A stretch of 64,000 bases of DNA, taken from positions 1 through 64,000 of IMG/VR virus record IMGVR_UViG_3300023179_009191. One strand, written 5' to 3'. How positions within the stretch are numbered: position 1 is the stretch's first letter; the number at the start of each line of letters is the position of its first letter. The position numbers were made by a program, and so were the translations under genes. The stretch comes from a virus. A model generated the notes under the pieces. The model saw only the letters and a list, made by a program, of their open reading frames with translations. It searched no databases and was not told the DNA's origin. Shown one piece after another: positions 1 to 64,000 of the stretch.

Positions 1-750
1 TGTAGGAAACTTGTATGTGATAAATTTGTTGCCTTGTGCATCTTTTAATTTGTAAACACTATAACCACCTTGCTCTGGGGTGCCAGGGACCACCTTTACA
101 TTATAAAGCTCCAATTCACCTTCATAACGATCACCAGGCTTGCCTACATGTTGTACTGTAGAAGTTTCTTGATTCTTTTTAGTCACATCATCATAATACA
201 TCTGAGCAAAAGCTTGTATGGCTTGAGCAGTGTCTGTGTGAGCATACTTGGGGTCAGCATTCTTGGCAAGGAATGCAAAGTACCCAGGATCTTCCAGATA
301 CACATCAGGAAATGATTTGCCTCTGTACTTACCAAAAGTAAAGTTTGGTGTAGCTTTGCTCCTGCCTATCAAGTGCTCTCTGGTTTCATCACTATGCAAC
401 TCTACCCTTACATTCTTAACTACTGGCTTAGATATAGCTTTTTCAACTGATGTGACAATGTCTGTGGAGAGGTTTCCAAAATAAATAGGATTTTTAATAT
501 AATTACGTATAGTAGCAGGAATGTCTCTGAATCTCCAGAAAGTATAATAGACTTGATGCTTTCCAGTCACATCAATGAAGTAAAGGTTTTTTTCACCATC
601 TTTGGGGTTGACCACAGCATCATTGTGCTTTTTTAACATTTCATATGCTTTATCTTTCTCTTCTTGGGGTACCTGTTTCCAAGGCAAAATACCACCCGTA
701 GTAGGCATAGTATTCTCTAAAATATTGTTAACTAATGCATCAAATTTCAC
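1..750 (-). CDS. ExoX C-terminal-like domain protein, 3' end outside the window
   Basis: Open frame of 250 codons running off the left edge, so the C terminus is missing. Residues about 136-165 (FTFGKYRGKSFPDVYLEDPGYF) resemble the small C-terminal domain found after exonuclease X-type nucleases and in stand-alone phage proteins; no nuclease active site is visible in the part seen. The GTG start at 750 is chosen because a perfect late octamer TATAAATA lies at 757-764 on this strand, six bases upstream. It is transcribed away from hsp20. Function beyond the domain resemblance is unknown. Confidence 0.7.
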   Translation of the reverse strand, partial: MKFDALVNNILENTMPTTGGILPWKQVPQEEKDKAYEMLKKHNDAVVNPKDGEKNLYFIDVTGKHQVYYTFWRFRDIPATIRNYIKNPIYFGNLSTDIVTSVEKAISKPVVKNVRVELHSDETREHLIGRSKATPNFTFGKYRGKSFPDVYLEDPGYFAFLAKNADPKYAHTDTAQAIQAFAQMYYDDVTKKNQETSTVQHVGKPGDRYEGELELYNVKVVPGTPEQGGYSVYKLKDAQGNKFITYKFPT

Positions 751-756
751 TTTAAT

Positions 757-764
757 TATTTATA
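757..764 (-). promoter_or_regulatory. T4-type late promoter TATAAATA
   Basis: Perfect octamer on the minus strand, six bases before the GTG at 750. Confidence 0.65.
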
Positions 765-823
765 TATTAACGGAATTTTATTGTTTTGTCAATAAAAAAA
801 GTTGATGTTTGCATGTTTTGATA

Positions 824-831
824 TATAAATA
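824..831 (+). promoter_or_regulatory. T4-type late promoter TATAAATA for hsp20
   Basis: Perfect octamer. Unlike most late genes here the ATG is 72 bases away, giving a real 5' leader of about 65 bases that contains an AGGAGG ribosome binding site and a small TTGG(A)CC/GGCCAA hairpin at about 864-882. Confidence 0.55.
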
Positions 832-902
832 TATTTGCTAGTACACATAGTGGCTAGCATTGGACCCAAAAGGCCAAATAACAATGAGAGGAGGTAAAAA
901 AC

Positions 903-1424
903 ATGGGAAATAATGGTGACCTGCCTGTGGAGAGCGGTAGAGCTTATACAGGCCGTGTAGTTCCAAGCTTTAATGCTTGGCCATCGCTTAGAGATGAATT
1001 CCTCACACCCTTTGACAGGGTATTTGACAAATTGACCAATGACTTGTTCCCTAGCCTGTCTAAGGAATTTGGTGTTGGACTGTTTGAAAAGGAATCTTAT
1101 CCCAAAGTGGACATTGTGGATCACAAAGACCGTGTCTCTATTGAAGCAGAGATTCCTGGTCTGAAGAAGAATCAAATCACAGTGGACGTCAAGGATGGTG
1201 TGTTAACTATTGCTGGTCAAAAACAAGACAAAAAAGAAGAGACAGAAGAAGGTACTTACGTTCGCAGAGAACTGAAACGTAGCTCATTCCGTCGTTCTTT
1301 TGCTCTTGGTGAAAACCTAGATCATGACAATGTTAAAGCACAATTCCAAGATGGAATCCTGGTCATTGACGTTGCCAAAGTCAAGCCAGTGGAAACTAAA
1401 GCCAAGATCATTGATATCAAATAA
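903..1424 (+). CDS. hsp20: Hsp20/alpha-crystallin small heat-shock protein
   Basis: 173 residues. The alpha-crystallin domain covers about 56-150: PKVDI start, conserved IPGLKK, DGVLTI, and the C-terminal half with DGILVI. Small heat-shock proteins are ATP-independent holdases that bind unfolding proteins; T4-like phages of cyanobacteria and others also carry one, probably to protect virion assembly. The start is fixed by a strong AGGAGG nine bases upstream, unusual in this genome where most lead genes lack one. A perfect late octamer at 824 suggests late expression, and a strong terminator follows. Confidence 0.95.
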   Translation: MGNNGDLPVESGRAYTGRVVPSFNAWPSLRDEFLTPFDRVFDKLTNDLFPSLSKEFGVGLFEKESYPKVDIVDHKDRVSIEAEIPGLKKNQITVDVKDGVLTIAGQKQDKKEETEEGTYVRRELKRSSFRRSFALGENLDHDNVKAQFQDGILVIDVAKVKPVETKAKIIDIK

Positions 1425-1444
1425 GATATTCATGGTTGGCTACA

Positions 1445-1478
1445 GAACCCGCTAGTATGTCCTGGCGGGTTCTTTTTT
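1445..1478 (+). terminator. Rho-independent terminator after hsp20
   Basis: Eight-bp stem GAACCCGC/GCGGGTTC with a 12-base loop followed by TTTTTT. Confidence 0.85.
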
Positions 1479-1623
1479 AATCATATACGTATTAGAAATA
1501 CTAATACCTTATATTAGAAGCTTGCTTTAAGTATAATTACTATTATAAGTATGTGCATTGAAACAAATTAAAAAATATGAAAAATATTTCTAATGTTTTT
1601 GAGTCTCGTCTGTCTAATATGGT

Positions 1624-1725
1624 ATGAATGCAAGGAACACAGCTCTGCATGAAACATTCAGCACAACAGCTGAACGTTTAGAACAAGCCGCAAATGATGC
1701 GGCTTTTTTAATGGTCAATTTATGA
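1624..1725 (+). CDS. 33-residue leader-like ORF ahead of the PEP-CTERM operon
   Basis: Starts ATGAATGCAAGG and stops with a TGA that overlaps the ATG of the next gene (ATGA). The peptide has no recognisable domain. Its second half encodes a hairpin with a T-tract (1685-1709), and another hairpin TTCAGC/GCTGAA lies at about 1661-1678. The stretch could be a translated attenuator leader or simply a small RNA ending in a terminator. No clear -35/-10 pair was found: TCTAAT at 1613-1618 is the nearest. Coding status is uncertain. Confidence 0.35.
   Translation: MNARNTALHETFSTTAERLEQAANDAAFLMVNL
1685..1709 (+). terminator. Terminator hairpin just upstream of the PEP-CTERM cassette
   Basis: AAGCCGC, 7-base loop, GCGGC, then TTTTTT. 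It lies only 12 bases before the ATG at 1722 and inside the 33-codon ORF, so it should limit read-through into the cassette. Confidence 0.75.
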
Positions 1726-2528
1726 AAAAACTAATAACAACAATACTATCAATACTAGCAATCAACATTACCGCACATGCAGGTACCATATTAATAGACT
1801 TTGGTACTACAGGGGCAGGGTGGTATGGTGGAGCTTCTGTAGTAGGAGCTGATGCCAGAGGAAATTACTGGAACAGCGTAACCTCTGGCACATACTACCC
1901 CAACCTTGTTGATACCACAGGAGCTGTAACTTCTGTTGGAGGATTTGGGTTCTTGACAGGCATGACATTTAGTAGTTACAACGGGCCTGCAGGGGCCACT
2001 TCCACACCTTTGACGCAAGCACAATTAGATGCTACTGTGTTCACTGCTGATGCAGGAATATTTGGTGTGAAGGAAGTATTAGTTGATTATATTAAAACTG
2101 CCACAAGTATACCCAAAGTTCAATGGGTTGTAAATGGGTTAGATGCTTCATCATTGTACAATATAAAATTTTATGGTTCAGCAAAGTATCAAAATGATTA
2201 TGCCACAAGAATGAATGTTTACAGTGATAATACATTTGCTACTAGTAGCTTGTTAGCTACAACTGTGGCCAACTTCCAGAGCCCCACACAATCTTGGGTA
2301 ATTAATACCACAGACATTGGTGTGTTAAGAAATTTGCCTACAACTGGTTCATTGTATTTTGAAATACAAGGTGCCAATGGAGGTACAGGTTTAATAAACG
2401 CCATGAGCATTGAAACTGTGGCTATTCCTGAACCCACAGTATTAGATATTATCACCCTGCCTTACAAAATTGTAAATTGGTTAAGACCCAAAGGTAATAG
2501 AACCACCTTTTTAGCAGGAGTATATTGA
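1722..2528 (+). CDS. Exported PEP-CTERM-like protein
   Basis: 268 residues. The N terminus MKKLITTIL... is a Sec signal peptide ending near ITAHA (about residue 20). The body is low in Cys and rich in Gly, Ser and Thr. Near residue 237 there is an IPEPT element, the hallmark of PEP-CTERM proteins, whose tail is cut and anchored by host exosortase (EpsH/XrtA). The expected hydrophobic helix and terminal Arg cluster are replaced here by IITLPYKIVNWLRPKGNR..., so this sorting signal may be degenerate. It is the first member of a three-gene cassette, and its signal-peptide DNA is nearly repeated in the next gene. Confidence 0.75.
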   Translation: MKKLITTILSILAINITAHAGTILIDFGTTGAGWYGGASVVGADARGNYWNSVTSGTYYPNLVDTTGAVTSVGGFGFLTGMTFSSYNGPAGATSTPLTQAQLDATVFTADAGIFGVKEVLVDYIKTATSIPKVQWVVNGLDASSLYNIKFYGSAKYQNDYATRMNVYSDNTFATSSLLATTVANFQSPTQSWVINTTDIGVLRNLPTTGSLYFEIQGANGGTGLINAMSIETVAIPEPTVLDIITLPYKIVNWLRPKGNRTTFLAGVY

Positions 2529-2531
2529 TTT

Positions 2532-4913
2532 ATGAAAAAACTCATAACAACAATACTAGCAGTAATAACAACAGCTGCATGTCATGCAGCACCATTTGGT
2601 CTCTGGATCAATGCAAATACCACAAACAACTACAGCGATTCTTCCAAATGGATTGCTATAAATGGCAGTTTGCCTGGAGGGGTTCCAGGTCCTAGCAATG
2701 ATGCATACATATTTGATGGCACATTATTAGTAGGACCTGGGGGCAATTTTAATCCTCAGCAATTAATCATGGGATGGGAAAACTGGCATGCAGGTGAGTA
2801 CTTGCAAACAGGAGGCACCACAAGAGTTGAGTTCTGGACCACAGTAGGCAAAGCTGGAAATCAGGTATTCAACATGAATGATGGTTCATATTCCACAGGT
2901 GATCTGGCAGTGGGATGGATAAACCCAGTCACTTCTTCTGTAGGCACAGGTGTATTCAATTTGAATGGCGGTACTTTTTCAAGCCGTGCAGCTGTATTTG
3001 TGGGTCTTGAAGGTGCCACTGGAACTGTAAACATCAATGGAGGTACATTAAATTCTACAGGTAATGAGTGGGGTTCATTTAGAATAGCCAATTATGGTAC
3101 TGGCAGTGGTGTGTTGAATTTGGGTGGCACAGGAGTTGTGAATGCTTCTAAATACACTGCTGTGGGAGGCTGGGGAAATGGAGTTTTGAATATCACAGGA
3201 GGCACTTGGAATCAAGTGGCTGGGGGAATTACAGTGGGAGATTTTGCAGATAATAATTGGACAGGCAGAGGAGATGTGAATCAAAATGCAGGAGTGGTTA
3301 ATGCAGATTATGTTTATTTACAAAATGGAACTTACAATTTAAATGGTGGTACATTGAATGTAAATGGAATAGCAGATACATCCAATGTTGCATTGGGTGT
3401 TATGAATCTTAATGGCGGTACTTTGCTTGCTCGTATCAATAGCTCTGATTTTATTCAGGCCAACACAGTGGATATAAAACAGGGCGGGGTCACGGTTAAT
3501 ACTGCTGATAAAGAGATAGTAATTGATAAAGAATTGCAAGGTGTAGGTGGCTTGATAAAAGAAGGAACAGGCACATTAACTTTTAATAAAACCAACACAT
3601 ATGCAGGAACCACTACAATTAATACAGGCACTGTAATAGTGAATTCAAATGGTTCGCTTGCTTCAAGTAACATAGTTGTTTCTGCAGGAACACAGTTCAG
3701 GGTTAACGGGTCTGCAGGTAACATTAATTTGTTAGGCACATTAACTGGTAGCGGCTATGCAGGTTCAGTAATTCTTAATGGAGGAACTGTTTCTCCAGGC
3801 AATAGTCCAGGGCTTTTAACTGTGAATAACCTGGATGCTAGCAATGGTAATTTTGTATTTGAATTAGGAGCTCCCACCACTAGAGGAGGTACTTATGATG
3901 CAATTGATGTTCAACAATTATTAGTTTTAGGTTCAAATACACAATGGAATTTTAGTAATTATAATAATTACATTTTTCAAACAAATGACTCATATGATCT
4001 GTTCAATTGGAACACTCTGGAAGCATCTGCATTTGATTCAAATGTTTTATTAGCCGCACTCCCTGATCTGGATACTGCCAACACAGGATTAGCATGGAGC
4101 GTGAATGCATTTACTGTGGATGGTACCATTTCAGTGATACCTGAACCTAATGCATTAACGTTGTTGATTGCAGGGTTCATATTTTTAGGACTTATGAAAA
4201 CCATAAACAAAACTAAAGCTGGTTTGCTTGCTGCATTGCTGGCCATCTTTAGTCTAAACACCATTAATGCAGAAATTATATTCACAGAAGACTTTGAGGA
4301 TGGTGCATGGACTGGCTTCAGTTCCTACCCTTCAGCAAATACTGCTGTGCTCAACTCTGGTGATACCATATATGGTGCACCTGCCACTGGTGCCCCTGGA
4401 ACTTACATTGTAGCTCCTGGTGGTTCCAAACTGGGTAAAATGTGGCCATTATACTGGTCACCAGGCAATGTGACCACATCCACATTTGTTCTGTATAATG
4501 ACTACTATGCAACACCTGAAACTGGATGGGTGCCTTATTTGCAAGGCAAACAAGTAAAACTATCCATGGATGTGTACATATCCAGTTATGATCCCATGCA
4601 AGCCAGCACTGATGTGAACATATTTGCCAAGTTCTTTAACCAGGACTATTCATACTACTATGATTGGGCATCAGTAATTACTTCTGTCAAAGATACCCTG
4701 CTAGACACATGGGTAACCAGAGAAATAACTGTAACTGTGCCCAATGATGTTTCCATCATACAGTTTGGATTGGAAATGACTCAACAAAATTATAGCTCTG
4801 GAGCTGTTAATGTTGATAACATGGCAATTCAAATAGTACCAGAACCTTCAGCAGGTGCTTTGATAGTAGCTGGTACTGGTTGTTTGGTAGCTCTCAGAAG
4901 GTTCAGAAAATAA
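2532..4913 (+). CDS. Tandem PEP-CTERM polyprotein with autotransporter-type beta-strand repeats
   Basis: 793 residues in two modules. Module 1 (1-555) has a signal peptide almost identical at DNA level to that of 1722, Gly/Asn-rich beta-helical repeats, a classic autotransporter-associated strand repeat (GTGTLTFNKTNTYAGTT, about residues 346-362), the GGTVSPGNSPG element, and a complete PEP-CTERM tail (VIPEPNALTLLIAGFIFLGL). Module 2 begins with what looks like a second signal peptide (MKTINKTKAGLLAALLAIF..., ATG at 4194), then a jelly-roll-like domain, and ends with VPEPSAGALIVAGTGCLVALRRFRK. It looks like two exported proteins joined in frame by loss of a stop, or a second start inside one message. 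Confidence 0.85.
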   Translation: MKKLITTILAVITTAACHAAPFGLWINANTTNNYSDSSKWIAINGSLPGGVPGPSNDAYIFDGTLLVGPGGNFNPQQLIMGWENWHAGEYLQTGGTTRVEFWTTVGKAGNQVFNMNDGSYSTGDLAVGWINPVTSSVGTGVFNLNGGTFSSRAAVFVGLEGATGTVNINGGTLNSTGNEWGSFRIANYGTGSGVLNLGGTGVVNASKYTAVGGWGNGVLNITGGTWNQVAGGITVGDFADNNWTGRGDVNQNAGVVNADYVYLQNGTYNLNGGTLNVNGIADTSNVALGVMNLNGGTLLARINSSDFIQANTVDIKQGGVTVNTADKEIVIDKELQGVGGLIKEGTGTLTFNKTNTYAGTTTINTGTVIVNSNGSLASSNIVVSAGTQFRVNGSAGNINLLGTLTGSGYAGSVILNGGTVSPGNSPGLLTVNNLDASNGNFVFELGAPTTRGGTYDAIDVQQLLVLGSNTQWNFSNYNNYIFQTNDSYDLFNWNTLEASAFDSNVLLAALPDLDTANTGLAWSVNAFTVDGTISVIPEPNALTLLIAGFIFLGLMKTINKTKAGLLAALLAIFSLNTINAEIIFTEDFEDGAWTGFSSYPSANTAVLNSGDTIYGAPATGAPGTYIVAPGGSKLGKMWPLYWSPGNVTTSTFVLYNDYYATPETGWVPYLQGKQVKLSMDVYISSYDPMQASTDVNIFAKFFNQDYSYYYDWASVITSVKDTLLDTWVTREITVTVPNDVSIIQFGLEMTQQNYSSGAVNVDNMAIQIVPEPSAGALIVAGTGCLVALRRFRK

Positions 4914-5834
4914 ATGATAAGAGTTGCACTCTGCATTCTGCTATTTCTGCATGCTAGCATGGTGCAGAGTGCAACCTATCAACTGGTGTGGCAAGATGAA
5001 TTCAATCAATTCACCAGTGGCACTTACAACAGATGGGACGTTGATAGAAATGCATGGAATGTGGAAGTTGTTGATAATCCTAATAACAATGAAATTCAGC
5101 AGTACAGAGATAACAGAGACAATGTAAGAATAGAAGTAGATACTTCCAACACTTCTGATGGTATTCTTGTGTTAGAGGCCAGGAGACAGAACTTCTCTCA
5201 AAACCTGGGAGCATGGACTTCAGGCAGAATCAATACCAAGAACAAAATGGAAATAACTTATGGCAAGGTTGAAGTTTCTGCTAAATTGCCTTCCTTGCCA
5301 GGTAGCTGGCCAGCCATATGGATGCTGGGCAGCAATTATGGCAGTGCAGGATGGCCTGCCAGTGGTGAAATTGATATCATGGAAATGGGACGCAACACAG
5401 GGTGGAACTATATCAACAGCACAGTGCACTGGGAGTATAATGGCCATGCATCATATGGCACTGGAAACAATCAGTCAGGTTCTCCTTTGCTTTTAAATGC
5501 AGCATCCACTTCTTTTCATGTTTATGGCTTAGAATGGGCACCAGATTTTATAAAAACATATGTGGATGGAAATTTGTTATGGGCCATAAGCATGCCAGTA
5601 CCTGGCATAGATCCTTTTGACAATCCTTTCTTTCTTATTCTCAACAATGCCATGGGGGGCGATATTGGTGGAACAGTAGATTCTACAAGCAACATATCTC
5701 GTATGGAAGTGGATTATGTAAAAGTATATCAGTCTGCAGATTATGCCAACACACTTTCTGTTCCTGAACCTAGTACTAACAGTTTATTAATGGCATTTTT
5801 AACGACTGGTTTTATTATTAAAAGGAGATTATGA
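4914..5834 (+). CDS. GH16 beta-glucanase (laminarinase-like) with PEP-CTERM tail
   Basis: 306 residues. Signal peptide about 1-19 (ends MVQSA). The glycoside hydrolase family 16 core starts at LVWQDEF (24-30) and has the catalytic signature GEIDIMEMG at 151-159, with E152 as nucleophile, D154 and E157 as acid/base; EIDIME matches the beta-1,3-glucanase subtype. The tail VPEPSTNSLLMAFLTTGFIIKRRL is a PEP-CTERM sorting signal, so the enzyme should be held at the surface or released by the host exosortase system. It directly abuts the polyprotein stop and overlaps the next gene, so one operon. Likely substrates are host or biofilm beta-glucans; specificity is inferred. Confidence 0.92.
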   Translation: MIRVALCILLFLHASMVQSATYQLVWQDEFNQFTSGTYNRWDVDRNAWNVEVVDNPNNNEIQQYRDNRDNVRIEVDTSNTSDGILVLEARRQNFSQNLGAWTSGRINTKNKMEITYGKVEVSAKLPSLPGSWPAIWMLGSNYGSAGWPASGEIDIMEMGRNTGWNYINSTVHWEYNGHASYGTGNNQSGSPLLLNAASTSFHVYGLEWAPDFIKTYVDGNLLWAISMPVPGIDPFDNPFFLILNNAMGGDIGGTVDSTSNISRMEVDYVKVYQSADYANTLSVPEPSTNSLLMAFLTTGFIIKRRL

Positions 5835-6283
5835 ATGAGCTTTCAAAGCTTATACAGAAAGCTAGTGTTCTTAATGACCCTGGTGATGCGTATTTTAATA
5901 GTTTCCTTTCTCGCTATAAAATGTATCGTAAGGCAAAAGTTAGAAAACAACAAATCTTGGTGGCTGTTGCGGCCCTAACAGTTGCATGTTTATGCTACAC
6001 ATCTATAAATAATAATGAGCTGGACATACCAACAGCTTCTGGGGTAGACATGACAAATCATTATTTACAACATGGCAAGACAGTGGTTTTTGAAGGTACC
6101 GTGATTGATGTTACTAATTTTATCAAAGAACAGGTTCAACAAAAAACAGAGACATTGAGTTTAAGGGAATATTTTAATGGTGATGATGTGTGGGGTGTAT
6201 ATGTGCCTGGAGAAGAAAAATTCAGATATTATTATCATTGCTTGGGCATGGGAAAATATGAGGTATTTGTTATAAATGAATAG
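5831..6283 (+). CDS. Small inner-membrane protein of the PEP-CTERM operon
   Basis: 150 residues. A basic cytoplasmic N terminus (to about residue 41, RKAKVRKQ) is followed by one transmembrane helix (about 42-58) and an exported C-terminal domain with no family I recognise. The type II topology resembles anti-sigma or FecR-like membrane regulators, but no motif proves it. ATGA overlap with the GH16 stop and an AAGGAG ribosome site tie it to the cassette. Confidence 0.75.
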   Translation: MNELSKLIQKASVLNDPGDAYFNSFLSRYKMYRKAKVRKQQILVAVAALTVACLCYTSINNNELDIPTASGVDMTNHYLQHGKTVVFEGTVIDVTNFIKEQVQQKTETLSLREYFNGDDVWGVYVPGEEKFRYYYHCLGMGKYEVFVINE

Positions 6284-6286
6284 TAT

Positions 6287-6314
6287 TTGATTTTTTTAAA
6301 AAAACATTTATAAT
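6287..6314 (+). promoter_or_regulatory. Early leaderless promoter for the 6321 gene
   Basis: TTGATT, 16 bases, TATAAT; six bases then ATG 6321. Confidence 0.75.
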
Positions 6315-6320
6315 TAAATA

Positions 6321-6677
6321 ATGAAAAAACATTTTTTTGCCATTTTGGTTTTGCCAAGCCTTGTTTGGGGGCAGACTATCTCCAGTGATAGCAAAGAACC
6401 AATGGTTTTAAATTTTGTAAAAAACGATTCAGGAGAAATAGTCTTAAAGCTCAAGGGCCACAAACAGTCCATTGAAATTCAAATCAATGGAGTAAAAATT
6501 GCTTCTTTAAATGAGCAAGATGAAGCAGCCAATTTAACTCAAGCAGGGTTTGAATCAGCAATGCTTGCTCTGGATACCAAGAGTGGATCGTCAGGTTCTA
6601 AAATTGATGCTCAACCCACAGTGCCTCCTGTGGCCCCTGCAGTTTTTTCCAACCCTTTTGCCGCTACTCCTTATTAA
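6321..6677 (+). CDS. Small exported protein
   Basis: 118 residues with a signal peptide (MKKHFFAILVLPSLVWG, cleavage near residue 17) and a polar body ending in a Pro/Ala-rich stretch (PTVPPVAPAVF). No domain recognised. It has its own promoter, separate from the PEP-CTERM operon, and ends four bases inside the convergent 6674 gene. Confidence 0.7.
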   Translation: MKKHFFAILVLPSLVWGQTISSDSKEPMVLNFVKNDSGEIVLKLKGHKQSIEIQINGVKIASLNEQDEAANLTQAGFESAMLALDTKSGSSGSKIDAQPTVPPVAPAVFSNPFAATPY

Positions 6678-7138
6678 TAGCTGTCAATATCTGCAGGTAA
6701 AAATTCCCAATCATCCACAACAAAGCATTTGATTATTTTAATTCCATATGTATCTTCTGCCCAATTTTTAAGTCTTGCATCATATTTGTTTTTATTTCCA
6801 GCAACTCCTACATACATGGTACCATAATTCATATCATAAGCCCATAATTTATTTTTGTATTCAAATATGCAAATAGCATGACCAAAGACTGTGGCAGTTG
6901 TTTTGCCATAAATTTTTATATCATCATTATAATTATAAGTATATCCAAAAATGGATGCATAAATTTTGGGCGTTGTCTCAGATTTTAATGCCAAGCTGGC
7001 TCGGGAAGAGTAAATTAAAGACTCAATAAAACATGAATTGGGAAGTTTTGTATAATCATATGTTATATAAGATCCATTTTTACCTATTTTAAAGCCAGTG
7101 AGCAATGAAGCATACATGGAGGCTAAAAACAAACCCAT
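6674..7138 (-). CDS. Secreted Cys-His protease/transglutaminase-like protein
   Basis: 154 residues. Hydrophobic N terminus suggests export. The order of motifs NSCFIESLIY (Cys), FGHAICIFEY (His) and AYDMNYG (Asp/Asn) fits the papain/transglutaminase-like fold, where Cys attacks an amide and His/Asp complete the triad. The fold assignment is inferred from this spacing only. Convergent with the 6321 gene. Confidence 0.55.
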   Translation of the reverse strand: MGLFLASMYASLLTGFKIGKNGSYITYDYTKLPNSCFIESLIYSSRASLALKSETTPKIYASIFGYTYNYNDDIKIYGKTTATVFGHAICIFEYKNKLWAYDMNYGTMYVGVAGNKNKYDARLKNWAEDTYGIKIIKCFVVDDWEFLPADIDSY

Positions 7139-7187
7139 TATAGCACAATACTTTAAAATGCGTAAAAGCTTCGTATAATTATTTAGC

Positions 7188-7215
7188 TTGTATTGTTTTG
7201 TTTTTCCTGTATATT
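7188..7215 (+). promoter_or_regulatory. Early leaderless promoter for uvdE
   Basis: TTGTAT, 16 bases, TATATT; six bases then ATG 7222. Sets the uvdE start. Confidence 0.75.
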
Positions 7216-7221
7216 TTATAC

Positions 7222-8133
7222 ATGCAATTGTCTCTATGTTGTCAAAGTAATTTGCTACATGAAGGGGGGATCAAGTTCCGTACCATGACTGTAACACAAT
7301 TCAAAAAAAAGCCTCTGCATGAGTCTCTCAATGTTTTATGTTCCAGAATCATTACAAATTTTCATACCTTGGAAAAGACAGTAAAACTATGCAAAACCAT
7401 GGGATTGGCAGGCATGCGCATTGGTAGTGATTTAATTCCAGTGATAAATCATCCTGATTTAAATCTAGATTTTTATAAACTGCCCATGCAAGATGAAATA
7501 ATGCATGCCATTAATAATGCTAAATGCATGATGCAACAATCAGGATTGCGCTTCTCTGCCCATCCTTCTGAGTTTATTAGTTTAACTTCTGAAAATCCCA
7601 GAGTAATTGCCAACAGCATAAGAGATTTAATTGCTCATGCCTTGGTATTTGAATTGTTGGGGCTGCAAGAATCTTATGAAGCTCCTCTGAACATTCATAT
7701 TCGCAAAGATGGAGACCCTGAAATTATTTTTAATGCAGTAAAAAAATCATTATCTCAATGCCCTGCATGTGTTACCAAAAGGCTTGTATTTGAAAATAAT
7801 GATAACAAATCAGGTGTATGGAGCATTAAAAACTTGGTACATTATTTTCATAATAGATTGGGCATACCCATTACCTATGATAACTTGCACCATGAAATGC
7901 TTTCAGATGGTTTGTCTCATCAACAAGCTTTTGATACAGCTTATGATACTTGGGGCAGCTATATGCCCATATTTCATTACTCAGAAGGCATCAAGGGCAC
8001 CAGAAAGCATGCAGATTATGCTAAATCTTTGCCTGTTGACCATGGTCGACCAGTCATCTGGGAAGTAGAATTAAAAGCCAAAGACAAAGCCATCAAGCGT
8101 ATGATCAAGGAATATGAAGTATCTCATCATTGA
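7222..8133 (+). CDS. uvsE: UV damage endonuclease UvdE
   Basis: 303 residues. UvdE (UvsE) is a TIM-barrel, metal-dependent nuclease that nicks DNA 5' to UV photoproducts. Seen: LCCQSN near the start, LCKTMGLAGMRIGSDLIP, RFSAHPSEF, LNIHIRKDG, LVFENNDNKSGVWS, ITYDNLHHE, PIFHYSEG and GRPVIWEVELKAKDKA, matching the family's metal-binding His/Glu/Asp series. Start ATG 7222 chosen from the promoter geometry; upstream in-frame codons overlap the promoter. It overlaps the next gene by 20 bases. Likely repairs phage DNA in sunlit habitats. Confidence 0.93.
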   Translation: MQLSLCCQSNLLHEGGIKFRTMTVTQFKKKPLHESLNVLCSRIITNFHTLEKTVKLCKTMGLAGMRIGSDLIPVINHPDLNLDFYKLPMQDEIMHAINNAKCMMQQSGLRFSAHPSEFISLTSENPRVIANSIRDLIAHALVFELLGLQESYEAPLNIHIRKDGDPEIIFNAVKKSLSQCPACVTKRLVFENNDNKSGVWSIKNLVHYFHNRLGIPITYDNLHHEMLSDGLSHQQAFDTAYDTWGSYMPIFHYSEGIKGTRKHADYAKSLPVDHGRPVIWEVELKAKDKAIKRMIKEYEVSHH

Positions 8134-8947
8134 TGCTACTAATTTGCTGTACCGCACATGGCATGTCACCCAGCAAGCCCCAGCTGATATTTTAATTCTC
8201 ACCTATCTCAGAAGCATCAGAAAATATTTAAATGAATTTAAACCTGATGCATGTTACTCAGTTTCTGATAAAAGATTGATACATGGTGTGAAGAATTATC
8301 GTAGACAAGATGCAGAGTATAAGCAAAACCGAGACAAAAGTTTGTGGCAGAGTGTGCATGAATCAGAAGATACCATAGAACAATTAACTGCACACTTGGG
8401 CATTATCAACATGTTTCCAGGCATTTTAGAAGCAGATGATGTGATTGCATACTTGTGCAATGCATTGCAAGGCCACAAAACTGTAGTATCAACTGACAAT
8501 GATATGGCTCAGTTGGTAAGTGAAGATACACAATTGTATTCACCAGTAAAAAAAATATTGGTTACATTGGAAAATTTTGAGCAACATTATGCAGTTAGCA
8601 AAAATAGATTCCTGCTTTACAAGAGCATCATAGGAGATGCAGCTGATAATATCAAAGGCATACCTGGCTATGGCAAAGTTAAAGCCAAAAAGTTAACTGA
8701 ACATTTTGAACAAGAACATCATAAATTAACTGAAGAACATAAAAAAACTTTGAAGTACAATTTAGAAATGGTGGATTTAAAACATGGTTTGAAAGTGCAC
8801 CCAGAAGAAGAAGCAGTTTATAAAGAGCAATTGGATAGCAAAGTTCCAAATGCTAATTTTGAAGCCTTTTTAAACTTGTGCAAAGAGCTTAAGATGCAGT
8901 CCATTGTTTCTGATGCATCATCTTGGAGCCATTTATTATCCAGTTGA
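8114..8947 (+). CDS. 5'-3' exonuclease / flap endonuclease (T4 RNase H family)
   Basis: 277 residues. PIN-like FEN domain with the metal ligands in order: D7 (LIIDATNLLYR), EADD 106-109, STDND 126-130, then the helix-hairpin-helix GDAADNIKGIPGYGKVKA (174-191) that grips the DNA. The T4 homologue removes RNA primers and flaps during lagging-strand synthesis. Overlap with uvdE suggests coordinated repair and replication roles. Confidence 0.93.
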   Translation: MKYLIIDATNLLYRTWHVTQQAPADILILTYLRSIRKYLNEFKPDACYSVSDKRLIHGVKNYRRQDAEYKQNRDKSLWQSVHESEDTIEQLTAHLGIINMFPGILEADDVIAYLCNALQGHKTVVSTDNDMAQLVSEDTQLYSPVKKILVTLENFEQHYAVSKNRFLLYKSIIGDAADNIKGIPGYGKVKAKKLTEHFEQEHHKLTEEHKKTLKYNLEMVDLKHGLKVHPEEEAVYKEQLDSKVPNANFEAFLNLCKELKMQSIVSDASSWSHLLSS

Positions 8948-8971
8948 AATTTGCATAGCTTCATATAATAT
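8944..8971 (+). promoter_or_regulatory. Early leaderless promoter for the 8978 gene
   Basis: TTGAAA, 16 bases, TAATAT; six bases then ATG 8978. The first TT overlaps the end of the exonuclease gene. Confidence 0.55.
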
Positions 8972-8977
8972 ATTTCT

Positions 8978-9664
8978 ATGGGAATGTTTGATAATGTTAT
9001 TATAGAAGGCTTGAAACTGCCTAAACTACCTGCAGAAATTAATGCTTTTTTAAAAGCCAATGCAGCTGCATTGCCAACAGATTTTCAAACCAAAGATTTG
9101 GACAACACTCTGTCCACTTATACTATCAAAGACAGTGGCCAGATTTATTTGACAGAGCATGTGCCCACAGGCAAGAAAATGCCTTATGAACCTGTGTGGA
9201 AGTCATTTATTGACAACAGAAGCTTCTTGGAGAGACTTTATCACCATGTTAAATTCGGCAGTTACAAAAATAATAGTGAATTGAATTTTGTGGATGAAAG
9301 AAAAGCAGTTCAAACCAAAGTTAAGCTTACAGACACTTTTGATGCTTACATGTACCGTGAAATTGCTGGGCGTTATTTGGAAGCAGAATATGAATTTACA
9401 GCTTCTGAAGGCAAAGTGACAAAGGTTAAATTGCTCAAGGCAGAGCTTGAATCTGAAGCGGTAGCTAAGAAGCGCAAAGCAGATGATGAAGCTTTCAAAG
9501 CCAAGATGGGTGCTTCTTTTGAAGCCAGGAGAAAATTCACTTCTCAATGGTATTATCCTGTGATCAAAGAAATTTACAACCCTGCAGTTTTCTTTTCAAA
9601 ATTATTAATTCAAGCTGCATGCAACAAGATAGTAAGCTGGACATACCGCTGGCATGGCATCTAA
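8978..9664 (+). CDS. Conserved phage protein, paralogue of the 35634 product
   Basis: 228 residues. Unknown function. It shares the order MG(M/L)FD-VIIE-LKL, FQTKDLD, a charged helical stretch with ARRK and the C-terminal QWYYPVIKE(I/V)YNP motif with the 229-residue product at 35634. The C terminus is amphipathic and may contact a membrane. First gene of a run that continues through 9654 and 9818. Confidence 0.75.
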   Translation: MGMFDNVIIEGLKLPKLPAEINAFLKANAAALPTDFQTKDLDNTLSTYTIKDSGQIYLTEHVPTGKKMPYEPVWKSFIDNRSFLERLYHHVKFGSYKNNSELNFVDERKAVQTKVKLTDTFDAYMYREIAGRYLEAEYEFTASEGKVTKVKLLKAELESEAVAKKRKADDEAFKAKMGASFEARRKFTSQWYYPVIKEIYNPAVFFSKLLIQAACNKIVSWTYRWHGI

Positions 9665-9821
9665 TACCACATTCACACTCAAAGTTGAACAGAATGAAAT
9701 GACTGGTGAATATTATATTCTATTACCAGAAAAGCTTTTGAACAAGATTAAATGGAAAGCAGGAGACCATATTAAATGGTCTCTTAATAAAGATGGTTCT
9801 TTTACTTTGAAGAGAGTATGA
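9654..9821 (+). CDS. AbrB/SpoVT-like small DNA-binding protein
   Basis: 55 residues, overlapping both neighbours. The pattern YYILLPEKLLNKIKWKAGDHIKWSLNKDGSFTLKRV resembles the swapped-hairpin AbrB/MazE fold (LP..LL..L....GD.I.....). Such proteins are transcription regulators or antitoxins; no toxin partner is recognised beside it. Confidence 0.6.
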   Translation: MASNTTFTLKVEQNEMTGEYYILLPEKLLNKIKWKAGDHIKWSLNKDGSFTLKRV

Positions 9822-10363
9822 AAAGTGAGCAAGAAATACAATTACAAGTGAAAAGAATCATGGGCAAGTGGTATAGTGAATCTGTGTTTTCTAAGAACAA
9901 ATACATTGAAGCAAGTTACTTCTTTTTTTGGAAATGGTATTACAAATGTACTTCTGGTTTGTATTACAAGTGCAAATATGCTTTGCAACGATTGTTTAGA
10001 GGTTATGATGATTTAGATAAATGGAATGCAGCTTGGTATATTGCTAGAAAATCTATTCCTGTGCTCAAAGCCATGAGAGATAAATTTCATGGCACTAGTC
10101 TCAAATGGCATAGAGAAGATAGATTTGGCAATTTAATTGAGCTCGCACAAGATGAGGTATTTGTAGAAGGTGAAGAACCTGCTTCATTCACAGAAGATGA
10201 ATGGAGAGCCATATTGGACGACATCATATTTGCTTTTCAGTGGCAGATAGATTTTGATTCAATAGATGGTACTGTAGGAGAAAGAGAATATAGACTGGGC
10301 ATGAAAAGACAGAAAAGAGGTCTGAAGTTGTTTGCTATTTATTTTAACTGCCTTTGGGATTGA
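9818..10363 (+). CDS. Hypothetical phage protein
   Basis: 181 residues, rich in Trp, Tyr and Lys in the first half (FFFWKWYYKC) and acidic in the middle. No domain recognised. Starts in an ATGA overlap with the AbrB-like gene. Confidence 0.7.
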   Translation: MKSEQEIQLQVKRIMGKWYSESVFSKNKYIEASYFFFWKWYYKCTSGLYYKCKYALQRLFRGYDDLDKWNAAWYIARKSIPVLKAMRDKFHGTSLKWHREDRFGNLIELAQDEVFVEGEEPASFTEDEWRAILDDIIFAFQWQIDFDSIDGTVGEREYRLGMKRQKRGLKLFAIYFNCLWD

Positions 10364-10369
10364 TTTTGT

Positions 10370-10564
10370 ATGTATAGTATTTATATTAGAGACAGAGTTA
10401 TGAAATTGAAGGAAAACGATAATTTAAAAGCTGATTTAAATGCAGTACTTAAAAAGCATGGCATTGGTGCAGATGAAGCCATGATTGTATTAGATGAAAT
10501 TTTTTATGACAGGTACAATGGCAATAAATGTATGAACTATCTTGCTGAGGTTAATAGCAAATGA
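10370..10564 (+). CDS. Small hypothetical protein
   Basis: 64 residues; a second candidate start is MKLKEN at 10400. Helical and charged. It overlaps the 10561 gene by ATGA. Confidence 0.6.
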   Translation: MYSIYIRDRVMKLKENDNLKADLNAVLKKHGIGADEAMIVLDEIFYDRYNGNKCMNYLAEVNSK

Positions 10565-10812
10565 TTATAAAGTTTGGAGCATACAAGTCTGATGATTATG
10601 CATCATGGGAAAAAATGAAAAATGTTTTTATAAGCAGGCCTTATTTTAAAATTGTTTTTAGTAACGGTTTGGGGTTTTATGTGCTAAATGCTGTTAAATT
10701 TAATTTGCTTCCTAAATTTTATGGTACATTTCACAAATCATTCTGGGAATTTGGTATTAGTTTTGTTGGCTGGATATTTGAATTTATGTGGAATAAAGCT
10801 TTTGTAAAATGA
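10561..10812 (+). CDS. Small hypothetical protein
   Basis: 83 residues, aromatic-rich with a hydrophobic C-terminal third (FGISFVGWIFEFMW), possibly membrane associated. ATGA overlaps on both sides. Confidence 0.6.
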   Translation: MIIKFGAYKSDDYASWEKMKNVFISRPYFKIVFSNGLGFYVLNAVKFNLLPKFYGTFHKSFWEFGISFVGWIFEFMWNKAFVK

Positions 10813-10886
10813 GTATTTCTACTGTTCTTATTTGTGTGGCAGTAATTCTTTATGTATTCTATTTACATGAAAGATTCAAAGACTAG
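10809..10886 (+). CDS. 25-residue membrane peptide
   Basis: MSISTVLICVAVILYVFYLH forms a single transmembrane helix followed by a charged tail. Start overlaps the previous stop (ATGA). Last gene of this operon. Confidence 0.5.
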   Translation: MSISTVLICVAVILYVFYLHERFKD

Positions 10887-10899
10887 TCATAAAACTAGT
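10881..10899. terminator. Hairpin between convergent genes
   Basis: GACTAGT, 5-base loop, ACTAGTC, spanning the ends of two convergent genes; likely terminates or protects both messages. Confidence 0.5.
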
Positions 10900-11164
10900 C
10901 TTCCAGATACTTTTTTAAGTTTTCTGTTAGTTGCTTTCTCCTTTGCCGCTGTCTTCTGTCTAGCACTGTTACAAGTGTTGCAACTGATATGGGGAAGAAA
11001 AATCTCAGGAAAAATTGAAGGTGATCCTGCATGGTCAACTGATCAAAATATACAGTGTATAGTTCATGAACGCCAAACAGTGTCCAAGTCATAGCAGGCC
11101 CAAAAAGAATCCAAAAAACTAAATTGTAACTTTTGCTCAAGTGGCTTTTGATTTTTTGCACCAT
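10895..11164 (-). CDS. Two-helix membrane protein, late expressed
   Basis: 89 residues with two hydrophobic segments (about 14-34 and 50-67) and a basic C terminus (DRRQRQRRKQ). ATG 11164 is preferred over an upstream GTG because a late octamer (GCTAAATA, 11170-11177) lies exactly five bases before it. Holin-like topology, but function is unknown. Confidence 0.6.
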   Translation of the reverse strand: MVQKIKSHLSKSYNLVFWILFGPAMTWTLFGVHELYTVYFDQLTMQDHLQFFLRFFFPISVATLVTVLDRRQRQRRKQLTENLKKYLED

Positions 11165-11169
11165 ATAAT

Positions 11170-11177
11170 TATTTAGC
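11170..11177 (-). promoter_or_regulatory. Late promoter GCTAAATA
   Basis: Five bases before ATG 11164 on the minus strand. Confidence 0.5.
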
Positions 11178-11179
11178 AC

Positions 11180-11383
11180 ATGAAGCGTTTTTTTACCAAA
11201 GTATGGTTAATTTGGTCCCGCACCATTGATCACCGAGTTGGATTATCAGATTCAGAAAAACCTGACATACCCAACCTCAAGGTGCGTGATGCTAATATAA
11301 GCTTGGTTCTCAGAACACTCATAGTGTTAGTAAATTTTATAACATGTGCATTTATCATAGCAAACGTCATAAGACACTGGTAA
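11180..11383 (+). CDS. Small membrane protein
   Basis: 67 residues with a C-terminal transmembrane helix (LRTLIVLVNFITCAFIIANVI). Divergent from the 10895 gene and overlapping the next by TAATG. Confidence 0.6.
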   Translation: MKRFFTKVWLIWSRTIDHRVGLSDSEKPDIPNLKVRDANISLVLRTLIVLVNFITCAFIIANVIRHW

Positions 11384-11538
11384 TGAACAGAATTCAATAC
11401 AATGCTGCTAAGTTGTATCTGGAAAAATGTGAGTACAGGTTAAAACTACAGAACTCCAGAGCTTTTATTTTAATATTATCAGTAACATTTGTTACAATTT
11501 TCTTTTATATTTTAAAATTTATAGTAGCATTACCATAA
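11383..11538 (+). CDS. Small membrane protein
   Basis: 51 residues: basic N terminus, then a long transmembrane helix (FILILSVTFVTIFFYILKFIV). Start chosen by TAATG overlap with the preceding gene. Confidence 0.55.
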   Translation: MNRIQYNAAKLYLEKCEYRLKLQNSRAFILILSVTFVTIFFYILKFIVALP

Positions 11539-11657
11539 TATCCATTTATACTAATAATAGTTCACATTAAATGTTGGGTGGCAGTTACCGTAATTGTGAA
11601 CTGATTCGGTAGCCATATCCTAGCATACGTTTTGTGGTGTGCGTTAAAACCACTTAA
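11539..11657. other. Intergenic stretch with inverted repeats
   Basis: Between convergent transcription units. Contains GTTCACA/TGTGAAC (about 11559-11600) and GTGG/CCAC (about 11636-11652) pairs. Probably a bidirectional transcript end; no gene seen. Confidence 0.35.
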
Positions 11658-14600
11658 TTATTTAAGTTTTTTAATTTGTGCTTCTAATTGCTCTATGCGC
11701 TCCAACAAGTTCTTGATTACTGTGCCATGATATGGAATGGCTTGATCATAATTCATGACCAATGCAGCACTGGCAGGTGACACAAAGCCATCTGCATCAA
11801 TCTGCTCTTGAACATTGGCATTTCCTACTATGCTAATCAAATGATCAAAACCAGCTCTCATGACTTGTTGAGCAATAAACCCACTCTTTTTGCCAGGATT
11901 TTCTGCATCTTTCCAATTGAAAGTAACAGCAGAAACACCTTTAACAAAATTAGTAGCATCTTCTAGGGTAATTGGCACAATGTTGTCTTTTAATCTCTCA
12001 TCAGAAGATGCATTGAACTCTGGGCTCTGAATGCGTGAAGAGCATGTGAGTGAGTAAGGATTGGGAGTTGTGCCTGTGGTAGTGCTTGCTCCACTGGAAT
12101 TCAAGTAACCATAAGGTTGAGCAATAGCAGCATTTCTGCTTGAATTGATGCTCACATAACCATTCAGTGTGCTGCTACCAATTGCAACACCTGTTCCAAC
12201 TGCTCCTCCATTCACAGGAGATTGTGTCAAGAGATTGAGTTGACCATTGTTGGTGTTAATCCACATGCCATTGCCTGAACCTCTGGCATGAATATGGGTG
12301 TTTCCGTCATCATAGATTTGAGTGTTATTATTACCAAAACCAATGTAACCGCTCAGTGCATCATTGTTTGCTACTTTGGCTGTACCTGTGCCATACACAT
12401 TAATGGCACCATCATCTGTGATTTGCAGAAGACTTGCTGAATAAGTACTGTTAATTATTTCCAGACCACCATTAGAATTTAAACGGAAAAACTTGTTGGG
12501 TGTAACTGCAGAACCATATGTGTTGGTTACTGATGCAAAATCATGGTAACCTGTGCCACCTTTATTGGCATATCCAGCAATTTGTAATGTTGGGTTAGCA
12601 GTAGAATTGGCCAATGTTACTATACCTGAAGCACTTAAACTACCAAATAAAACACCAGAAAGAGGCGATGTGCTGGAGCCAATAACTAATTGATTGCTAG
12701 CTGTAGCTAAAGCATTAGTGCCCAAAACAATGACACCAGACAAGCTGCCAGTAGACACATTGGCTGTATTGCCTATGATAACGTTATTAGAACCAATAGT
12801 ATTAGCGCATCCTGCACAATTGCCTATGAAATTATTGTTAAAACCTGTACTATTATTAAAACCAGCTTTGTAACCTAAGAAGTTGTTTCTTTTGCCTGTG
12901 GAGTTGTTGAGGCCAGTAGCATATCCCAAGAAATTATTGCAACTGCCTGTGGTGTTTAAACGGCCAGCTGCATATCCAATGAAATTATTGCCAGCACCTG
13001 TGTAATTTGCATAGCCAGCTTGATATCCCAAGAAATTGTTGTATTTACCTGAGGTGTTAAATACACCCGTTTTTTGTCCAAAAAAATTGTTATCATTGCC
13101 TGTAGTATTTCTTATTCCAGCACAAGTTCCCAAAAAATTGTTGTAATTGCCTGTATAATTGTAGTTGCCAGCTAGGAATCCAAAGAAATTGTTGTGATTG
13201 CCTATGGTGTTGCAAAAACCAGCATTATATCCTAAGAAATTATTATTACTGCCTGTGGTATTACGATAACCTGTTTTATTTCCTAAGAAATTGTTATCAT
13301 AGCCTGAAGTATTGCTTCGACCGGCTTGTCTTCCTATAAAATTGTTTTTGCAGCCTGTAGTATTAAGTCTACCAGCTTGAAATCCAAGGAAATTGTTATA
13401 ACATCCTGTGGTGTTACTAAAGCCAGCAAGTATACCAAAGAAATTGTTGTTACTGCCTGTGGTGTTGCGAGCGCCAGCATTTTGTCCCAAGAAATTGTTG
13501 TTGTAGCCTGTGGTGTTGCTACAGCCAGCACATTTTCCAAATACAAAATTGTGTGTGCCTGTGGTTGTATTTTTGCCTGTGGAAGCATCACCAATGAACA
13601 CATTGAATGCAGCAGAAGGAGCAGTGACCAGGGTTCTTCCTGCTAAAAATATGTTGTTTGTGCTCAATGCAGGGGTGCTCAATGCTCCTGTCATAGTATC
13701 ACCAGACAATTTCACATACTGAGAACCTGTTGCATAATTGGCACTTACTGTAGACCAATTGCTCCATGCTGCACTGTTGGTATTGGTGGTAGTATAGTTG
13801 CTGTTCCACTGATCACTGTTGCCACTTATTGTGCATAAAGCAGGCAGTGTTGTTGAAGTAACAGCAAGACTACCAAATAATGTGCCAGTTAGTGGGGCAA
13901 CAGCAGCACCAATGACCAATGTATTGGAGACAGTAGCAGCTGCACTAAGACCTATGACTACAGAACCAGATAAATTATTAGAAGCAGTATTGGCTCTGTG
14001 ACCCATGATGATGTTGTTGGACCCAATGGTGTTGGTACAACCTGCATAATTACCAATAAATATGTTGGTTTGTCCAAAATTGGTACAATAGCCTGAACGG
14101 TTGCCTATGATTGTGTTGCTAAAGCCAGAGCAAATGCAACCTCCTGAATATGACCCTATGATAACATTTCTTGTAGAGCTAGTACCAGTTCTACCAGCAA
14201 AATGACCAATAAAAACATTATTTGAAGCATTACCAAAAGTGTTTATGCCTGCTTGTCTGCCAATTATTACATTAAAAAGTCCAGAATTAAGAGCACCTGC
14301 CATTTGTCCAATGTTTACATTCATGCTACCAGTAGCACCACAGCCAGCTATTTGTCCAATTGAAACATTATCATACCCTGTGGTATTGAGACAGCCTGCT
14401 TCATTGCCAATGAACACATTGCTAGAGCCAGTTGTGTTTTTACACCCAGTTCTAGAGCCTATAAAAACATTTCTGCTACCAGTGGTATTTACCCTGCCTG
14501 CATTAAACCCTACAAATGCATTGTCACTTCCTGTGGAATTATTGTTGCCAGCACTAACACCAAACATGAAGTTGTGTGTGCCTGTGGTTGTATTTTTGCC

Positions 14601-14903
14601 TGTGGAAGCATCGCCCAAGAACACATTGTTAGCAGCAGAAGGAGCAGTGATTAATGTATTGCCTGCTAAAAATATGTTATTAGTACTCAATGCAGGTGTG
14701 CTTAGTGGTCCTGTCATGGTATCTCCAGACAATTTCACATACTGAGAACCTGTTGCATAATTGGCACTAACTGTGCTCCAGTTGCTCCAAGTGGCTGAAT
14801 TGGCATTGGTGGTGGTATAGTTGCTGTTCCATTGATTGCTGGTGCCTCCAGCAGTGGAAACAGGCAAAGTAAAACTATTATCTTGTGTATTTAAAATCTT
14901 CAT
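11658..14903 (-). CDS. Tail fibre/adhesin with repeat arrays and S74 chaperone domain
   Basis: 1081 residues. Order: short N terminus, a WNSNYTTTNANS...LSGDTMTG module, an array of about 17-residue repeats (consensus N-T-T-G-x-x-N-N-F-x-G-x-x-A-G), a second copy of the module, a second array (NNFLG/NNFFG type), a beta-rich stalk, then an intramolecular chaperone of the endosialidase (peptidase S74) type from about residue 960 (SSDERLKDNI..., GFIAQQV, C-terminal coiled coil). S74 domains drive trimer folding and are clipped off at the Ser. The repeats resemble trimeric autotransporter head domains, so this is likely a receptor-binding fibre. Follows the 1441-residue fibre by one base. Confidence 0.9.
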   Translation of the reverse strand: MKILNTQDNSFTLPVSTAGGTSNQWNSNYTTTNANSATWSNWSTVSANYATGSQYVKLSGDTMTGPLSTPALSTNNIFLAGNTLITAPSAANNVFLGDASTGKNTTTGTHNFMFGVSAGNNNSTGSDNAFVGFNAGRVNTTGSRNVFIGSRTGCKNTTGSSNVFIGNEAGCLNTTGYDNVSIGQIAGCGATGSMNVNIGQMAGALNSGLFNVIIGRQAGINTFGNASNNVFIGHFAGRTGTSSTRNVIIGSYSGGCICSGFSNTIIGNRSGYCTNFGQTNIFIGNYAGCTNTIGSNNIIMGHRANTASNNLSGSVVIGLSAAATVSNTLVIGAAVAPLTGTLFGSLAVTSTTLPALCTISGNSDQWNSNYTTTNTNSAAWSNWSTVSANYATGSQYVKLSGDTMTGALSTPALSTNNIFLAGRTLVTAPSAAFNVFIGDASTGKNTTTGTHNFVFGKCAGCSNTTGYNNNFLGQNAGARNTTGSNNNFFGILAGFSNTTGCYNNFLGFQAGRLNTTGCKNNFIGRQAGRSNTSGYDNNFLGNKTGYRNTTGSNNNFLGYNAGFCNTIGNHNNFFGFLAGNYNYTGNYNNFLGTCAGIRNTTGNDNNFFGQKTGVFNTSGKYNNFLGYQAGYANYTGAGNNFIGYAAGRLNTTGSCNNFLGYATGLNNSTGKRNNFLGYKAGFNNSTGFNNNFIGNCAGCANTIGSNNVIIGNTANVSTGSLSGVIVLGTNALATASNQLVIGSSTSPLSGVLFGSLSASGIVTLANSTANPTLQIAGYANKGGTGYHDFASVTNTYGSAVTPNKFFRLNSNGGLEIINSTYSASLLQITDDGAINVYGTGTAKVANNDALSGYIGFGNNNTQIYDDGNTHIHARGSGNGMWINTNNGQLNLLTQSPVNGGAVGTGVAIGSSTLNGYVSINSSRNAAIAQPYGYLNSSGASTTTGTTPNPYSLTCSSRIQSPEFNASSDERLKDNIVPITLEDATNFVKGVSAVTFNWKDAENPGKKSGFIAQQVMRAGFDHLISIVGNANVQEQIDADGFVSPASAALVMNYDQAIPYHGTVIKNLLERIEQLEAQIKKLK
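12760..14560 (-). repeat. 51-bp repeat arrays of the shorter fibre
   Basis: Two arrays (about 12790-13560 and 14030-14560) encoding 17-residue units; codons 1-4 of each unit are usually N-T-T-G. The array nearer the C terminus is the NNFLG type, the other the NVFIG type. Confidence 0.85.
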
Positions 14904-14904
14904 T

Positions 14905-17900
14905 TTATGTGTAATCCCATAATCTGATGGCTTTGTTCAATCCATTGATATTTATTACCATGAATTGTCCATTATCTGTTGTTGTGGCAGGAACAATTAC
15001 ATTGGCACCACCCAGAGCAATGTTTGATGCAGAAAGGCTGTGAGTCAATTGCAAACTGCCTCTTATGAACCCAGACAAAGGTGGAGTGCCAGACCCTATG
15101 ACCAATTGATAGTTGTCTGTGGCCACAGTACCTGTACCCAACACCACCACCCCCGATAAGCTGTTAGTAGCCACATTGGCAGCATTACCAATAATGATAT
15201 TGTTAGAACCTATAGTATTAGTACATCCTGCACACCTTCCCAAGAAATTGTTGTACCTGCCTGTGGTGTTGCAAATGCCAGCACGGTATCCCAAGAAATT
15301 GTTGTTACCGCCTGTGGTGTTGCTAAAGCCAGCACCATTTCCCAAGAAATTGTTGTAACTGCCTGTGGTATTGGAACGGCCAGCACTCCATCCAAAGAAA
15401 TTGTTGCTACTGCCTGTGGTGTTGTAAAGGCCAGCACCATTTCCCAAGAAATTGTTGTAACTGCCTGTGGTGTTGCAAAGGCCAGCACGGTATCCAAAGA
15501 AATTGTTGTTACAGCCTGTGGTGTTGCTAAAGCCAGCACGGTATCCCAAGAAATTGTTGAAACTGCCTGTGGTGTTGCTATAGCCAGATTTGTATCCCAA
15601 GAAATTATTATTTGTTGCTGCACCATAATTATTGTCTGTGGTGGAATTGTACCCTGCTTTGAATCCAATGAAAACGTTGTGTTGAGTGGCACGGTGATAA
15701 TAAGTGTGGTAGGTATGGGCTTTTAATTTGAACCCAGCTCGGTAACCTGCAGCAAAATTGTTGTTAACAAAAACACTGGTGGGAATGTAATTGCCATCAT
15801 ATGTGCCGGTACCAGCTCCTGTGCCAATGAATGTATTATTATTAGCTGCACCATATTTGCCAATGCAATAGCCAGCACGGTATCCCAAGAAATTGTTGCC
15901 ACCGCCTGTGGTGTTACAAAAGCCAGCACGGTATCCAAAGAAATTGTTGCCATTGCCTGTGGTGTTGGAAAAGCCAGCTTCTCTTCCAAAGAAATTGTTG
16001 TAATTGCCTGTGCAGTTGCAGTAGCCAGCATTTTGTCCCAAGAAATTGTTGCCATTGCCTGTGGTGTTGTAACGGCCAGCATCTCTTCCAAAGAAATTGT
16101 TGTTAAAGCCTGTGGTGTTGTTGCGGCCAGCATTATTTCCCAAGAAATTGTTGTAAGCACCTGTGGTGTTGCAATAGCCAGTAAATGATCCTAAGAAATT
16201 GTTGCTATAGCCTGTGGTGTTACTGTAGCCAGCTTTAACACCCAAGAAATTGTTGTAACCGCCTGTGGTGTTGCAAAAGCCAGCACCTGCTCCCAAGAAA
16301 TTGTTGTTACCGCCTGTGGTGTTGCAAAAGCCAGCATTTGTTCCAAAGAAATTGTTGCAACCACCTGTGGTGTTGCAAAAGCCAGCATTTCTTCCCAAGA
16401 AATTGTTGTTATTGCCTGTGGTGTTGTAAAGGCCAGCACTATATCCCAAGAAATTGTTGTCACCGCCTGTGGTGTTGTAACGGCCAGCACGGAGTCCCAA
16501 GAAATTGTTGTAAGCACCTGTGGTGTTGCAAAAGCCAGCACCATTTCCCAAGAAATTGTTGTACCTGCCTGTGGTGTTGCTAAAGCCAGCATATTGTCCC
16601 AAGAAATTGTTGTACCTACCTGTGGTGTTGCAAAGGCCAGCACTGTATCCCAAGAAATTATTGTAAGCACCTGTGGTGTTGTTACGGCCAGCACGGTATC
16701 CCAAGAAATTGTTGTAACTGCCTGTGGTGTTGCAATAGCCAGCATTTTGTCCCAAGAAATTGTTGTAATTGCCTGTGGTGTTGTATTTGCCAGCTTGGAC
16801 TCCCAAGAAATTGTTGTAACCGCCTGTGGTATTGTAGTAACCAGCTTTATTTCCTAGAAAATTATTACCTATGCCTGTGGTGTTGCTACAGCCAGCACCT
16901 GCTCCCAAGAAATTGTTGTTACCGCCTGTGGTGTTGCAAAAGCCAGCATTTGTTCCAAAGAAATTGTTGCAACCACCTGTGGTGTTGCAAAAGCCAGCTT
17001 TATATCCGAAGAAATTGTTACAACTACCTGTGGTGTTGCAGTAGCCAGCAGCATATCCCAAGAAATTGTTGCTATTACCTGTGGTGTTGAAAAAGCCAGC
17101 ACGGTATCCTAAGAAATTGTTAAAACTGCCTGTGGTGTTGTAACGGCCAGCATCTCTTCCCAAGAAATTGTTGGCATTGCCTGTGGTGTTGTATTTGCCA
17201 GCTTGTCTTCCCAAGAAATTGTTGTTACTGCCTGTGGAATTGTAATAGCCAGTAAATGATCCTAAGAAATTGTTGCTATAGCCTGTGATGTTGTTACTAC
17301 CAACATCACGACCAAAGAAATTGTTGCTATTGCCTGTGGTGTTGCTAAAGCCAGCACGGAATCCCAAGAAATTATTTTCATAGCCTGTGGTGTTACTAAA
17401 GCCAGCTCTGCATCCCAAGAAATTGTTGTAACAGCCTGTGGTGTTGCAAAAGCCAGCTTCATTTCCCAAGAAATTGTTGTTACCGCCTGTGGTGTTTTTA
17501 TAGCCAGCATATCTTCCCAAGAAATTGTTGCTATTGCCTGTGGTGTTGTAAGCGCCAGCACGGTATCCAAAGAAATTGTTGACACTGCCTGTCATGTTGC
17601 ATAAGCCAGCACATAGTCCCAAGAAATTGTTGAAATTGCCTGTGGTGTTAATTCTGCCTGCACAATTGCCCATGAACACATTGTTACTACCGGTAGTTAA
17701 TGCATTACCAGCACTTACACCAAACACAAAATTATGATTACCGGTGGCATTATTATTGCCGGTGGTAGCATCACCAATGAATATGTTGGTAGTATTTCTG
17801 GAAGTAATGCGAGTTGTGCCCTGTATATACACATCACTGGCACTCAACACTGTGGTGCTTAATGGTCCTGTCATGGTATCACCAGACAATTTCACATACT

Positions 17901-19230
17901 GTGAACCCAAGGCATAGGTGGCACTAACTGTGCTCCAGTTGCTCCATGCTGCACTATTGGTATTGGTGGTGGTATAGTTGCTGTTCCATTGATTGCTGTT
18001 GCCACCTGAAACTGTTATGTATCCGTTACTGCTGATAGCACCATTCACCGTGAGTTCAGCACCAGGGAAACTCTCATTGATGCCCACAAATCCCCGGCCT
18101 CCAGGCTGAGCATTGCCCACATGCAACACTTCAATGCCATCACCATCATAGAAGCTGGCCACATCATATGGACCTGCTGCTTGATACACAAATAATGCAG
18201 GCCCAGGTCCTGTGTTGTAAACACTCAATGCACTGGTGGTTGTGAATATGGTGTTTTTAAATGTGCTGGAACCCAAAGCAGTCAAGTTGCCTTGCACAGT
18301 TAGATTGTTGGGAACAATTAAATTGGTTGGCAAGCTCAGTGTTACAGAATTGTTACCAGTATTGCTACCTGCAGGTGTGGCTACTATTTGATTGGCAGTG
18401 CCATTGATGGTGTACAAGGCATTGTTGTATCCTGTTTGCCAGTTGGCACTGTTGGCATTGGTAGTAGTATAATTGCTGTCCCAATTGCCACTGTTAGCAT
18501 ATACCACTGCATTTACTGCAGGATCACCGCCTCCTCCACCAGAAAATATATCCAACAAGTTGATCCCACCAGAAAGATAATTGCCATTAACATTCAAGTC
18601 ACCGTTCATTGTACCACCATTGGCATACTGTACTGCATTGGTACCCCCACCTCCTGCATACTCTGACATGATGGCAGCTTTCTTAAAATACTTCTCAGCA
18701 TACTGTTCAATGAGCTTTTTAATCTCTGATACTTTCTCTGGCTGTTGATCAGTTACTTTCTCATCACTGAGTTGATCTAAAATTTCCACATATTCATTTT
18801 TATCTTGTTCTTTTTCATTTGTAACATCTTTGGTAACCACTTTTTCATTTGATTCTTCTGATGTTATTTCTGGTACTGGCTCTGATGATTGACTCTTTTT
18901 GCCACTGATAATGTCTTTTAATTTAAATACAAAATCTGAGAAATTATCTTTTTCTTTGGTTACATCTGCATGTTCAATTGTTTTTGCTTGTTCAGTTACA
19001 GACAATGCAGGAACAATTGTTAATTGTTGTTCTGCTTTAACTTCTGTGCCACTTGCAGACTCTTCATTTATTTTCTTTTTTAAGATATCAATGGCAGCTT
19101 GCAATGGATCATTAGCAGGTTCTAAATCATTGGAACTGTTGACTTTTTCCATCAAAGTCTTGTGTTCTTTCTCTATTTTTATCTTATCAGTAACAGATGA
19201 TAAAAACTTAAAAAATGGGTCTTCTGCCAT
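14905..19230 (-). CDS. Giant tail fibre with about 43 NNF(L/F)G repeats
   Basis: 1441 residues. The N terminus (MAEDPFFKFLSSVTDKI) and a charged coiled-coil region to about 190 probably attach to the baseplate. Next come a Gly-rich link, WDSNYTTTNANSANW and LSGDTMTG modules, then a long array in which I counted 43 NNF(L/F)G units of mostly 17 residues, with an irregular insert near residues 1110-1190 (IGKYGAANNNTFIG...HTYHTYYHRATQ). It lacks the S74 end of the downstream fibre, so it may rely on that protein or fold alone. Late octamer TTTAAATA lies seven bases before the ATG. Confidence 0.9.
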   Translation of the reverse strand: MAEDPFFKFLSSVTDKIKIEKEHKTLMEKVNSSNDLEPANDPLQAAIDILKKKINEESASGTEVKAEQQLTIVPALSVTEQAKTIEHADVTKEKDNFSDFVFKLKDIISGKKSQSSEPVPEITSEESNEKVVTKDVTNEKEQDKNEYVEILDQLSDEKVTDQQPEKVSEIKKLIEQYAEKYFKKAAIMSEYAGGGGTNAVQYANGGTMNGDLNVNGNYLSGGINLLDIFSGGGGGDPAVNAVVYANSGNWDSNYTTTNANSANWQTGYNNALYTINGTANQIVATPAGSNTGNNSVTLSLPTNLIVPNNLTVQGNLTALGSSTFKNTIFTTTSALSVYNTGPGPALFVYQAAGPYDVASFYDGDGIEVLHVGNAQPGGRGFVGINESFPGAELTVNGAISSNGYITVSGGNSNQWNSNYTTTNTNSAAWSNWSTVSATYALGSQYVKLSGDTMTGPLSTTVLSASDVYIQGTTRITSRNTTNIFIGDATTGNNNATGNHNFVFGVSAGNALTTGSNNVFMGNCAGRINTTGNFNNFLGLCAGLCNMTGSVNNFFGYRAGAYNTTGNSNNFLGRYAGYKNTTGGNNNFLGNEAGFCNTTGCYNNFLGCRAGFSNTTGYENNFLGFRAGFSNTTGNSNNFFGRDVGSNNITGYSNNFLGSFTGYYNSTGSNNNFLGRQAGKYNTTGNANNFLGRDAGRYNTTGSFNNFLGYRAGFFNTTGNSNNFLGYAAGYCNTTGSCNNFFGYKAGFCNTTGGCNNFFGTNAGFCNTTGGNNNFLGAGAGCSNTTGIGNNFLGNKAGYYNTTGGYNNFLGVQAGKYNTTGNYNNFLGQNAGYCNTTGSYNNFLGYRAGRNNTTGAYNNFLGYSAGLCNTTGRYNNFLGQYAGFSNTTGRYNNFLGNGAGFCNTTGAYNNFLGLRAGRYNTTGGDNNFLGYSAGLYNTTGNNNNFLGRNAGFCNTTGGCNNFFGTNAGFCNTTGGNNNFLGAGAGFCNTTGGYNNFLGVKAGYSNTTGYSNNFLGSFTGYCNTTGAYNNFLGNNAGRNNTTGFNNNFFGRDAGRYNTTGNGNNFLGQNAGYCNCTGNYNNFFGREAGFSNTTGNGNNFFGYRAGFCNTTGGGNNFLGYRAGYCIGKYGAANNNTFIGTGAGTGTYDGNYIPTSVFVNNNFAAGYRAGFKLKAHTYHTYYHRATQHNVFIGFKAGYNSTTDNNYGAATNNNFLGYKSGYSNTTGSFNNFLGYRAGFSNTTGCNNNFFGYRAGLCNTTGSYNNFLGNGAGLYNTTGSSNNFFGWSAGRSNTTGSYNNFLGNGAGFSNTTGGNNNFLGYRAGICNTTGRYNNFLGRCAGCTNTIGSNNIIIGNAANVATNSLSGVVVLGTGTVATDNYQLVIGSGTPPLSGFIRGSLQLTHSLSASNIALGGANVIVPATTTDNGQFMVININGLNKAIRLWDYT
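15230..17700 (-). repeat. 51-bp coding repeat array of the giant fibre
   Basis: Tandem 51-bp units with period-exact spacing, interrupted once at about 15600-15880. Two 109-bp blocks (16278-16386 and 16890-16998) are identical and exactly 12 units apart. Confidence 0.9.
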
Positions 19231-19237
19231 GATATAT

Positions 19238-19245
19238 TATTTAAA
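19238..19245 (-). promoter_or_regulatory. Late promoter TTTAAATA for the giant fibre
   Basis: Minus-strand octamer variant, seven bases before ATG 19230. Confidence 0.45.
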
Positions 19246-19279
19246 CAAAAAATATGCAGTTTCTATTTTAAAAATAAGC

Positions 19280-19308
19280 TTGGATTAAAGAATTTAAGCA
19301 TATATATT
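19280..19308 (+). promoter_or_regulatory. Early leaderless promoter for the 19315 gene
   Basis: TTGGAT, 17 bases, TATATT; six bases then ATG 19315. Confidence 0.55.
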
Positions 19309-19314
19309 AATAAT

Positions 19315-19614
19315 ATGAATAAATTAATTGCTTCACTACTTATTAGTGTTGGTCTGGTGGGTTTGTGTTTGGCCGATACTGCTGCAACACAGTGTGATGA
19401 AGATTGTACTGTGGAACAAGGGTGGTCTGCTTTTGGTGATGTTCTGCTGGTCAGGCCCATTGGAACTGCTGTAACCATTGCCAATTTTGGCATTTTTGCA
19501 GTAGCTTCTCCTTTTGCTGCCATGGCTGATGCTACTGAAGAAGTATACCAAACATTGGTTGAAGAGCCTGCTGACTATACATTCAATAGAGAATTAGGCG
19601 ACTTCAGCAAATAA
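19315..19614 (+). CDS. Small exported protein
   Basis: 99 residues. Signal peptide (MNKLIASLLISVGLVGLCLA), then a short Cys pair (QCDEDC) and a hydrophobic Ala-rich helix (TIANFGIFAVASPFAAMA). No family recognised. Confidence 0.7.
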   Translation: MNKLIASLLISVGLVGLCLADTAATQCDEDCTVEQGWSAFGDVLLVRPIGTAVTIANFGIFAVASPFAAMADATEEVYQTLVEEPADYTFNRELGDFSK

Positions 19615-19668
19615 GCGAACCGTGACGCTAATGTAGGGCAAGAGTTCCATTCTTTTGCTCTATATTTT

Positions 19669-19908
19669 ATGACTGACAAAGAAAAATTAATTGAGTCTCA
19701 TTTGCAAAGCTTGTCAGCTCATTATGGAGACAGGCTCAATGGCATGAAGTTTGCATGTCCTATTTTTGAAGACAGAGAATCTGTTGTATCCATAAGTGAA
19801 AGCAAAAAAGAAGCCTATCTTACCCGCCATCACATTGCAGGGCATTATTTGAGTCAATTTCCAACACATGTTGTAATTTTAGCAGGTGATTGTTTTGATA
19901 GAATTTAA
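19669..19908 (+). CDS. Small hypothetical protein
   Basis: 79 residues, mixed alpha/beta, with KFACPIFEDRESVVSI and THVVILAGDCFDRI strands. No domain recognised. Ends one base from the convergent 19909 gene. Confidence 0.65.
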   Translation: MTDKEKLIESHLQSLSAHYGDRLNGMKFACPIFEDRESVVSISESKKEAYLTRHHIAGHYLSQFPTHVVILAGDCFDRI

Positions 19909-20265
19909 TTAAAGCATGTGCTCGAATGCAGCTTTGGCCATGTTAACGATTTCCATGGCATCTTGAGGAGAATAATTCTTTTTGTGCAACAGATAATCCC
20001 AAATATACAAAGCATCACTGTGTTTTCCTTTTGCTTGGCTCTCAGCATCTTCAGACTGTTTTTTCTTTGTATCTTCAATTGATTTGGCAATTGCTTCTCT
20101 TTTTTTCTTAAGATATGCATCAGTTGCATCCACTTTGCCATCATTGTTAATATCATCATCTTCTTGACCCACAGGGTCCAAAGATTCTGTTACAATTTGC
20201 TTGGGTTTTTGATGCTTAGCTCTATAAGCTTCAAACATCTTGCTATTGTCTACACCATATGGCAT
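19909..20265 (-). CDS. Protein with one EF-hand/dockerin-like calcium loop
   Basis: 118 residues. DINNDGKVDATDAYL (about 39-53) is a textbook calcium-binding loop (D-x-N-x-D-G-x-x-x-x-x-D) as in dockerins. The rest is charged helix (KKKREAIAKSIEDTKKK). Similar GQED-D-NNDGK proteins occur in T4-like marine phages, but the role is unknown. Late octamer AATAAATA sits five bases before the ATG. Confidence 0.7.
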   Translation of the reverse strand: MPYGVDNSKMFEAYRAKHQKPKQIVTESLDPVGQEDDDINNDGKVDATDAYLKKKREAIAKSIEDTKKKQSEDAESQAKGKHSDALYIWDYLLHKKNYSPQDAMEIVNMAKAAFEHML

Positions 20266-20270
20266 AATAA

Positions 20271-20278
20271 TATTTATT
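20271..20278 (-). promoter_or_regulatory. Late promoter AATAAATA
   Basis: Exactly five bases before ATG 20265 (minus strand). Confidence 0.6.
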
Positions 20279-20298
20279 CTGAAACATTAAATATTATT

Positions 20299-20463
20299 GT
20301 GAGCAACAAGAAAAAAACTAATAGACTAACATTTTCAGAATGCAAAGAATTATTAGAAAAGCTTGATAAACATAAAGATAGCAAATATTATCATGATGTT
20401 TTAAATCAGTTCAATAAACTCTTGCCCAAATCTGTGCCTCACAAACCAAAAAATAAAGATTAA
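20299..20463 (+). CDS. Small basic hypothetical protein
   Basis: 54 residues from a GTG start (SNKKKTNRLTFSECKELLEKLDK...). Helical and Lys-rich. An ATG further upstream in frame would run over the divergent late promoter, so the GTG is preferred, but with moderate certainty. Confidence 0.5.
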   Translation: MSNKKKTNRLTFSECKELLEKLDKHKDSKYYHDVLNQFNKLLPKSVPHKPKNKD

Positions 20464-20465
20464 AG

Positions 20466-20493
20466 TTGATTGTTTTGATGGTGCATGCATAAT
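20466..20493 (+). promoter_or_regulatory. Early leaderless promoter for the 20500 gene
   Basis: TTGATT, 16 bases, CATAAT; six bases then ATG 20500. Confidence 0.75.
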
Positions 20494-20499
20494 AAAAAC

Positions 20500-20667
20500 A
20501 TGGAATTTGTAACCACAGGCAACATGCCAGCAACCCCTGATAATACTACTGTATACTATGATGCCAGGGATGAAAAAATTGCATCATTGGAGCTCAGGCT
20601 CCAATCTCTGGAAGATGATTTTACCAAACTAACTGCATTTGTCAATAATATTGCTAATAAGTCATGA
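20500..20667 (+). CDS. Small coiled-coil protein
   Basis: 55 residues with a C-terminal heptad-like helix (EKIASLELRLQSLEDDFTKLTAFV). The ATG at 20500 is chosen over one at 20485 because the latter lies on the -10 box. ATGA overlap with the next gene. Confidence 0.65.
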   Translation: MEFVTTGNMPATPDNTTVYYDARDEKIASLELRLQSLEDDFTKLTAFVNNIANKS

Positions 20668-20768
20668 TCACAGTGGCTTTCTTAATTGTGTTTGTGACAA
20701 GTTCCATTGGGGCAATTTATTTTTTTAATCAATCTGGCAAGAGAACCAGATCCAAGCGAATACGATAA
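20664..20768 (+). CDS. 34-residue membrane peptide
   Basis: One transmembrane helix (VAFLIVFVTSSIGAIYFF) then a basic tail (KRTRSKRIR). Start overlaps the preceding stop. Confidence 0.55.
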   Translation: MITVAFLIVFVTSSIGAIYFFNQSGKRTRSKRIR

Positions 20769-20785
20769 CCCTTTCAGGGATTATT

Positions 20786-20886
20786 ACCTCCTTAGTTTAA
20801 TGATAAAACAAGTGATTTATACTCACTGCCCTGCCAAGGGTGCTCTAGATCTGAGCACGATGCTGGTTTGAATCCAGCAGGAGGTA
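20786..20886 (+). tRNA. Atypical tRNA-like gene, possible tRNA-Ile(UAU)
   Basis: Acceptor ACCTCCT (20786-20792) pairs with AGGAGGT (20879-20885). T arm GCTGG-TTTGAAT-CCAGC at 20862-20878 is canonical. Anticodon arm AGTGA-TTTATAC-TCACT (20811-20827) gives anticodon UAU. The D loop lacks the usual GG, and the variable region is 34 bases with its own CCCT/AGGG and GTGCTC/GAGCAC stems, so the total is about 100 bases. Either a tRNA with an inserted element or a decaying or repurposed tRNA. Confidence 0.55.
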
Positions 20887-20925
20887 AGATGTTATTTTTC
20901 TGTAATTTCTTCTGAATTTATTTTG

Positions 20926-20953
20926 TTGACTTGTTTGCAAATTCTAATATAAT
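20926..20953 (+). promoter_or_regulatory. Early leaderless promoter for the FMN-reductase-like gene
   Basis: TTGACT, 16 bases, TATAAT (both near consensus); six bases then ATG 20960. Confidence 0.85.
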
Positions 20954-20959
20954 CATTTT

Positions 20960-21553
20960 ATGACTTTTACCATTCTCAATGGATCTCTGGGAGGGAGAAC
21001 TGGTAATACCAATAACCTCATACAGAAAGTTAAGAAACTCATTTTAACCAAAGATGAGAGCACTAAAATTCGTATTATACACCTCTCTCCACATTTTGAT
21101 TGGATAAAGGTACGCCGGGCTATTAAAGCTTCAGATGCATTAATATTTTGCACTGGTACTTATTGGGATTCTTGGGGTTCTCCTATGCAACAATTGTTTG
21201 AGAAGATGACTCAAATTGAAGGAAAGAAGCATTTGCTAGGCAAACCAGCTGGGGCCATTGTTACCATGCACTCTGTGGGAGGCAAAGAAGTATGCTCCAG
21301 AATTTTAGGCAATTTGGTTGGTCTGGGCTGCATGATCCCGCCATTTACTGGATTTGCATATGCATATTCAGATCATGTTGCTCATAAGTCTCGTACTTCT
21401 GGTAAAAAGTTGCTGGATGATGTGTGGCATATTGATGATTTAGATGCATTTATTCATAATATTTTTGCAGCACACCATGGTTCTAAAGATTGGAAAGTTT
21501 GGGACTATCTGGATACTCAAGCCATGGATCCCAATTATGTGTGGTTAAAATAG
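20960..21553 (+). CDS. NADPH-dependent FMN reductase/flavodoxin-fold protein
   Basis: 197 residues. Flavodoxin-like fold: N-terminal FTILNGSLGGRTGNTNNLI is the phosphate-binding loop for FMN, ALIFCTGTYWDSWGSPMQQLFE is the second flavin loop typical of NAD(P)H:FMN oxidoreductases, and GKPAGAIVTMHSVGG the third. Such enzymes reduce flavins or quinones; a role supplying reduced flavin to the phage ThyX or RNR is possible but unproven. Led by its own strong promoter. Confidence 0.85.
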   Translation: MTFTILNGSLGGRTGNTNNLIQKVKKLILTKDESTKIRIIHLSPHFDWIKVRRAIKASDALIFCTGTYWDSWGSPMQQLFEKMTQIEGKKHLLGKPAGAIVTMHSVGGKEVCSRILGNLVGLGCMIPPFTGFAYAYSDHVAHKSRTSGKKLLDDVWHIDDLDAFIHNIFAAHHGSKDWKVWDYLDTQAMDPNYVWLK

Positions 21554-21581
21554 TTGCACAGTTAAAAATTTCATATATATT
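21554..21581 (+). promoter_or_regulatory. Early leaderless promoter for the 21588 gene
   Basis: TTGCAC, 16 bases, TATATT; six bases then ATG 21588. Confidence 0.65.
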
Positions 21582-21587
21582 GAAAAT

Positions 21588-21797
21588 ATGATTTATCTAT
21601 ACAACTTCTTGGACAAGTACATTTTAAATTTTGAAACTTTCATGATGATCATGGTCTGCATAATCTCTTTGCTGTTCATGAAAACAGATGCAGATTTACA
21701 AAAGCTCAAGTCACAAGCCATTGTGCATGGGTTTGCCAAATATGATGAAATCAGGGGCAATTGGCGCTGGATTACTGAGGAGGATATGTTGCGTTAA
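21588..21797 (+). CDS. Small membrane-anchored protein
   Basis: 69 residues. One transmembrane helix (FMMIMVCIISLLFM) then a cytoplasmic tail of about 40 residues ending GNWRWITEEDMLR. No family recognised. Confidence 0.6.
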   Translation: MIYLYNFLDKYILNFETFMMIMVCIISLLFMKTDADLQKLKSQAIVHGFAKYDEIRGNWRWITEEDMLR

Positions 21798-21934
21798 TGA
21801 ACAGGTTTTTAGCAGGATTTGCTGTAGCAATAATAGTTTTAAACCCCAAAACTACTGTTCATGTTGTGAGCACAGTTTTAAATTGTGCCAACAGCATTGT
21901 TGCCAGATTTTCTTACGATTCAGAAAAGAAGTAA
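21797..21934 (+). CDS. 45-residue hydrophobic peptide
   Basis: MNRFLAGFAVAIIVLN is a signal-like helix, followed by a second mildly hydrophobic stretch. Start overlaps the previous stop (TAATG). Confidence 0.5.
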   Translation: MNRFLAGFAVAIIVLNPKTTVHVVSTVLNCANSIVARFSYDSEKK

Positions 21935-22102
21935 TTATTTTTCTATCTTAATACCCTGCAAGTACACATCAGCAGGCAATCCAGGTCCTACATATCCAAC
22001 TTGCAGTCTATTTTTCTTGGAGTCTGTACCATAAATGGCATATCCCCCACATGGCAGTTGTTTGGCAGTTAAATCTTTGGCTTCAGGTAATTCGTTTGGC
22101 AT
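21935..22102 (-). CDS. Small hypothetical protein
   Basis: 55 residues (MPNELPEAKDLTAKQ...GGYAIYGTD...LQVGYVGPGLPADVYLQGIKIEK), beta-rich. Convergent with 21797 and abutting it. The start resembles the MPN starts of the virion proteins at 51632 and 57079. Confidence 0.5.
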   Translation of the reverse strand: MPNELPEAKDLTAKQLPCGGYAIYGTDSKKNRLQVGYVGPGLPADVYLQGIKIEK

Positions 22103-22181
22103 AATCAATATAATAACTTAATTATGATGCATTTCAACTTTTTTTATGGAACTTTTTAAAAAAAGTTTATAACATAATAAT

Positions 22182-22382
22182 ATGAACAAATTAATATGGC
22201 TATTGCCTTTGGCACTGTGTTCATGTGCCAGTGTAAGTGAGAACAATCACTCAGGTTTTTTTCCAAGACCAGGCATGCATGAAGATGCACAAGATTTTCC
22301 TACCAAATACAATCAGATGGACAGTTGTGATGGCAGCCAAGATCCAAATGCAAAAGTAAAAATTTGGAGAACTACATATTAA
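22182..22382 (+). CDS. Small lipoprotein
   Basis: 66 residues. Signal peptide MNKLIWLLPLALCSC with a plausible lipobox (LCSC, lipidated Cys about residue 15), then a short polar domain. Overlaps the next gene (TAATG). Confidence 0.6.
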   Translation: MNKLIWLLPLALCSCASVSENNHSGFFPRPGMHEDAQDFPTKYNQMDSCDGSQDPNAKVKIWRTTY

Positions 22383-22867
22383 TGAAACAGATTCCTTTGA
22401 CTGCTGAAGAAAAGCAAAAAATATATGAATTTGCTCATAAAGTTATGCAAGATGCAGCAACAAACCCTGCTTCTCGTTGGAAATTAAAATGCAATTATTC
22501 CATACAATCCATTTGCATAGGCACAGCAGGTGAAATAGCTTATGGCAAATTGCATGGATTAAAAGTTAACATGTTGCTCAAATCCCAAGGAGATGGTGGC
22601 ATTGACTTCAAAGATGGGGCACAAGTAAAAACTGTAACCTATTGTGGTAGAGACAAGAAAGAATTGAAAATGAGCAAGCTTTATTCAAAAAAAATGCCCA
22701 AAAAATTAGTGCTGGCCCATTATGATGCACAGAACAAGAGTGATCATGTGACTCTTATTGGAGAGATATCTTATGATAACTTCATAAATAAGAAGAAAGA
22801 AAAATGGTATTTTAACAAGAAAGTTTATTATGTCACAGAAGATGAACTGGACAGATATTATACATGA
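22382..22867 (+). CDS. PD-(D/E)XK nuclease-fold protein
   Basis: 161 residues. GEIAYGKLHG (E51), DGGIDFKDG (D75) and AQVKTVTY (Q81-V82-K83) have the order and spacing of restriction-type nuclease active sites (E...D...QxK). No specificity domain is seen; it may act in host DNA breakdown or anti-defence. ATG 22382 is chosen by TAATG overlap; it overlaps the antitoxin-like gene by ATGA. Confidence 0.65.
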   Translation: MKQIPLTAEEKQKIYEFAHKVMQDAATNPASRWKLKCNYSIQSICIGTAGEIAYGKLHGLKVNMLLKSQGDGGIDFKDGAQVKTVTYCGRDKKELKMSKLYSKKMPKKLVLAHYDAQNKSDHVTLIGEISYDNFINKKKEKWYFNKKVYYVTEDELDRYYT

Positions 22868-23052
22868 ACAACGATTATAGTCATTTGAATCAAGATCAGC
22901 AAAAAATATTGAATGCAATTAAAATTATCTACGGTGAAGAGACTGATCGTTTCATGTCTGCGCCCAATAAGTATTTCAGAGGACGTCCGCCCATTGAAAT
23001 GCTTCTTAACAAAGATTATACCTATTTTAATCAGTTCATTAACAAAACCTAG
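22864..23052 (+). CDS. DUF2384 (MbcA/ParS/Xre C-terminal)-like small protein
   Basis: 62 residues. FMSAPNKYFRGRPPIEMLLNKDY (about 30-52) matches the toxin-binding domain of MbcA/ParS antitoxins, whose usual partner is a RES-type NAD-degrading toxin. No RES toxin is seen next to it, and the usual HTH part is very short. A phage-borne lone antitoxin could neutralise a host toxin; this is inference. Confidence 0.6.
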   Translation: MNNDYSHLNQDQQKILNAIKIIYGEETDRFMSAPNKYFRGRPPIEMLLNKDYTYFNQFINKT

Positions 23053-23053
23053 T

Positions 23054-23284
23054 ATGAAATTTTGCAAACCCAGACTTTATGAATATACTGGAGTCAATGG
23101 CAACAATTCCAGCTTCAACTATGTTACAGATAATGATGTGGAAATGCATCATGGCAAAGATTTTTATGATAAATGGAAAGAATATATGAATGCCAAGCCT
23201 TACATGACTCATGCAGGAGAGATAAGGTACTATTACTATGACTACAAAGAATGTGCTTACAAAGCACAATGTTGGTTTGTATGA
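23054..23284 (+). CDS. Small hypothetical protein
   Basis: 76 residues, Tyr-rich C terminus (EIRYYYYDYKECAY). Start follows the previous stop directly. Unknown function. Confidence 0.6.
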   Translation: MKFCKPRLYEYTGVNGNNSSFNYVTDNDVEMHHGKDFYDKWKEYMNAKPYMTHAGEIRYYYYDYKECAYKAQCWFV

Positions 23285-23610
23285 ATGATAGAGCCAAACA
23301 ATTGTTGGAACAGGGGCTAGAGAAAGCCAGAAACAAATATGTAACTCGTAAAAAGAGAGAAAAAATGGTGCAAATGCATCATTGGCAAAAAGATACACAA
23401 ACATCTTGGGTATTAAGAGATTACAAAACCTACTTTCTGTACATAGTAAAGAACAAGCAAGGCAAATTTCAATGCAGTTTTAGTGGAGCAAAAATGTCTG
23501 TATACAGTTCCAAGTCAGATGTTTATGACAATCTCAAACAAGCCAAGACAAGCATGATTGAATTCATTGATCAATATGATCATAAACTGAATCCTATTGA
23601 CTCTGAATAA
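23281..23610 (+). CDS. Small hypothetical basic protein
   Basis: 109 residues: basic helix (ARNKYVTRKKREK), then a beta-rich part (YKTYFLYIVKNKQGKFQCSFSG) and a C-terminal helix. AP2- or Arm-like beta hairpins are possible. ATGA overlap with the preceding gene. Confidence 0.6.
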   Translation: MNDRAKQLLEQGLEKARNKYVTRKKREKMVQMHHWQKDTQTSWVLRDYKTYFLYIVKNKQGKFQCSFSGAKMSVYSSKSDVYDNLKQAKTSMIEFIDQYDHKLNPIDSE

Positions 23611-23636
23611 GTTATACGGATAAAGAAAAAAATAAG

Positions 23637-23664
23637 TTGACTCAAGTCATAATGCCTGCATAAT
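23637..23664 (+). promoter_or_regulatory. Early leaderless promoter for the 23672 gene
   Basis: TTGACT, 16 bases, CATAAT; ATG 23672 starts seven bases later. Confidence 0.75.
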
Positions 23665-23671
23665 AATGTGT

Positions 23672-23980
23672 ATGAAGAGCAACAACACGGCCCCCAAGGC
23701 CAATAAGACGCCGGTGCTTACCTGCATTGTCAGTGGCAAGACCCGGAATACTAATCAGGAGTATCTGGCTAATAAGGCTAACAAGGCCGGTACGACTGTG
23801 GAGGAGATTGTTAGTCACTACGTGTCCCGCGAGGTTCTGAAGAACCTGCGCCGCGGTGACAAGCAGGGTTTGAGCGACCAGCAGGCCGCTCGCATCCTGG
23901 CGCTCAACGGCAAGCAGAAGGGCATCAAGTCCTCTGGCAATCGTCGGGCAAAGACTTCTGAGGCGGTGGTTACTGCCTAA
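23672..23980 (+). CDS. Highly expressed small basic protein with distinct codon use
   Basis: 102 residues, Lys/Arg-rich at both ends (NKANKAG, LRRGDKQG, KQKGIKSSGNRRAK). The gene is far GC-richer than its surroundings and uses CTG, CGC and AAG codons that its neighbours avoid. It has a near-consensus promoter, two successive hairpins and the strongest terminator in the window. All this points to very high expression. Function unknown; a nucleic-acid-binding or host-takeover protein is a reasonable guess. Confidence 0.8.
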   Translation: MKSNNTAPKANKTPVLTCIVSGKTRNTNQEYLANKANKAGTTVEEIVSHYVSREVLKNLRRGDKQGLSDQQAARILALNGKQKGIKSSGNRRAKTSEAVVTA

Positions 23981-23983
23981 CTG

Positions 23984-24004
23984 ATCTAATCCTGTAGATT
24001 AGAT
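23984..24004 (+). other. Hairpin ahead of the terminator
   Basis: ATCTAATC, 5-base loop, GATTAGAT: perfect 8-bp stem just after the stop codon, perhaps stabilising the mRNA. Confidence 0.6.
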
Positions 24005-24008
24005 GGGG

Positions 24009-24052
24009 GGCCGGCAGAGCAACAATTTAACAGCTCTGCCGGCCTATTTTTT
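24009..24052 (+). terminator. Strong rho-independent terminator
   Basis: Perfect 12-bp GC-rich stem GGCCGGCAGAGC/GCTCTGCCGGCC followed by TATTTTTT. Confidence 0.95.
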
Positions 24053-24232
24053 ATGAATAAAAACAAGCTTGTTCTGTTGTATACTCTGCTCAAAGAATTG
24101 CATATGCATTTGCAAATCAAGCTTGACATGGGCAAACAAACAGGAGGCACTCAAGGTCATAAATGGGGTTGCAAACTTATGGAATGCAAAAAATTGCTAA
24201 GAACTGTTAAAAACCAGTTGACTGGGTTGTAA
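24053..24232 (+). CDS. Small hypothetical protein
   Basis: 59 residues, helical and basic (NKNKLVLLYTLLKELHMHLQIK...). It starts right at the T-tract of the terminator, so it would depend on read-through or on an unrecognised promoter. Its last codons contain the -35 box of the next gene. Confidence 0.5.
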   Translation: MNKNKLVLLYTLLKELHMHLQIKLDMGKQTGGTQGHKWGCKLMECKKLLRTVKNQLTGL

Positions 24233-24245
24233 TTTCTATTATAAT
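24218..24245 (+). promoter_or_regulatory. Early leaderless promoter for the 24252 gene
   Basis: TTGACT, 16 bases, TATAAT; six bases then ATGATG 24252. Confidence 0.85.
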
Positions 24246-24251
24246 CATTGC

Positions 24252-24632
24252 ATGATGAAAACAAAAATGAATACATTGCCCAAAGAAATACCTTTTGTAG
24301 GTCAACATGTTACAGAGTTTCACTATACTGACCGGGATGCTTGGGAGGTTGTTGAAATTATCAGTCCCAGACGCATTAAGATACGAGAGCTTGATGCAGA
24401 ATGCATTCGCAAGCCCCAAGAGTTTTATCCAGGAGGCTTCTGTGGTCACTATGCAGATAATCATGCTCAAGAGTATAGGCTCAGCAGTAATCCTAATAAC
24501 AAGACAAAAGTTCTTAGCTGGCGTGCCAAAGCTATGCGCTGGGCTGAAGTAGGCCAACAAACACGATACAGTAAATTTGGGCTTCATAAGAAGGGGGAAA
24601 CTGCGAATTTTTTTTATGACTATAACTTTTAA
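24252..24632 (+). CDS. Hypothetical protein
   Basis: 126 residues with a beta-rich middle (DRDAWEVVEIISPRRIKIRELDAE) and a basic C terminus. No family recognised. Leaderless ATGATG start. Confidence 0.65.
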   Translation: MMKTKMNTLPKEIPFVGQHVTEFHYTDRDAWEVVEIISPRRIKIRELDAECIRKPQEFYPGGFCGHYADNHAQEYRLSSNPNNKTKVLSWRAKAMRWAEVGQQTRYSKFGLHKKGETANFFYDYNF

Positions 24633-24759
24633 TCTTACCAGCAGGCAGGTAGAAATTATTTCTAACTATTTGAAACTAATACAAGGTGAAACTATAACAA
24701 ATAAAAATTTTATTGCCATGAAGCCAGAAATTGAAGAAATTATTAAACTATTGTCATGA
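24616..24759 (+). CDS. Small hypothetical protein
   Basis: 47 residues (MTITFNLTSRQVEIISNYLK...). The start lies after a T-run inside the end of the previous gene; overlaps the next by ATGA. Confidence 0.5.
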   Translation: MTITFNLTSRQVEIISNYLKLIQGETITNKNFIAMKPEIEEIIKLLS

Positions 24760-25016
24760 AAAACATAACTTCAGATAAATTAGCAGAATATGTAAAAGCT
24801 GGCATTGATACTAATGAAATTGCCCGGTGGCTCATTAACTGCCAGCTTAATAAGCATGTGCCTTTGAACATCACAGATCTGTCTGACACTGCCATTGTGG
24901 CTGATGAAATGATGGCCATTGTGGAATGCATCCAAGAAGGTGATTATCAAGATGCTATTAACATTGCAGAAGATGGAGCAATTAATATTTTGCAAGATGA
25001 AGGCTTTGATGTGTAA
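24756..25016 (+). CDS. Hypothetical helical protein
   Basis: 86 residues, acidic and all-helical by appearance (SDKLAEYVKAGIDTNEIARWLINC...). Unknown function. ATGA start. Confidence 0.6.
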   Translation: MKNITSDKLAEYVKAGIDTNEIARWLINCQLNKHVPLNITDLSDTAIVADEMMAIVECIQEGDYQDAINIAEDGAINILQDEGFDV

Positions 25017-25097
25017 ATATTTTGGTGAGGAAGTTTTTAGAGATTTTAATAATTTTTTTTATCTTTGTTCCATTAATAGTTATTCTTAAAGCTTATA

Positions 25098-25337
25098 ATG
25101 CATTCAACAACATTAAATTCTGCATCAGAAACATCAAATAAATTGTTTATAGCCAGATACAGCATTATTTTTAATGAATATCTTATAAAGTTGAATGATT
25201 CAACCAAACATTTAATTCGTAACAATGCTCAATTAAATGAATTGTATGATTTATTTTTAGATTTTATAATTGATTCCAATCAACATTTAGAATATAATGA
25301 AATAAAGAAACAAACCAGTGAGATAGAAGGCCATTGA
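25098..25337 (+). CDS. Hypothetical helical protein
   Basis: 79 residues, Asn/Leu/Ile-rich helix. No domain. Abuts the next gene. Confidence 0.55.
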   Translation: MHSTTLNSASETSNKLFIARYSIIFNEYLIKLNDSTKHLIRNNAQLNELYDLFLDFIIDSNQHLEYNEIKKQTSEIEGH

Positions 25338-25526
25338 ATGAATTATTATTCCATAGAATTTTTTAAACATTATTTAAAACAGTTGCACAATCAGCATTAC
25401 TCTGGTGATATCAATGGTCTTGAGAAAACATTGAAACGCATGATGGAATTTGTGAAAGAACGAGAAAAAAACAATGAATGTGCTTATGCTAAAAAATGGA
25501 TGAACAAACCAATTTTTAAAGACTAA
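25338..25526 (+). CDS. Small hypothetical protein
   Basis: 62 residues, charged helix with MKEREKNNE-like stretch. Sits directly before thyX and ends one base from it. Confidence 0.55.
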   Translation: MNYYSIEFFKHYLKQLHNQHYSGDINGLEKTLKRMMEFVKEREKNNECAYAKKWMNKPIFKD

Positions 25527-25527
25527 A

Positions 25528-26181
25528 ATGCAAATAAAACTGGTAAGCATCACCCATCCTGTGGTATCTGGTATTCAAGAACCAGAACAATTGGTGGCTT
25601 ACATTGCCCGGGTAAGCAATCCTAACAATCAATTTAATAGTGAAACTGCTCCTAAATTGCTGTCTTTTCTTATCAAGCACAAACACTGGTCACCATTTGA
25701 GATGGTGGATATGACATATGAAATTGTTACTAGCAGGGCCATTGCAGCACAAATTTTAAGGCACAGAAGCTTTTCTTTTCAAGAATTCAGTCAGAGATAC
25801 AGTGCAGCAACTTCTTTTGAAGACATAGAATTAAGACTTCAAGGTGAAAAAAACCGTCAAGTAGGTGAGCAATTGGTTGATATGGAAAGCAAAGATGGAA
25901 GGTATGCAACATTTATAATTACAACGCTTTTGAATGAATGTAAGAGTGTGTATAATGCATTGTTAAAACTTGGAGTAGCAAAAGAAATAGCCAGAATGAT
26001 ATTGCCTTTAACCACAACCACAACACTTTACATGAAAGGCAATTTGCGCAGTTGGATTCATTACATAGATCTCAGGTCTGAATCTAATACTCAGAAAGAA
26101 CACAGAATGATTGCCCAATCCATTAAAAATGATTTTATGGTACATTTTCCTAACATTAGTCAAGCTCTGGAGTGGAAATAA
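25528..26181 (+). CDS. thyX: Flavin-dependent thymidylate synthase ThyX
   Basis: 217 residues, normal length. ThyX makes dTMP from dUMP with methylene-tetrahydrofolate, FAD and NADPH. The signature RHRxxSxxxxSxR is present at 78-90 (RHRSFSFQEFSQR), and the C-terminal LPLTTTTTLYMKGNLRSWIHYIDLRSE contributes to the dUMP site. Works with the RNR genes at 57834 and 60113 to supply dNTPs. Confidence 0.97.
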   Translation: MQIKLVSITHPVVSGIQEPEQLVAYIARVSNPNNQFNSETAPKLLSFLIKHKHWSPFEMVDMTYEIVTSRAIAAQILRHRSFSFQEFSQRYSAATSFEDIELRLQGEKNRQVGEQLVDMESKDGRYATFIITTLLNECKSVYNALLKLGVAKEIARMILPLTTTTTLYMKGNLRSWIHYIDLRSESNTQKEHRMIAQSIKNDFMVHFPNISQALEWK

Positions 26182-26182
26182 C

Positions 26183-26326
26183 ATGAAGCATTGGTTTCAT
26201 TTGTTTTTTAAATCATTTGCAAATGAGTTGCATGTTTTCTTGATTCCTGTTATACTATCTTTCCTGGCTGGTATATGTTTCATAAATTTATGTCTAATAT
26301 TTTCAAAATTTTTCAAAATATATTAA
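26183..26326 (+). CDS. Small membrane protein
   Basis: 47 residues with one long transmembrane helix (LHVFLIPVILSFLAGICFINLCLIF). Follows thyX by one base. Confidence 0.55.
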   Translation: MKHWFHLFFKSFANELHVFLIPVILSFLAGICFINLCLIFSKFFKIY

Positions 26327-26334
26327 ACAGTCAG

Positions 26335-26625
26335 ATGTTTACCAATTCTGGTAAAATAGTGTATTCTGTTGGTCCCAATAATTTTGCAGAATTGCTCAAG
26401 CAGTTTGATCAACCTGCAAAACAAAAAACACAACAGCAAATTGTAATGGACATTTTTTACAAAGAGAAGTTTGCTAAATTGGAAGTAGATTTCTTAAAAG
26501 AATCACCCAATGTAACATTCCATGGCAGTTTTAAAACTTTCAATTCTGACTGTACTATTGACATAGATTTTGTGCCCTGTTCAGTAAGGCCAGAAGTATT
26601 ATACTGTTGTTATGGCAAAAATTAA
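26335..26625 (+). CDS. Hypothetical protein
   Basis: 96 residues from MFTNSGK; an alternative start at 26275 would add a hydrophobic N terminus overlapping the previous gene. Body is mixed alpha/beta with a Cys pair near the end (YCCYGKN). Confidence 0.5.
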   Translation: MFTNSGKIVYSVGPNNFAELLKQFDQPAKQKTQQQIVMDIFYKEKFAKLEVDFLKESPNVTFHGSFKTFNSDCTIDIDFVPCSVRPEVLYCCYGKN

Positions 26626-26884
26626 CATAGTCTCCAGGTCATTGCCTGTATATTATAGGGTTTTTATCATGGTTCAGGATCCTTTGTGTGAATGGAATAT
26701 AAAAACATATTCAGAATTATATAAAGTTTTTAAGGCTAATAGTATAAAATCTGCTGAAAAAGCTGCAGCTTATTTTTGTATGAAGCAAACTAAACTATTT
26801 AAACAGGCAAAATTTACTTTTAAAAAGAGTGGCATTGAACCATACTTTTACCATGAGCACATATTTAAAAAAGAAGAAGATTGA
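26612..26884 (+). CDS. Hypothetical basic protein
   Basis: 90 residues, Lys-rich (KAAAYFCMKQTKLFKQAKFTFKK). Unknown. Overlaps the previous gene by 14 bases. Confidence 0.55.
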   Translation: MAKINIVSRSLPVYYRVFIMVQDPLCEWNIKTYSELYKVFKANSIKSAEKAAAYFCMKQTKLFKQAKFTFKKSGIEPYFYHEHIFKKEED

Positions 26885-26913
26885 TAAAAAATATTATTTA
26901 AATAATATATTTA

Positions 26914-26991
26914 ATGGAAATTTTTATAACAGCATTGGGGTTATTGCTCTTAACTTCTTTTAGCATTATTTCAGACTTTTTAAAGATTTAA
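26914..26991 (+). CDS. 25-residue membrane peptide
   Basis: MEIFITALGLLLLTSFSIISDFLKI is one hydrophobic helix. TTTAAATA lies nine bases upstream. Convergent with the 26988 gene. Confidence 0.45.
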   Translation: MEIFITALGLLLLTSFSIISDFLKI

Positions 26992-27182
26992 CACCCACTA
27001 TTAATTGTATGAATGAGCTCTTTGGCTTGTTGCAAGGTGTTGGCTCTGTTAACCAATTTGCCTTGCTCAAATACATAATATATTCCATTTTTTTCTGCAA
27101 TTTCAAATTGTTCATACATTATGCCTACTACAAGAGTTGCATTGTATTTTTGTAGATATTCATTTAAAATATCATTGAACAT
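26988..27182 (-). CDS. Small hypothetical protein
   Basis: 64 residues (YNATLVVGIMYEQFEIAEKNGIYYVFEQGKLV...), beta-rich. No family. Late genes on this strand surround it. Confidence 0.55.
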   Translation of the reverse strand: MFNDILNEYLQKYNATLVVGIMYEQFEIAEKNGIYYVFEQGKLVNRANTLQQAKELIHTINSGC

Positions 27183-27236
27183 AAAAATATTTAATTAACA
27201 GGTGGATGTATTTTAAGATGCAATTAAAATATAAGC

Positions 27237-27362
27237 ATGATGAACAAAAAAGAATCAAAACAAGATAAAAAACGCAAGCTATCTGAAGAAGAGCTAGAAC
27301 TTCTAGAGACTGGTAAAACCAGTGTAGATTGGTCTGAATTGGTACAAAATTTGTTAAAATAA
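27237..27362 (+). CDS. 41-residue charged protein
   Basis: Starts ATGATGAAC (MMNKKESKQDKKRKLSEEELELLETGK...). Strongly charged helix. TAAAAT lies six bases before the ATG, matching the leaderless geometry, though the -35 is poor. Confidence 0.55.
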   Translation: MMNKKESKQDKKRKLSEEELELLETGKTSVDWSELVQNLLK

Positions 27363-27364
27363 GC

Positions 27365-27392
27365 TTGCTTATTTTCAGAGTTCCTTTATATT
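27365..27392 (+). promoter_or_regulatory. Early promoter of the 27399 small RNA
   Basis: TTGCTT, 16 bases, TATATT. Expected start at 27399. Confidence 0.6.
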
Positions 27393-27398
27393 ATATGA

Positions 27399-27552
27399 AC
27401 AATTTAGGTCAAAGATATTGAGTACAGATGGTGCAGTCATGGTATCCATGCAACGCGACCAATCCTAGGCTCAAAAGGGTAAGCTGGTTCCCCTGAAGCA
27501 ACCAGTTCATCATCGTAGTTTGCGGTTCTACGTTAAAAAACCGCTTATTTTT
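27399..27552 (+). ncRNA. Putative structured small RNA A
   Basis: About 150 bases without a credible ORF, with the phage early promoter geometry upstream and a terminator at its end. Visible stems: CATGG/CCATG (about 27439-27451), GACCA/TGGTT enclosing CCTAGG, CTGGTT/AACCAG (27484-27505), and the terminator GCGGTT/AACCGC (27522-27544) with TTATTTTT. GC is higher than in its flanks. I cannot match it to a known RNA class. Confidence 0.65.
27522..27552 (+). terminator. Terminator of small RNA A
   Basis: GCGGTT, 11-base loop, AACCGC, then TTATTTTT. Confidence 0.8.
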
Positions 27553-27838
27553 AACTCAATTTTGAATAAATTTTGTACAAAAAAACAGCAAACAAATGTG
27601 TGGTTAACCCTGCAAATGCTGTGGAAATTATGCTGCCAAACATGTCTGCATATGGATTGAAGAACAAAGATGTAAGAACGCCCATCCAGAAACTACTGCA
27701 TTCAGGACAAAGCAATGGTTTGCGCAAATAAGGAATTTTAGCTATAAAATTTCTAACAGGCATGAATATTTCACTAAAACTGTACATTAGAGAAACTGAA
27801 AGAGATAGTATTAAGAAAACTGCAACTGCTTGTATCAT
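27551..27838 (-). CDS. Membrane protein with CPEC-SFW motif (DUF1360-like)
   Basis: 95 residues: N-terminal transmembrane helix, then CPECSSFWMGVLTSLFF (about 44-60) and a third hydrophobic segment. The CxxCxxFWxG motif before a membrane helix is typical of the small DUF1360-type membrane proteins found in phages; the function is not known. ATGA overlap with the upstream 27835 gene. Confidence 0.65.
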   Translation of the reverse strand: MIQAVAVFLILSLSVSLMYSFSEIFMPVRNFIAKIPYLRKPLLCPECSSFWMGVLTSLFFNPYADMFGSIISTAFAGLTTHLFAVFLYKIYSKLS

Positions 27839-28257
27839 AAGAAATAAATGGCAAAACTGTCATTTTCAGCAATAATATTGAATGCTCTGAATGCCCATCT
27901 CTCTTCTGTCATCTTCTTCTGCAAATCAGCAAAAGCTTCATCAGTTTTAGGTATTCTATAAATTTTGCCTGACACATTGGTGACTATGTATTTGGATATT
28001 ATTTCAGCTAAATTTATTTTGAGAGCCAGATTTTCATTGTACCATTTATCTAAAAATGCATGAGCGGTGTCTCTGTTTGAATTAACAAATGCTTCTATCT
28101 TATTTTTACAAGAACAATTGGGGTTGGTTTTATAAGATTCTACATCTGCATAAATGATAGGAAATACAGATTGAACTGCAGTCTTAAATGAATCATGATT
28201 TTGTATTAACTCTAAAAAAATCTTAGATAGATATAAATTCTCTTTGGTTATATTCAT
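27835..28257 (-). CDS. Hypothetical virion-cluster protein
   Basis: 140 residues, helical, with NPNCSCKNK in the middle. No family recognised. Cotranscribed with the cysteine-rich protein upstream. Confidence 0.6.
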   Translation of the reverse strand: MNITKENLYLSKIFLELIQNHDSFKTAVQSVFPIIYADVESYKTNPNCSCKNKIEAFVNSNRDTAHAFLDKWYNENLALKINLAEIISKYIVTNVSGKIYRIPKTDEAFADLQKKMTEERWAFRAFNIIAENDSFAIYFL

Positions 28258-28272
28258 AAAAATTACTTATTT

Positions 28273-29622
28273 TTACAAACAAGGAGTTCCACCATATGGA
28301 GGATTGGCACAATCTTGAGGTGTATCTGCGCACCAGTAGCAGCAGCAGCTTCCTATTCCTCCCAATTGGACTGTGCAACCATTTGGACAAGGCTGTGGAA
28401 AAGGAAGATAATTTGCATCAATGCACTGCTGATAACAACCACCCTCACTGCAATCACAAACAGTTGGAGTAGGTGTAGGTGTAGGAGTAGGAGTGGGAGT
28501 GGGAGTGGGGGTGGGTGTAGGAGTGACAGGGCAGCAGTTTGTTAGGTCTATTGAAGCATCATAATGTTTTTCGTAGTTTTCTGGACAATTTACATTGCCT
28601 TGTAGTACCACTGGTGCACCATTGGGACATATGCCTTTTAGATACACTTTACAAGACATAGTTGTATTAAAACTTTCGTCTGGTTTAACAGATTTGCAAG
28701 GCCCGCTTAACAAATCAATCTGCAAAGGGCTATATGGTTCTGAAGCAGCAGGGCCTGGCAGAACGCTACCATCTGGAATTGTAATGTTATCACATGAAGC
28801 AGCTCCTGAATAATTTATTATAGGAGCAGTTATAACTTCAAAATAAGCTGTACTGCCAGGACGTTGTGTATAATAGCTTTCACTCTTATGGCAATCACAA
28901 CAAAAACAACCAACATACCATGGTGGATAGTTTCCAGTAAGAATGCCTGTATATTCATTTGTTACTTTTGTAATAGCATCTCTTATTTTTTGCCAAGGAG
29001 GAAAAACAGAATTTAAGTAATTTAAAACTGCTTTTCTATGGTTATTATTGGTTTTTTTTAATATACATTCAGGATTTACATCTGGACAATCATTTTTTTC
29101 ATTTATCAAATCAATAGCTTTATCTACTGCTTGACAGCTATTTGTAAATTTATCTCTTAATTGTTTACAAAAATCTTCACTTCCTCCCTTACCAAATACT
29201 GGGTCACCTGTATTAACAGGCGTGTACTGCAACATAATATTATTAACAGCTGTTAGCCATGGTTTAAAATTATTAGCTATATTTTCAAATTCTACACAGC
29301 AATAAAGTGCATACGAGTTATTACAACAAGAAGAAATTATGGGTTCTGGTTGTGTAAGACCAGGGGTAAAAATTTGTATACCTTCTGGCTGTGGAGCATG
29401 TTGACATTCTTGATAGCTTGCAGGATTAGTAAAATTAAACAAAGGAGGGTTTATTACATATGTGGTTTGACCCCAACCCGGCCACACATCTCTAGTAATA
29501 GTAGCACCTACAACTTCTTTTTTAAATTTAAAGCCATATTGATAGAACTCTTTAATTTTGCACATGTCTGTGGCACCTTTTACCACATCATCAAAACCAG
29601 GTAATACATTAAAAACGCTCAT
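28273..29622 (-). CDS. Cysteine-rich structural protein with Pro-Thr linker
   Basis: 449 residues. N-terminal 360 residues contain paired cysteines (SSCCNNS, YCCVEF, CFCCDC, NCCPV). A (Pro-Thr)n linker follows, then a compact Cys-rich end (CDCSEGGCYQQC, CPNGC, GSCCCYWC). The architecture suggests a stalked, disulphide- or metal-stabilised surface domain, perhaps a virion appendage. Gene order (minus late cluster 27551-31127) supports a structural role; function is inferred. Confidence 0.75.
   Translation of the reverse strand: MSVFNVLPGFDDVVKGATDMCKIKEFYQYGFKFKKEVVGATITRDVWPGWGQTTYVINPPLFNFTNPASYQECQHAPQPEGIQIFTPGLTQPEPIISSCCNNSYALYCCVEFENIANNFKPWLTAVNNIMLQYTPVNTGDPVFGKGGSEDFCKQLRDKFTNSCQAVDKAIDLINEKNDCPDVNPECILKKTNNNHRKAVLNYLNSVFPPWQKIRDAITKVTNEYTGILTGNYPPWYVGCFCCDCHKSESYYTQRPGSTAYFEVITAPIINYSGAASCDNITIPDGSVLPGPAASEPYSPLQIDLLSGPCKSVKPDESFNTTMSCKVYLKGICPNGAPVVLQGNVNCPENYEKHYDASIDLTNCCPVTPTPTPTPTPTPTPTPTPTPTVCDCSEGGCYQQCIDANYLPFPQPCPNGCTVQLGGIGSCCCYWCADTPQDCANPPYGGTPCL
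28463..28533 (-). repeat. Hexanucleotide microsatellite encoding Pro-Thr repeats
   Basis: About eleven near-exact copies of a 6-bp unit (GTAGGT/GTAGGA/GTGGGA on the plus strand). Slippage would change linker length in two-residue steps without a frameshift. Confidence 0.8.
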
Positions 29623-29625
29623 AAT

Positions 29626-30804
29626 TTACTCAGTAAAAAATAAAAACCCCGCTTTCCCTAGGTATGGATCTGTGTCTTCCATGCTTTTAACAAAGTCATT
29701 TAAAAATGAATTTGTCCAAATATTTACACCCGAGAAACCTAAAACATTAGAACCACTGGGTTGATTAAAAAAACTAGAAATATAATTGTTCATGGAAGTG
29801 TAGGGTGATACAAAATTATTTAACGTAAAGGCACTAGTAGCAGTTAAAGAAGAAGATAAAAATTGAGGCTTATAATTTAAGAAAGAAAACTTTATGTATG
29901 TCTCATCTGTAAGTGGATAAAAATAATCTATAAAAACTATTACTTTTGTATCTATTATTTTACTGTAAACAGGGTACCAGGCGTAACTATCAGGTACATA
30001 AACACCGGTAAAATTGGCAGTATTGGTTGCTGGAACATCAAACCCACTTACAGCAGATAATTGAAAAGAATTTGCAGAAATAAAAGATGAATCTTTAGAA
30101 TATTTACAAACAGCCATGAGGCTTGAGCTTATTGTTTTAAAATTAGTAACATTTTTAAAATCAAAAACTAATACAGGTTCATAGTTATAAAAATCAGAAT
30201 AAGAAGAAATTAAATTTATTGTTGTGTTAAAACTTGTACTATCTGTAAAATTTGTTGTAAATTTAAATGTGTTTTGATTGGAAAGAGTAAAATTATAGAA
30301 AGTATTGTAATTATAAGCAGTATTTTCACTTAATGATTGAACATATGCTGCTACATTAAAATTTTTGTTCTTACTTTGAAACCCAGCTACACCTGACAAA
30401 GCATTTAATGAAAAATTAAAAGAAAAAGGAGATTCAAAAGAAACACCAAATACATTTCCTGTGCTTAAATTTTCTGCATAACAAGTGACACTTTTCTGCC
30501 CACCATAAATAAAATTACCAGAAAGTTTAGAATTTAAGCTAAACTGATAAAAATTATTTCCATTTAGACAGCCATTATTTTTAGAAAAAGTTTTCTTAAA
30601 CAATATTGGATAATCACTAATATTGGTAAATTCATCTCCTATTAAAATATAATTTGTATCATTTTCAGAGAAAGAAAAATTTGTTTCAACAGAAAAAACT
30701 TGACCTATTATTTTATTATTAAGCAGAGTAACTAAATTTTCAAAATCTGCTTGAGAAGGTATGCTTCTCTGTAAAAAGTTTTGTAATGTGCTGTAAATGT
30801 TCAT
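29626..30804 (-). CDS. Large beta-rich virion protein
   Basis: 392 residues, rich in Ser, Asn, Phe and Thr with alternating strand-like segments, as in tail or baseplate decoration proteins. No catalytic motif. It overlaps the 30801 start and is followed by the cysteine-rich protein. Confidence 0.65.
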   Translation of the reverse strand: MNIYSTLQNFLQRSIPSQADFENLVTLLNNKIIGQVFSVETNFSFSENDTNYILIGDEFTNISDYPILFKKTFSKNNGCLNGNNFYQFSLNSKLSGNFIYGGQKSVTCYAENLSTGNVFGVSFESPFSFNFSLNALSGVAGFQSKNKNFNVAAYVQSLSENTAYNYNTFYNFTLSNQNTFKFTTNFTDSTSFNTTINLISSYSDFYNYEPVLVFDFKNVTNFKTISSSLMAVCKYSKDSSFISANSFQLSAVSGFDVPATNTANFTGVYVPDSYAWYPVYSKIIDTKVIVFIDYFYPLTDETYIKFSFLNYKPQFLSSSLTATSAFTLNNFVSPYTSMNNYISSFFNQPSGSNVLGFSGVNIWTNSFLNDFVKSMEDTDPYLGKAGFLFFTE

Positions 30805-31127
30805 CTGTAGTTTAAAGTATAAATTACGCTTGGAGTTTGGTTTTCAATAAATCTCCCGCTATTGTCCACAACATATCTACCGCTTAAAGAAATAACAAGC
30901 CCTTTGCTATTATCTTTAGATTGATAGTTGAAAATATCTTTTATTTTTTGTGTTAAAGAATAATAATCTATTATGTTTAGCATGGAGTCAAGGTTGGCTG
31001 AAATATAACCATCAAAAGATGAGCCATAGAAAAAATCTTTGTATGAAGCACTTAGAGGGGTAGAAGTACTAAATGCAGATGCAGGTGGTAATACTGCTTT
31101 ATTAACTATAAAGTATTCATACTGCAT
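30801..31127 (-). CDS. Virion-cluster protein, first gene of the late operon
   Basis: 108 residues, mixed strand/helix. Resembles small baseplate- or neck-type proteins only by context. Late octamer AATAAATA five bases before the ATG makes it the operon leader. Confidence 0.6.
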   Translation of the reverse strand: MQYEYFIVNKAVLPPASAFSTSTPLSASYKDFFYGSSFDGYISANLDSMLNIIDYYSLTQKIKDIFNYQSKDNSKGLVISLSGRYVVDNSGRFIENQTPSVIYTLNYR

Positions 31128-31132
31128 TTAAC

Positions 31133-31140
31133 TATTTATT
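31133..31140 (-). promoter_or_regulatory. Late promoter AATAAATA
   Basis: Exactly five bases before ATG 31127 (minus strand). Confidence 0.6.
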
Positions 31141-31163
31141 ATAGAAATGCAGATTTATATGTA

Positions 31164-31280
31164 TTACCAGTATCTAAACCCTGAAATAAATGCTAAATGA
31201 ATAATAGCTCTAAAAGATATGAACAACATGGCTATCGTTAAAATACCAAAAAAACATTTAAAAATGTATTTGTTAATCAT
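31164..31280 (-). CDS. 38-residue membrane peptide
   Basis: MINKYIFKCFFGILTIAMLFISFRAIIHLAF...: one hydrophobic helix flanked by basic residues. Upstream of the virion operon on the same strand. Confidence 0.45.
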   Translation of the reverse strand: MINKYIFKCFFGILTIAMLFISFRAIIHLAFISGFRYW

Positions 31281-31334
31281 TTTTGAGTATAATAAAGGAA
31301 ATAAAATACAAATCAATATTGATTATTATTAAAA

Positions 31335-31550
31335 ATGTTGTATACTTACAAGGTGAAAATGGTTGTTATATATGATATTGTGTATGAAAAGCTTGACAAA
31401 CGCAAAAAGCTTCCTTCTGAACTTGTAGCAGACTTGGATGATTATAAATGTCAAGTAGGATTCGGTAACTTAAATTACCGTTCTCACCAAGCCATATTTG
31501 AAGCAACAGGAGCATACGCTAAAACCTGTAAGATAAAGAATTTAGATTAA
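31335..31550 (+). CDS. Small hypothetical protein
   Basis: 71 residues; an alternative start is MVVIYDIVYEKL. Charged, with NYRSHQAIFEATGAYAKTCK near the end. First gene of the large early block; overlaps the nucleotidyltransferase start by TAATG. Confidence 0.6.
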   Translation: MLYTYKVKMVVIYDIVYEKLDKRKKLPSELVADLDDYKCQVGFGNLNYRSHQAIFEATGAYAKTCKIKNLD

Positions 31551-32044
31551 TGAAAATAGGTTTCAATTGCTCATCTTTTGATTTGTTGCATGCTGGTCAT
31601 GTTACTATGCTTCGCATGGAACGAGAGCTGTGTGATTATCTCAAAGTAGCATTGCAGGTTGACCCAACAATAGATAGACCTGGTATCAAGAACAAGCCCG
31701 TGCAGAGCATCTATGAGAGATATGTTCAGCTTCAAGCGTGCAAGTATGTGGATGAGATTCTAGTGTACAGTACAGAGTTTGATCTGTTACAGCTATTAAT
31801 GACTCAAACAATTCATGTGCGCTTCTTGAGTGAAGAATATGAGAACAGAGACTTTACAGGCAAGCAATATTGCATTGACAATGGTATAGAACTACATTAT
31901 CATAAGCGTCGTCACATATATTCTTCTAGTGAGCTCAGAGAAAGAACAGCCAAGCTAGAGAGTGCTAAGAATGAATCAGTTATAGCAGTTCCTCTGCAGT
32001 ATTCTCCAGAGCTAATAAAAACACCTACTAACGTGGTTAGCTAA
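31550..32044 (+). CDS. Cytidylyltransferase-like nucleotidyltransferase
   Basis: 164 residues. Rossmann-like HxGH family: DLLHAGHVTMLRM (HAGH at 14-17) binds the CTP/ATP phosphates, and the C-terminal IYSSSELRER matches the xSSSxLR(E/K) signature of glycerol-3-phosphate or ethanolamine-phosphate cytidylyltransferases. The middle NKPVQSIYERYVQLQACKYVDEIL also fits. The real acceptor substrate is unknown. Confidence 0.88.
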   Translation: MKIGFNCSSFDLLHAGHVTMLRMERELCDYLKVALQVDPTIDRPGIKNKPVQSIYERYVQLQACKYVDEILVYSTEFDLLQLLMTQTIHVRFLSEEYENRDFTGKQYCIDNGIELHYHKRRHIYSSSELRERTAKLESAKNESVIAVPLQYSPELIKTPTNVVS

Positions 32045-32051
32045 AAAGTAG

Positions 32052-32079
32052 TTGACCTATTCTCAGATTCAGCCATAAT
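32052..32079 (+). promoter_or_regulatory. Early leaderless promoter for the 32086 gene
   Basis: TTGACC, 16 bases, CATAAT; six bases then ATGATG. Confidence 0.85.
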
Positions 32080-32085
32080 ATTGGC

Positions 32086-32352
32086 ATGATGAAAAAACAA
32101 ACGAACAAAGAGTACAGTCTGTTGGTGTACATGAATGCTCAGCACAAGTATACCGATTCAGAAACGCAATTAGAAACTTTGTGCAAAGAGAAGTTTAACG
32201 GACGCAATGTTGGAGGGGGCACCAATTTGAGCAATGGCAAGCGGGATCAGCAATTTGTTTTTAATAAACTCACTGATGCAAAAGCCTTTCTCAAGCATCC
32301 TTTTACCAAAGCAGTTACCCTCAAGAGTTTTGATCTTGTGGAGGTTGATTAA
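32086..32352 (+). CDS. Small hypothetical protein
   Basis: 88 residues (KEYSLLVYMNAQHKYTDSETQLETLCKEKFNGRNVGGGTNLSNGKRDQQFVF...). Looks like a small alpha/beta ferredoxin-like fold; no family named. Confidence 0.65.
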   Translation: MMKKQTNKEYSLLVYMNAQHKYTDSETQLETLCKEKFNGRNVGGGTNLSNGKRDQQFVFNKLTDAKAFLKHPFTKAVTLKSFDLVEVD

Positions 32353-32353
32353 T

Positions 32354-32596
32354 ATGGAAAGCACAGAATACAAACTTCCTACTCTAAGTGAGTTTTATGA
32401 TATGCTCGAGCATCATGACTGGAGTTATCAATATTCTGATGATCATCGTTACTGGCGCAGAGGCCAGCAGCAAATGGCTGAAATTCGCACAGCCATAGAC
32501 TCAGGTGGCAAAGCATATAGTGATCTCTTTGAGCAATGGGATGGTTATGCATGGCGTGAAAAAGATAGTAATATTCCTAAGCCTATTAAACCTTAA
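32354..32596 (+). CDS. Small hypothetical protein
   Basis: 80 residues, Trp/Tyr-rich and acidic (FYDMLEHHDWSYQYSDDHRYWRRGQQQ). ATG 32354 follows the previous stop after one base. TAATG overlap with the next gene. Confidence 0.6.
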   Translation: MESTEYKLPTLSEFYDMLEHHDWSYQYSDDHRYWRRGQQQMAEIRTAIDSGGKAYSDLFEQWDGYAWREKDSNIPKPIKP

Positions 32597-32757
32597 TGAA
32601 TACAAATAATAACGAGCTTTTAATTGAAGCAGATACTAAATTGAGTGATCTGCTAGAGAAAGGCCATAATCTCACCATACCTCAAATGAGAGCTCTTCTC
32701 ACTGTAAGAGATTATATCAGATTGCTTCGTAAGAATTTAATAGAAAATAAAACTTGA
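32596..32757 (+). CDS. 53-residue helical protein
   Basis: Charged helix (NNNELLIEADTKLSDLLEKG...TVRDYIRLLRKNLIE). Its stop TGA is embedded in the next -35 box (TTGACT). Confidence 0.55.
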   Translation: MNTNNNELLIEADTKLSDLLEKGHNLTIPQMRALLTVRDYIRLLRKNLIENKT

Positions 32758-32781
32758 CTGATTTCTATATTCCTGCATAAT
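32754..32781 (+). promoter_or_regulatory. Early leaderless promoter for the 32788 gene
   Basis: TTGACT, 16 bases, CATAAT; six bases then ATGATG. Confidence 0.85.
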
Positions 32782-32787
32782 TGTTGT

Positions 32788-33003
32788 ATGATGCCTGAGA
32801 TGTATCAAAAGAAAAAATTTAAAGGTAAGCACCTCAAAGGATGTGTATATGAATACTCTACCTGGATGGGAGACGATCTAGGATGGGTAGATACTTTCAG
32901 AGATGTTCAAGGTGAAAAGGCTCTAAATGCTTACTATCAAGCCAAAGCAGACTTTGAAGAGAGAGATTTTCAGCGCAAGATGGGTTTTAAGCTTGCTAAA
33001 TAA
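32788..33003 (+). CDS. Small conserved protein, paralogue of the 39969 product
   Basis: 71 residues (MYQKKKFKGKHLKGC-YEYSTWMG-DLGWVDTFRD...). About three quarters of positions match the 67-residue product at 39969. Basic N terminus, acidic and aromatic centre. Function unknown. Confidence 0.7.
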   Translation: MMPEMYQKKKFKGKHLKGCVYEYSTWMGDDLGWVDTFRDVQGEKALNAYYQAKADFEERDFQRKMGFKLAK

Positions 33004-33020
33004 TATAGTTCCTGCATAAT
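32993..33020 (+). promoter_or_regulatory. Early leaderless promoter for the 33027 gene
   Basis: TTGCTA, 16 bases, CATAAT; six bases then ATGATG. Confidence 0.75.
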
Positions 33021-33026
33021 ATAGGC

Positions 33027-33305
33027 ATGATGAAAAAACATAAAGATACATTTGTTAAAGATTGGGAGAAATGGGCCAACATGATGAATGCTCTGCCATT
33101 GCAAATCCGAGTCAATTGCCGGTCAGCAGCAGCCCATAGTATTGAAAGGAGTGGCATGCTACCGGAAGGCTGTGGCATCAGTTCCTCAGACATTAATCAT
33201 GAATTGTTTAGCATATGGAAAGACAACGGCAAGGACTTAGCTGGGTATGTCTCTGCCATAGTAGAATTGTTAAACAGTAAAGATAGCATGGAGGTATTGA
33301 CATGA
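33027..33305 (+). CDS. Small conserved protein, paralogue of the 37148 product
   Basis: 92 residues (DWEKWANMMNALPLQIRVN-R-A-SI-SGMLPEGCGISSSDINHELFSIWKD...), strongly similar along its length to the 90-residue product at 37148. No family recognised. Confidence 0.7.
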   Translation: MMKKHKDTFVKDWEKWANMMNALPLQIRVNCRSAAAHSIERSGMLPEGCGISSSDINHELFSIWKDNGKDLAGYVSAIVELLNSKDSMEVLT

Positions 33306-33451
33306 ACAAGCACGACTTTGCTTATAACTTGAGACGCATCATTGAATTGGCTCAACGCAGTACTGATGCTGTGGGTAGTGAGGATGATGATTGTCAGATT
33401 ATTAAAGTGATTGCAGAAGACATGTTGAGGCATTGTAATGAACAAGTTTAA
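33302..33451 (+). CDS. 49-residue helical protein
   Basis: MNKHDFAYNLRRIIELAQRSTDAV...: acidic middle and helical. ATGA start; overlaps the next gene by 14 bases. Confidence 0.55.
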   Translation: MNKHDFAYNLRRIIELAQRSTDAVGSEDDDCQIIKVIAEDMLRHCNEQV

Positions 33452-33716
33452 ATTTGAATGGCAGTATGGTAATGCAGGAGCATCCAGCAAGGTTGGCAGT
33501 GTAGAAATATCTGAACCCAAACTTACCATGAAGTTTCAAGCAGATAGCCTAGATGAAATATTCAGACAGTTCAGCTTATTTTTAAGAGGATGTGGATATG
33601 ATTTCAAAGGAGACATCATTGTTGAAGACTTTGATTGGGGTACTAATGTGGTAACTAAGTATAAGGGCTTCTCTGAACGGGAGCAGGAGGCAGGCACTGT
33701 AGCTGTGACTGAATAG
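33438..33716 (+). CDS. Hypothetical protein related to the 34157 product
   Basis: 92 residues. The central LTMKFQADSLDEIFRQFSLFLRGCGYDFKGDIIVED recurs in the 34157 product as a FxAxxLDEVxxQxxxFLxGxxYxxxGD pattern, so the two are likely old paralogues. Function unknown. Confidence 0.65.
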   Translation: MNKFKFEWQYGNAGASSKVGSVEISEPKLTMKFQADSLDEIFRQFSLFLRGCGYDFKGDIIVEDFDWGTNVVTKYKGFSEREQEAGTVAVTE

Positions 33717-33775
33717 ATTAGACCTCTTGCGCGCCAGGCACATAGCCGGGAAGGCGAAGACCTAAGTTTCTAATC
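33716..33775 (+). ncRNA. Structured RNA element before tRNA-His
   Basis: Closed by GATTAGA (33716-33722)/TCTAATC (33769-33775), with CTT..CGCC/GGCGAAG and GGC-ACATA-GCC pairs inside. GC-rich for this genome. It is not a canonical tRNA: there is no T loop. Could be a processing signal, a decayed tRNA or a small regulatory RNA. Confidence 0.4.
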
Positions 33776-33798
33776 GTTCCTCCGCTCTTGATTTTTAT

Positions 33799-33870
33799 GA
33801 GGTTCGTGGTGTAATGACAGCACTTCAGATTGTGGTTCTGACTGATAGGGTTTAAATCCCTCCGAACCTC
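33799..33870 (+). tRNA. tRNA-His (GUG)
   Basis: Acceptor AGGTTCG/CGAACCT plus the extra G(-1) at 33799 facing C73 at 33870, the identity element of tRNA-His. Anticodon arm TCAGA-TTGTGGT-TCTGA gives GUG. T arm AGGG-TTTAAAT-CCCT with one weak pair. CCA is not encoded. Confidence 0.88.
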
Positions 33871-33880
33871 CCTTTTATAG

Positions 33881-33908
33881 TTGAACAATTTTCTATTTCA
33901 CTTATAAT
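33881..33908 (+). promoter_or_regulatory. Early leaderless promoter for the 33915 gene
   Basis: TTGAAC, 16 bases, TATAAT; six bases then ATG. Confidence 0.75.
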
Positions 33909-33914
33909 ATAAAC

Positions 33915-34151
33915 ATGAAAAATACTAAGACGTTGCCAGAAATTAAAATTGGTCCATTCAAGCCTGCTAAGTATTATCAAGCTGACTTTACCGGTCCAGA
34001 TAAATTCATGGATGAGATCACAGAACTGGGACGCAAAGTTGCTACAAACGATGAGCTTTTTAACATTGGTATTAACTATGTTCTTTCTAATGCAGTTAAT
34101 GGTCAATTTGAGCTTACTTCAGTAGATAAGAAGAAGAAAAAGAAGAAGTGA
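33915..34151 (+). CDS. Small protein with poly-Lys tail
   Basis: 78 residues; the C terminus is an eight-Lys run (DKKKKKKK type). Body mixed alpha/beta. Nucleic-acid binding is possible from the tail; no domain recognised. Confidence 0.65.
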   Translation: MKNTKTLPEIKIGPFKPAKYYQADFTGPDKFMDEITELGRKVATNDELFNIGINYVLSNAVNGQFELTSVDKKKKKKK

Positions 34152-34156
34152 GCTAG

Positions 34157-34495
34157 ATGGCAGTTAAATTTACATTAACAGGAGAGCATTTACCTTATGG
34201 TGAATTGCAATCTGCTGAAACTAATAACTTGGTTCAGAGTAAAATTACCCATGAGTTTGTAGCAGAAACTTTAGATGAGGTGTTGCCTCAAATAAAGGCT
34301 TTCTTACTTGGATTGCAATATAACCCAGAAGGAGATCTGGAATTTGTTAATAATTATCCAGACACTCCTACAGAACAGCCTTTTGAATACAAACCATACA
34401 GTTGGCAAGAGCATAATCCTGTGCATGCCAAAGATATTAAGCAGACCACTACCCTAGGTAATACTAAGAAACATAATTGTGTGTCCAAATTGTAA
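34157..34495 (+). CDS. Hypothetical protein related to the 33438 product
   Basis: 112 residues with the shared FVAETLDEVLPQIKAFLLGLQYNPEGDLEF core and a longer polar tail. Unknown function. Confidence 0.65.
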   Translation: MAVKFTLTGEHLPYGELQSAETNNLVQSKITHEFVAETLDEVLPQIKAFLLGLQYNPEGDLEFVNNYPDTPTEQPFEYKPYSWQEHNPVHAKDIKQTTTLGNTKKHNCVSKL

Positions 34496-34594
34496 GCTAT
34501 TAATTGGTACAGAGTTTAATTTGAGCGTATTTATCCTGCTAGGATTTGTTGCTTGCATAACTGCATTTCTCATTTATATTATAAGAAAGAATAT

Positions 34595-34756
34595 ATGAGT
34601 GATTTAGTAGATGTTTGGTTTACTTTGGAACAATTGAAAACAATTAAACTTTCTCTAAGTAATTATTACCATGAATGTTCTTCAGATTCTCAATTGGAGC
34701 TTGATCCTATCATAGAGCATATTGACCATCTTATTAAACATTATAATCATAAATGA
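34595..34756 (+). CDS. 53-residue acidic helical protein
   Basis: MSDLVDVWFTLEQLKTIKLSLSNYYHE...: helical, acidic. A longer start at 34553 adds an unlikely N terminus. ATGA overlap with the next gene. Confidence 0.55.
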   Translation: MSDLVDVWFTLEQLKTIKLSLSNYYHECSSDSQLELDPIIEHIDHLIKHYNHK

Positions 34757-35046
34757 GCATAGACCCCAAGAACAAAGTAGATAAATTTATATTAGAAGCT
34801 GTGAAGAAAATGTTCTCTACTATTGGAGAGAAATATACTGCAGAGTTTGTATTGGACAAAACCTGGTTTCAAAAGAAACAATGGGATATGCAGCAAGAGA
34901 AAAAGTTTAAGAAATGGTTTATTGGCCATGCCAGAAAGCGTTTGGGCTGGAATAAAGCATTAAGTGAAAAAGAATATAGCTGGTTTAACTTGATGTGGGG
35001 GTGGAGTTACAAGGATGAAACAAGAGCTAGAAAACAAACTGTATGA
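34753..35046 (+). CDS. Hypothetical protein
   Basis: 97 residues, Lys/Trp-rich (FKKWFIGHARKRLGWNKALSEKEYSWFNLMWGW). Its last 11 codons are part of a 31-bp repeat also found at the end of the 35043 gene, so the two proteins share a C-terminal RKQTV tail. Confidence 0.6.
   Translation: MSIDPKNKVDKFILEAVKKMFSTIGEKYTAEFVLDKTWFQKKQWDMQQEKKFKKWFIGHARKRLGWNKALSEKEYSWFNLMWGWSYKDETRARKQTV
35014..35044 (+). repeat. 31-bp direct repeat, copy 1
   Basis: Matches 35202-35232 with two mismatches; the copies flank the 35043 gene at a distance of 188 bp. Confidence 0.8.
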
Positions 35047-35234
35047 GATATGCAATAACTAAAACTTATGATACAGATTCAGACAACCCATATACAAATA
35101 AAGTACCTAGTTTTAATGTTATTGATCTAAAGAACGGTCTTCAGATCATGGATACATTTTATACTCAAGAAGCTGCTGAAAGATACTTGAGTGATATTAT
35201 TGATGAAGCAAGAACTAGAAAACAAACTGTATAA
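35043..35234 (+). CDS. Small hypothetical protein
   Basis: 63 residues (MRYAITKTYDTDSDNPYTNKVPSFNVIDLKNGLQIMDTF...). Beta-rich. It lies between the two 31-bp repeats and looks like an insertion or a tandem-duplication product. Confidence 0.6.
   Translation: MRYAITKTYDTDSDNPYTNKVPSFNVIDLKNGLQIMDTFYTQEAAERYLSDIIDEARTRKQTV
35202..35232 (+). repeat. 31-bp direct repeat, copy 2
   Basis: In another frame it encodes the start MKQELENKLY of the 35203 gene; copy 1 still carries the same start followed by a short dead frame. Confidence 0.8.
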
Positions 35235-35541
35235 CGATTTTCCCAAGCTCTTTCGTCAGAAAGACCTGGACAAAATGCAAACATGCATGTGCTGGGGCAT
35301 TGAATGTCCTGATGAATGGTTTGATGTGATCTACAAAGCATGTCAACTAATTCAATCCAGGATTGATAATAATCAGCATTTATCTGACAAATATCCGCAA
35401 ATTGAATTTACTCAAGCCAAAGAGAAATTTGGAACTTTGTGCATGTACTACCATCCCCCCACTGATTGGGTGGATGGGGTGTTAGACATGGCAGATGCCA
35501 TATTATATAATGATAAGTTGATTGGCAGACAGCTTAAATGA
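35203..35541 (+). CDS. Hypothetical protein
   Basis: 112 residues (QTCMCWGIECPDEWFDVIYKACQLIQ...FTQAKEKFGTLCMYYHPPTDWVDG). Several Cys and Trp; similar EKFGTLRxYY proteins are widespread unknowns in phages and bacteria. Start overlaps the previous gene by 32 bases through the repeat. Confidence 0.6.
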   Translation: MKQELENKLYNDFPKLFRQKDLDKMQTCMCWGIECPDEWFDVIYKACQLIQSRIDNNQHLSDKYPQIEFTQAKEKFGTLCMYYHPPTDWVDGVLDMADAILYNDKLIGRQLK

Positions 35542-35630
35542 ATAGTGTGATTGAATTTGCAGATGTGGCTTCTGTATTTTTATGCTTGAGCTTCTTCATA
35601 TTCTGCTATATGATGTTTAAGAATAAATAA
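35538..35630 (+). CDS. 30-residue membrane peptide
   Basis: FADVASVFLCLSFFIFCYMMF is one transmembrane helix. ATGA start. Confidence 0.5.
   Translation: MNSVIEFADVASVFLCLSFFIFCYMMFKNK
35622..35629 (+). promoter_or_regulatory. Possible late promoter AATAAATA
   Basis: Four bases before ATG 35634; overlaps the stop of the peptide gene. May be coincidence. Confidence 0.3.
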
Positions 35631-35633
35631 ATT

Positions 35634-36323
35634 ATGGGACTATTTGACACAGTAATTATTGAAAAACTTAAACTGGAATATCCTCCAGAAGTGGATAGCT
35701 TCTTGAAAGAAAGAAATGCAGAATTTCCTAATGATTTTCAAACCAAAGATTTGGATTGCAGCATGGCCATGTACAAAATCACAGAAGATGGCCAACTGTG
35801 GCATGAGCAAAGGGTCCCTAATGGTAAGAAAGTAAAAAGAGAGCCATGGCCCAGGTTCAAGCAGGACTTGTCTTGGCTGGAAACTGTTTACTGGGATTAT
35901 AGAGAAAAGCAGCTTGATAAAAAAATGAATGCATTGTATTCTGAATTTGATGAAGGTTATGATTTGGTTTTCAAACCTTCTAATGTTACTACCACTATCA
36001 ATCTGTATACTTTTGAATTGATTCAAGACAAATACTTGACCTTAGATTACGAAGTAATCTTGGTAGGAGGCAAAGTAGTGAGCTCCCGTTTAACTCATCA
36101 TGAGATTGAAACAGATGAAGAAAAAAATAATAGAGAGATTAGAGATAAAGAGTTAGACGAAAATCTAACCGCCCGCAGAAAAGCTTTGAATAAACTGCAT
36201 GCACAATGGTATTACCCTGTTATTAAAGAGGTATACAATCCTCTGGTATTTCTTACAAGTAAGTCCCTGCAATACATAGCAGAAAGACTAAAACAGTTGA
36301 GCTATAAGCTAACAAAATATTGA
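35634..36323 (+). CDS. Conserved phage protein, paralogue of the 8978 product
   Basis: 229 residues. Same length and same motif order (MGLFDTVIIEKLKLE, FQTKDLD, ARRK, QWYYPVIKEVYNPLVF) as the 8978 product, with diverged middle. Unknown function. Confidence 0.75.
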   Translation: MGLFDTVIIEKLKLEYPPEVDSFLKERNAEFPNDFQTKDLDCSMAMYKITEDGQLWHEQRVPNGKKVKREPWPRFKQDLSWLETVYWDYREKQLDKKMNALYSEFDEGYDLVFKPSNVTTTINLYTFELIQDKYLTLDYEVILVGGKVVSSRLTHHEIETDEEKNNREIRDKELDENLTARRKALNKLHAQWYYPVIKEVYNPLVFLTSKSLQYIAERLKQLSYKLTKY

Positions 36324-36360
36324 AAATACTTTTAAAAAAGAGAGAAAGGAGTATATCTGG

Positions 36361-36639
36361 GTGAGTAAAGATAAACAATTAGAAAGTGCTTGGAAAGTGA
36401 GATTTCCTTTTTGGTTTTGGGGTAAACTTCCCTTCAATTTAAGATATGAAATCTTTCTGTTTCACAAGTTGAGAGAATGGAGAGATGGAATGTCCTTCTT
36501 TGAATTGATTATTAATTTAGACAGGTATGACAAATTTGAATATATAAAATTTAAAGATAACCCTACATTTAATTTTCATTTAATCATTTTAAACTTTACA
36601 ATATTTCAGATAGAAATATACAAAAGAAAAAATGACTAA
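36361..36639 (+). CDS. Hypothetical protein with GTG start
   Basis: 92 residues, aromatic-rich (RFPFWFWGKLPFNLRYEIFLFHKLREW). A GAAAGGAG ribosome site precedes the GTG, one of the few clear ones. Unknown function. Confidence 0.6.
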   Translation: MSKDKQLESAWKVRFPFWFWGKLPFNLRYEIFLFHKLREWRDGMSFFELIINLDRYDKFEYIKFKDNPTFNFHLIILNFTIFQIEIYKRKND

Positions 36640-36892
36640 TAACGAACTTCACAACGAATTGATGCATGTTGTGGTGAGGCTCCCCCAAGATTATGAGCCT
36701 TTTGGAACAGTTAAGAGATGGGAAGATGATAACAAAAATTATCCAGATTGTTCCATGGGGTGTAGGTATTATAAACCTCTGAAAGGAGAGTTGGGCCAAG
36801 ATTGGGGTGTTTGTGTTAACCGCAACAATTACAGGTTTGGATTATTGACTTTTGAACATATGAGCGGGGTTACTTGTTTCGAAAAAGCTTGA
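36632..36892 (+). CDS. Small cysteine-containing conserved protein
   Basis: 86 residues with YPDCSMGCRYYKPL...DWGVCVN...GLLTFEHMSGVTCFE. The four-Cys arrangement suggests a metal-binding or disulphide fold; this domain occurs widely in phages with no known role. Its stop TGA lies in the next -35. Confidence 0.65.
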   Translation: MTNNELHNELMHVVVRLPQDYEPFGTVKRWEDDNKNYPDCSMGCRYYKPLKGELGQDWGVCVNRNNYRFGLLTFEHMSGVTCFEKA

Positions 36893-36916
36893 CCATATTC
36901 TAAATTCCTACATATT
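36889..36916 (+). promoter_or_regulatory. Early leaderless promoter for the 36923 gene
   Basis: TTGACC, 16 bases, CATATT; six bases then ATG. Confidence 0.7.
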
Positions 36917-36922
36917 TTAACC

Positions 36923-37108
36923 ATGGATTTAACAACTAATGTACAAAGACTAGTGGAAGAGATCTGCTACATGTCTGAGGGATTTGGAAGTATAGACAGA
37001 GCTATTAGCTTTGCTAAAGATAGACAAATTAATCTTAACTATCATGTTCCCGGTCATATGTGGCCAGACATTGAGCTTGAGTTGGAAGAGCTTATAGCCA
37101 ATCAATAA
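36923..37108 (+). CDS. Small acidic helical protein
   Basis: 61 residues, ending ELELEELIANQ. No family. Confidence 0.6.
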   Translation: MDLTTNVQRLVEEICYMSEGFGSIDRAISFAKDRQINLNYHVPGHMWPDIELELEELIANQ

Positions 37109-37113
37109 AAAGC

Positions 37114-37141
37114 TTGACTAAATTTCTAGTTCCTTCATAAT
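37114..37141 (+). promoter_or_regulatory. Early leaderless promoter for the 37148 gene
   Basis: TTGACT, 16 bases, CATAAT; six bases then ATGATG. Confidence 0.85.
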
Positions 37142-37147
37142 ATAGGC

Positions 37148-37420
37148 ATGATGAAAAAAGATACATTTATAAAAGATTGGGAAGAATGGGCTGATATGAC
37201 CAACAAGCTTCCTTTGGAGATTCGAGTCAATAGCCGCAGGGCAGGGGCTTACAGTATCAAAAAGAGTGGCATGCTACCAGAAGGCTGTGGCATCAGTTCT
37301 TCAGATGTTAATCATGAATTGTTTAGCATCTGGAAAGATTGCGGTAAAGATTTTTCCAGCTATCTTTCAACGTTAGTTGAGCTTTTAAATCAGAGAGAAG
37401 ATAGTGAGGTAATGGCATGA
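37148..37420 (+). CDS. Small conserved protein, paralogue of the 33027 product
   Basis: 90 residues; nearly collinear with the 33027 product, including SGMLPEGCGISSSD-NHELFSIWKD. Both have the same promoter type and the same ATGATGAAAAAA start. Confidence 0.7.
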   Translation: MMKKDTFIKDWEEWADMTNKLPLEIRVNSRRAGAYSIKKSGMLPEGCGISSSDVNHELFSIWKDCGKDFSSYLSTLVELLNQREDSEVMA

Positions 37421-37515
37421 AGCTTTCCGTTAATTTAGTTATTTTTATTCTGGGCATTTTATGCTGGAGTATTATAATTAGTGGAAGTATATTAATAAAT
37501 TATCTACTCAAATGA
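37417..37515 (+). CDS. 32-residue membrane peptide
   Basis: VNLVIFILGILCWSIIISGSILI: one transmembrane helix. ATGA links to both neighbours. Confidence 0.55.
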   Translation: MKLSVNLVIFILGILCWSIIISGSILINYLLK

Positions 37516-37706
37516 ATCATACTGAATCAAATAATTTTACAGAAGAACATCTTGGCAAGAGAGTAAAATTCTATCTGGATGATGGTTCGCTTTTTACTGG
37601 CATTATTACTAGTTTTCCCAATGAAGAGCATGTGTCTGTTCTGGTTGATCATGCCTGGTCAAATTGGAATTGGTATGTGAGGAATGAAGCTGTCTTGCTT
37701 GTATGA
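37512..37706 (+). CDS. Small beta-rich protein
   Basis: 64 residues (GKRVKFYLDDGSLFTGIITSFPNEEHVSVLVDHAWSNWNWYVRNEAV). The pattern resembles an SH3-like or KOW/Sm-type barrel. Function unknown. Confidence 0.6.
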   Translation: MNHTESNNFTEEHLGKRVKFYLDDGSLFTGIITSFPNEEHVSVLVDHAWSNWNWYVRNEAVLLV

Positions 37707-37822
37707 CTCAGAAACAAGCTCTTAAAATATTGAAGTGCATTCAGATAGATCCCTCCCTAGCAGACCAATTTACTGAAGAAGAAATAGAACAACTTGAATG
37801 TGAAGCTCATAAAAAAGCTTGA
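37703..37822 (+). CDS. 39-residue acidic peptide
   Basis: MTQKQALKILKCIQIDPSLADQFTEEEIEQ...: helical. Its stop TGA is embedded in the TTGACA of the next promoter. Confidence 0.55.
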   Translation: MTQKQALKILKCIQIDPSLADQFTEEEIEQLECEAHKKA

Positions 37823-37847
37823 CAAAATATAATATTTCACTCATAAT
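37819..37847 (+). promoter_or_regulatory. Early promoter for the RadA-like gene
   Basis: TTGACA, 17 bases, CATAAT; ATG nine bases further, so a leader of about three bases. Confidence 0.75.
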
Positions 37848-37856
37848 ATAACAATC

Positions 37857-38768
37857 ATGAATATAAAAGTGGGATCTACAAAGTTTCAACATATCAGTGA
37901 AATTACCATTCCAGATGTGTATTACCGCAGGCTCAAGTGTGGCAATGAGAAGATTGATGCTGCATTTGGTGATGGCATTTTGCCTGGTAGTAGCATTACT
38001 CTGACTGCCCGGGCTGGCATGGGCAAGACTACTTTTGTGTTGCAGTTGCTGGAAATGCTTAACAATCAAGGACACAAAGTGGGCTACTGCTCTTCTGAGG
38101 AGAGTGTTGCCCAGCTTGCCATGACTTGCAAACGTTTGCAAGTGAAGAATATCCAGGTGTGCAATGAGAGTGATGTGGATACCATCTCCAAGTACATGGA
38201 AGACTTGGATGTTGTTGTGGTAGATAGCTTTCAGAGTTTGGTCAAAGGCAATAAGAAGGGCAGAGAGCTGGAGAAGTATTGCATTGAGAAATTGGTAATT
38301 CGTGCCAAGGAGACTGAGTGTGCAGTTATCTTGATCTGTCACAATACCAAAGCTGGTGGCATCAAGGGCAGTTCTTTTATTATTCATGCTGTGGATGTTA
38401 ACATTTCTATTCACCAGATCAAAGACGCTGATATTAATGCCCGTTGCATTCGGTTTGATAAGAATCGCTTTGGTCCTGCAGTTGATATTGAAGGGTTCAT
38501 TGAATACTCTGGTTATGACTTTGACAAAGAGGTGGTTGTTGATGCAGGTGCAGATAACAAGCCTTCCAAAGCAGACAAGAAGAAAGAGCAGAGAGACATT
38601 ATTCTCAAGATGGAAACGGTTACTGTGCAAGAGGTTTGCAAGAAACTCAGCATTGACAGTACCCGTGCAGGATTTCTTCTCAGAGAACTGGTCCTGGAAT
38701 GCAAATTGGTCAAGCAAGGCAGAGGGGTTGAAGCCACTTATGCCAAGCCTGATATTAATGTTGACTAG
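37857..38768 (+). CDS. RadA-like RecA-fold ATPase
   Basis: 303 residues. Walker A ARAGMGKTT (51-59), Walker B DVVVVDS (118-124), and KNRFG (202-206), the motif that sets RadA/Sms apart from RecA. The zinc finger and Lon-like domain of bacterial RadA are missing; instead residues about 240-303 look like a winged helix (TVQEVCKKLSIDSTRAGFLLRELV). RadA unwinds DNA to extend recombination D-loops; the phage version may serve recombination-dependent replication in place of UvsX or a helicase loader. Confidence 0.85.
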   Translation: MNIKVGSTKFQHISEITIPDVYYRRLKCGNEKIDAAFGDGILPGSSITLTARAGMGKTTFVLQLLEMLNNQGHKVGYCSSEESVAQLAMTCKRLQVKNIQVCNESDVDTISKYMEDLDVVVVDSFQSLVKGNKKGRELEKYCIEKLVIRAKETECAVILICHNTKAGGIKGSSFIIHAVDVNISIHQIKDADINARCIRFDKNRFGPAVDIEGFIEYSGYDFDKEVVVDAGADNKPSKADKKKEQRDIILKMETVTVQEVCKKLSIDSTRAGFLLRELVLECKLVKQGRGVEATYAKPDINVD

Positions 38769-38788
38769 GTCTTATATTCCTTCATAAT
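38761..38788 (+). promoter_or_regulatory. Early leaderless promoter for the 38795 gene
   Basis: TTGACT, 16 bases, CATAAT; six bases then ATGATG. The -35 encodes the last codons of the RadA-like gene. Confidence 0.85.
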
Positions 38789-38794
38789 AGTATC

Positions 38795-39379
38795 ATGATG
38801 ATTGCACAAGATACCAAAGTTATTAACGATAGCCATTTTGACCGTCTTTATAATAAAGACTTTGTGTTTGATGTTCATGATACGAATAACTTTCTTCGCC
38901 TTCCTAATGGCAGAGTTCAGGCTAACGTTTCTTTTAGCCCTCGTTATTCAGATCGCTATTCCACTAAGAATAACTATCTTTTTATTAGCGGTGAGCGTGG
39001 TCCTCATGAGTTAGATTCCTCTGTTAAGTATTACCATCAAGAGCTTCAACCTGGCCCAAAAGGTGAGGATGAAGCCATGGATAAAGAATGGCGTATTTAC
39101 AATCGTAAAGAAGTTAAGATCATGAACACATATCTTCTTATTCTGGGTTGTGAAATTGAATATCGTGCTAAGAATGTTGACAGCGAAACTTCGTGGGATT
39201 TTCCTGGTTTCTATATGGTACTATCAGAGTGGCTTAACAAGAGTGGTTTTTATAATCGAACCTTCAGTCCTTATGCTGGCTGCCAGATATGCAAATGCTC
39301 CCCTGGCTTCAAGTTAAAGAATGTGCATCCTAGCATTAAGAATGTGGCCATGTATGTGGATTTCAAAGAAAATGAGTGA
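38795..39379 (+). CDS. Hypothetical protein with CxxC motif
   Basis: 194 residues with SPYAGCQICKCSPGF near residue 165-180, a likely metal or disulphide site, and a beta-rich N terminus (RLPNGRVQANVSFSPRYS). Family not recognised. Cotranscribed with the coiled-coil gene that follows. Confidence 0.65.
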   Translation: MMIAQDTKVINDSHFDRLYNKDFVFDVHDTNNFLRLPNGRVQANVSFSPRYSDRYSTKNNYLFISGERGPHELDSSVKYYHQELQPGPKGEDEAMDKEWRIYNRKEVKIMNTYLLILGCEIEYRAKNVDSETSWDFPGFYMVLSEWLNKSGFYNRTFSPYAGCQICKCSPGFKLKNVHPSIKNVAMYVDFKENE

Positions 39380-39503
39380 TGGCATTTACTTGGAAGCTAT
39401 TCAAAATCTTAGAGAAGAAAACAAGAAGCTAGAAGAGCAAGTTTCATCCCTGAAAAAAATGATTGAGGACCTTATCAATTCCTATAACATTGTTATTAAA
39501 TGA
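39372..39503 (+). CDS. 43-residue coiled-coil protein
   Basis: YLEAIQNLREENKKLEEQVSSLKKMIEDLINSY is an almost perfect heptad coiled coil. Overlaps both neighbours. Confidence 0.65.
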   Translation: MSDGIYLEAIQNLREENKKLEEQVSSLKKMIEDLINSYNIVIK

Positions 39504-39976
39504 GCGCATATATCTACAAATTAATTAGTCCGAAGAAATATACTTGGATGAATGTACAATTTGAGACCAATGGACTAGCTGAAACCAAACCAGTCTATCA
39601 TCTTAAGTTTTGGTATAAACCATACAACGGTATGGAAGATGATAAGAAACTTCAAAAACAGTTATGTAGAGAAGAGAGGAAGACCAAAGAGCTTTTTAAA
39701 AATGTAAAGGTTGAATATGCTATTCTTACATTTGGCTGGGATGGGGGTAAGGGCAGTATTAGTAAACCTTTTAATCATGGGGAATACTTTGGATGCTATC
39801 AAGTAGTCAATTGGAATAAGCTGAGGCGAAATGGTGAAATTATTGACCTTGACGAAGCCTGGCTAGGTAATTGTAATAGGATTTGTTTTAATGATGAGGC
39901 ATTTGATAACATCTATCATAAAGCCTTCCTAGCTTCAAGAGAAGATATTGTAGATGAGGTGATGAGTTGTGCCTGA
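39500..39976 (+). CDS. Hypothetical protein
   Basis: 158 residues, beta-rich (VQFETNGLAETKPVYHLKFWYKPYNG) with a polar helical C terminus. ATGA start. No family recognised. Confidence 0.65.
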   Translation: MSAYIYKLISPKKYTWMNVQFETNGLAETKPVYHLKFWYKPYNGMEDDKKLQKQLCREERKTKELFKNVKVEYAILTFGWDGGKGSISKPFNHGEYFGCYQVVNWNKLRRNGEIIDLDEAWLGNCNRICFNDEAFDNIYHKAFLASREDIVDEVMSCA

Positions 39977-40172
39977 CATGTATCACAAGAAGAAGTTCAA
40001 AGGCAAGCATCTCAAAGGGTGCAAGTATGAATACTCCACCTGGATGGGGAGCGATCTGGGGTGGGTGGATACTTTCAGAGATATAGAAGGTGAAAAAATT
40101 CTGAATGCATATTACCAAGCCAAAGCAGACTTTGAAGACAGAGATTTTGAACGCAAAATGAAATTGGTTTGA
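39969..40172 (+). CDS. Small conserved protein, paralogue of the 32788 product
   Basis: 67 residues from GTG (MPDMYHKKKFKGKHLKGC...). The GTG start is supported by alignment with the MMPEMYQ start of the paralogue. Confidence 0.7.
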   Translation: MPDMYHKKKFKGKHLKGCKYEYSTWMGSDLGWVDTFRDIEGEKILNAYYQAKADFEDRDFERKMKLV

Positions 40173-40176
40173 CTCT

Positions 40177-40383
40177 ATGAAATACATTTCACTGCACATG
40201 GGTGGGGAACAATATGACTATGCTTATGAGCCACAAACTTGCACAGTGTATACTCAAATGTTCAATCAAGTGCCTGTGCACAGTGTGCATTTGAGGTGTG
40301 GTACCATTCTCAAGCATGATGACTTGAGACAGTTGATACAAAATAAACTGCAAGCTTATGAAATGCTTGAAAACAGCTTTTGA
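40177..40383 (+). CDS. Small hypothetical protein
   Basis: 68 residues, beta-rich (ISLHMGGEQYDYAYEPQTCTVYTQM). Unknown. Confidence 0.6.
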   Translation: MKYISLHMGGEQYDYAYEPQTCTVYTQMFNQVPVHSVHLRCGTILKHDDLRQLIQNKLQAYEMLENSF

Positions 40384-40394
40384 TACAGTATAAT
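40367..40394 (+). promoter_or_regulatory. Early leaderless promoter for the 40401 gene
   Basis: TTGAAA, 16 bases, TATAAT; six bases then ATG 40401. Confidence 0.7.
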
Positions 40395-40400
40395 CATGTG

Positions 40401-40565
40401 ATGAAACATGTATTTGAATTGTATGAACATGGAAGCAGAGGCATTGTATTCAAAGGGTATCAAACTGTGCATGCACCAGATGCTGAAACTGCCAGGCTAT
40501 CTGCACAAGACCAATTTCCAGAATACCATGTGGTGCCCATTCATGTGCCTGAGGGCAAGCAGTGA
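40401..40565 (+). CDS. 54-residue protein
   Basis: MKHVFELYEHGSRGIVFKGYQTVHAPDAETARLSAQDQFPEYHV...: resembles the DpnD/PcfM-type small domains that follow the pattern V.A.d.e.A...A. Start chosen over an upstream ATG that overlaps the -10 box. Confidence 0.6.
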   Translation: MKHVFELYEHGSRGIVFKGYQTVHAPDAETARLSAQDQFPEYHVVPIHVPEGKQ

Positions 40566-40873
40566 GTGTGGTCAAAATGATGGGTGAGTATTTTCAAAAC
40601 ACCATTTATGCACACACACATGCAGTGTTTGCTCAATTGGGCATCACCATTGACAAGGATAACATCTGGCATGATTTGGCTCAAACCACCCCTCAATGCA
40701 TGAAGAGCACATTTTACATCAAAGGTGTGGACAATGTGGTCAGAAAAGACTTTCATGCTGCAGTTGCTGCCAGCAAATTGCACAATCCCCAATTGACACA
40801 ACTCAAAGTCAAAAGCAAGAGACCAGGCAAAGAAGTTAGATTCTACCTGGAAGTTACCAAGAGTGCACTCTGA
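40562..40873 (+). CDS. Hypothetical protein
   Basis: 103 residues from GTG, or 98 from MMGEYF at 40577. Mixed fold with a basic C terminus (LKVKSKRPGKEVRFYLEVTK). Unknown. Confidence 0.6.
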   Translation: MSVVKMMGEYFQNTIYAHTHAVFAQLGITIDKDNIWHDLAQTTPQCMKSTFYIKGVDNVVRKDFHAAVAASKLHNPQLTQLKVKSKRPGKEVRFYLEVTKSAL

Positions 40874-41008
40874 GTGACAGCCCATGAATTTGTTCAAATG
40901 TATCTCAAATTCTATTATGACTCTGTGGTCATGAGGAATCAAGATATGCATGAGAAGTTTGATGACTTGGCAGAAATGGCTTTGCAGATTATTAATGAAA
41001 AAAATTAA
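40874..41008 (+). CDS. 44-residue helical protein
   Basis: From GTG directly after the previous stop: HEFVQMYLKFYYDSVVMRNQDMHEKFDDLAEMALQ. Overlaps the next start. Confidence 0.5.
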   Translation: MTAHEFVQMYLKFYYDSVVMRNQDMHEKFDDLAEMALQIINEKN

Positions 41009-41306
41009 CATGTTCATCATGGACTTTGCAGGATATTTTGTTATTCTGGCAGGAGCAGCATTGATTGCAATGGTGGAAATGTTGGTTCAAATGAAACAAA
41101 CGTTGCAGAAGTTTTTGTTGGATTTTATTGTTCCCTTGATTTTAGAATTTGCTGCATGTGCAAATTGGATTTTGGCAATTGCCTGGCAAGGAACATTGAG
41201 CATCACATCAGATGTTGCTCTTCAATTGAGCCAATGGTTGTTGCATGTGAGCAGAGTGTCTCATGCCAGGAGTGAACAGTTAATTTGTAAAACTTGGCAC
41301 AACTGA
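40995..41306 (+). CDS. Membrane protein
   Basis: 103 residues with two hydrophobic segments (MFIMDFAGYFVILAGAALIAMVEML and FLLDFIVPLILEFAACANWILAIAW). Unknown role. Confidence 0.6.
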   Translation: MKKINMFIMDFAGYFVILAGAALIAMVEMLVQMKQTLQKFLLDFIVPLILEFAACANWILAIAWQGTLSITSDVALQLSQWLLHVSRVSHARSEQLICKTWHN

Positions 41307-41312
41307 GAAACT

Positions 41313-41326
41313 GCAGCATATGCTGC
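41313..41326. repeat. 14-bp perfect palindrome
   Basis: GCAGCATATGCTGC in the gap between the 40995 and 41484 genes; possible protein-binding site or transcript end. Confidence 0.4.
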
Positions 41327-41470
41327 ATGCATGAACATGGAGCCACCTCAAAGACACATGACTCATGTTAAAAAATCATAATTTTGCCTGGTTTCCCATG
41401 AATATTTGCATGCCTGAGGCAACTATTTCATGGTGGAAGCTGTGCAAATCAAATATTTACAACCCCTGAT

Positions 41471-41478
41471 AATAAATA
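41471..41478 (+). promoter_or_regulatory. Late promoter AATAAATA
   Basis: Exactly five bases before ATG 41484. Confidence 0.6.
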
Positions 41479-41483
41479 ACTAT

Positions 41484-42074
41484 ATGAGAAAAGATGATCA
41501 TCTAATTTATGAATCTTTGGTACAAAGCAGGATGCCTATGGGTGATGAGCAGGCAGCTAAGATTATTACAGATAAGATCAAAGGTACTCCTAATCTTAAC
41601 ATACAGAACATAAAAATGTATGTGCAAAAATATCTAGGAATGGTGGGTAAATCACCATCAGATGTGGATTATATTGCTTCTCTGGTGCATGATAATTTAC
41701 AGAACATGGGCATGGGAGAGAATGCTGAAGGTCCTGTGAAGATTGACAGAGTGAGTGCCACAGATATCATAAAACCTGTGTCTCAACAATCTGGACCTGT
41801 GAAAATAGATTGGGGAGTAGAAGATGATGAGAATGCCTCAGGTGCATCTGCTGCTTTTCATTATGATCCCATGCCCGGATTAGAAAAGACAGCTGTCCAA
41901 ATTAGAGACTTATTGCAAGGGGCAGCCAATGATGAGGTGAGAACTGAGCACATCATCAAGATGGCCCAGACCATACTAGGCTCTCCTAAAGACTATGATG
42001 CCAATGAATACAGAAAAATGCTGGATGGATTGATTGTGCTGTTGAACAGATTCATTGTAGTCCCCATGAATTAA
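41484..42074 (+). CDS. Hypothetical late protein
   Basis: 196 residues (MRKDDHLIYESLVQSRMPMGDEQAAKIITDKIKG...). Helical N and C parts joined by a low-complexity acidic middle; a repeated GPVKID element occurs twice. ATG 41484 chosen by late-promoter geometry. A virion or head-associated role is plausible from the late promoter only. Confidence 0.65.
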   Translation: MRKDDHLIYESLVQSRMPMGDEQAAKIITDKIKGTPNLNIQNIKMYVQKYLGMVGKSPSDVDYIASLVHDNLQNMGMGENAEGPVKIDRVSATDIIKPVSQQSGPVKIDWGVEDDENASGASAAFHYDPMPGLEKTAVQIRDLLQGAANDEVRTEHIIKMAQTILGSPKDYDANEYRKMLDGLIVLLNRFIVVPMN

Positions 42075-42149
42075 TTTTTTTAGAAAACTAAAAACACCGT
42101 TATTCCATTAGCTTTAGCTGCACGGTTGGGCCTGAAAAATTCTCAGACA

Positions 42150-42157
42150 CATAAATA
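42150..42157 (+). promoter_or_regulatory. Late promoter CATAAATA
   Basis: Exactly five bases before ATG 42163. Confidence 0.65.
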
Positions 42158-42162
42158 TACAC

Positions 42163-42579
42163 ATGGCCTTGGGCACAGTGGATTATGTGAGTACTGCACC
42201 ATGGAACAATGCATTGAACCCATGGCCTCAGTATGCTCAATTGCAATTGTCTGCTGCAGACATACAAGGTGGTGCATGGTTAACATATACTCTGTTACAA
42301 TTTGATCCATTAACACCTGAAATATTTTACAGTGCCAATACAGAAGAAGGCAATTACTTGACATGCAATGGAACTGAATGGAAAGTTATAGCTCAAGAAG
42401 AGTTAGATTATTATATTTTAACAACTGCAATCAGAGCCTTACCTGCAGGATACAAGCAAGGCAACACGGGCTGGATTGCAGTAGAAGGTAGCCAAGTGAC
42501 CAGCATCAGCATCATGCCAGTGACCACAGTGCTAACTCCATGGGAATTCAGAAGAAGAAGATCATTGGAATATGTGTAA
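42163..42579 (+). CDS. Hypothetical late protein
   Basis: 138 residues, beta-rich and Trp/Tyr-rich (PWPQYAQLQLSAADIQGGAWLTYTLLQFD), ending in a basic tail (EFRRRRSLEYV). Looks like a virion decoration or fibre-type domain; inferred from composition and promoter class. Confidence 0.6.
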   Translation: MALGTVDYVSTAPWNNALNPWPQYAQLQLSAADIQGGAWLTYTLLQFDPLTPEIFYSANTEEGNYLTCNGTEWKVIAQEELDYYILTTAIRALPAGYKQGNTGWIAVEGSQVTSISIMPVTTVLTPWEFRRRRSLEYV

Positions 42580-42644
42580 AAAAAGCAGATAATATTGGAA
42601 AATAAGTGAAAAACAGAAGGAAAAACATTGAATTGTGGTGGAAA

Positions 42645-42716
42645 ATGACATTTTTCTGTTACCCGGCACTGTACATTGCAGTGTATTTGATGTATGTTGT
42701 TAGTAGAAATGGCTAG
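42645..42716 (+). CDS. 23-residue hydrophobic peptide
   Basis: MTFFCYPALYIAVYLMYVVSRNG in an otherwise empty 200-bp gap. GGTGG lies nine bases before. Weak support. Confidence 0.3.
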   Translation: MTFFCYPALYIAVYLMYVVSRNG

Positions 42717-42752
42717 GAAATACAGAAATAGTGGGAAAATACCAGAAAATGC

Positions 42753-42780
42753 TTGACTAAAATACGCGATCATATACAAT
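42753..42780 (+). promoter_or_regulatory. Early leaderless promoter for the 42787 gene
   Basis: TTGACT, 16 bases, TACAAT; six bases then ATGATG. Confidence 0.75.
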
Positions 42781-42786
42781 AGGTAA

Positions 42787-43056
42787 ATGATGAATGCAAC
42801 AGAACAAGTCGGACTTAAATTCGAAACCTATCAAGAGCTCTCAGAGGGGGCCAAGGAGCTCTATAATACCATGTTCGATTATTTCACCTATTCTCCGGAC
42901 CCTCGCTATAAGCATATCCACGAATTTAGGAAGCGTATTACCAGTTACAAGGGTAAGGACTTTACGATTCTCCAAGAGTACTTTAATAATGAACCGGCTA
43001 TACAGTGGCATGGACAGTCTGCTCCTCCGTGGGAATACTTTAAAGATCCTTATTGA
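42787..43056 (+). CDS. Hypothetical early protein
   Basis: 89 residues (FETYQELSEGAKELYNTMFDYFTYSPDPRYKH...). GC and codon use (CTC, ACC, CCG) differ from neighbours, as in the next gene, suggesting a separately acquired pair. No domain. Confidence 0.65.
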   Translation: MMNATEQVGLKFETYQELSEGAKELYNTMFDYFTYSPDPRYKHIHEFRKRITSYKGKDFTILQEYFNNEPAIQWHGQSAPPWEYFKDPY

Positions 43057-43059
43057 ACT

Positions 43060-43125
43060 ATTATCCCCGGACAACGATTATCCCCGTCTCATTTCTACAC
43101 GAACTTAAACAACGATTATCCCCGT
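43060..43125 (+). repeat. Three ATTATCCCCG repeats upstream of a promoter
   Basis: ACAACGATTATCCCCGT occurs at 43071-43087 and 43109-43125; a shorter copy ATTATCCCCG is at 43060-43069. They sit just upstream of the promoter at 43141 and could be operator sites. Confidence 0.65.
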
Positions 43126-43140
43126 TTGAGAATAATAGCC

Positions 43141-43168
43141 TTGTATATTCGTTAACCGCCTCTATAAT
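43141..43168 (+). promoter_or_regulatory. Early leaderless promoter for the 43175 gene
   Basis: TTGTAT, 16 bases, TATAAT; six bases then ATG. Confidence 0.7.
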
Positions 43169-43174
43169 ATACTG

Positions 43175-43480
43175 ATGGCTAGATGGAAGAGAGGACAAGA
43201 GATATACGAAAAGCTTATCTCCAATTTAGGGGAGTATATATCTGAACAAACCTCCGATTCTAGGGCCCTGGCATATGCCAAATCTAGTATACCGGAGTTT
43301 ATAGATGGGCTTACTGTAAAAGACCTTAACCTCATCCACGAATACCTCTCCTATAGAACAGAGATTACCCCCGATATCCGTACCCCCACCTACGTGTACT
43401 CAGGCGGTGACAGGATAGCTGCAGTTACCCGATACCTACAGAAGAATATAGACCTTGAATTGGCCAAATGCTATGCTTAA
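43175..43480 (+). CDS. Hypothetical early protein
   Basis: 101 residues (RWKRGQEIYEKLISNLGEYISEQTSDSRALAYAKSSIPEFIDGLTVKDLNLIHEYL...). Helical; a protein-protein adaptor is conceivable. Same unusual codon use as 42787. Confidence 0.65.
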   Translation: MARWKRGQEIYEKLISNLGEYISEQTSDSRALAYAKSSIPEFIDGLTVKDLNLIHEYLSYRTEITPDIRTPTYVYSGGDRIAAVTRYLQKNIDLELAKCYA

Positions 43481-43568
43481 ATGGGCCTGTCAGGTCCCGG
43501 CCATGGGTCTGTTTTCTAGTATAGTAGGAATTCTGGTACTGTTCTACCTGCTTCTTAAACTTCTGTAA
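43473..43568 (+). CDS. 31-residue membrane peptide
   Basis: MLKWACQVPAMGLFSSIVGILVLFYLLLKLL: one helix. Overlaps the previous stop. Confidence 0.5.
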   Translation: MLKWACQVPAMGLFSSIVGILVLFYLLLKLL

Positions 43569-43848
43569 CTTGTTCATCTTAGCATTTTGCTAAATGGTTG
43601 AAAATGACTGAGCAGACCTAACCATTTCTGTCTCAACACTCTCTGTAGTTTGTTCATGCCCAACAATCCAACCACTGTTCATAATCAACACCTTTACGCG
43701 TAAAGTAAAGGTCCAGAGCCCCCTCCTCCTCTCCTAATATAAGATGGTACTGCCTTCCTAAATTGTCCCTATATTATAAAGGAATTCTAGATTCTGTCAA
43801 TAACAAAATAAGGCTTGTTGCAACCCCAAATTCAGATATAATATAGGT
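43569..43848. other. 280-bp non-coding stretch with a palindrome
   Basis: No ORF above noise. It holds the perfect palindrome CTTTACGCGTAAAG (43692-43705), a pyrimidine-rich tract (about 43720-43738) and, at the end, the promoter for 43849. A regulatory region or the scar of a lost gene. Confidence 0.5.
43815..43842 (+). promoter_or_regulatory. Early leaderless promoter for the 43849 gene
   Basis: TTGTTG, 16 bases, TATAAT; six bases then ATGATG. Confidence 0.8.
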
Positions 43849-44061
43849 ATGATGAAACTAGAAAGAAAGAAACAAATTAGTGAGCTTATTGAAGAGACAT
43901 TCAATAATGTTCAAAAACTAAATGAATTGTTAAAGAAATCAGATTATGAATGGGCCAATAAGAATTGGGAGTCTGAAAATGATGATGATTATGAATTGGC
44001 TGAATCCATTCTTAATGTGGGAGAGAATCTTAAAGATTGGGGCAAGCAATTTAGGGGTTGA
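43849..44061 (+). CDS. Small acidic helical protein
   Basis: 70 residues, helical (SELIEETFNNVQKLNELLKKSDYEWANKNWESENDDDYEL). Its stop is inside the next TTGACT. Confidence 0.6.
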   Translation: MMKLERKKQISELIEETFNNVQKLNELLKKSDYEWANKNWESENDDDYELAESILNVGENLKDWGKQFRG

Positions 44062-44085
44062 CTAAATCCAAAATTCAGCCATAAT
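44058..44085 (+). promoter_or_regulatory. Early leaderless promoter for the 44092 gene
   Basis: TTGACT, 16 bases, CATAAT; six bases then ATGATG. Confidence 0.9.
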
Positions 44086-44091
44086 ATAGGT

Positions 44092-44295
44092 ATGATGAAA
44101 GAAGAAAACAAAAGAACGTTTGAGGTAGATATTGCAGTCACCCTCTTTATCACTCAAGAAGTAGAAGCAACAGATGAAGATGAAGCTCAAAGAATTGCAG
44201 AAGATTCCATCAAAACTGGAACTGTAATGAATGCTTGGGAGTGTAGAGATTGTGAGATTGAAAGTACAGGCTGTACTGAAGTGGAGGTAGAGTGA
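44092..44295 (+). CDS. DpnD/PcfM-like small protein
   Basis: 67 residues. RTFEVDIAVTLFITQEVEATDEDEAQRIAEDSIKTG follows the beta-beta-alpha pattern of the DpnD/PcfM C-terminal domain (V.V....VEA.d.eeA...A...). Role unknown; many phages carry copies. See also 45996. Confidence 0.6.
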   Translation: MMKEENKRTFEVDIAVTLFITQEVEATDEDEAQRIAEDSIKTGTVMNAWECRDCEIESTGCTEVEVE

Positions 44296-44510
44296 ATACA
44301 TTCCAACCTTATACACAAACAAATGTTGTAGACTTCTATAAGGAGTTGGTTAAGAGGTGGGCTGATGACCAATTGGACCAACTGCATGAATACCCTATTA
44401 CTGATAGGAAGAATGCATTAGCAAGGCTTCTTGACTCCTCTCTAGATGTGTTCCGAGATGATATTACAGAAGAAATCAGAAAAAGAAATTTGTCTTTTTT
44501 GGTTGACTAA
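44292..44510 (+). CDS. Hypothetical protein
   Basis: 72 residues from GTG overlapping the previous TGA. Helical (VDFYKELVKRWADDQLDQLHEYP...). Ends inside the next -35. Confidence 0.6.
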   Translation: MNTFQPYTQTNVVDFYKELVKRWADDQLDQLHEYPITDRKNALARLLDSSLDVFRDDITEEIRKRNLSFLVD

Positions 44511-44530
44511 AAACTAAATTCCACCATAAT
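44503..44530 (+). promoter_or_regulatory. Early leaderless promoter for the 44537 gene
   Basis: TTGACT, 16 bases, CATAAT; six bases then ATGATG. Confidence 0.9.
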
Positions 44531-44536
44531 AGGTGT

Positions 44537-44758
44537 ATGATGAATAAAGAACAATACTTACAAATTGACTTGTATAATGGCAAAAGCAAATGGATCTCCA
44601 AAAAGGACTTTCTCCTTTTTACAGTAGGGGATGGTACTGAAGAGGCAGATTATAATTGGAAAGACAATTGGGAATATATTAGAAAGACTCCCACCCACAC
44701 AACCTATAAAGGGGAAGAGTGTATTTTAGTAGATTTCACCAACACAAAATTGGCTTGA
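44537..44758 (+). CDS. Small hypothetical protein
   Basis: 73 residues, beta-rich (QIDLYNGKSKWISKKDFLLFTVGDG...). Stop TGA lies in the next TTGACC. Confidence 0.6.
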   Translation: MMNKEQYLQIDLYNGKSKWISKKDFLLFTVGDGTEEADYNWKDNWEYIRKTPTHTTYKGEECILVDFTNTKLA

Positions 44759-44782
44759 CCCAAACCCAAATTCAGCCATAAT
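44755..44782 (+). promoter_or_regulatory. Early leaderless promoter for the 44789 gene
   Basis: TTGACC, 16 bases, CATAAT; six bases then ATGATG. Confidence 0.9.
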
Positions 44783-44788
44783 ATAAAC

Positions 44789-44989
44789 ATGATGAAACCA
44801 TTAACCGAAGAACAACTCAGTTACCGCGCACTTGACCTGCACATGACAGCTGAGAACATCCGCACCAATCTATCCAATATTGAGGCGATGTTGAGTATAT
44901 CCAATCCTAATTGGAAGAACTTGTATACAGCATTACAAGAGATTGATAGCAAAACTGATCGGCTATCAGATCGGGTTCGCTGGAAATAA
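44789..44989 (+). CDS. Small helical protein, similar to the 45027 product
   Basis: 66 residues. The ENIRTNLSNIEAMLSISNPNWKNLYTALQEIDSKTDRLSD pattern is echoed in the next product (ENIINGLKYIGNEINIETPLWETFCKRIDTIDNNVDKL), so they are probably tandem paralogues. Confidence 0.65.
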   Translation: MMKPLTEEQLSYRALDLHMTAENIRTNLSNIEAMLSISNPNWKNLYTALQEIDSKTDRLSDRVRWK

Positions 44990-44992
44990 GAG

Positions 44993-45020
44993 TTGACCAA
45001 ATCCTAATTTCCCATATAAT
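44993..45020 (+). promoter_or_regulatory. Early leaderless promoter for the 45027 gene
   Basis: TTGACC, 16 bases, TATAAT; six bases then ATG 45027. Confidence 0.85.
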
Positions 45021-45026
45021 ATGAGT

Positions 45027-45230
45027 ATGATAAATGATACAGAGAGGTGGGAGAGAATGTTGAAGGTGGGTTATTCAATTGAGAACATTATTAATGGGCT
45101 CAAATATATTGGAAATGAAATTAATATTGAGACTCCTTTATGGGAAACATTCTGCAAAAGAATTGATACAATCGACAATAATGTGGATAAGCTCATTGAA
45201 TTGATTGAGATCAGAAAGCAGAACAAATGA
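45027..45230 (+). CDS. Small helical protein, similar to the 44789 product
   Basis: 67 residues. ATG 45027 is chosen over the in-frame ATG at 45021 because the predicted transcript begins at 45027. ATGA overlap with the next gene. Confidence 0.65.
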   Translation: MINDTERWERMLKVGYSIENIINGLKYIGNEINIETPLWETFCKRIDTIDNNVDKLIELIEIRKQNK

Positions 45231-45454
45231 AGTTCTCTTATAAGAAGCTGGTTGATGAGCATACAAAAGCTCTGAAGTTAAGATGGGGTAGTGACTGCCT
45301 CTCCGAAGGGAGCAAGACAGCCATCAATTATGGATGGTCACAGACAGACAATTCTATCTGCTCTAAAATATATCAAGAGAGTGGGCATCAAGTTTTAGAT
45401 ACTTGGTTTGATGAAGAGGATAAGATTTACAGGTCAGCCCAATCCAATTATTGA
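45227..45454 (+). CDS. Small hypothetical protein
   Basis: 75 residues, mixed charge (KLVDEHTKALKLRWGSDCLSEGSKTAINYGW...). Unknown. Confidence 0.6.
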   Translation: MKFSYKKLVDEHTKALKLRWGSDCLSEGSKTAINYGWSQTDNSICSKIYQESGHQVLDTWFDEEDKIYRSAQSNY

Positions 45455-45455
45455 G

Positions 45456-45483
45456 TTGACTAAAACAGAAGTTCTTTCATAAT
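45456..45483 (+). promoter_or_regulatory. Early promoter of the 45490 small RNA
   Basis: TTGACT, 16 bases, CATAAT; six bases then the RNA. Confidence 0.85.
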
Positions 45484-45489
45484 AATAGC

Positions 45490-45635
45490 AGTTCCTTCCG
45501 CAGTACGGGTTTGACTAGCCCAATTGATGTACTGAAGCCCCAACGCCCAGAGTCTGAGGCGAGTAGAGGTGGGTATATTGTCCTAACTACTGTCGACGTT
45601 ACTAGAGTAGGGGAGTCGGAAGGAGCTACTTTTTT
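45490..45635 (+). ncRNA. Putative structured small RNA B
   Basis: Predicted transcript of about 146 bases. Its first 11 bases (45490-45500) pair with 45617-45627 (AGTTCCTTCCG with CGGAAGGAGCT, one G-U), and the closing stem is followed by a six-T tract, so the stem is also the terminator. Inside are CAGTAC/GTACTG with a nested GGG/CCC, CGCC/GGCG, and GTAG/CTAC pairs. No ATG follows the promoter, unlike its siblings. GC content is well above the neighbours. Class unknown; the size and closed rod-like form would fit a regulatory RNA. Confidence 0.75.
45617..45635 (+). terminator. Terminator of small RNA B
   Basis: 3' half of the closing stem followed by TTTTTT (45630-45635). Confidence 0.75.
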
Positions 45636-45637
45636 AG

Positions 45638-45665
45638 TTGACCCAAACAGAAGTTCCATCATAAT
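45638..45665 (+). promoter_or_regulatory. Early leaderless promoter for the 45672 gene
   Basis: TTGACC, 16 bases, CATAAT; six bases then ATGATG. Confidence 0.9.
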
Positions 45666-45671
45666 ATAGGT

Positions 45672-45992
45672 ATGATGAATAACACAGAACTAGCCAAGGC
45701 CTTGACAGTGATGGTAACTGATCCCAAGATCAGAAGCTTCCTAGAAGATAACGATCCCATGGCTCTGAAGCAAGCCACAGAAGCTCTCAGAAACTATTTT
45801 AACCAATATCAGACCACCCATTACACACTTTCAGGTGAAGTGCCCTGGACGCCCCCAGTGGGACCTGCTGATTACTACCCTGATTGGGATTTCTATATGA
45901 AGCCTCACCATGAATACACTACAGACATGAAGACTGAGCCTTTGAAGTGGGGTCCGTTTGGAGAAGGTGGCTCTACACCTCTTGGGAAATAA
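45672..45992 (+). CDS. Hypothetical protein
   Basis: 106 residues: helical N half, Pro/Trp/Tyr-rich C half (VPWTPPVGPADYYPDWDFYMKPHHEY). Unknown function. Confidence 0.65.
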   Translation: MMNNTELAKALTVMVTDPKIRSFLEDNDPMALKQATEALRNYFNQYQTTHYTLSGEVPWTPPVGPADYYPDWDFYMKPHHEYTTDMKTEPLKWGPFGEGGSTPLGK

Positions 45993-45995
45993 CTG

Positions 45996-46121
45996 ATGCT
46001 GTACATCATTAAGGTAGAGAAGATGTGTGAGGCTGTTATAACTGTAGAAGCAGAGAGTGAAGAACAAGCCAAAGAGAAAGCAGAATTTCACAAATATAAT
46101 ATGGTTCTTGGTTGGAAATAA
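45996..46121 (+). CDS. 41-residue DpnD/PcfM-like peptide
   Basis: MLYIIKVEKMCEAVITVEAESEEQAKEKAEFHKYN: same VEA...eeA..kA pattern as 44092. Confidence 0.55.
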   Translation: MLYIIKVEKMCEAVITVEAESEEQAKEKAEFHKYNMVLGWK

Positions 46122-46124
46122 GAG

Positions 46125-46152
46125 TTGACTTCAACCCAAATTCCTGCATAAT
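46125..46152 (+). promoter_or_regulatory. Early leaderless promoter for the 46159 gene
   Basis: TTGACT, 16 bases, CATAAT; six bases then ATGATG. Confidence 0.9.
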
Positions 46153-46158
46153 AGTAGT

Positions 46159-46326
46159 ATGATGACAATGACGATCAAAGAAGCGGTGAAGAAGTACAAG
46201 AAGCAGGACACCTGCAGGTACTTCCTCAAATGCACCAATAAGGCCACCACCACCATCCCCAACCCCATTCTAGGAGAGGTGCCTGCTTGTAAGAGCTGTG
46301 CAGACTTCTATCGGAGACAATCATGA
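46159..46326 (+). CDS. 55-residue zinc-ribbon-like protein
   Basis: Cysteines in CRYFLKC and CKSC (Cx5C...Cx2C) suggest a small zinc site. Basic N terminus (EAVKKYKKQ). GC-rich codons. ATGA overlap with the next gene. Confidence 0.6.
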   Translation: MMTMTIKEAVKKYKKQDTCRYFLKCTNKATTTIPNPILGEVPACKSCADFYRRQS

Positions 46327-46502
46327 CATACAGAGAACTAGCCAATCGTATCAACCAGATGAATGAGTACCAACAGGACTGTCATGTAACCTATTGGCAT
46401 GATGATGAGTATTATGGTAAGCTGATTATCGACTTCGCTGATGTGAGGACTGAAGATCGTTTAGATGGATGGCATCCTTACTTAACTCAATTACCTTCAT
46501 GA
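46323..46502 (+). CDS. 59-residue protein
   Basis: MTYRELANRINQMNEYQQDCHVTYWHDDEYYGKLIIDFADV...: alpha then beta, acidic. Similar short pattern recurs widely in phages with no role known. The start MTYR is shared with the next gene. Confidence 0.6.
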   Translation: MTYRELANRINQMNEYQQDCHVTYWHDDEYYGKLIIDFADVRTEDRLDGWHPYLTQLPS

Positions 46503-46672
46503 CATACAGAGTAACTTGGTATTCCAATTGGGTGAAGCCTGAAGTTTATACTGAGCTCACCAAAGCAGAAGCAGAAGAACTAGTTAGAGAGGGTGTGGAG
46601 CGTCAGTACAGAGTAGAAGTGATAGAAGAGAACTCTGTGGAATATTGGGCCCAACCTGAGCGCTTAAAGTAG
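46499..46672 (+). CDS. 57-residue protein
   Basis: MTYRVTWYSNWVKPEVYTELTKAEAEELVREGVERQYRVEVIEE...: beta-alpha-beta. ATGACATACAGAG start repeats the previous gene's start exactly. Confidence 0.6.
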   Translation: MTYRVTWYSNWVKPEVYTELTKAEAEELVREGVERQYRVEVIEENSVEYWAQPERLK

Positions 46673-46701
46673 TTGCCGTTAACCTAACTTTCGCATATAC
46701 T
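46673..46701 (+). promoter_or_regulatory. Early leaderless promoter for the 46708 gene
   Basis: TTGCCG, 17 bases, TATACT; six bases then ATGATG. Confidence 0.65.
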
Positions 46702-46707
46702 ATAGGT

Positions 46708-47028
46708 ATGATGAATAAAGAAGTTACTTACGAGATATACGATCAAATGATTGGTGAATGGCGCAATGTTACCGAGCCCGCTATTGGCGGTATCAAGTGG
46801 GGTAAGCGCGAACAGATTGGGGATGAAGTCCAGTCTGCTTATTACGATCACACTTATTACAAGGTACCCTTCTATGGTCCTTGCGATCTGGGTCGTATGC
46901 AACGAGCTCTCTACAGGTTATATCCTGCTCGCTTTAACAAATTTGGTGGTTATACTACCGTTAGTAAGGTAGAAAAGCTTGATGATCAACACATTAAGGT
47001 AGAGATGTGCTACCATATTGGCGATTAG
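46708..47028 (+). CDS. Hypothetical protein
   Basis: 106 residues, beta-rich (TYEIYDQMIGEWRNVTEPAIGGIKWGKREQIGDEV...). No family. Convergent with the HNH gene. Confidence 0.65.
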   Translation: MMNKEVTYEIYDQMIGEWRNVTEPAIGGIKWGKREQIGDEVQSAYYDHTYYKVPFYGPCDLGRMQRALYRLYPARFNKFGGYTTVSKVEKLDDQHIKVEMCYHIGD

Positions 47029-47037
47029 TAATTGTAG

Positions 47038-47508
47038 TTACAATAGTTTACAGCTCTTAGTTAGATTTTCTCTTGCCCACAGTGGTTGTAAGTTCTTGTA
47101 ATTGAAGCACTGTTTCTGCTGTTCTACATCAGTTAAATCAAAGCTAGAACAAGGGAGAATGTGATCCACATGCCATCCACGTGCTCCATAATTATCCCAA
47201 GACATCCCTGGTTTAAACAAGGATTCAATATGTTCTCTCAGCTGTTCTATAGAACATCCAATCAACTCTTGCGTTCTTTTAGACTTAGGAGCTTTACCCT
47301 TGAGTGCATGCCATATGCGATTACCTAGCAGTTGCTTGAGTCTGGTACCAGGATTACTTTTATGAAGAGCTCTGCGTCTTTCATAAGCTTTTTGTTTATT
47401 CTTAAGAAAGTAAAGCCTCATACGCTCTTTAGCTTCAGGTGTATCTTTAACACTATTATAGTATTCTCTAGCTTTTTGTCTGTGATACTCAACCCAATCT
47501 CTCATCAT
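47038..47508 (-). CDS. Free-standing HNH endonuclease
   Basis: 156 residues (155 if ATG 47505 is used, which the late promoter favours). Lys/Arg-rich N terminus, then the HNH core WHVDHILPCSSFDLTDVEQQKQCFNYKNLQPLWARENLTKS (H-D-H ... N ... N). These nick or cut DNA and spread as homing genes. It lies antisense to the early block with its own late octamer, a typical sign of a mobile insertion. Confidence 0.9.
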   Translation of the reverse strand: MMRDWVEYHRQKAREYYNSVKDTPEAKERMRLYFLKNKQKAYERRRALHKSNPGTRLKQLLGNRIWHALKGKAPKSKRTQELIGCSIEQLREHIESLFKPGMSWDNYGARGWHVDHILPCSSFDLTDVEQQKQCFNYKNLQPLWARENLTKSCKLL

Positions 47509-47510
47509 AT

Positions 47511-47518
47511 TATTTATG
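47511..47518 (-). promoter_or_regulatory. Late promoter CATAAATA for the HNH gene
   Basis: Five bases before the second ATG (47505) of an ATGATG start. Confidence 0.6.
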
Positions 47519-47519
47519 C

Positions 47520-47547
47520 TTGAGCTTAAGGGAGTTTCAACTACAAT
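47520..47547 (+). promoter_or_regulatory. Early leaderless promoter for the 47554 gene
   Basis: TTGAGC, 16 bases, TACAAT; six bases then ATG. Overlaps, in opposite direction, the HNH promoter region. Confidence 0.7.
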
Positions 47548-47553
47548 ACAAAT

Positions 47554-47775
47554 ATGATGAAAAGCCGATTAAGAGACATTGAAGACATTGTTTTAAACAT
47601 ACCAGAAACGAATGAGCTCAAAGGACAATTGAGGACCGCTATCAACGATAGTGATATTCGTACTGAAGATAAGCGACGTCTTCATATGCACATCAATCAA
47701 TGTAACACTATCAACGACTTACAGCGCCTATTCTATAACGCTTTACTCAAGTATGAAGGACATGGAGTTGTATGA
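47554..47775 (+). CDS. Small helical protein
   Basis: 73 residues (DIEDIVLNIPETNELKGQLRTAINDSDIRTEDKRRLHMHINQC...). Unknown. ATGA overlap with the next gene. Confidence 0.6.
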   Translation: MMKSRLRDIEDIVLNIPETNELKGQLRTAINDSDIRTEDKRRLHMHINQCNTINDLQRLFYNALLKYEGHGVV

Positions 47776-47930
47776 GTTGGGTGGCTAGAAAGATTTGTAT
47801 GTCAGATGACGTTGATCAACAGCAGGTTATCAAAGAGTACTTTGATAATAAAGAACAAGTAAGACTACTTCAAGAGCAAGAGATCAAGAAGTTCTGGAGT
47901 GAATATGAGGATGAGTACTACAATGGATAA
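47772..47930 (+). CDS. 52-residue acidic helical protein
   Basis: QQQVIKEYFDNKEQVRLLQEQEIKKFWSEYEDEYYNG: charged helix. Confidence 0.55.
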   Translation: MSWVARKICMSDDVDQQQVIKEYFDNKEQVRLLQEQEIKKFWSEYEDEYYNG

Positions 47931-48024
47931 GCTTATTCAGTTCTGTTTGATGGTGTTAGCTAACCTCATTGCACTGGCTATCTATGGTATTGTTACAGTC
48001 TGTATATGGAGGGCCATTTGGTAG
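47923..48024 (+). CDS. 33-residue membrane peptide
   Basis: FCLMVLANLIALAIYGIVTVCIW: one transmembrane helix. Overlaps the previous gene by eight bases. Confidence 0.55.
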   Translation: MDKLIQFCLMVLANLIALAIYGIVTVCIWRAIW

Positions 48025-48052
48025 TTGCCGTTAACCCAAATGCCATTATAAT
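48025..48052 (+). promoter_or_regulatory. Early leaderless promoter for the 48059 gene
   Basis: TTGCCG, 16 bases, TATAAT; six bases then ATGATG. Confidence 0.75.
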
Positions 48053-48058
48053 AGGGGT

Positions 48059-48286
48059 ATGATGAATAACACAGTTACCGTTGAGTTGCCTCGAGCTGAA
48101 AAGGTTGAGGACAGCACAGGAGGCAGGGTGGGCTATTGCATCGGCCATCTCTTGAACCTCAAACAGATGATGCATATCAATTCTGGCCATGGAGGTGAGG
48201 GAGTGTTCTCTCAGTCTGAGATGCTCCAACAGATCGATAAGGTTATCGACAAGCTGGACCAGATCACTTACCCTTACGCAGTTTAA
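48059..48286 (+). CDS. Small hypothetical protein
   Basis: 75 residues (GGRVGYCIGHLLNLKQMMHINSGHGGEGVFSQSEMLQQIDKVIDKL). Gly/His-rich centre; unknown. Confidence 0.6.
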   Translation: MMNNTVTVELPRAEKVEDSTGGRVGYCIGHLLNLKQMMHINSGHGGEGVFSQSEMLQQIDKVIDKLDQITYPYAV

Positions 48287-48290
48287 ATTG

Positions 48291-48545
48291 ATGAGTACAA
48301 CTGAACAAGCCACCGGTTATGAAACACCCTACAACGCAGAACTGCATTGCAAAAAGATTGCATGGATGGTTAAGAACAGTCCTGAATGGGATGACACGAA
48401 GCAGACTCTGGAAGAGTACCTGGAAACCGTCCCAGATTACCCCACGGATGCACAGGTGGAAGGCTTCAACCATCTGTACGTGGCACCTTTTGTGCCTGTT
48501 AAGAAACAGAAGCCTTATGAAGGAGAAGATGTAAATGAAGGATAA
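48291..48545 (+). CDS. Hypothetical protein
   Basis: 84 residues, acidic. ATG 48291 follows the preceding stop; overlaps the next gene by 11 bases. Confidence 0.6.
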   Translation: MSTTEQATGYETPYNAELHCKKIAWMVKNSPEWDDTKQTLEEYLETVPDYPTDAQVEGFNHLYVAPFVPVKKQKPYEGEDVNEG

Positions 48546-48717
48546 GTTGGATCAGAGCTCTGAGCTCAGAGACATCTTTGCTGGGTTGGCTATGCATGCA
48601 CTAATTGGTCAACCAGCTGCCACTCACAAGTGGGTGGCCCACCAAGCGTACAAGTATGCTGACGCCATGCTTGACGAACGTGACAGCGTCAGTGATAATA
48701 AGGAGAACAAAAGCTAG
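48535..48717 (+). CDS. Small hypothetical protein
   Basis: 60 residues (ELRDIFAGLAMHALIGQPAATHKWVAHQAYKYADAMLDER). Resembles the short phage proteins of the type ...DxFAaaAMqgll...A..AY..ADaML, common and uncharacterised. Convergent with the second HNH gene. Confidence 0.65.
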   Translation: MKDKLDQSSELRDIFAGLAMHALIGQPAATHKWVAHQAYKYADAMLDERDSVSDNKENKS

Positions 48718-49349
48718 TATTTGTTGCTCTTTTTGATATTATCAACTGCCCACAGTGGCTGTAGATTTTTAATATTAAAACACTCACTCACTTGAACAGG
48801 ATCACTGAGATTGAAGCTGGAGACAGGCCTGATATGATCAATGTGCCACAAGTGCATGTTATTCCAGGTCATGCCAGGCTGGAACAATGCTTCTATGTGT
48901 TGTCTGGCTTGAGTCCAGTGAGTGATGCCCAGCATGCATTTGGTATGCCTCTTCAGGTAGCTGGTAGCCTTGAGAGCAGCTCTGGTCCTGGCTCTGCATC
49001 TGACAGCAATCCTCTCCTCAGGTGTATTGGCTTTAAAGACTTCGGGATGTTCTCTGGTATACTTCTTGCGGTATTCACTCTGTTGCTGTTTGTTCTGTTG
49101 GTACCACTGTCTGCCTTTGATCAGTCTTTGCTCTCTTTGCTCAGCAGTTTCATGCATTCTTTTGGCCTTAGCACGCATAATCTCTTTCTGAATCCTGTCC
49201 TGGACATATGCAGGGTCTTTGCGCCTGTGTTGCAGATACTCTCTCTCACACTGTCTGCATGTTTGCTGCAAACCATGCTTGCCAGTCTTACACTTATTAA
49301 AGTCAGCAAAGTTTTTGTGTATTTTGCAGCTGCTACAGTATTTGGTCAT
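48714..49349 (-). CDS. Free-standing HNH endonuclease with N-terminal zinc motif
   Basis: 211 residues. N-terminal CSSCKIHK...CRQCERE (two CxxC) probably binds zinc, as in other phage HNH proteins; the middle is a basic helix; the core is WHIDHIRPVSSFNLSDPVQVSECFNIKNLQPLWAVDN. Related to the 47038 protein over the catalytic part. Antisense to early genes and driven by its own late octamer. Confidence 0.92.
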   Translation of the reverse strand: MTKYCSSCKIHKNFADFNKCKTGKHGLQQTCRQCEREYLQHRRKDPAYVQDRIQKEIMRAKAKRMHETAEQREQRLIKGRQWYQQNKQQQSEYRKKYTREHPEVFKANTPEERIAVRCRARTRAALKATSYLKRHTKCMLGITHWTQARQHIEALFQPGMTWNNMHLWHIDHIRPVSSFNLSDPVQVSECFNIKNLQPLWAVDNIKKSNKY

Positions 49350-49354
49350 TTATA

Positions 49355-49362
49355 TATTTATG
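49355..49362 (-). promoter_or_regulatory. Late promoter CATAAATA for the second HNH gene
   Basis: Exactly five bases before ATG 49349 (minus strand). Confidence 0.65.
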
Positions 49363-49395
49363 CAAACACAATGAGATGGTCCACTATTTTTAGCA

Positions 49396-49424
49396 TTGAT
49401 TTACTTGGATGGTTCAACTACAAT
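49396..49424 (+). promoter_or_regulatory. Early promoter for the SprT-like gene
   Basis: TTGATT, 17 bases, TACAAT; expected start about 49431, four bases before the ATG. Confidence 0.55.
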
Positions 49425-49434
49425 AGGAGGTACA

Positions 49435-50118
49435 ATGCAAACAAATAATATTACAGGTGAAGTTACTAACAAGTTGGTGCAGATGTTTGAATACATCAAC
49501 GCTGAACTTGAATTAAATTTAGACACTCCAGTGTTTACTCTAATTCCTAATCGTGGCCGTCAGAGTTACTATGGATGGTTCTGGCAAGGACGGTGGCAGA
49601 GCGGCAAGAAGAACTTACCAGAGATTAATATTACTGCTGACACCCTCAAGAGGTCTGTGGAAGACATCTTTGAAACAGTTTTGCATGAATGTGTACATTA
49701 TGTGAATTGGTCCAAGGACATTGTGGACTGCAATGTGAACCAGTATCATAACAAAGCGTTCAAGAAGCAAGCTGAAGCATTTGGCTTGAAGGTCGAACGT
49801 ATGCGTAATAAGGGCTATGCGAAGACCTCATTAGATGAGAAGGCCAATAACCTGGTTAAGAAGTACAAATGCAAGTATTGCAAGGATGACAAGAATCCCT
49901 TTCATGTGTACCGGGTAAGTGAAGAGCGCATCTCTATCGTAAAGAAGAATCACAAGAGGTTCATTGCCATTGATGGTGCATTGGCCACACAAGCTGAAGG
50001 ACGGTATGACAGTGGCACCTTGCGTCAATTGGTAGAGCATTTGCTACAGTCATATGTATCTGAAGGTGATGTGTATGAACACATGGCCACAGGCAGTGTG
50101 CATGCAGAGGTCATGTAA
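49435..50118 (+). CDS. SprT-like zinc metalloprotease
   Basis: 227 residues. HECVH at 84-88 is the HExxH zinc site in the SprT/SPRTN-type helix (VLHECVHYVNW); PNRGRQSYYGWF and a C-terminal CKYCKD zinc knuckle follow the family plan. SprT domains process DNA-protein crosslinks or act as peptidases. The start is ATG 49435: AGGAGG at 49425-49430 precedes it, though if transcription starts near 49431 that site would not be in the mRNA. Confidence 0.85.
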   Translation: MQTNNITGEVTNKLVQMFEYINAELELNLDTPVFTLIPNRGRQSYYGWFWQGRWQSGKKNLPEINITADTLKRSVEDIFETVLHECVHYVNWSKDIVDCNVNQYHNKAFKKQAEAFGLKVERMRNKGYAKTSLDEKANNLVKKYKCKYCKDDKNPFHVYRVSEERISIVKKNHKRFIAIDGALATQAEGRYDSGTLRQLVEHLLQSYVSEGDVYEHMATGSVHAEVM

Positions 50119-50120
50119 CC

Positions 50121-50186
50121 GTGGTATGCATTGAACTGGCCCTAGTCATAGCCGTATTAAGTTTGTTATTGACCTGCCGCTACTAA
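50121..50186 (+). CDS. 21-residue membrane peptide
   Basis: From GTG three bases after the protease stop: MVCIELALVIAVLSLLLTCRY. Matches the pattern of tiny hydrophobic ORFs at operon ends; its last codons overlap the next promoter. Confidence 0.35.
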   Translation: MVCIELALVIAVLSLLLTCRY

Positions 50187-50197
50187 CCCCATACAAT
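50169..50197 (+). promoter_or_regulatory. Early promoter for the 50205 gene
   Basis: TTGACC, 17 bases, TACAAT; ATGATG seven bases later. Confidence 0.7.
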
Positions 50198-50204
50198 CAG
50201 AGGC

Positions 50205-50504
50205 ATGATGAATACACAAGTAACAGAATATAAGACCATTCCCACGCAATTCAAGAAGAAGGGATTTGTTTACACTCAATTGAAGAGAGAAGGTGCAAGG
50301 GCCATCTATCAACAGACCCGAGAGGGGTCGACCATTAACAATTACGAGGTAGTTAAGATTGGACGGCACAATGGCTACATCATGGGTGGTGTTGCAATTG
50401 AGCCAGCAGAGACCTATCCAGGCTCCAGCTTGTGGGGCATTACAGGGTGGACTTGCACTAGCTTGGAAGATGCTTGCAAGCGGTATGAAGCATTGAGCAG
50501 CTAA
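50205..50504 (+). CDS. Hypothetical protein
   Basis: 99 residues, basic, beta-rich (FKKKGFVYTQLKREGARAIYQQTREGSTINNYEVVKIGRHNGYIMGGVAIEPAETYPGSSLWG). The order matches a widely distributed uncharacterised phage/bacterial family. TAATG overlap with the next gene. Confidence 0.65.
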   Translation: MMNTQVTEYKTIPTQFKKKGFVYTQLKREGARAIYQQTREGSTINNYEVVKIGRHNGYIMGGVAIEPAETYPGSSLWGITGWTCTSLEDACKRYEALSS

Positions 50505-50647
50505 TGTTTGACATAGCTATGGTGCTAGGCTTTGCCTGGTTGCTGGGTTGGTGGACATGTTTTGTCACATTGAACAAAGCATGGAAGACAGACATGAAGC
50601 AAGCATTGTTGGGTTGGATTGTCAAGAAGATTGGCAAACCAGACTAG
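50504..50647 (+). CDS. Small membrane protein
   Basis: 47 residues: IAMVLGFAWLLGWWTCFVTLNKAW is a Trp-rich transmembrane helix. Ends just before tRNA-Met. Confidence 0.55.
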   Translation: MFDIAMVLGFAWLLGWWTCFVTLNKAWKTDMKQALLGWIVKKIGKPD

Positions 50648-50657
50648 TCATTGCATG

Positions 50658-50729
50658 GGGCAGGTAGCTTAAAGGTGAAGCGCTCGACTCATAATCGAAG
50701 GAGTATTGGTTCAAGTCCAATCCTGCCCA
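50658..50729 (+). tRNA. tRNA-Met (CAU)
   Basis: Acceptor GGGCAGG/CCTGCCC, anticodon loop CTCATAA with CAU, T arm ATTGG-TTCAAGT-CCAAT. CCA not encoded. CAU could also be a lysidine-modified tRNA-Ile; I cannot tell from sequence. Confidence 0.85.
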
Positions 50730-50743
50730 AGGCCAGTGGTTGC

Positions 50744-50905
50744 ATGATACAATCTGTAGCAGAGTACATGGAGATGAAACGCAAAGTGGCACATGCATTG
50801 GCATCAGATGATCATTGGTTTGTCAGCACCACAGTTGATTGTCTGAGCATGTACCCTGCCAGCATTCCATGGCATGTGTCTGAGAATGGTGCCAGTGCAC
50901 GCTAG
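50744..50905 (+). CDS. 53-residue hypothetical protein
   Basis: MIQSVAEYMEMKRKVAHALASDDHWFVSTTVDCLSMYPASIPWHVSENGASAR. Helix then loop. An extended frame through the tRNA is rejected. Confidence 0.5.
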   Translation: MIQSVAEYMEMKRKVAHALASDDHWFVSTTVDCLSMYPASIPWHVSENGASAR

Positions 50906-51005
50906 ACACTGGCAGTAATAGAGAACCCAGGCACGCGAATTCTGTCATATGCACAACTCAGTTCTGGTTTCTAGAAGGTGCATGCCAAATTTTTTTTGCA
51001 AAATC

Positions 51006-51152
51006 TCAGAGAATTCCATGTAGGGTTTTCCATAGCCAGTAGATTGCCGGTGCCGTAATCCAGCCTATCAGAACACCCAACACAATTAACACAGTACCTA
51101 CAGCACAATCATTCATGAACCATTTGACTGCTTGGTATAGGCCATGGCGCAT
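51006..51152 (-). CDS. Small membrane protein
   Basis: 48 residues: WFMNDCAVGTVLIVLGVLIGWITAPAIYWLW is a transmembrane helix. AAGGA lies five bases before the ATG; second gene of the 51632 operon. Confidence 0.55.
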   Translation of the reverse strand: MRHGLYQAVKWFMNDCAVGTVLIVLGVLIGWITAPAIYWLWKTLHGIL

Positions 51153-51161
51153 ATCCTTACA

Positions 51162-51632
51162 TTAATAATTGGCTTTTACGTACAATGAACTCAACACACT
51201 TTGTCCTGTGGCCACCCACCCAGCTCCACTGTCCATGGGTTCCACAGTGGAAGGTGTTTTCAGATATGCCACATCATTCAATGTGGACAAGTAAAAGCTA
51301 ACGGTTGCCAGAGTTTCCACAAACCACCGGTCCACTCCAGCATAGTTTGCATATCTCAAGTTTGTGTATGGTGCATTACTATATGTTGCATCTGGTACAC
51401 CTGGATTAAAAAAAATCAGATTTTTGGTATCCAAATTGATGTTGCTGGCACTCATGGTCACACTGAATGACAAATACCATCCATTCTTTTGATATTCAGG
51501 CACTGGTGCTGGTGCAGCCACACTCTGTGCCACAGGACAACCATTGTTTAACACAGATTTTAATGATAATCTGTTGTTCACAGCATTTCTTTTCTGTCTC
51601 TGCAAGTCTGCATATGTGGGTACATTGGGCAT
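51162..51632 (-). CDS. Late virion-like protein
   Basis: 156 residues: helical basic N terminus (DLQRQKRNAVNNRLSLKS), then a beta-rich domain (GWYLSFSVTMSASNINLDTKNLIFF...). Probably a structural protein from promoter class and composition; no family recognised. Confidence 0.6.
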   Translation of the reverse strand: MPNVPTYADLQRQKRNAVNNRLSLKSVLNNGCPVAQSVAAPAPVPEYQKNGWYLSFSVTMSASNINLDTKNLIFFNPGVPDATYSNAPYTNLRYANYAGVDRWFVETLATVSFYLSTLNDVAYLKTPSTVEPMDSGAGWVATGQSVLSSLYVKANY

Positions 51633-51637
51633 GCAAT

Positions 51638-51645
51638 TATTTATG
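51638..51645 (-). promoter_or_regulatory. Late promoter CATAAATA
   Basis: Exactly five bases before ATG 51632; it overlaps the stop codon of the 51641 peptide. Confidence 0.65.
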
Positions 51646-51727
51646 CACAGTCTGTATCCACTTCATCCAATTCATCTGCATCTTCATCCATGTCATCATC
51701 TGGTGGATATATGTCCATTCTGATCAT
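51641..51727 (-). CDS. 28-residue acidic peptide
   Basis: MIRMDIYPPDDDMDEDADELDEVDTDCA: more than a third Asp/Glu. Its stop codon is part of the next late octamer, and it follows the 51734 gene on the same strand. Confidence 0.45.
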   Translation of the reverse strand: MIRMDIYPPDDDMDEDADELDEVDTDCA

Positions 51728-51733
51728 ATGCTT

Positions 51734-51847
51734 TTATTCACCAGCTGCATCTGGTTTAAAGCACTTGTTGCACACAGCAATTGCTGTGTTTCTTTCTTGT
51801 TCTGCGTTGCATCTCCTGCAGATCATATGATTTGAATGTGGTCCCAT
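51734..51847 (-). CDS. 37-residue double-CxxC zinc peptide
   Basis: ICRRCNAEQERNTAIAVCNKCFK has two CxxC pairs spaced for one zinc. CATAAATA lies only two bases upstream of ATG 51847, so the next ATG (51826, seven codons on) may be the real start. Confidence 0.5.
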   Translation of the reverse strand: MGPHSNHMICRRCNAEQERNTAIAVCNKCFKPDAAGE

Positions 51848-51938
51848 GTTATTTATGGCCTCTATATTCTGAACTGTGCTGCAAGCGGCTGCGCCGCTCC
51901 AGGAATAGGGGAACAATCACAGCTCTTAAAAAAACAAT

Positions 51939-52136
51939 TTACTGATTGATGCTAGCAGACAATTTCTTTTTAAAATCTGCAACATACTTTGCAACAAACT
52001 TGTCCAAAGCTGCATTGGCTGCCTCAAGACCCTTGGACTTGGCAATCTTTGATACCTCATGCACATTCAATGCCACTGCCATGGTGTTGATAACTTTCTT
52101 GCCTGTGATAAAATTTGTTTCAATATTTAAATTCAT
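51939..52136 (-). CDS. Small basic helical protein
   Basis: 65 residues with an Ala/Lys-rich C-terminal helix (EAANAALDKFVAKYVADFKKKLSASINQ). Possible nucleic-acid binding; unknown. Confidence 0.6.
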   Translation of the reverse strand: MNLNIETNFITGKKVINTMAVALNVHEVSKIAKSKGLEAANAALDKFVAKYVADFKKKLSASINQ

Positions 52137-52141
52137 GCAAA

Positions 52142-52149
52142 TATTTACT
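52142..52149 (-). promoter_or_regulatory. Late promoter AGTAAATA
   Basis: Exactly five bases before ATG 52136. Confidence 0.5.
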
Positions 52150-52157
52150 GCATGCAG

Positions 52158-52250
52158 TTAATAAGGCAACACCCACAATTTGAAGGCACATATCACCATG
52201 CACCCCAGGGCCACCAACACCATGACAAGAGCAGTGTTGCAAGGCCTCAT
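52158..52250 (-). CDS. 30-residue membrane peptide
   Basis: MRPCNTALVMVLVALGCMVICAFKLWVLPY. The ATG at 52250 is set by the octamer five bases upstream; an in-frame ATG six codons earlier overlaps it. Confidence 0.5.
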   Translation of the reverse strand: MRPCNTALVMVLVALGCMVICAFKLWVLPY

Positions 52251-52255
52251 CACAT

Positions 52256-52263
52256 TATTTAAC
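52256..52263 (-). promoter_or_regulatory. Late promoter GTTAAATA
   Basis: Exactly five bases before ATG 52250. Confidence 0.45.
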
Positions 52264-52316
52264 ACCATGAACAAGCAGTGAAACTAAATTGGATGGAACA
52301 ATTCAGTTTGCAAACA

Positions 52317-52517
52317 TCAAGCCACCCTGGCCTTGCGAGCGTTGCGAACTTCTGTGATGCGCTTGCGCTCAGCTTTGCAAATGTCAGCAATGGCCTTCAA
52401 ACCCTTGCGCAGGCGGGAAGATGCTGCATTCTGTTCTTTGACAAAAAACTTTTCATGGTCTGTTGTCAATGCATTTGCCAAGTCAACTATCTGTGTGATG
52501 AAGTTATTGTTATCCAT
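52317..52517 (-). CDS. Histone H1-like Hc1-type protein
   Basis: 66 residues. LTTDHEKFFVKEQNAASSRLRKGLKAIADICKAERKRI matches the helical core of Hc1-like proteins known from Chlamydiae, Verrucomicrobia, Planctomycetes and some phages (F....kgN.AAg.RaRK.L......k..R..I). It lacks the long Lys-rich tail of chlamydial Hc1. Likely binds DNA; a role in packaging or host chromatin is inferred. Confidence 0.65.
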   Translation of the reverse strand: MDNNNFITQIVDLANALTTDHEKFFVKEQNAASSRLRKGLKAIADICKAERKRITEVRNARKARVA

Positions 52518-52562
52518 ATGTTTATATTAAAGGGGCATCACAAAAAATCAACTGCAATTGTT

Positions 52563-52570
52563 ATTAAATA
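52563..52570 (+). promoter_or_regulatory. Late promoter ATTAAATA
   Basis: Exactly five bases before ATG 52576. Confidence 0.5.
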
Positions 52571-52575
52571 TTTGC

Positions 52576-52737
52576 ATGGTGCAGAAAACTAAAATTACTG
52601 CTGACCTTGTTTTGGATCTGTACAAACAAGCCAAAAAAACCACAGGCATCAAAAAAGAAAAAATGATGCACAAAATTATTTACCTGTCTCAACATTTGCA
52701 TGAGTATGTAAATTTAGAAAAGATCACTGTCCAATAA
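52576..52737 (+). CDS. 53-residue basic protein
   Basis: MVQKTKITADLVLDLYKQAKKTTGIKKEKMMHKIIYLSQHLHEYVN...: helical and basic. Convergent overlap of about 23 bases with the 52714 gene. Confidence 0.55.
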   Translation: MVQKTKITADLVLDLYKQAKKTTGIKKEKMMHKIIYLSQHLHEYVNLEKITVQ

Positions 52738-52959
52738 AGATTGCCTGGGCTTGGTTTGGAACAATTTGGCTTGTTTTACTATGTGCTTCTTGTCATGGTT
52801 GAAGCGGTAAGACTTGCACACCGGGCACACATGATTTTTGTAATCCAATATGGAATCACAACATTCACACACTTTGAAAATGCTCCAATTTTGCATGACA
52901 AAATTGCACACCTCTTTGCGAGTCATGTGTTTTATCTGATCCAATTGTGACTTGGTCAC
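52714..52959 (-). CDS. Small zinc-ribbon protein
   Basis: 81 residues with CECCDSI...HVCPVCKSYRF: a four-Cys zinc ribbon, then a basic tail. GTG start. It may be a transcription factor or a cofactor of a nuclease; unknown. Confidence 0.6.
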   Translation of the reverse strand: MTKSQLDQIKHMTRKEVCNFVMQNWSIFKVCECCDSILDYKNHVCPVCKSYRFNHDKKHIVKQAKLFQTKPRQSLLDSDLF

Positions 52960-52966
52960 ATAAATA
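52959..52966 (+). promoter_or_regulatory. Late promoter CATAAATA
   Basis: Exactly five bases before GTG 52972; decides this start. Confidence 0.65.
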
Positions 52967-52971
52967 CTTAA

Positions 52972-53445
52972 GTGAACAAAGATGTTTTATTGGAACAGGT
53001 TTACTTGAATAAACTCAAGCCCAACCAGAGTGCCAATCATACAGAAACCCAGCCCCAGAATGTTCCTGATGGTGCCCAAGTGCCTGTGGATTACCGTGAT
53101 GAACAGCAAGAAGAAACACCTGTTGCAGGGCCAATTAAAAGAGAGAGAGCAGGAGAACTGGTAAAAATAGACAAGTCTGATTTGGATAAATCTGAAGTGT
53201 TGGTGCATGGCTTTGGAGTTGTAACATTGGGGTATTTGAAACGCAATGTGTCAGAAAAATTTCAAGATTTATCCAAGAGAGTGTTGAACAATGAGCCCAA
53301 TTTTGTTTACAGCCGCATCAAAGAGAAGCATGGGTTCTTGATGCATGCCATCAAAGCATTGGTTGAAATTGAAAAAGACATAGAAAAGCTCAGAAGAGCA
53401 GGCAAAATGCCTGGCATGTTGCGCAGGTATAATTTCAATGCATAG
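52972..53445 (+). CDS. Hypothetical late protein
   Basis: 157 residues: polar, disordered-looking N half (QSANHTETQPQNVPDGAQ), then a helical C half (DLSKRVLNNEPNFVYSRIKEKHGFLMHAIKALVEIEKDIEKLRRAG). Virion or scaffold-type by composition; no family. Confidence 0.65.
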   Translation: MNKDVLLEQVYLNKLKPNQSANHTETQPQNVPDGAQVPVDYRDEQQEETPVAGPIKRERAGELVKIDKSDLDKSEVLVHGFGVVTLGYLKRNVSEKFQDLSKRVLNNEPNFVYSRIKEKHGFLMHAIKALVEIEKDIEKLRRAGKMPGMLRRYNFNA

Positions 53446-53473
53446 TTGATATTTTAAAACCCGTTTGCATAAT
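53446..53473 (+). promoter_or_regulatory. Early promoter for the PRTase-like gene
   Basis: TTGATA, 16 bases, CATAAT; ATG seven bases later. The -35 overlaps the stop of the previous gene. Confidence 0.7.
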
Positions 53474-53480
53474 AATTTGT

Positions 53481-53918
53481 ATGGAAAAAACCATAGTAAC
53501 TTGGCGCAAGGTAATGTCACTGTGCAGCAACATTGTTGCTCAATTGAAGGACAAATATCCCAATGTTGTTGATTATGACATTGTTGGATTGAGCAGAGGT
53601 GGGCTTGTGCCTGGTGTTATTATCAGCAACATGCTCAACGTGCGGCAAATGCATGCCCTGGGCATGAGATCTTATGCAGATCAAGAGAAAACTGAAACAC
53701 ATGTGTATCAAGTTCCAGACATAGCATCCATGAGAAAAATACTTCTCATTGATGACATATCAGACACAGGTGAAAGTTTCAAGCAAACCCATGAAATGCT
53801 TGTGAACAAAGAAGTCATAACAGTGTCTTTGTTTTTAAAAGAAAAAACTAAATTTGTTCCCAATGTTTATGGGAAAAAAGTAAAACATGACCAATGGGTT
53901 GTATTTCCTTGGGAATAA
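53481..53918 (+). CDS. Phosphoribosyltransferase (xanthine/hypoxanthine PRTase-like)
   Basis: 145 residues. Type I PRTase fold: DIVGLSRGGLVPGVIISN near 33-50, the PRPP loop ILLIDDISDTGESF at 87-100, and the C-terminal WVVFPWE seen in Gpt-type enzymes. Would transfer phosphoribosyl groups to a purine base; exact base unknown. Fits the dNTP-supply genes (thyX, nrdAB). Confidence 0.88.
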   Translation: MEKTIVTWRKVMSLCSNIVAQLKDKYPNVVDYDIVGLSRGGLVPGVIISNMLNVRQMHALGMRSYADQEKTETHVYQVPDIASMRKILLIDDISDTGESFKQTHEMLVNKEVITVSLFLKEKTKFVPNVYGKKVKHDQWVVFPWE

Positions 53919-53932
53919 ACAAGTTTTTTTGC

Positions 53933-53960
53933 TTGACAATTTTTGCAATTCATTTAAACT
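53933..53960 (+). promoter_or_regulatory. Early-type promoter upstream of the 3D-domain gene
   Basis: TTGACA, 16 bases, TAAACT; expected start about 53967, so this message has a leader of about 60 bases. Confidence 0.5.
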
Positions 53961-53992
53961 AGATTAAATAATAAAGAGTAATTTTTATACTG

Positions 53993-54020
53993 CCTTTGCA
54001 GGCTTGTGCCGTTGCCGGCA
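53993..54020 (+). other. Twin TTGC-loop hairpins in a 5' leader
   Basis: GCCT-TTGC-AGGC is followed three bases later by TGCCG-TTGC-CGGCA, shortly before ATG 54030. Two stems with identical loops. Confidence 0.6.
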
Positions 54021-54029
54021 AACTACCTT

Positions 54030-54596
54030 ATGAAAACAAACACAAAAATAAACAAAACACTGCTGCTCAAACTGGTGTTAATTGCATCCACTGCATCAAT
54101 GAGCATTACTGATTATGCAGAGAGAAGCAAAACTATCCATGATATTAAAGCAGAATTAACTGGTGTGCCTCTTGTTCAAGAAAAGCAAAAAGCCAATCAA
54201 ATAGTAGTGCAGAATGATGGCATAAAGTATGGAGATGTTTTTGTGCCCAAAACTAATAACAGTGAATTCAAGATAATTACTGTGCGCTTGACAGTATATT
54301 GGGCCAAGGGTGGAGGAACTGATGGTGATAGTGCTAAAATGAAAAGCTCCACAGGTTATACGTTAAAACAAGGTGAGTCCATTGCTGTGGATCCACGCAT
54401 CATTCCTTACACCAGAGAAGTGATCATTCCCAATGTAGGTTTGGTGAAAGCTGTTGATACTGGCACAGATGTTAAACGTAAAACTGCATCCCATGGCAAA
54501 TTGCCTGTTATTGATGTGTTTTTTATGCATAAAAAAGATGCCATGTTGTTTGCTAATAAATACCCAAAAATCGTTAAAGTAGCTGTCTTAAACTAA
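54030..54596 (+). CDS. 3D-domain protein (MltA/YocH-like)
   Basis: 188 residues. N-terminal hydrophobic segment (LLLKLVLIASTASMS) is a signal or anchor. The 3D domain (about 82-188) has the three aspartates: D121 (AVDPRIIP), D143 (AVDTGTDVK) and D162 (PVIDVFF), as in MltA-type lytic transglycosylases and Rpf/YocH proteins. Likely peptidoglycan-active, next to the lysozyme. ATG 54030 preferred over a GTG at 54006 inside a hairpin. Confidence 0.85.
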   Translation: MKTNTKINKTLLLKLVLIASTASMSITDYAERSKTIHDIKAELTGVPLVQEKQKANQIVVQNDGIKYGDVFVPKTNNSEFKIITVRLTVYWAKGGGTDGDSAKMKSSTGYTLKQGESIAVDPRIIPYTREVIIPNVGLVKAVDTGTDVKRKTASHGKLPVIDVFFMHKKDAMLFANKYPKIVKVAVLN

Positions 54597-54601
54597 TAAA
54601 A

Positions 54602-54609
54602 CATAAATA
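54602..54609 (+). promoter_or_regulatory. Late promoter CATAAATA
   Basis: Exactly five bases before GTG 54615. Confidence 0.6.
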
Positions 54610-54614
54610 TATGT

Positions 54615-55055
54615 GTGCAAACGTTTAAGGAATTTTATGATTTTTCAAAATTAGCTAATAAAGATAGTAATTTTGAATCTAAGCACTCGAGTAAACTTGA
54701 TAAATTACAAATAGCTCTTGATGTAGCTGGATTAGAGCCTACTCAAACACTAGGAGCTATTCCTGATGGTGCAAACGCTGTTATCTCGCTTCTTAGAGCA
54801 GCAGCCTCAAAAGAACCAGATGTAAGAAAAAAACACTTAATTAATGCAGGTATAAGTGCAGTTGGGGTAATACCCTTTGGTGACGTTATTAAAGTTTTAA
54901 AAGTTAAAGGAGCAGCAAAGCCAGTTTTAAAAACAGCTATAAAAGGTGCGCGCCTTGCAAAAAATTATGCAAAGATGCAAAGGCAGCAAAGAGTATCACA
55001 AGTACCTGCTTCTGCTCCTGCTACATCTGCTGTAGCTCAAACTGCGGTAGCATAA
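54615..55055 (+). CDS. Pre-toxin TG-like helical protein
   Basis: 146 residues. LQIALDVAGLEPTQTLGAIPDGANAVISLLRAAASKEPDVRKKHLINAGISAVGVIPFGDVIKVLK (about 32-97) resembles the hydrophobic TG-containing segment found before toxin domains and in several phage proteins. A Lys/Gln-rich and Ala/Pro-rich end follows. It may help insert or deliver the lysozyme encoded next door (TAATG overlap). Confidence 0.6.
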   Translation: MQTFKEFYDFSKLANKDSNFESKHSSKLDKLQIALDVAGLEPTQTLGAIPDGANAVISLLRAAASKEPDVRKKHLINAGISAVGVIPFGDVIKVLKVKGAAKPVLKTAIKGARLAKNYAKMQRQQRVSQVPASAPATSAVAQTAVA

Positions 55056-55723
55056 TGCATCCTGAGATTAAACATCAGCTCTACGGTGGTGATGTCTCTG
55101 ATTATTACAAAAAACCTGTACAAAAAGATGTTAAGCAAGAAAATAAAGAGCTTGCTGATATTTACGATACAATTAAAAAGAAACGATTTTTTGTAAAAGA
55201 AGATGCAGATTTGCCTCCATCTGCAATAATTCAAAAAGCAGAAGATACAAAGCTTACTTTTGATGAAATATTATCATTAATAAAGCAACATGAAGGCTAC
55301 AGGCATGAAATGTATCTGGATTCCAGAGGCATTCCTACCATTGGCATTGGGTTTAATTTGACAAGACCTGATGCTAAAAAAATACTGCAACAAGTGGGTG
55401 CCAGTCATGAAAAAATCTTGACCAAACAACAATCACTCTCTGATGATCAGATTCAACAAGTTTTTCAAATTTGTATCAATATAGCTTATCAAGATGCAAA
55501 GAAATGGATGCCCAGTTTTGATTCTCTTCCTAAACACATTAAATTGGCCATTTTAGACATGTCGTTTAACTTGGGATACCCGCGTTTGAGCAAATTTATT
55601 AAAACCAAAGATCACATAATACAAGGCAACTACAGAGATGCTGCACAGGAAATTAAAAGCAGCAAATGGGCTACACAAGTAGGCAACAGAGCCAAAAATA
55701 TAGTTAATCTTTTTTCTTCTTAA
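55055..55723 (+). CDS. Phage lysozyme (GH24) with N-terminal extension
   Basis: 222 residues. GH24 domain from about 70: catalytic E80 in IKQHEGYRHEMYLDSRGIPTIGIGFNL, with D89 and T95 in the T4-type E-D-T triad, and ILDMSFNLGYPRLSKF, a typical C-lobe motif. The first 65 residues are an extra charged region not found in T4 gpe, so this may be a virion-bound rather than a free endolysin. Confidence 0.93.
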   Translation: MHPEIKHQLYGGDVSDYYKKPVQKDVKQENKELADIYDTIKKKRFFVKEDADLPPSAIIQKAEDTKLTFDEILSLIKQHEGYRHEMYLDSRGIPTIGIGFNLTRPDAKKILQQVGASHEKILTKQQSLSDDQIQQVFQICINIAYQDAKKWMPSFDSLPKHIKLAILDMSFNLGYPRLSKFIKTKDHIIQGNYRDAAQEIKSSKWATQVGNRAKNIVNLFSS

Positions 55724-55901
55724 TTTTCTTTTTTTTCTTTGGAAGAATAATGGGCGTGGTTTTCACGGAGCTAGGAAACGTGTTGTTTATGTCACCTGAC
55801 GTCATGCCTGTGTCAGGCCCAGCATTTATGGCATTTTGAGACATGGTTCTTTGCACAAATGGAGAAATAAATTCTTCGTAGAAGAACTGTTTAAAGTTCA
55901 T
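55704..55901 (-). CDS. Small late protein with poly-Lys tail
   Basis: 65 residues. MNFKQFFYEEFISPFVQRTM start, Ser/Thr-rich middle, C-terminal KKKKKIKKKKD. FKxFxxEE-type starts recur in T4-like structural or scaffold peptides. ATGA link to the S74 fibre gene upstream. Confidence 0.55.
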   Translation of the reverse strand: MNFKQFFYEEFISPFVQRTMSQNAINAGPDTGMTSGDINNTFPSSVKTTPIILPKKKKKIKKKKD

Positions 55902-57079
55902 TTTTTTTGTTCCAATTTGTCGTTCAATTCTTTGATACTTTCAATGAGCAGGGGTATTAATTTTTGATAATTTACAGCCTTGACACCTGAGTTTCTGCTC
56001 TGTACTGCTTCTGGCACAACTTGTTCAACTTCTTGTGCAATAACACCTGTATCAGCTCCATGCAAGTGTTCATTGCAACCAGGTTTCCAATCAAAATTAT
56101 AGCCTGAAATTTTATTTAATTTTTGCAAAGGTGTTTCAATTTTTTTGATATTTTGCTTCATGGTCACATCTGAAGTATAGAAAGCAATGATATCACCATC
56201 TGAAATTATGGTGCTCTTGGAGCATAATGTGCCAGTAACAGTGGTAGGAACACTTATGTTCACTTTGCTACTAGCCAGTGTCATGTAATTAGAATCAATG
56301 CTAAAAGTAGCTCCTGCTGGTATATTCACAACAGTAATACCATTGCTTCCTGTGAGTGTAGAGGCTGCAATAACTTCATTTATATTGATGGCTGATAAGG
56401 TAGAAGAGCTGATCCTGCCTACCACTTGATTGGGTTGCACAGACAAGATTGCTGGGCCAGCAACACCATTGGTAATATTTGCATACAGTGAGTTGGCTGC
56501 AATGTGTTGCAAGTTGGTATTTGCAACTCCTGTGGAAACAGAACCTAGTGCAATTGCAATTTGAGCAGCAGCAGAAGGCTTTACAATTGTCAATCCATCC
56601 ACTGCATTGCTGTTTAATTTTGTAACAGTAACAGCTTGTGTTTGCAAATTTAATTGCTGGTTTGCATCATAAAAAAATTCAGATGAATTTATGAGAGTGC
56701 CCACATCATAGGCTTGAAAATCAGATGATAGAGGCACATTGGATGAACTGTAGTTGGATCTGGCAGAAAGACTATAAATGGTTCGTGTGGATTTATCAAA
56801 AATTATGTCTCCTTTTTCTGATCCACTCAGAGCAAGCACATTGTATGCCTGTTGACTGAAACCTGAATTGTTATAATTGCCAAACAATGCATTCACAGCA
56901 CCTAAATTTCTCATGCCCACTGCAATGCCACCATATTGACCATTGCCTATGTACAGTCTCTGTGTATCAATACAATAGGCAGGTTCTCCTATTTCAAAAG
57001 CGATGCCTGTGGTGTTTGTTGTTCTTCTCTGTGCATCAAAGCCTCTTCTTATGATAATCTTAGTAATATCGTTTGGCAT
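55898..57079 (-). CDS. Tail fibre with Mtd-like N terminus and S74 chaperone
   Basis: 393 residues. N-terminal IIIRRGFDAQRRTTNTTGIAFEIGEPAYCIDTQRLYIGNG (about 8-47) matches the beta-hairpin attachment domain of fibres such as Mtd. Middle is beta-rich. C-terminal S74 domain begins near 305 (SDVTMKQNIKKIE..., TGVIAQEVEQVVPEAV) and ends in a coiled coil. A third receptor-binding protein besides those at 11658 and 14905. Confidence 0.9.
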   Translation of the reverse strand: MPNDITKIIIRRGFDAQRRTTNTTGIAFEIGEPAYCIDTQRLYIGNGQYGGIAVGMRNLGAVNALFGNYNNSGFSQQAYNVLALSGSEKGDIIFDKSTRTIYSLSARSNYSSSNVPLSSDFQAYDVGTLINSSEFFYDANQQLNLQTQAVTVTKLNSNAVDGLTIVKPSAAAQIAIALGSVSTGVANTNLQHIAANSLYANITNGVAGPAILSVQPNQVVGRISSSTLSAININEVIAASTLTGSNGITVVNIPAGATFSIDSNYMTLASSKVNISVPTTVTGTLCSKSTIISDGDIIAFYTSDVTMKQNIKKIETPLQKLNKISGYNFDWKPGCNEHLHGADTGVIAQEVEQVVPEAVQSRNSGVKAVNYQKLIPLLIESIKELNDKLEQKK

Positions 57080-57088
57080 GATTTAAAT

Positions 57089-57096
57089 TATTTATA
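57089..57096 (-). promoter_or_regulatory. Late promoter TATAAATA
   Basis: Perfect octamer, nine bases before ATG 57079; divergent from the one at 57109. Confidence 0.65.
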
Positions 57097-57108
57097 TAAA
57101 AGTATAAA

Positions 57109-57116
57109 TATAAATA
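57109..57116 (+). promoter_or_regulatory. Late promoter TATAAATA
   Basis: Perfect octamer exactly five bases before ATG 57122; a second overlapping copy is at 57103-57110. Confidence 0.75.
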
Positions 57117-57121
57117 TAATA

Positions 57122-57358
57122 ATGACATCCAAAAACATGTATTCTGCTGTTTTAGATAGAAATACAGTCAAAGTATTCAATGTGGTCTCTGGTGCTAAAG
57201 AGTATACCATCAACTTAGGATCAGATACAGTAGTCAGCGGGCCTGTAATTTCTGGAGAAACACTTAGTTTTGTGGCTAAAAATTTTAAAGGTGAAACCAG
57301 GGGCAAAGTATATAATTTAGCCAAGGGTAACCTAAAGTACAGTTTCAGTGTGAGATGA
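57122..57358 (+). CDS. Small beta-rich protein
   Basis: 78 residues (YSAVLDRNTVKVFNVVSGAKEYTINLGSDTVVSGPVISGETLSFVAKNFKGETRGKVYNL). Strand repeats look like one blade of a propeller or a decoration protein; small proteins of this type sit near fibre genes in T4-like phages. ATG 57122 is set by the late octamer. Confidence 0.65.
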   Translation: MTSKNMYSAVLDRNTVKVFNVVSGAKEYTINLGSDTVVSGPVISGETLSFVAKNFKGETRGKVYNLAKGNLKYSFSVR

Positions 57359-57359
57359 T

Positions 57360-57746
57360 ATGAAAAGACACAGCTCCAACAACATAACCACCATAAAAAA
57401 AGATTTAGCTGCACTCTATAAAACAGTTTATCAAGGCAATGGTACGCCTTCTATTGTCAATCAAATAACAAAATTAAATGAACAAGTTAAATCTCTGGAA
57501 CAAAAGATGGATACAAAGTTTGAAGGCTTTGAAACTGAAATGAGCCTTAAATTTAAGAACATTACCGACGTGGTCACAGAAAAATTCACAAATTTAAGTG
57601 ATCAAATAGAAAGAGAGTTTAATTCAGAAAAACTAATAACTGATAAAAAATGGAGCCATAAAACTTCCATTACCACTGCTTTGCTTGCTTCTGTTACCTC
57701 TGTTTTTGTTGTTTTTATTACAGAAGTTTTGAAAAGATTACATTGA
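57360..57746 (+). CDS. Coiled-coil membrane protein (XhlA/holin-like)
   Basis: 128 residues: heptad coiled coil (about 35-90), then a basic stretch and one C-terminal transmembrane helix (ITTALLASVTSVFVVFITEVL). The layout resembles XhlA-type phage lysis proteins, but no lysis partner is next to it. Confidence 0.6.
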   Translation: MKRHSSNNITTIKKDLAALYKTVYQGNGTPSIVNQITKLNEQVKSLEQKMDTKFEGFETEMSLKFKNITDVVTEKFTNLSDQIEREFNSEKLITDKKWSHKTSITTALLASVTSVFVVFITEVLKRLH

Positions 57747-57820
57747 TTTCCTGTAAAGTATCTTTATTATTTTGAATGTGATGCATTTAAAAATTTTTTC
57801 TAATTTTTATTCCTTTAAAG

Positions 57821-57828
57821 AATAAATT
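57821..57828 (+). promoter_or_regulatory. Possible late promoter AATAAATT for nrdA
   Basis: Octamer variant exactly five bases before ATG 57834. Confidence 0.4.
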
Positions 57829-57833
57829 ATTTC

Positions 57834-60104
57834 ATGGCTATGAGTTCTGGAACTACTGTGAGAAAGAGAGATGGAGAAGTTGAAAAATTTAATATTGAGA
57901 AAATTAATAAGGTTATTAGTTGGGCTACCGACAACATTTCTGGTGTTAGTTTGTCAGACATTGAAATTAATGCCAATCTGAACATTGTTGACAATATTAG
58001 CACCCGCGAGATACATCAAGTGCTAATTGAATCTGCTGCAAATTTAATTTCCTTGGAGACGCCCAATTATCAATATGTTGCTGCTCGGTTACAAAATTAT
58101 CAGCTCAGAAAAGATGTGTGGGGTGGCAAGCATGCGCCCAGACTTCTGGATGTAGTTAATACTGGCATTAAAAATAAAATTTATGATCCAATAATTTTGC
58201 AAAAATACACAGCTAATGAAATTAATAAAATTGGAGAATTTATTGATCATGATAGGGATTTTATTTTTACATATGCAGGCATCAAGCAATTGTGTGACAA
58301 ATATTTGATTAAAAACAGAGTGACTGATGTGATTTATGAAACGCCGCAATTTGCTTATATTCTCATTGCTGCATATGGTTTTATAAACTACCCTAAGGAA
58401 ACGCGCCTGGAGTATGTGAGAAGATTTTACAATGCTATTTCTAAGCATAAAATTAATTTGCCTACCCCGGTTATGGCCGGTCTTAGAACTAATTCCAAAA
58501 GCTATGCAAGTTGTTGTTTGATTGGTGTAGATGACAATAAGGAGTCTATTACTGCATCCAGTACAGCTATTTCCATTGCTACTGCCAGTCGGTGTGGCAT
58601 AGGCATTGATGTTTCCAGGATAAGAGCTATTGGGGCTCCAGTGAACAATGGTGAAGTGGTGCACACTGGTGTCATACCGTTCTTAAAAATATTTGAAGCA
58701 TCAGTTAAAGCATGGCAGCAAAATGGTTTACGCGGAGGTAGCGCTACCACCAATGTCATGTGGTGGCATTATGAGATAGAAGATATTGTTGTTTTAAAGA
58801 ATAATGCTGGGACAGATGATAACAGGGTGCGTAAATTAGATTATACTGTAGGCATGTCCAAGCTTTTTTATGACAGGGTTTTAAAGAATGAAGAGGTCAC
58901 ATTGTTCTCCCCTCATGAGGTTCCTGAGCTTTGGGATGCTTGGGGCACATCAAAGTTTGATAAAACATACAAAGAATTAGAAGAAAATAAAAAAATAAAG
59001 TTTAAAAGGAAAGTTTCAGCTCGCAAGCTCTTTGGTCTCATAGTAAAAGAAAGAGTTGAAACTGGTAGGATCTATATTCTCAATGTTGATAATGCCAATG
59101 AACATGGCGCATGGCTAGACAAGGTAACCATGAGTAATTTGTGTACTGAGGTCATTCACCCCACTGTTCCTCTCAAAGATTTTCATGATACAGATGCTGA
59201 GATAGGCATGTGCATTCTATCTGCAATAAACATGCTAGAAATTAAAGATTGGAAAGACTTGGAAAAAACTTCAGACTTGGCAGTAAGATTCTTGGAAGAA
59301 ATAATTGATATACAAACATATTTTAACAAAGCTGCAGAAAATTTTGCCAAGAAGAGAAGAAGTTTGGGCATTGGTATTACTAACTTAGCAGCATATTTTG
59401 CTAAGAATGAAGTTACATATGGTTCCAGACATTCTCTTGTTTTACTGGATGAATGGATGGAGCATTTTCAATATTATCTGCTCAAGTCTAGCATGGCATT
59501 AGCCAGGGAAAGAGGAAGGTGTGAAAAATTTGAAAGAACCAAGTATGCCAAGGGAATTTTGCCAGTGGATAGTTACAAGAGCAAGGTGGATGATATAGTT
59601 AAAAGAAAGTTTGCTTTAAATTGGAATGAATTGAGAGAAGAAATTAAGATGCATGGGCTCAGACACTCCACTCTTTCCAGCTGCATGCCTTGTGAATCTA
59701 GCTCTGTTGTTCAATGCTCCACCAATGGTGTTGAGCCTGTCAGATCTTTAATTACATTTAAAACATCCAAAATGGGCAAATTGCCTGTGTTGGTTCCCGG
59801 CATTGGGAAATATGAAGACAAGTATGAGTTAGCATATAATTTTAAAGATAATATAGGCATTTTGAATGTTAATGCAGTAATTCAAAAGTATTTAGACATG
59901 GCCATATCTACTAATGTTTATTATAATTACAGTCACTATGAGAATCATATTCTGCCCGATAGTAAAGTAATGAAGGAATTGCTGTATGCATACAGCATGG
60001 GTCTTATAAGTTTATACTATAATAATACTGATGATGGCGACAAAGAGCAAGTTGTTGATGCTGCAAAAGAAGTAGATTGCTCCAGTGGAGCTTGCAAATT
60101 ATAA
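57834..60104 (+). CDS. nrdA: Class Ia ribonucleotide reductase, large subunit
   Basis: 756 residues, full length. N-terminal ATP-cone (VRKRDGEVEKFNIEKINKVISWA). Active-site features: SCCLIG with the first redox Cys, NLCTEV with the radical Cys, SLGIGITNLA, and C-terminal CSSGACKL, the Cys pair re-reduced by thioredoxin or glutaredoxin. With NrdB it converts ribonucleoside diphosphates to deoxy forms. Followed by nrdB after eight bases. Confidence 0.97.
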   Translation: MAMSSGTTVRKRDGEVEKFNIEKINKVISWATDNISGVSLSDIEINANLNIVDNISTREIHQVLIESAANLISLETPNYQYVAARLQNYQLRKDVWGGKHAPRLLDVVNTGIKNKIYDPIILQKYTANEINKIGEFIDHDRDFIFTYAGIKQLCDKYLIKNRVTDVIYETPQFAYILIAAYGFINYPKETRLEYVRRFYNAISKHKINLPTPVMAGLRTNSKSYASCCLIGVDDNKESITASSTAISIATASRCGIGIDVSRIRAIGAPVNNGEVVHTGVIPFLKIFEASVKAWQQNGLRGGSATTNVMWWHYEIEDIVVLKNNAGTDDNRVRKLDYTVGMSKLFYDRVLKNEEVTLFSPHEVPELWDAWGTSKFDKTYKELEENKKIKFKRKVSARKLFGLIVKERVETGRIYILNVDNANEHGAWLDKVTMSNLCTEVIHPTVPLKDFHDTDAEIGMCILSAINMLEIKDWKDLEKTSDLAVRFLEEIIDIQTYFNKAAENFAKKRRSLGIGITNLAAYFAKNEVTYGSRHSLVLLDEWMEHFQYYLLKSSMALARERGRCEKFERTKYAKGILPVDSYKSKVDDIVKRKFALNWNELREEIKMHGLRHSTLSSCMPCESSSVVQCSTNGVEPVRSLITFKTSKMGKLPVLVPGIGKYEDKYELAYNFKDNIGILNVNAVIQKYLDMAISTNVYYNYSHYENHILPDSKVMKELLYAYSMGLISLYYNNTDDGDKEQVVDAAKEVDCSSGACKL

Positions 60105-60107
60105 ATA
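60100..60107 (+). promoter_or_regulatory. Late octamer TATAAATA before nrdB
   Basis: Perfect octamer that includes the nrdA stop. Five bases later is a TTG in frame with nrdB; ATG 60122 is 14 bases away. Confidence 0.45.
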
Positions 60108-60112
60108 TATAA

Positions 60113-61186
60113 TTGTACTCCATGAAGTCAGTTCTTAATATTAAAAACATAGACTATACCAAACAGCCTCTGTTTTTTGGGGAAGATTTAAATCTGCAAA
60201 GATATGATCGTTTTAAATATCCCATATTTTTTGAGTTGTTCAAAAAGCAAGAAGAATTTTTTTGGTGGCCACATGAAATAAGCTTACAAAAAGACCGCAA
60301 TGACTACAAAGAGCTCAAGGGTTCAGAAAGGTTTGTTTTTGATAATAATCTCAAGTTTCAAACACTGGGTGATAGCATGCTGTCCAGATCCATTCATTCA
60401 TTAAAAGATTATGTATCTAATCCAGAATTAGAAATTTGCATGAATACCTGGCAGCGCTTTGAAGGTATTCATAGCTACAGTTATTCATATTTGCTTAACA
60501 ACGTGCATCCTGATGCATCATCATTTTTCGATAGCATCATGGAAGACAAGGAAATAGTATCCAGGGCAGAATTAATACGTAATAATTTTGATAAAATTTT
60601 AGGTGATGATGAAAAGAAAGATTTAAAACAAAAAGTTTTTGATTGTATTCTATCTGTTAATGTTATGGAAGGATTGGTTTTTTATGTTAGCTTTGCTTGT
60701 AGTTTTTATTTTGGCTACAGAGGCATCATGGAAGGCAATGCTAAGATCATTAAATTTATTCAGAGAGATGAATCACAGCACTTTGCTACTACACAAAATT
60801 TAATTAAAATTTTAAGAGAAGAGGATAAGGAAGGATTTACTAGCATAGTAAAAAAGAGTGAAGATAAGATTTATGCATTTTATGAACAAGCAGCTAAAAA
60901 TGAAATTGAATGGTCTGAGTATTTGTTTAGTAAAGGCTCTTTGCTTGGATTGAATGCTGAAGTATTGGGAGGGTATGCCAAATGGCTGTGTGATGCAAGG
61001 TTGCGTTCCCTGGGGTACAAGAAGATTTTTAATCAAAAAAACAATCCCATAGCAGGGTGGTTGGATAGCTATCTAGATAGTAGCAAGGTTCAAGTTGCTC
61101 CACAGGAAACAGAAATTTCTGCTTATAAGATTGGTGCACGTGACACATCAGTTTCTGATGATGACTTTAATGACATAGAATTGTGA
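60113..61186 (+). CDS. nrdB: Class Ia ribonucleotide reductase, small subunit
   Basis: 357 residues from TTG 60113, or 354 from ATG 60122 (MKSVLNIKNIDYTKQPLFFGEDLNLQRYD). Diiron-site motifs are present: the first Glu region, RFEGIHSYSYSYLLNNV with Glu, His and the radical Tyr, VMEGLVFYVSF, and RDESQHF. The flexible C-terminal tail ends in DDDFNDIEL, the segment that binds NrdA. Both starts are possible; the octamer five bases before the TTG supports 60113. Confidence 0.95.
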   Translation: MYSMKSVLNIKNIDYTKQPLFFGEDLNLQRYDRFKYPIFFELFKKQEEFFWWPHEISLQKDRNDYKELKGSERFVFDNNLKFQTLGDSMLSRSIHSLKDYVSNPELEICMNTWQRFEGIHSYSYSYLLNNVHPDASSFFDSIMEDKEIVSRAELIRNNFDKILGDDEKKDLKQKVFDCILSVNVMEGLVFYVSFACSFYFGYRGIMEGNAKIIKFIQRDESQHFATTQNLIKILREEDKEGFTSIVKKSEDKIYAFYEQAAKNEIEWSEYLFSKGSLLGLNAEVLGGYAKWLCDARLRSLGYKKIFNQKNNPIAGWLDSYLDSSKVQVAPQETEISAYKIGARDTSVSDDDFNDIEL

Positions 61187-61413
61187 TAACCACAGAATTT
61201 AAAAAAAATTGTACTGCTGAAGAATTGGGGTTACTATATTTAATTTTAATTGATGGGTTTTCTTATTGTAACTATGAACCTTCATTTGATTGTTTATCTT
61301 TTTTGCGCATTAATATGGCTATAAAAAAATTAGATGAATTAAAGAATAAGATAAAACCTGAAAATCTGCCTGTAGTTGATTCACTTCAAAAAAAGTTAAC
61401 CCTAGAAATATAA
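61183..61413 (+). CDS. Small hypothetical protein after nrdB
   Basis: 76 residues from GTG overlapping the nrdB stop. Acidic, helical (TAEELGLLYLILIDGFSYCNYEP...). No glutaredoxin motif (no CxxC). Confidence 0.6.
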   Translation: MITTEFKKNCTAEELGLLYLILIDGFSYCNYEPSFDCLSFLRINMAIKKLDELKNKIKPENLPVVDSLQKKLTLEI

Positions 61414-61441
61414 ATAAAATCGAAGGAGCAGTTGTACTTAG

Positions 61442-61492
61442 TCTACACTAGGGGTGGGTTGGTGGGAACCTGAGAAAGGTTACTAGTGTAGA
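61442..61492 (+). other. Hairpin with G-rich loop
   Basis: TCTACACTAG (61442-61451) pairs perfectly with CTAGTGTAGA (61483-61492). Between them are a G-rich tract (61451-61466, GGGG-T-GGG-TT-GG-T-GGG) and an AACCT/AGGTT hairpin. It could be a transcript end or an RNA/DNA quadruplex element. Confidence 0.6.
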
Positions 61493-61507
61493 GAATAGGC
61501 TTTTGTA

Positions 61508-61515
61508 AATAAATA
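61508..61515 (+). promoter_or_regulatory. Late promoter AATAAATA
   Basis: Exactly five bases before ATG 61521. Confidence 0.6.
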
Positions 61516-61520
61516 TTTTT

Positions 61521-61703
61521 ATGGCAGCATTATCTGCTATAGAAAATACTGCATTGTATAGAAAGTTCTTGGAAGAGAGGGAACACATTTTAAGAAACAA
61601 ATGGTTCATGTCTGAGAAAGAAGGGCATGATGTTGGTTTTGAAAGAGCTTTATTAAATTGGGTGAGCAATTTTAGAAACAAATGGTTACAAGATAACAAA
61701 TAA
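61521..61703 (+). CDS. Small late protein
   Basis: 60 residues (MAALSAIENTALYRKFLEEREHILRNKWFMSEKEGHDVGFERALLNWV...), helical with repeated RNKW. Unknown. Convergent with the baseplate hub gene, zero spacing. Confidence 0.6.
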   Translation: MAALSAIENTALYRKFLEEREHILRNKWFMSEKEGHDVGFERALLNWVSNFRNKWLQDNK

Positions 61704-64000
61704 TTATTTCTTTGAATTGGCTATAGGACCATTCTGAATGGGTACACCATCTTGAAGAGATTGGGCTGCTTGTCTTACTTCTGCATTTGTATTTTTAAGA
61801 GTAAGCGGTAGATTTTTAAATGTATGACTATGTTTAGAAATTAAGATACTATCTTCATCTCTGCCTGTGCCATACACAACAATGGGCATATTGGCTGCAT
61901 TAATACCACCCGAGCCTAAATCTGAACCTTGCACAGGTAGAGGAGTTTGTGCATAAACAGTAACTGTATCATTATTACTATCGGTAAATGTACCTATGAC
62001 AGTACCTTGTGGTACATAACCAATGATGCCACTACCTGCTGCACCACCAAGCAAAGCAGATTTAGCTACACCATATCCAATTATTTTACCATTGCCGTTT
62101 GTAGGATCGGTTACTGCAGCACCATAGCATATGGTTTCATTAGTCTCTTGAATTTCTGCAGGTGCTGTTACATGTTGAACAAACAATTCTCCTTCATAAT
62201 AGCCACCACCTAAAACAATTGTATTCTTACTAACACCCAGAGTACTGTCTATCAATACTTGTTTTTTGTTTCTTTGTCTGATGCTTATGATATCGCCCAC
62301 TATGGATACTCTCTTGCCACCATCAATATTAATTTCATTTTCAGAGCCAATATTTACTTGCTCTCCTGCTACATTAGTAATAGTACCAGAAATATTAACT
62401 GGCCCATAAGATTTCATGTTTATTCCACCTGCCCCTACAAGAACATTGAACCTGTTGCATACACTTAGAGTATAATTTCCACCTGGTAAGTCAGTAACAT
62501 TAACATATTCATGCAACGGGGAGGGTTTTCTGTTTACGAAAGTACCATAATCAGCTATTCTTATTTCATTTGGATTCATTTTGCCTTTGGCATCTATTCG
62601 AATGGATCCAAAATCATTCATTACTGTACCAATGGTTTCTATTTTATGTTTTGAAATTTCTATTATTTCGCTACCACCAAGGCCTAATTTTTTTTCAATT
62701 TCAGATAAACTATTAATTTTTTCAGTAAAAAATTTGTTTATTAAAGCTTGTTTTGTAGAAGGTGTCCATTGGCCTTCAAAAGATGAAGGAGAAATTCCAG
62801 TGCCTCCACATGCAGGGCAGGGTTTATTGCCTAGAAATGTTGCAGGTGTTGAAGGAAATGTGGTACCATCAACAGCGCCGCCAAGCAATGTTACTGGCAA
62901 GCCATAACTAAAAGTTCCTGCTACCCCTGGATATAATACTGATTTGAAAATAACATTATTATAAATTGTATTTCCATATGTATAATTGCCTGTGCTGTCA
63001 CTATAAGAGGGTAGAACAATATTTTCAAAAGCAGGATTGTAGCTTATGTTGTATGTGAAATAGCTATTTTTGCTTTTTGTACAAACAGGGCATGGGGCAG
63101 CTGCCCCCATTTTCATTTGCTTTGAAGATGAAAATTTTAGTAATTTGTTTGAAAATTTATTTGCTCTTTGAATATCAAACATTTGCTTAACATCAGCTAG
63201 CTCAGAAACAATCTCCTTCCATTTATTAGCAATTTCAGAATTGATTTTACCAATTTTTTTATAAAAGTTTCCTGCTGTGTTTAAATCATAATCTCTTTCT
63301 GTATATTCATTTCTGTCTCCTTTTATGGTTAAGAATGAATCTTCAAGTACTAATTTTTGGTCATTTTTTGTGGCCAGCTCTATATTTGTAAAATTATTAA
63401 ATTCTTTGAAAGAGCCTGAATAATGAGTAAATTTTAAAGCCTCTTTATTGTCAGTATTTACAAATGCTAAGGTTCCACCTTTTTGATTGATTACAAATTT
63501 ATTTCTGTAAGTTTCGGTACTTAGTGTGGGGTCGTTGTTTACTTTGTTTTCAAATTCTCCAGGGTAATCAATACCAGCATCCGCTCTTATGTTTTCATTA
63601 TTAATATCTGTTGCAGATCCTGCAGAATATATGCTATTCCAATCCTCTGCTCCAAAAGATGAAGCAAAGTATACTGGCTTCATTGCATCGCCTGCTGCAA
63701 AGAAAATCCACAAGTGCGAGCCTACACAGGGTATAGAGAAAGAACCTTTGGCACTATTGCTGTATACTTCCGGTACATAGTTGTAACTTAATTTGTTTGC
63801 ATTATTTACGTTTGTTTCTCTTGGGTCATTGAATGCATCTTTTAATTTAAAAAAATCTAAATCAAATAAATTTCCAGGTTTTTCTCCAATATTATCATAA
63901 TTCTGGGAGTATGGTGTAATGTTGCTTGCATTTACTTCATTATTGTCCAGGTTGGTAGCAAATGTAGGGTTTTTATTGGAGTCACTTATGCTACCAACTT
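61704..64000 (-). CDS. gp5-like baseplate hub/spike protein, 5' end outside the window
   Basis: The frame is open without a stop to the right edge, so the 669-codon version from an internal TTG is only the C-terminal part of a longer protein. CVGSHLWIFFAAGDAMKPVYFAS fits the OB-fold of T4 gp5/VgrG hubs. Two zinc-like knuckles follow (CPVCTKS and CPACGGTG, about 100 residues apart), then a beta-rich region (EINIDGGKRVSIVGDIISIR...) like the gp5 beta-helix, and a C terminus with GTGRDEDSILISKHSH. The puncturing device of the tail tip. Lysozyme activity is not seen in this part. Confidence 0.8.
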   Translation of the reverse strand, partial: VGSISDSNKNPTFATNLDNNEVNASNITPYSQNYDNIGEKPGNLFDLDFFKLKDAFNDPRETNVNNANKLSYNYVPEVYSNSAKGSFSIPCVGSHLWIFFAAGDAMKPVYFASSFGAEDWNSIYSAGSATDINNENIRADAGIDYPGEFENKVNNDPTLSTETYRNKFVINQKGGTLAFVNTDNKEALKFTHYSGSFKEFNNFTNIELATKNDQKLVLEDSFLTIKGDRNEYTERDYDLNTAGNFYKKIGKINSEIANKWKEIVSELADVKQMFDIQRANKFSNKLLKFSSSKQMKMGAAAPCPVCTKSKNSYFTYNISYNPAFENIVLPSYSDSTGNYTYGNTIYNNVIFKSVLYPGVAGTFSYGLPVTLLGGAVDGTTFPSTPATFLGNKPCPACGGTGISPSSFEGQWTPSTKQALINKFFTEKINSLSEIEKKLGLGGSEIIEISKHKIETIGTVMNDFGSIRIDAKGKMNPNEIRIADYGTFVNRKPSPLHEYVNVTDLPGGNYTLSVCNRFNVLVGAGGINMKSYGPVNISGTITNVAGEQVNIGSENEINIDGGKRVSIVGDIISIRQRNKKQVLIDSTLGVSKNTIVLGGGYYEGELFVQHVTAPAEIQETNETICYGAAVTDPTNGNGKIIGYGVAKSALLGGAAGSGIIGYVPQGTVIGTFTDSNNDTVTVYAQTPLPVQGSDLGSGGINAANMPIVVYGTGRDEDSILISKHSHTFKNLPLTLKNTNAEVRQAAQSLQDGVPIQNGPIANSKK

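Follow-up and report, generated by a model that had tools for sequence, protein, structure and literature searches.

Early and late promoters place the predicted transcription start on the start codon in an uncultured branch of T4-like phages

The window analyzed here is a stretch of 64,000 nucleotides (IMG/VR record IMGVR_UViG_3300023179_009191) whose source contig is a 97.7-kb, incomplete fragment of a T4-like myovirus. The contig encodes homologs of the gp20 portal (phrog_213, 2.8e-105), gp21 protease (phrog_207, 1.6e-57) and gp23 capsid (phrog_138, 2.7e-82), and its late TATAAATA-type promoters, with ATAAATA preceding structural genes, are a feature of the T4 superfamily. By iterative profile search, the late sigma factor gp55 is present in relatives G001, G002, G003, G006 and G007 and the clamp gp45 in G001, G003, G006 and G007; gp44 is also present in relatives, and neither gp55 nor gp45 was found by this search in the window's own incomplete contig. 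T4 and its relatives (Straboviridae, Kyanoviridae) have in common with the clade as a whole gp20, gp21, gp23, gp44, gp45, gp55 and NrdA/B, as well as early sigma70-type and late TATAAATA promoters. The capsid protein is approximately 34% identical to those of the nearest cultured phages, megablast of window positions 1-25000 against phage records returned no near relative, and most of the eight early window proteins scanned against PHROG had no match, with three matching weakly.

The window carries a series of sigma70-type promoter units, putatively early by a label that follows from promoter type only; the distance in each line is that from -10 box to ORF.

6287-6677, plus strand: early promoter (6287-6314), 6 bp, ORF 6321-6677 (118 aa), putatively leaderless (pattern scan)
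20466-20667, plus: early promoter, weak -35 TTGATT, 6 bp, ORF 20500-20667 (55 aa), putatively leaderless (pattern scan)
20926-21553, plus: early promoter, 6 bp, ORF 20960-21553 (197 aa), putatively leaderless (pattern scan)
24218-24632, plus: early promoter, 6 bp, ORF 24252-24632 (ATGATG, 126 aa; weak phrog_19789 match), putatively leaderless
32052-32352, plus: early promoter, 6 bp, ORF 32086-32352 (ATGATG, 88 aa), putatively leaderless
32754-33003, plus: early promoter, 6 bp, ORF 32788-33003 (ATGATG, 71 aa), putatively leaderless
32993-33305, plus: early promoter, 6 bp, ORF 33027-33305 (ATGATG, 92 aa), putatively leaderless
33881-34151, plus: early promoter (-35 TTGAAC), 6 bp, ORF 33915-34151 (78 aa), putatively leaderless
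36889-37108, plus: early promoter, -10 CATATT, ATG at predicted +1, 36923 (61 aa; position-weight score 25.2)
37114-37420, plus: early promoter, 6 bp, ORF 37148-37420 (ATGATG, 90 aa), putatively leaderless
38761-39379, plus: early promoter, 6 bp, ORF 38795-39379 (ATGATG, 194 aa), putatively leaderless
40367-40565, plus: weaker early-type promoter, 6 bp, ORF 40401-40565 (54 aa; pattern scan)
43815-44061, plus: early promoter, diverged -35, ATGATG at 43849 (70 aa; position-weight score 23.2)
44058-44295, plus: early promoter, 6 bp, ORF 44092-44295 (ATGATG, 67 aa), putatively leaderless
44503-44758, plus: early promoter, 6 bp, ORF 44537-44758 (ATGATG, 73 aa), putatively leaderless
44755-44989, plus: early promoter, 6 bp, ORF 44789-44989 (ATGATG, 66 aa), putatively leaderless
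44993-45230, plus: early promoter, 6 bp, ORF 45027-45230 (67 aa), putatively leaderless
45638-45992, plus: early promoter, 6 bp, ORF 45672-45992 (ATGATG, 106 aa), putatively leaderless
46125-46326, plus: early promoter, 6 bp, ORF 46159-46326 (ATGATG, 55 aa), putatively leaderless
48025-48286, plus: early promoter (-35 TTGCCG), 6 bp, ORF 48059-48286 (ATGATG, 75 aa), putatively leaderless

A first-pass annotation had described these units as sharing a fixed distance of six bases between the -10 box and ATG, and all 14 of its examples have a -35-like box, CATAAT or TATAAT, six bases and ATG, the -35 being weak in three (ORFs 20500, 33915 and 48059). Compared with 60 dinucleotide-preserving shuffles of the window, the pattern TTG[AC]-N17-19-YATWAT-N6-ATG occurs 18 times on the plus and never on the minus strand (shuffled mean 0.17, maximum 2), the strict form TTGAC-N17-YATAAT-N6-ATG 12 times and never (shuffled 0.00), and YATAAT-N6-ATGATG 13 times and never (shuffled 0.08). 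On the plus strand, 20 YATAAT boxes lie six bases and 18 lie nine bases from an ATG, with nearly all other spacings at 1-6; the nine-base peak is mostly the second ATG of ATGATG. A position-weight matrix trained on the promoter part of 16 sites, without the ATG, placed an ATG precisely where predicted in 23 cases, of which 15 read ATGATG, as the annotation had estimated. The annotation's total of at least 25 units was slightly high (18-23 found), and no site scored near 50.2 kb, the end of its range. In addition to the features already described, TTC at -18 to -16 is conserved as strongly as the -35 box. The -10 hexamer would occupy -12 to -7, with Y at -1 and the A of ATG as predicted +1. Promoter and N-terminus of ORF 32086-32352 recur in L007, L008, L021, L039, L046 and others, and ORF 38795-39379 has relatives in L047 (82%) and L048 (72%), the L047 copy having the same promoter geometry.

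One early-type promoter precedes a different kind of feature.

45456-45636, plus: early-type promoter without ATG at +1; putative structured RNA from 45490

The closing stem of this putative RNA, which ends in a U-run and is conserved in L011 and L022, opens at the predicted +1, an indirect point in favor of the leaderless reading developed below. Rfam gave no match, and two scans for further copies found only the two known ones.

The window also contains T4-type late promoters, overlooked in the first pass, in which ATAAATA typically lies five bases before the start codon.

19909-20277, minus: late promoter ATAAATA (20271-20277), 5 bp, ATG at 20265 (118 aa)
30801-31139, minus: late promoter ATAAATA, 5 bp, ATG at 31127 (108 aa)
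35623-36323, plus: late promoter ATAAATA, 4 bp, ATG at 35634 (229 aa)
42151-42579, plus: late promoter ATAAATA, 5 bp, ATG at 42163 (138 aa)
48714-49361, minus: late promoter ATAAATA, 5 bp, ATG at 49349 (211 aa)
51162-51644, minus: late promoter ATAAATA, 5 bp, ATG at 51632 (156 aa)
52960-53445, plus: late promoter ATAAATA, 5 bp, GTG at 52972 (157 aa)
57110-57358, plus: late promoter ATAAATA, 5 bp, ATG at 57122 (78 aa)

In T4, roughly one helical turn separates the late TATA box from the start site (PMC2988020). Here, too, the predicted +1 coincides with the start codon, and late spacings range from 4 to 7. The 138-aa ORF at 42163 has the same geometry in both G011 homologs, and the gp21 protease gene has ATAAATA-N5-ATG in all five clade orthologs but not in outgroup orthologs. 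The early sites fit the early regulon originally proposed; because the late promoters share this placement, however, the pattern is not confined to early genes.

The same geometry recurs across the clade. Eleven clade contigs have sharp spacing peaks (early spacing 6, p = 3e-6 to 7e-45; late peaks in most), counts that are not fully independent since there may be near-duplicates among the contigs (the bS21 of G005 is the same as that of G008). Among 80 loci chosen by capsid-protein similarity only, 109 late boxes have spacing 5 and 24 early boxes spacing 6, against approximately 1-2 at distant spacings. ATG lies exactly at +1 in 77 of 116 strict early promoters, and late boxes have ATG (105) or GTG (32) at +5.

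The comparison of homologs indicates where coding begins: positions -6 to -1 are unconstrained (27-39% mismatch), and a third-codon-position excess is present from codon 3 onward in both promoter classes, so that these ATGs are probably the true starts. The published computational criterion for leaderless genes is a -10 box located some 10-12 bp upstream of the start codon (PMC3160421), and here the box lies at that distance with no Shine-Dalgarno (SD) sequence. SD frequency in the clade is 7-17% against 5-14% in shuffled sequence (59% in T4), and positions -12 to -7 are not enriched in G, in contrast to T4, HTVC008M and Mosig. Leaderless genes of Actinobacteria and Deinococcus-Thermus share this arrangement (PMC3160421), but they are cellular genes of other lineages, whereas the present ones lie in a phage genome with a strict -35 box and the extra TTC element.

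Collectively, the geometry, the lack of SD sequences, the coding constraint from the ATG and the recurrence in independent relatives are best read as leaderless early transcription, as first proposed, and the promoter-proximal genes of this myovirus, early and late, are very probably expressed as leaderless mRNAs. At host sigma70-type early promoters (TTGAC, TTC at -18, YATAAT), RNA polymerase would start on the A of ATG, and the doubled ATGATG of many early genes would leave a 5'-terminal in-frame AUG whether transcription began at +1 or +4. Late ATAAATA boxes would be recognized by gp55, the phage sigma factor, together with the clamp gp45, again with +1 on ATG or GTG, and ribosomes would bind directly at the 5'-terminal AUG; genes farther along an operon, also largely SD-free, presumably use coupling or unstructured AU-rich starts. 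Start positions, temporal classes and initiation mode are what we infer from sequence here, and leaders of 1-4 nt may occur, as the exact start at sigma70 promoters can shift by several bases. A few genes retain leaders with SD motifs, the capsid gene (GGAGAAA) and a 97-aa early ORF (AAAGGAGGT), and AGGAG lies shortly before the ATG at 16 of 169 clade early sites.

A possible but tentative addition, compatible with leaderless expression, is that phage-encoded bS21 re-programs host ribosomes for leaderless or SD-free phage mRNAs, promoters and bS21 forming one takeover device. The protein (PF01165) is encoded by clade members G003, G005, G006, G008 and G015 (G007 is weak, below the cut-off) and by HTVC008M, Mosig and Melnitz, three outside relatives with late leaderless-type promoters; T4, Syn9 and C48C1 have neither the protein nor the pattern. 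HTVC008M bS21 enters Escherichia coli ribosomes (PMC6375957), and in Flavobacterium bS21 controls access to the anti-SD (PMC9976891), both of which we count in its favor. The occurrence of bS21 in several clade members and in partly leaderless marine relatives suggests, but does not prove, such re-programming. However, these genomes are few and related, the three marine phages still use SD sequences for many genes, and bS21 was found neither in the window's own 97.7-kb fragment nor in G001, itself a fragment of 126 kb, and in only one of 15 smaller fragments. Moreover, the Microcystis phage Mel-JY01 encodes bS21 with no late-spacing peak (it also lacks gp55 and gp45), and phage bS21 has been reported to be expressed alongside the late structural genes (PMC9723584), a timing that would be of no use to early mRNAs. 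The freshwater phages of these reports share aquatic habitats and the bS21 gene with the clade; their authors suggested ribosome hijacking (PMC9723584, PMC6375957), and a word search of both papers found no mention of leaderless architecture.

It is unlikely that transcription instead starts at approximately +4 to +9, in which case the RNA would often lack the first ATG and translation would begin at an internal codon or at the second ATG of the ATGATG pair. Sigma70 start sites do vary, and ATGATG at 61 of 169 clade early sites would be expected if +4 were also used, but the remaining 108 have a single ATG, late sites have no doubled ATG, and in both classes the codon constraint is present from codon 3 onward.

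Messages that start far upstream with ordinary leaders, the ATG-adjacent boxes serving as operators or secondary promoters, are very improbable. Many small genes lie in tandem, where read-through co-transcription could occur, and some early sites have the AGGAG noted above. Nevertheless, early-class genes have an SD frequency of 0% in every clade contig. The only conserved upstream elements are the -35 box, TTC and the -10 box, and two unrelated promoter classes have identical +1-on-ATG placement. Least credible is a dispersed, copied repeat (promoter plus ATGATGAA cassette) whose fixed spacing would be a trace of recent duplication rather than function: early regions of T4-like phages commonly contain small-gene cassettes, and window early sites have extended similarity (TTGAC..TTC..CATAATATAGGTATGATGAA), but boxes and ATG are kept as spacer and discriminator diverge freely, downstream ORFs differ from each other, the pattern persists across contigs with capsid proteins 65-85% identical, and late promoters share the placement and no such cassette. 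Early cassettes may nonetheless have spread by duplication even alongside leaderless function.

Outside a few lineages of bacteria and archaea, translation of leaderless mRNAs is generally regarded as a minor route. Thermus belongs to a host phylum in which leaderless genes are already common, and its phage phiYS40 is not known to be T4-like. Most middle and late mRNAs of phiYS40 are leaderless, and the phage is thought to shift translation toward them through increased IF2 and decreased IF3 (PMC3594737). The two systems are alike in that most transcripts of an expression class would be leaderless, predicted here from geometry; in phiYS40 this concerns middle and late genes only, whereas in the present clade the predicted +1 coincides with the start codon at early (sigma70-type) and late (gp55-type) promoters alike. 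The initial statement that no phage had such a regulon must therefore be narrowed, although in the literature searched no leaderless regime was described for early genes, or for early and late genes together, and a search for leaderless T4-like phages found the word only in the title of a cited gene-caller paper. HTVC008M and Mosig (Pelagibacter) and Melnitz (Methylophilales) share ATAAATA-N5-ATG at 9, 6 and 3 sites, a minority of their late promoters, but have no early spacing peak and SD sequences in 43-57% of genes; T4, Syn9, KVP40 and C48C1 have SD-led genes, no spacing peak and neither geometry. As to helper genes, IF3 was not found in nine contigs, nor was a phage-encoded MazF/PemK.

Searches bearing on the host gave no clear lead: the full promoter-ATGATG pattern, searched for in 84,980 prokaryote genomes, returned two isolated matches on ordinary bacterial contigs, psbA (PF00124) does not occur, the enrichment of Bacteroidota-type promoters is not convincing (61, compared with 27 in the reversed control, with no clear preferred ATG distance), and bS21 profile matches in the PDB indicate no single phylum.

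These phages appear to form a widespread, uncultured T4-like branch in which early and late messages would begin on the start codon, lacking a leader on which ribosomes land, an uncommon arrangement among phages. Gene-calling programs designed around SD sequences may misplace starts in such genomes, where the promoter reveals the start codon at once. If leaderless expression is real, the clade, with its two independent promoter systems, would offer a natural, high-output setting in which to study 70S/leaderless initiation. A more speculative view still is that the clade has largely abandoned SD sequences, with early and late messages leaderless and its own bS21 making host ribosomes prefer them, so that start-codon position in every promoter is part of the takeover; if true, the bS21 link might concretely explain the presence of this gene in many environmental phages, a question raised by several papers. 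The leaderless habit suggests that these phages exploit or reshape host translation.

Early-type promoters in the window are held at a fixed distance from their start codons. The pattern TTG[AC]-N17-19-YATWAT-N6-ATG occurs 18 times on the plus strand and never on the minus strand, against a mean of 0.17 in 60 dinucleotide-preserving shuffles of the window, and the stricter TTGAC-N17-YATAAT-N6-ATG occurs 12 times against 0.00, placing the geometry far above shuffled sequence; 14 of the 14 example sites of the first-pass annotation were confirmed. On the plus strand the distance from YATAAT to ATG peaks at six (20) and nine bases (18), with nearly all other distances at 1-6, and the nine-base peak is mostly the second ATG of ATGATG. 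A weight matrix built from the promoter part alone, with 16 window sites as training set, finds 23 ATGs at the predicted +1, of which 15 are ATGATG. The geometry itself therefore stands, but the proposed "at least 25" units is a little high, since the pattern gives 18 and the matrix 23. The matrix also contains a previously unmentioned TTC at -18 to -16, with C at -16 from the ATG in 16/16 seed sites and in 76% over the clade. Lying between the -35 and -10, this element is outside the sigma70 consensus and may mark where a regulator binds or reflect what the host sigma factor prefers.

The window covers bases 1-64000 of its source contig (linear in IMG/VR, 97,702 bases). Genes for a T4-type portal, a head protease and a major capsid protein (phrog_213, phrog_207, phrog_138) and for a class I ribonucleotide reductase mark the contig as part of a T4-like myovirus genome. 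The capsid protein shares only about 34% identity with the nearest cultured phages, mostly cyanophages, and no match to window bases 1-25000 came up by megablast among 50,697 phage records. A host search by promoter pattern in 84,980 genomes returned only two isolated matches. "Early" and "late" denote promoter types here. For the late ATAAATA box, a gap of five bases to the ATG is far commoner on this contig than any other distance (12 sites from 49 boxes, counting ORFs of 50 codons or more, where the background is 0.2 per spacing), and genes with this geometry include those for the portal, a neck protein and the gp21 protease. T4 late promoters consist of an 8-bp TATA box that occupies the -10 box position, roughly one helical turn ahead of the start site (PMC2988020). 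With five bases after TATAAATA, +1 therefore falls on the ATG, which is what a six-base gap after TATAAT achieves for sigma70. The late start position is enriched for GTG too (32 GTG beside 105 ATG).

To follow this arrangement across viruses, 41 stretches matching TTGAC-N11-TTC-N3-YATAAT-N6-ATGATG among 2.9 million viral contigs were fetched together with two protein relatives. When promoters in these stretches were matched without requiring an ATG, the first ATG lay at exactly six bases in 75 of 104, and several of the remainder are ATG-at-six sites too, their discriminator happening to contain an ATG. A few of the 41 (L018, L032 and L040 among them) look like other phages; their similar promoters, TTGAC..TTC[AG]TGTATAAT, mostly drive leaders, occasionally with ATGATG at +1. 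Eleven contigs of the uncultured clade (about 1.2 Mb), which are incomplete and may include near-duplicates (G005 and G008 have a common bS21), show early peaks with p from 3e-6 to 7e-45, and most show late peaks. In a promoter-blind test on 80 loci chosen by capsid-protein similarity alone, late spacing five was counted 109 times, early spacing six 24 times and distant spacings about 1-2 times; capsid relatives are encoded on at least 599 stretches. Neither peak was found in T4, Syn9, KVP40 (first 200 kb) or C48C1. The Pelagibacter phages HTVC008M (9 sites, p 6e-12) and Mosig (6 sites, p 1e-4) and, weakly, the Methylophilales phage Melnitz (3 sites, p 0.02) have the late form but no early form.

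In pairs of homologous units, scored on their identity beyond codon 16, the -10 differs at 4% (early) and 12% (late) of positions and the six bases before the ATG at 27% and 39%, and the concentration of mismatches at third codon positions begins at codon 3. As far as sequence comparison goes, the promoter-adjacent ATGs are genuine starts. For the gp21 protease, ATAAATA-N5-ATG precedes 5/5 clade orthologs and no outgroup ortholog, several of the latter having G-rich leaders resembling Shine-Dalgarno (SD) sites instead.

Clade genomes are almost without SD sites: at a threshold of -5 kcal/mol or better for anti-SD pairing, 7-17% of genes have one versus 5-14% in shuffled sequence, and 0% of genes whose ATG adjoins an early -10. 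T4, at 59%, Melnitz, at 57%, and HTVC008M, at 44%, have larger shares. T4, HTVC008M and Mosig are also enriched in G at -12 to -7, an enrichment absent from the clade. One exception is the capsid gene, which keeps GGAGAAA; in G000 (70897-70930, minus strand) GGAGAA lies about 12 nt before the ATG, the motif recurs in the orthologs of G001, G003, G006 and G007, and GGTCGA precedes it in most members. Another is a conserved early ORF of 97-101 aa (MTTAT..REVTPKLTC..), not assigned to a family, with a very strong SD, AAAGGAGGT, in a short leader behind an early promoter in three copies and an identical SD in the G006 copy. A 65-aa ORF (MSIDYT..) likewise has a leader with a strong SD.

Copies of the 97-101 aa early ORF with leader
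G005, about 88.2 kb
G008, about 61.9 kb
L025, 4127
G006, 210445

Some early-type promoters in the window lack an ATG.

Early-type promoters without ATG and the putative RNA
45456-45483, plus strand: promoter driving a putative structured RNA
45490-45636, plus strand: putative structured non-coding RNA, about 143 nt (copies at L011 894-1040 and L022 1140-1276)
27365-27560, plus strand: promoter, ACAATTTAGG at +1
43600-43800, minus strand: promoter, ACAATTTAGG at +1

The putative RNA, conserved in L011 and L022 and without an Rfam match, has an 11-bp closing stem (AGTTCCTTCCG/CGGAAGGAGCT) beginning exactly at the predicted +1 and a U-run at its end. Its fold is only moderately stable relative to shuffles (z -2.1); one pair carries a compensatory change, and on the upstream side, with a bulge in between, two further pairs are possible. 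The position of the stem would lend indirect support to the predicted RNA start. The ACAATTTAGG-starting units are possibly a second non-coding RNA family. Separately, an Rfam tRNA match at 20786-20886 (plus strand, about 101 bases), not reported by ARAGORN, may be a tRNA that carries an insertion or an extended variable arm.

From promoter geometry, the host sigma70 holoenzyme probably starts early messages on the AUG, as the gp55-gp45 polymerase probably does late ones; gp55 and gp45 are found in relatives. Ribosomes would then probably initiate on the 5'-terminal AUG, and the doubled AUG, confined to early units, would leave room for the start site to wobble by three bases. The ribosomal protein bS21 is encoded by several long clade contigs (weakly in G007) and carries a conserved KWK[FY]Y tail at its C-terminus.

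Phage bS21 genes in clade contigs
G003, 84843-85055
G005, 58790-59047
G006, 39317-39520
G007, 89399-89602
G008, 51703-51960

It is also present in HTVC008M, Mosig and Melnitz, was not found in T4, Syn9 or C48C1, and occurs in only 1/15 further fragments. E. coli ribosomes take up the HTVC008M protein (PMC6375957), and in Flavobacterium bS21 governs anti-SD access (PMC9976891). The tie between bS21 and the leaderless pattern is suggestive only, because it draws on a small number of related genomes and on contigs that are mostly fragmentary; Mel-JY01 has bS21 but not the pattern, and also lacks gp55 and gp45.

The first-pass annotation knew of no phage with such a leaderless early regulon, and no report of one, or of a pair of promoter systems that each target the start codon, was found in the literature searched, which took in few subscription journals. 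Leaderless middle and late mRNAs do have a precedent in phiYS40 (PMC3594737), and phage transcripts are described as often leaderless in an AR9 paper (PMC5312081). Early and late promoters both targeted to the start codon are a variant on known leaderless phage transcription.
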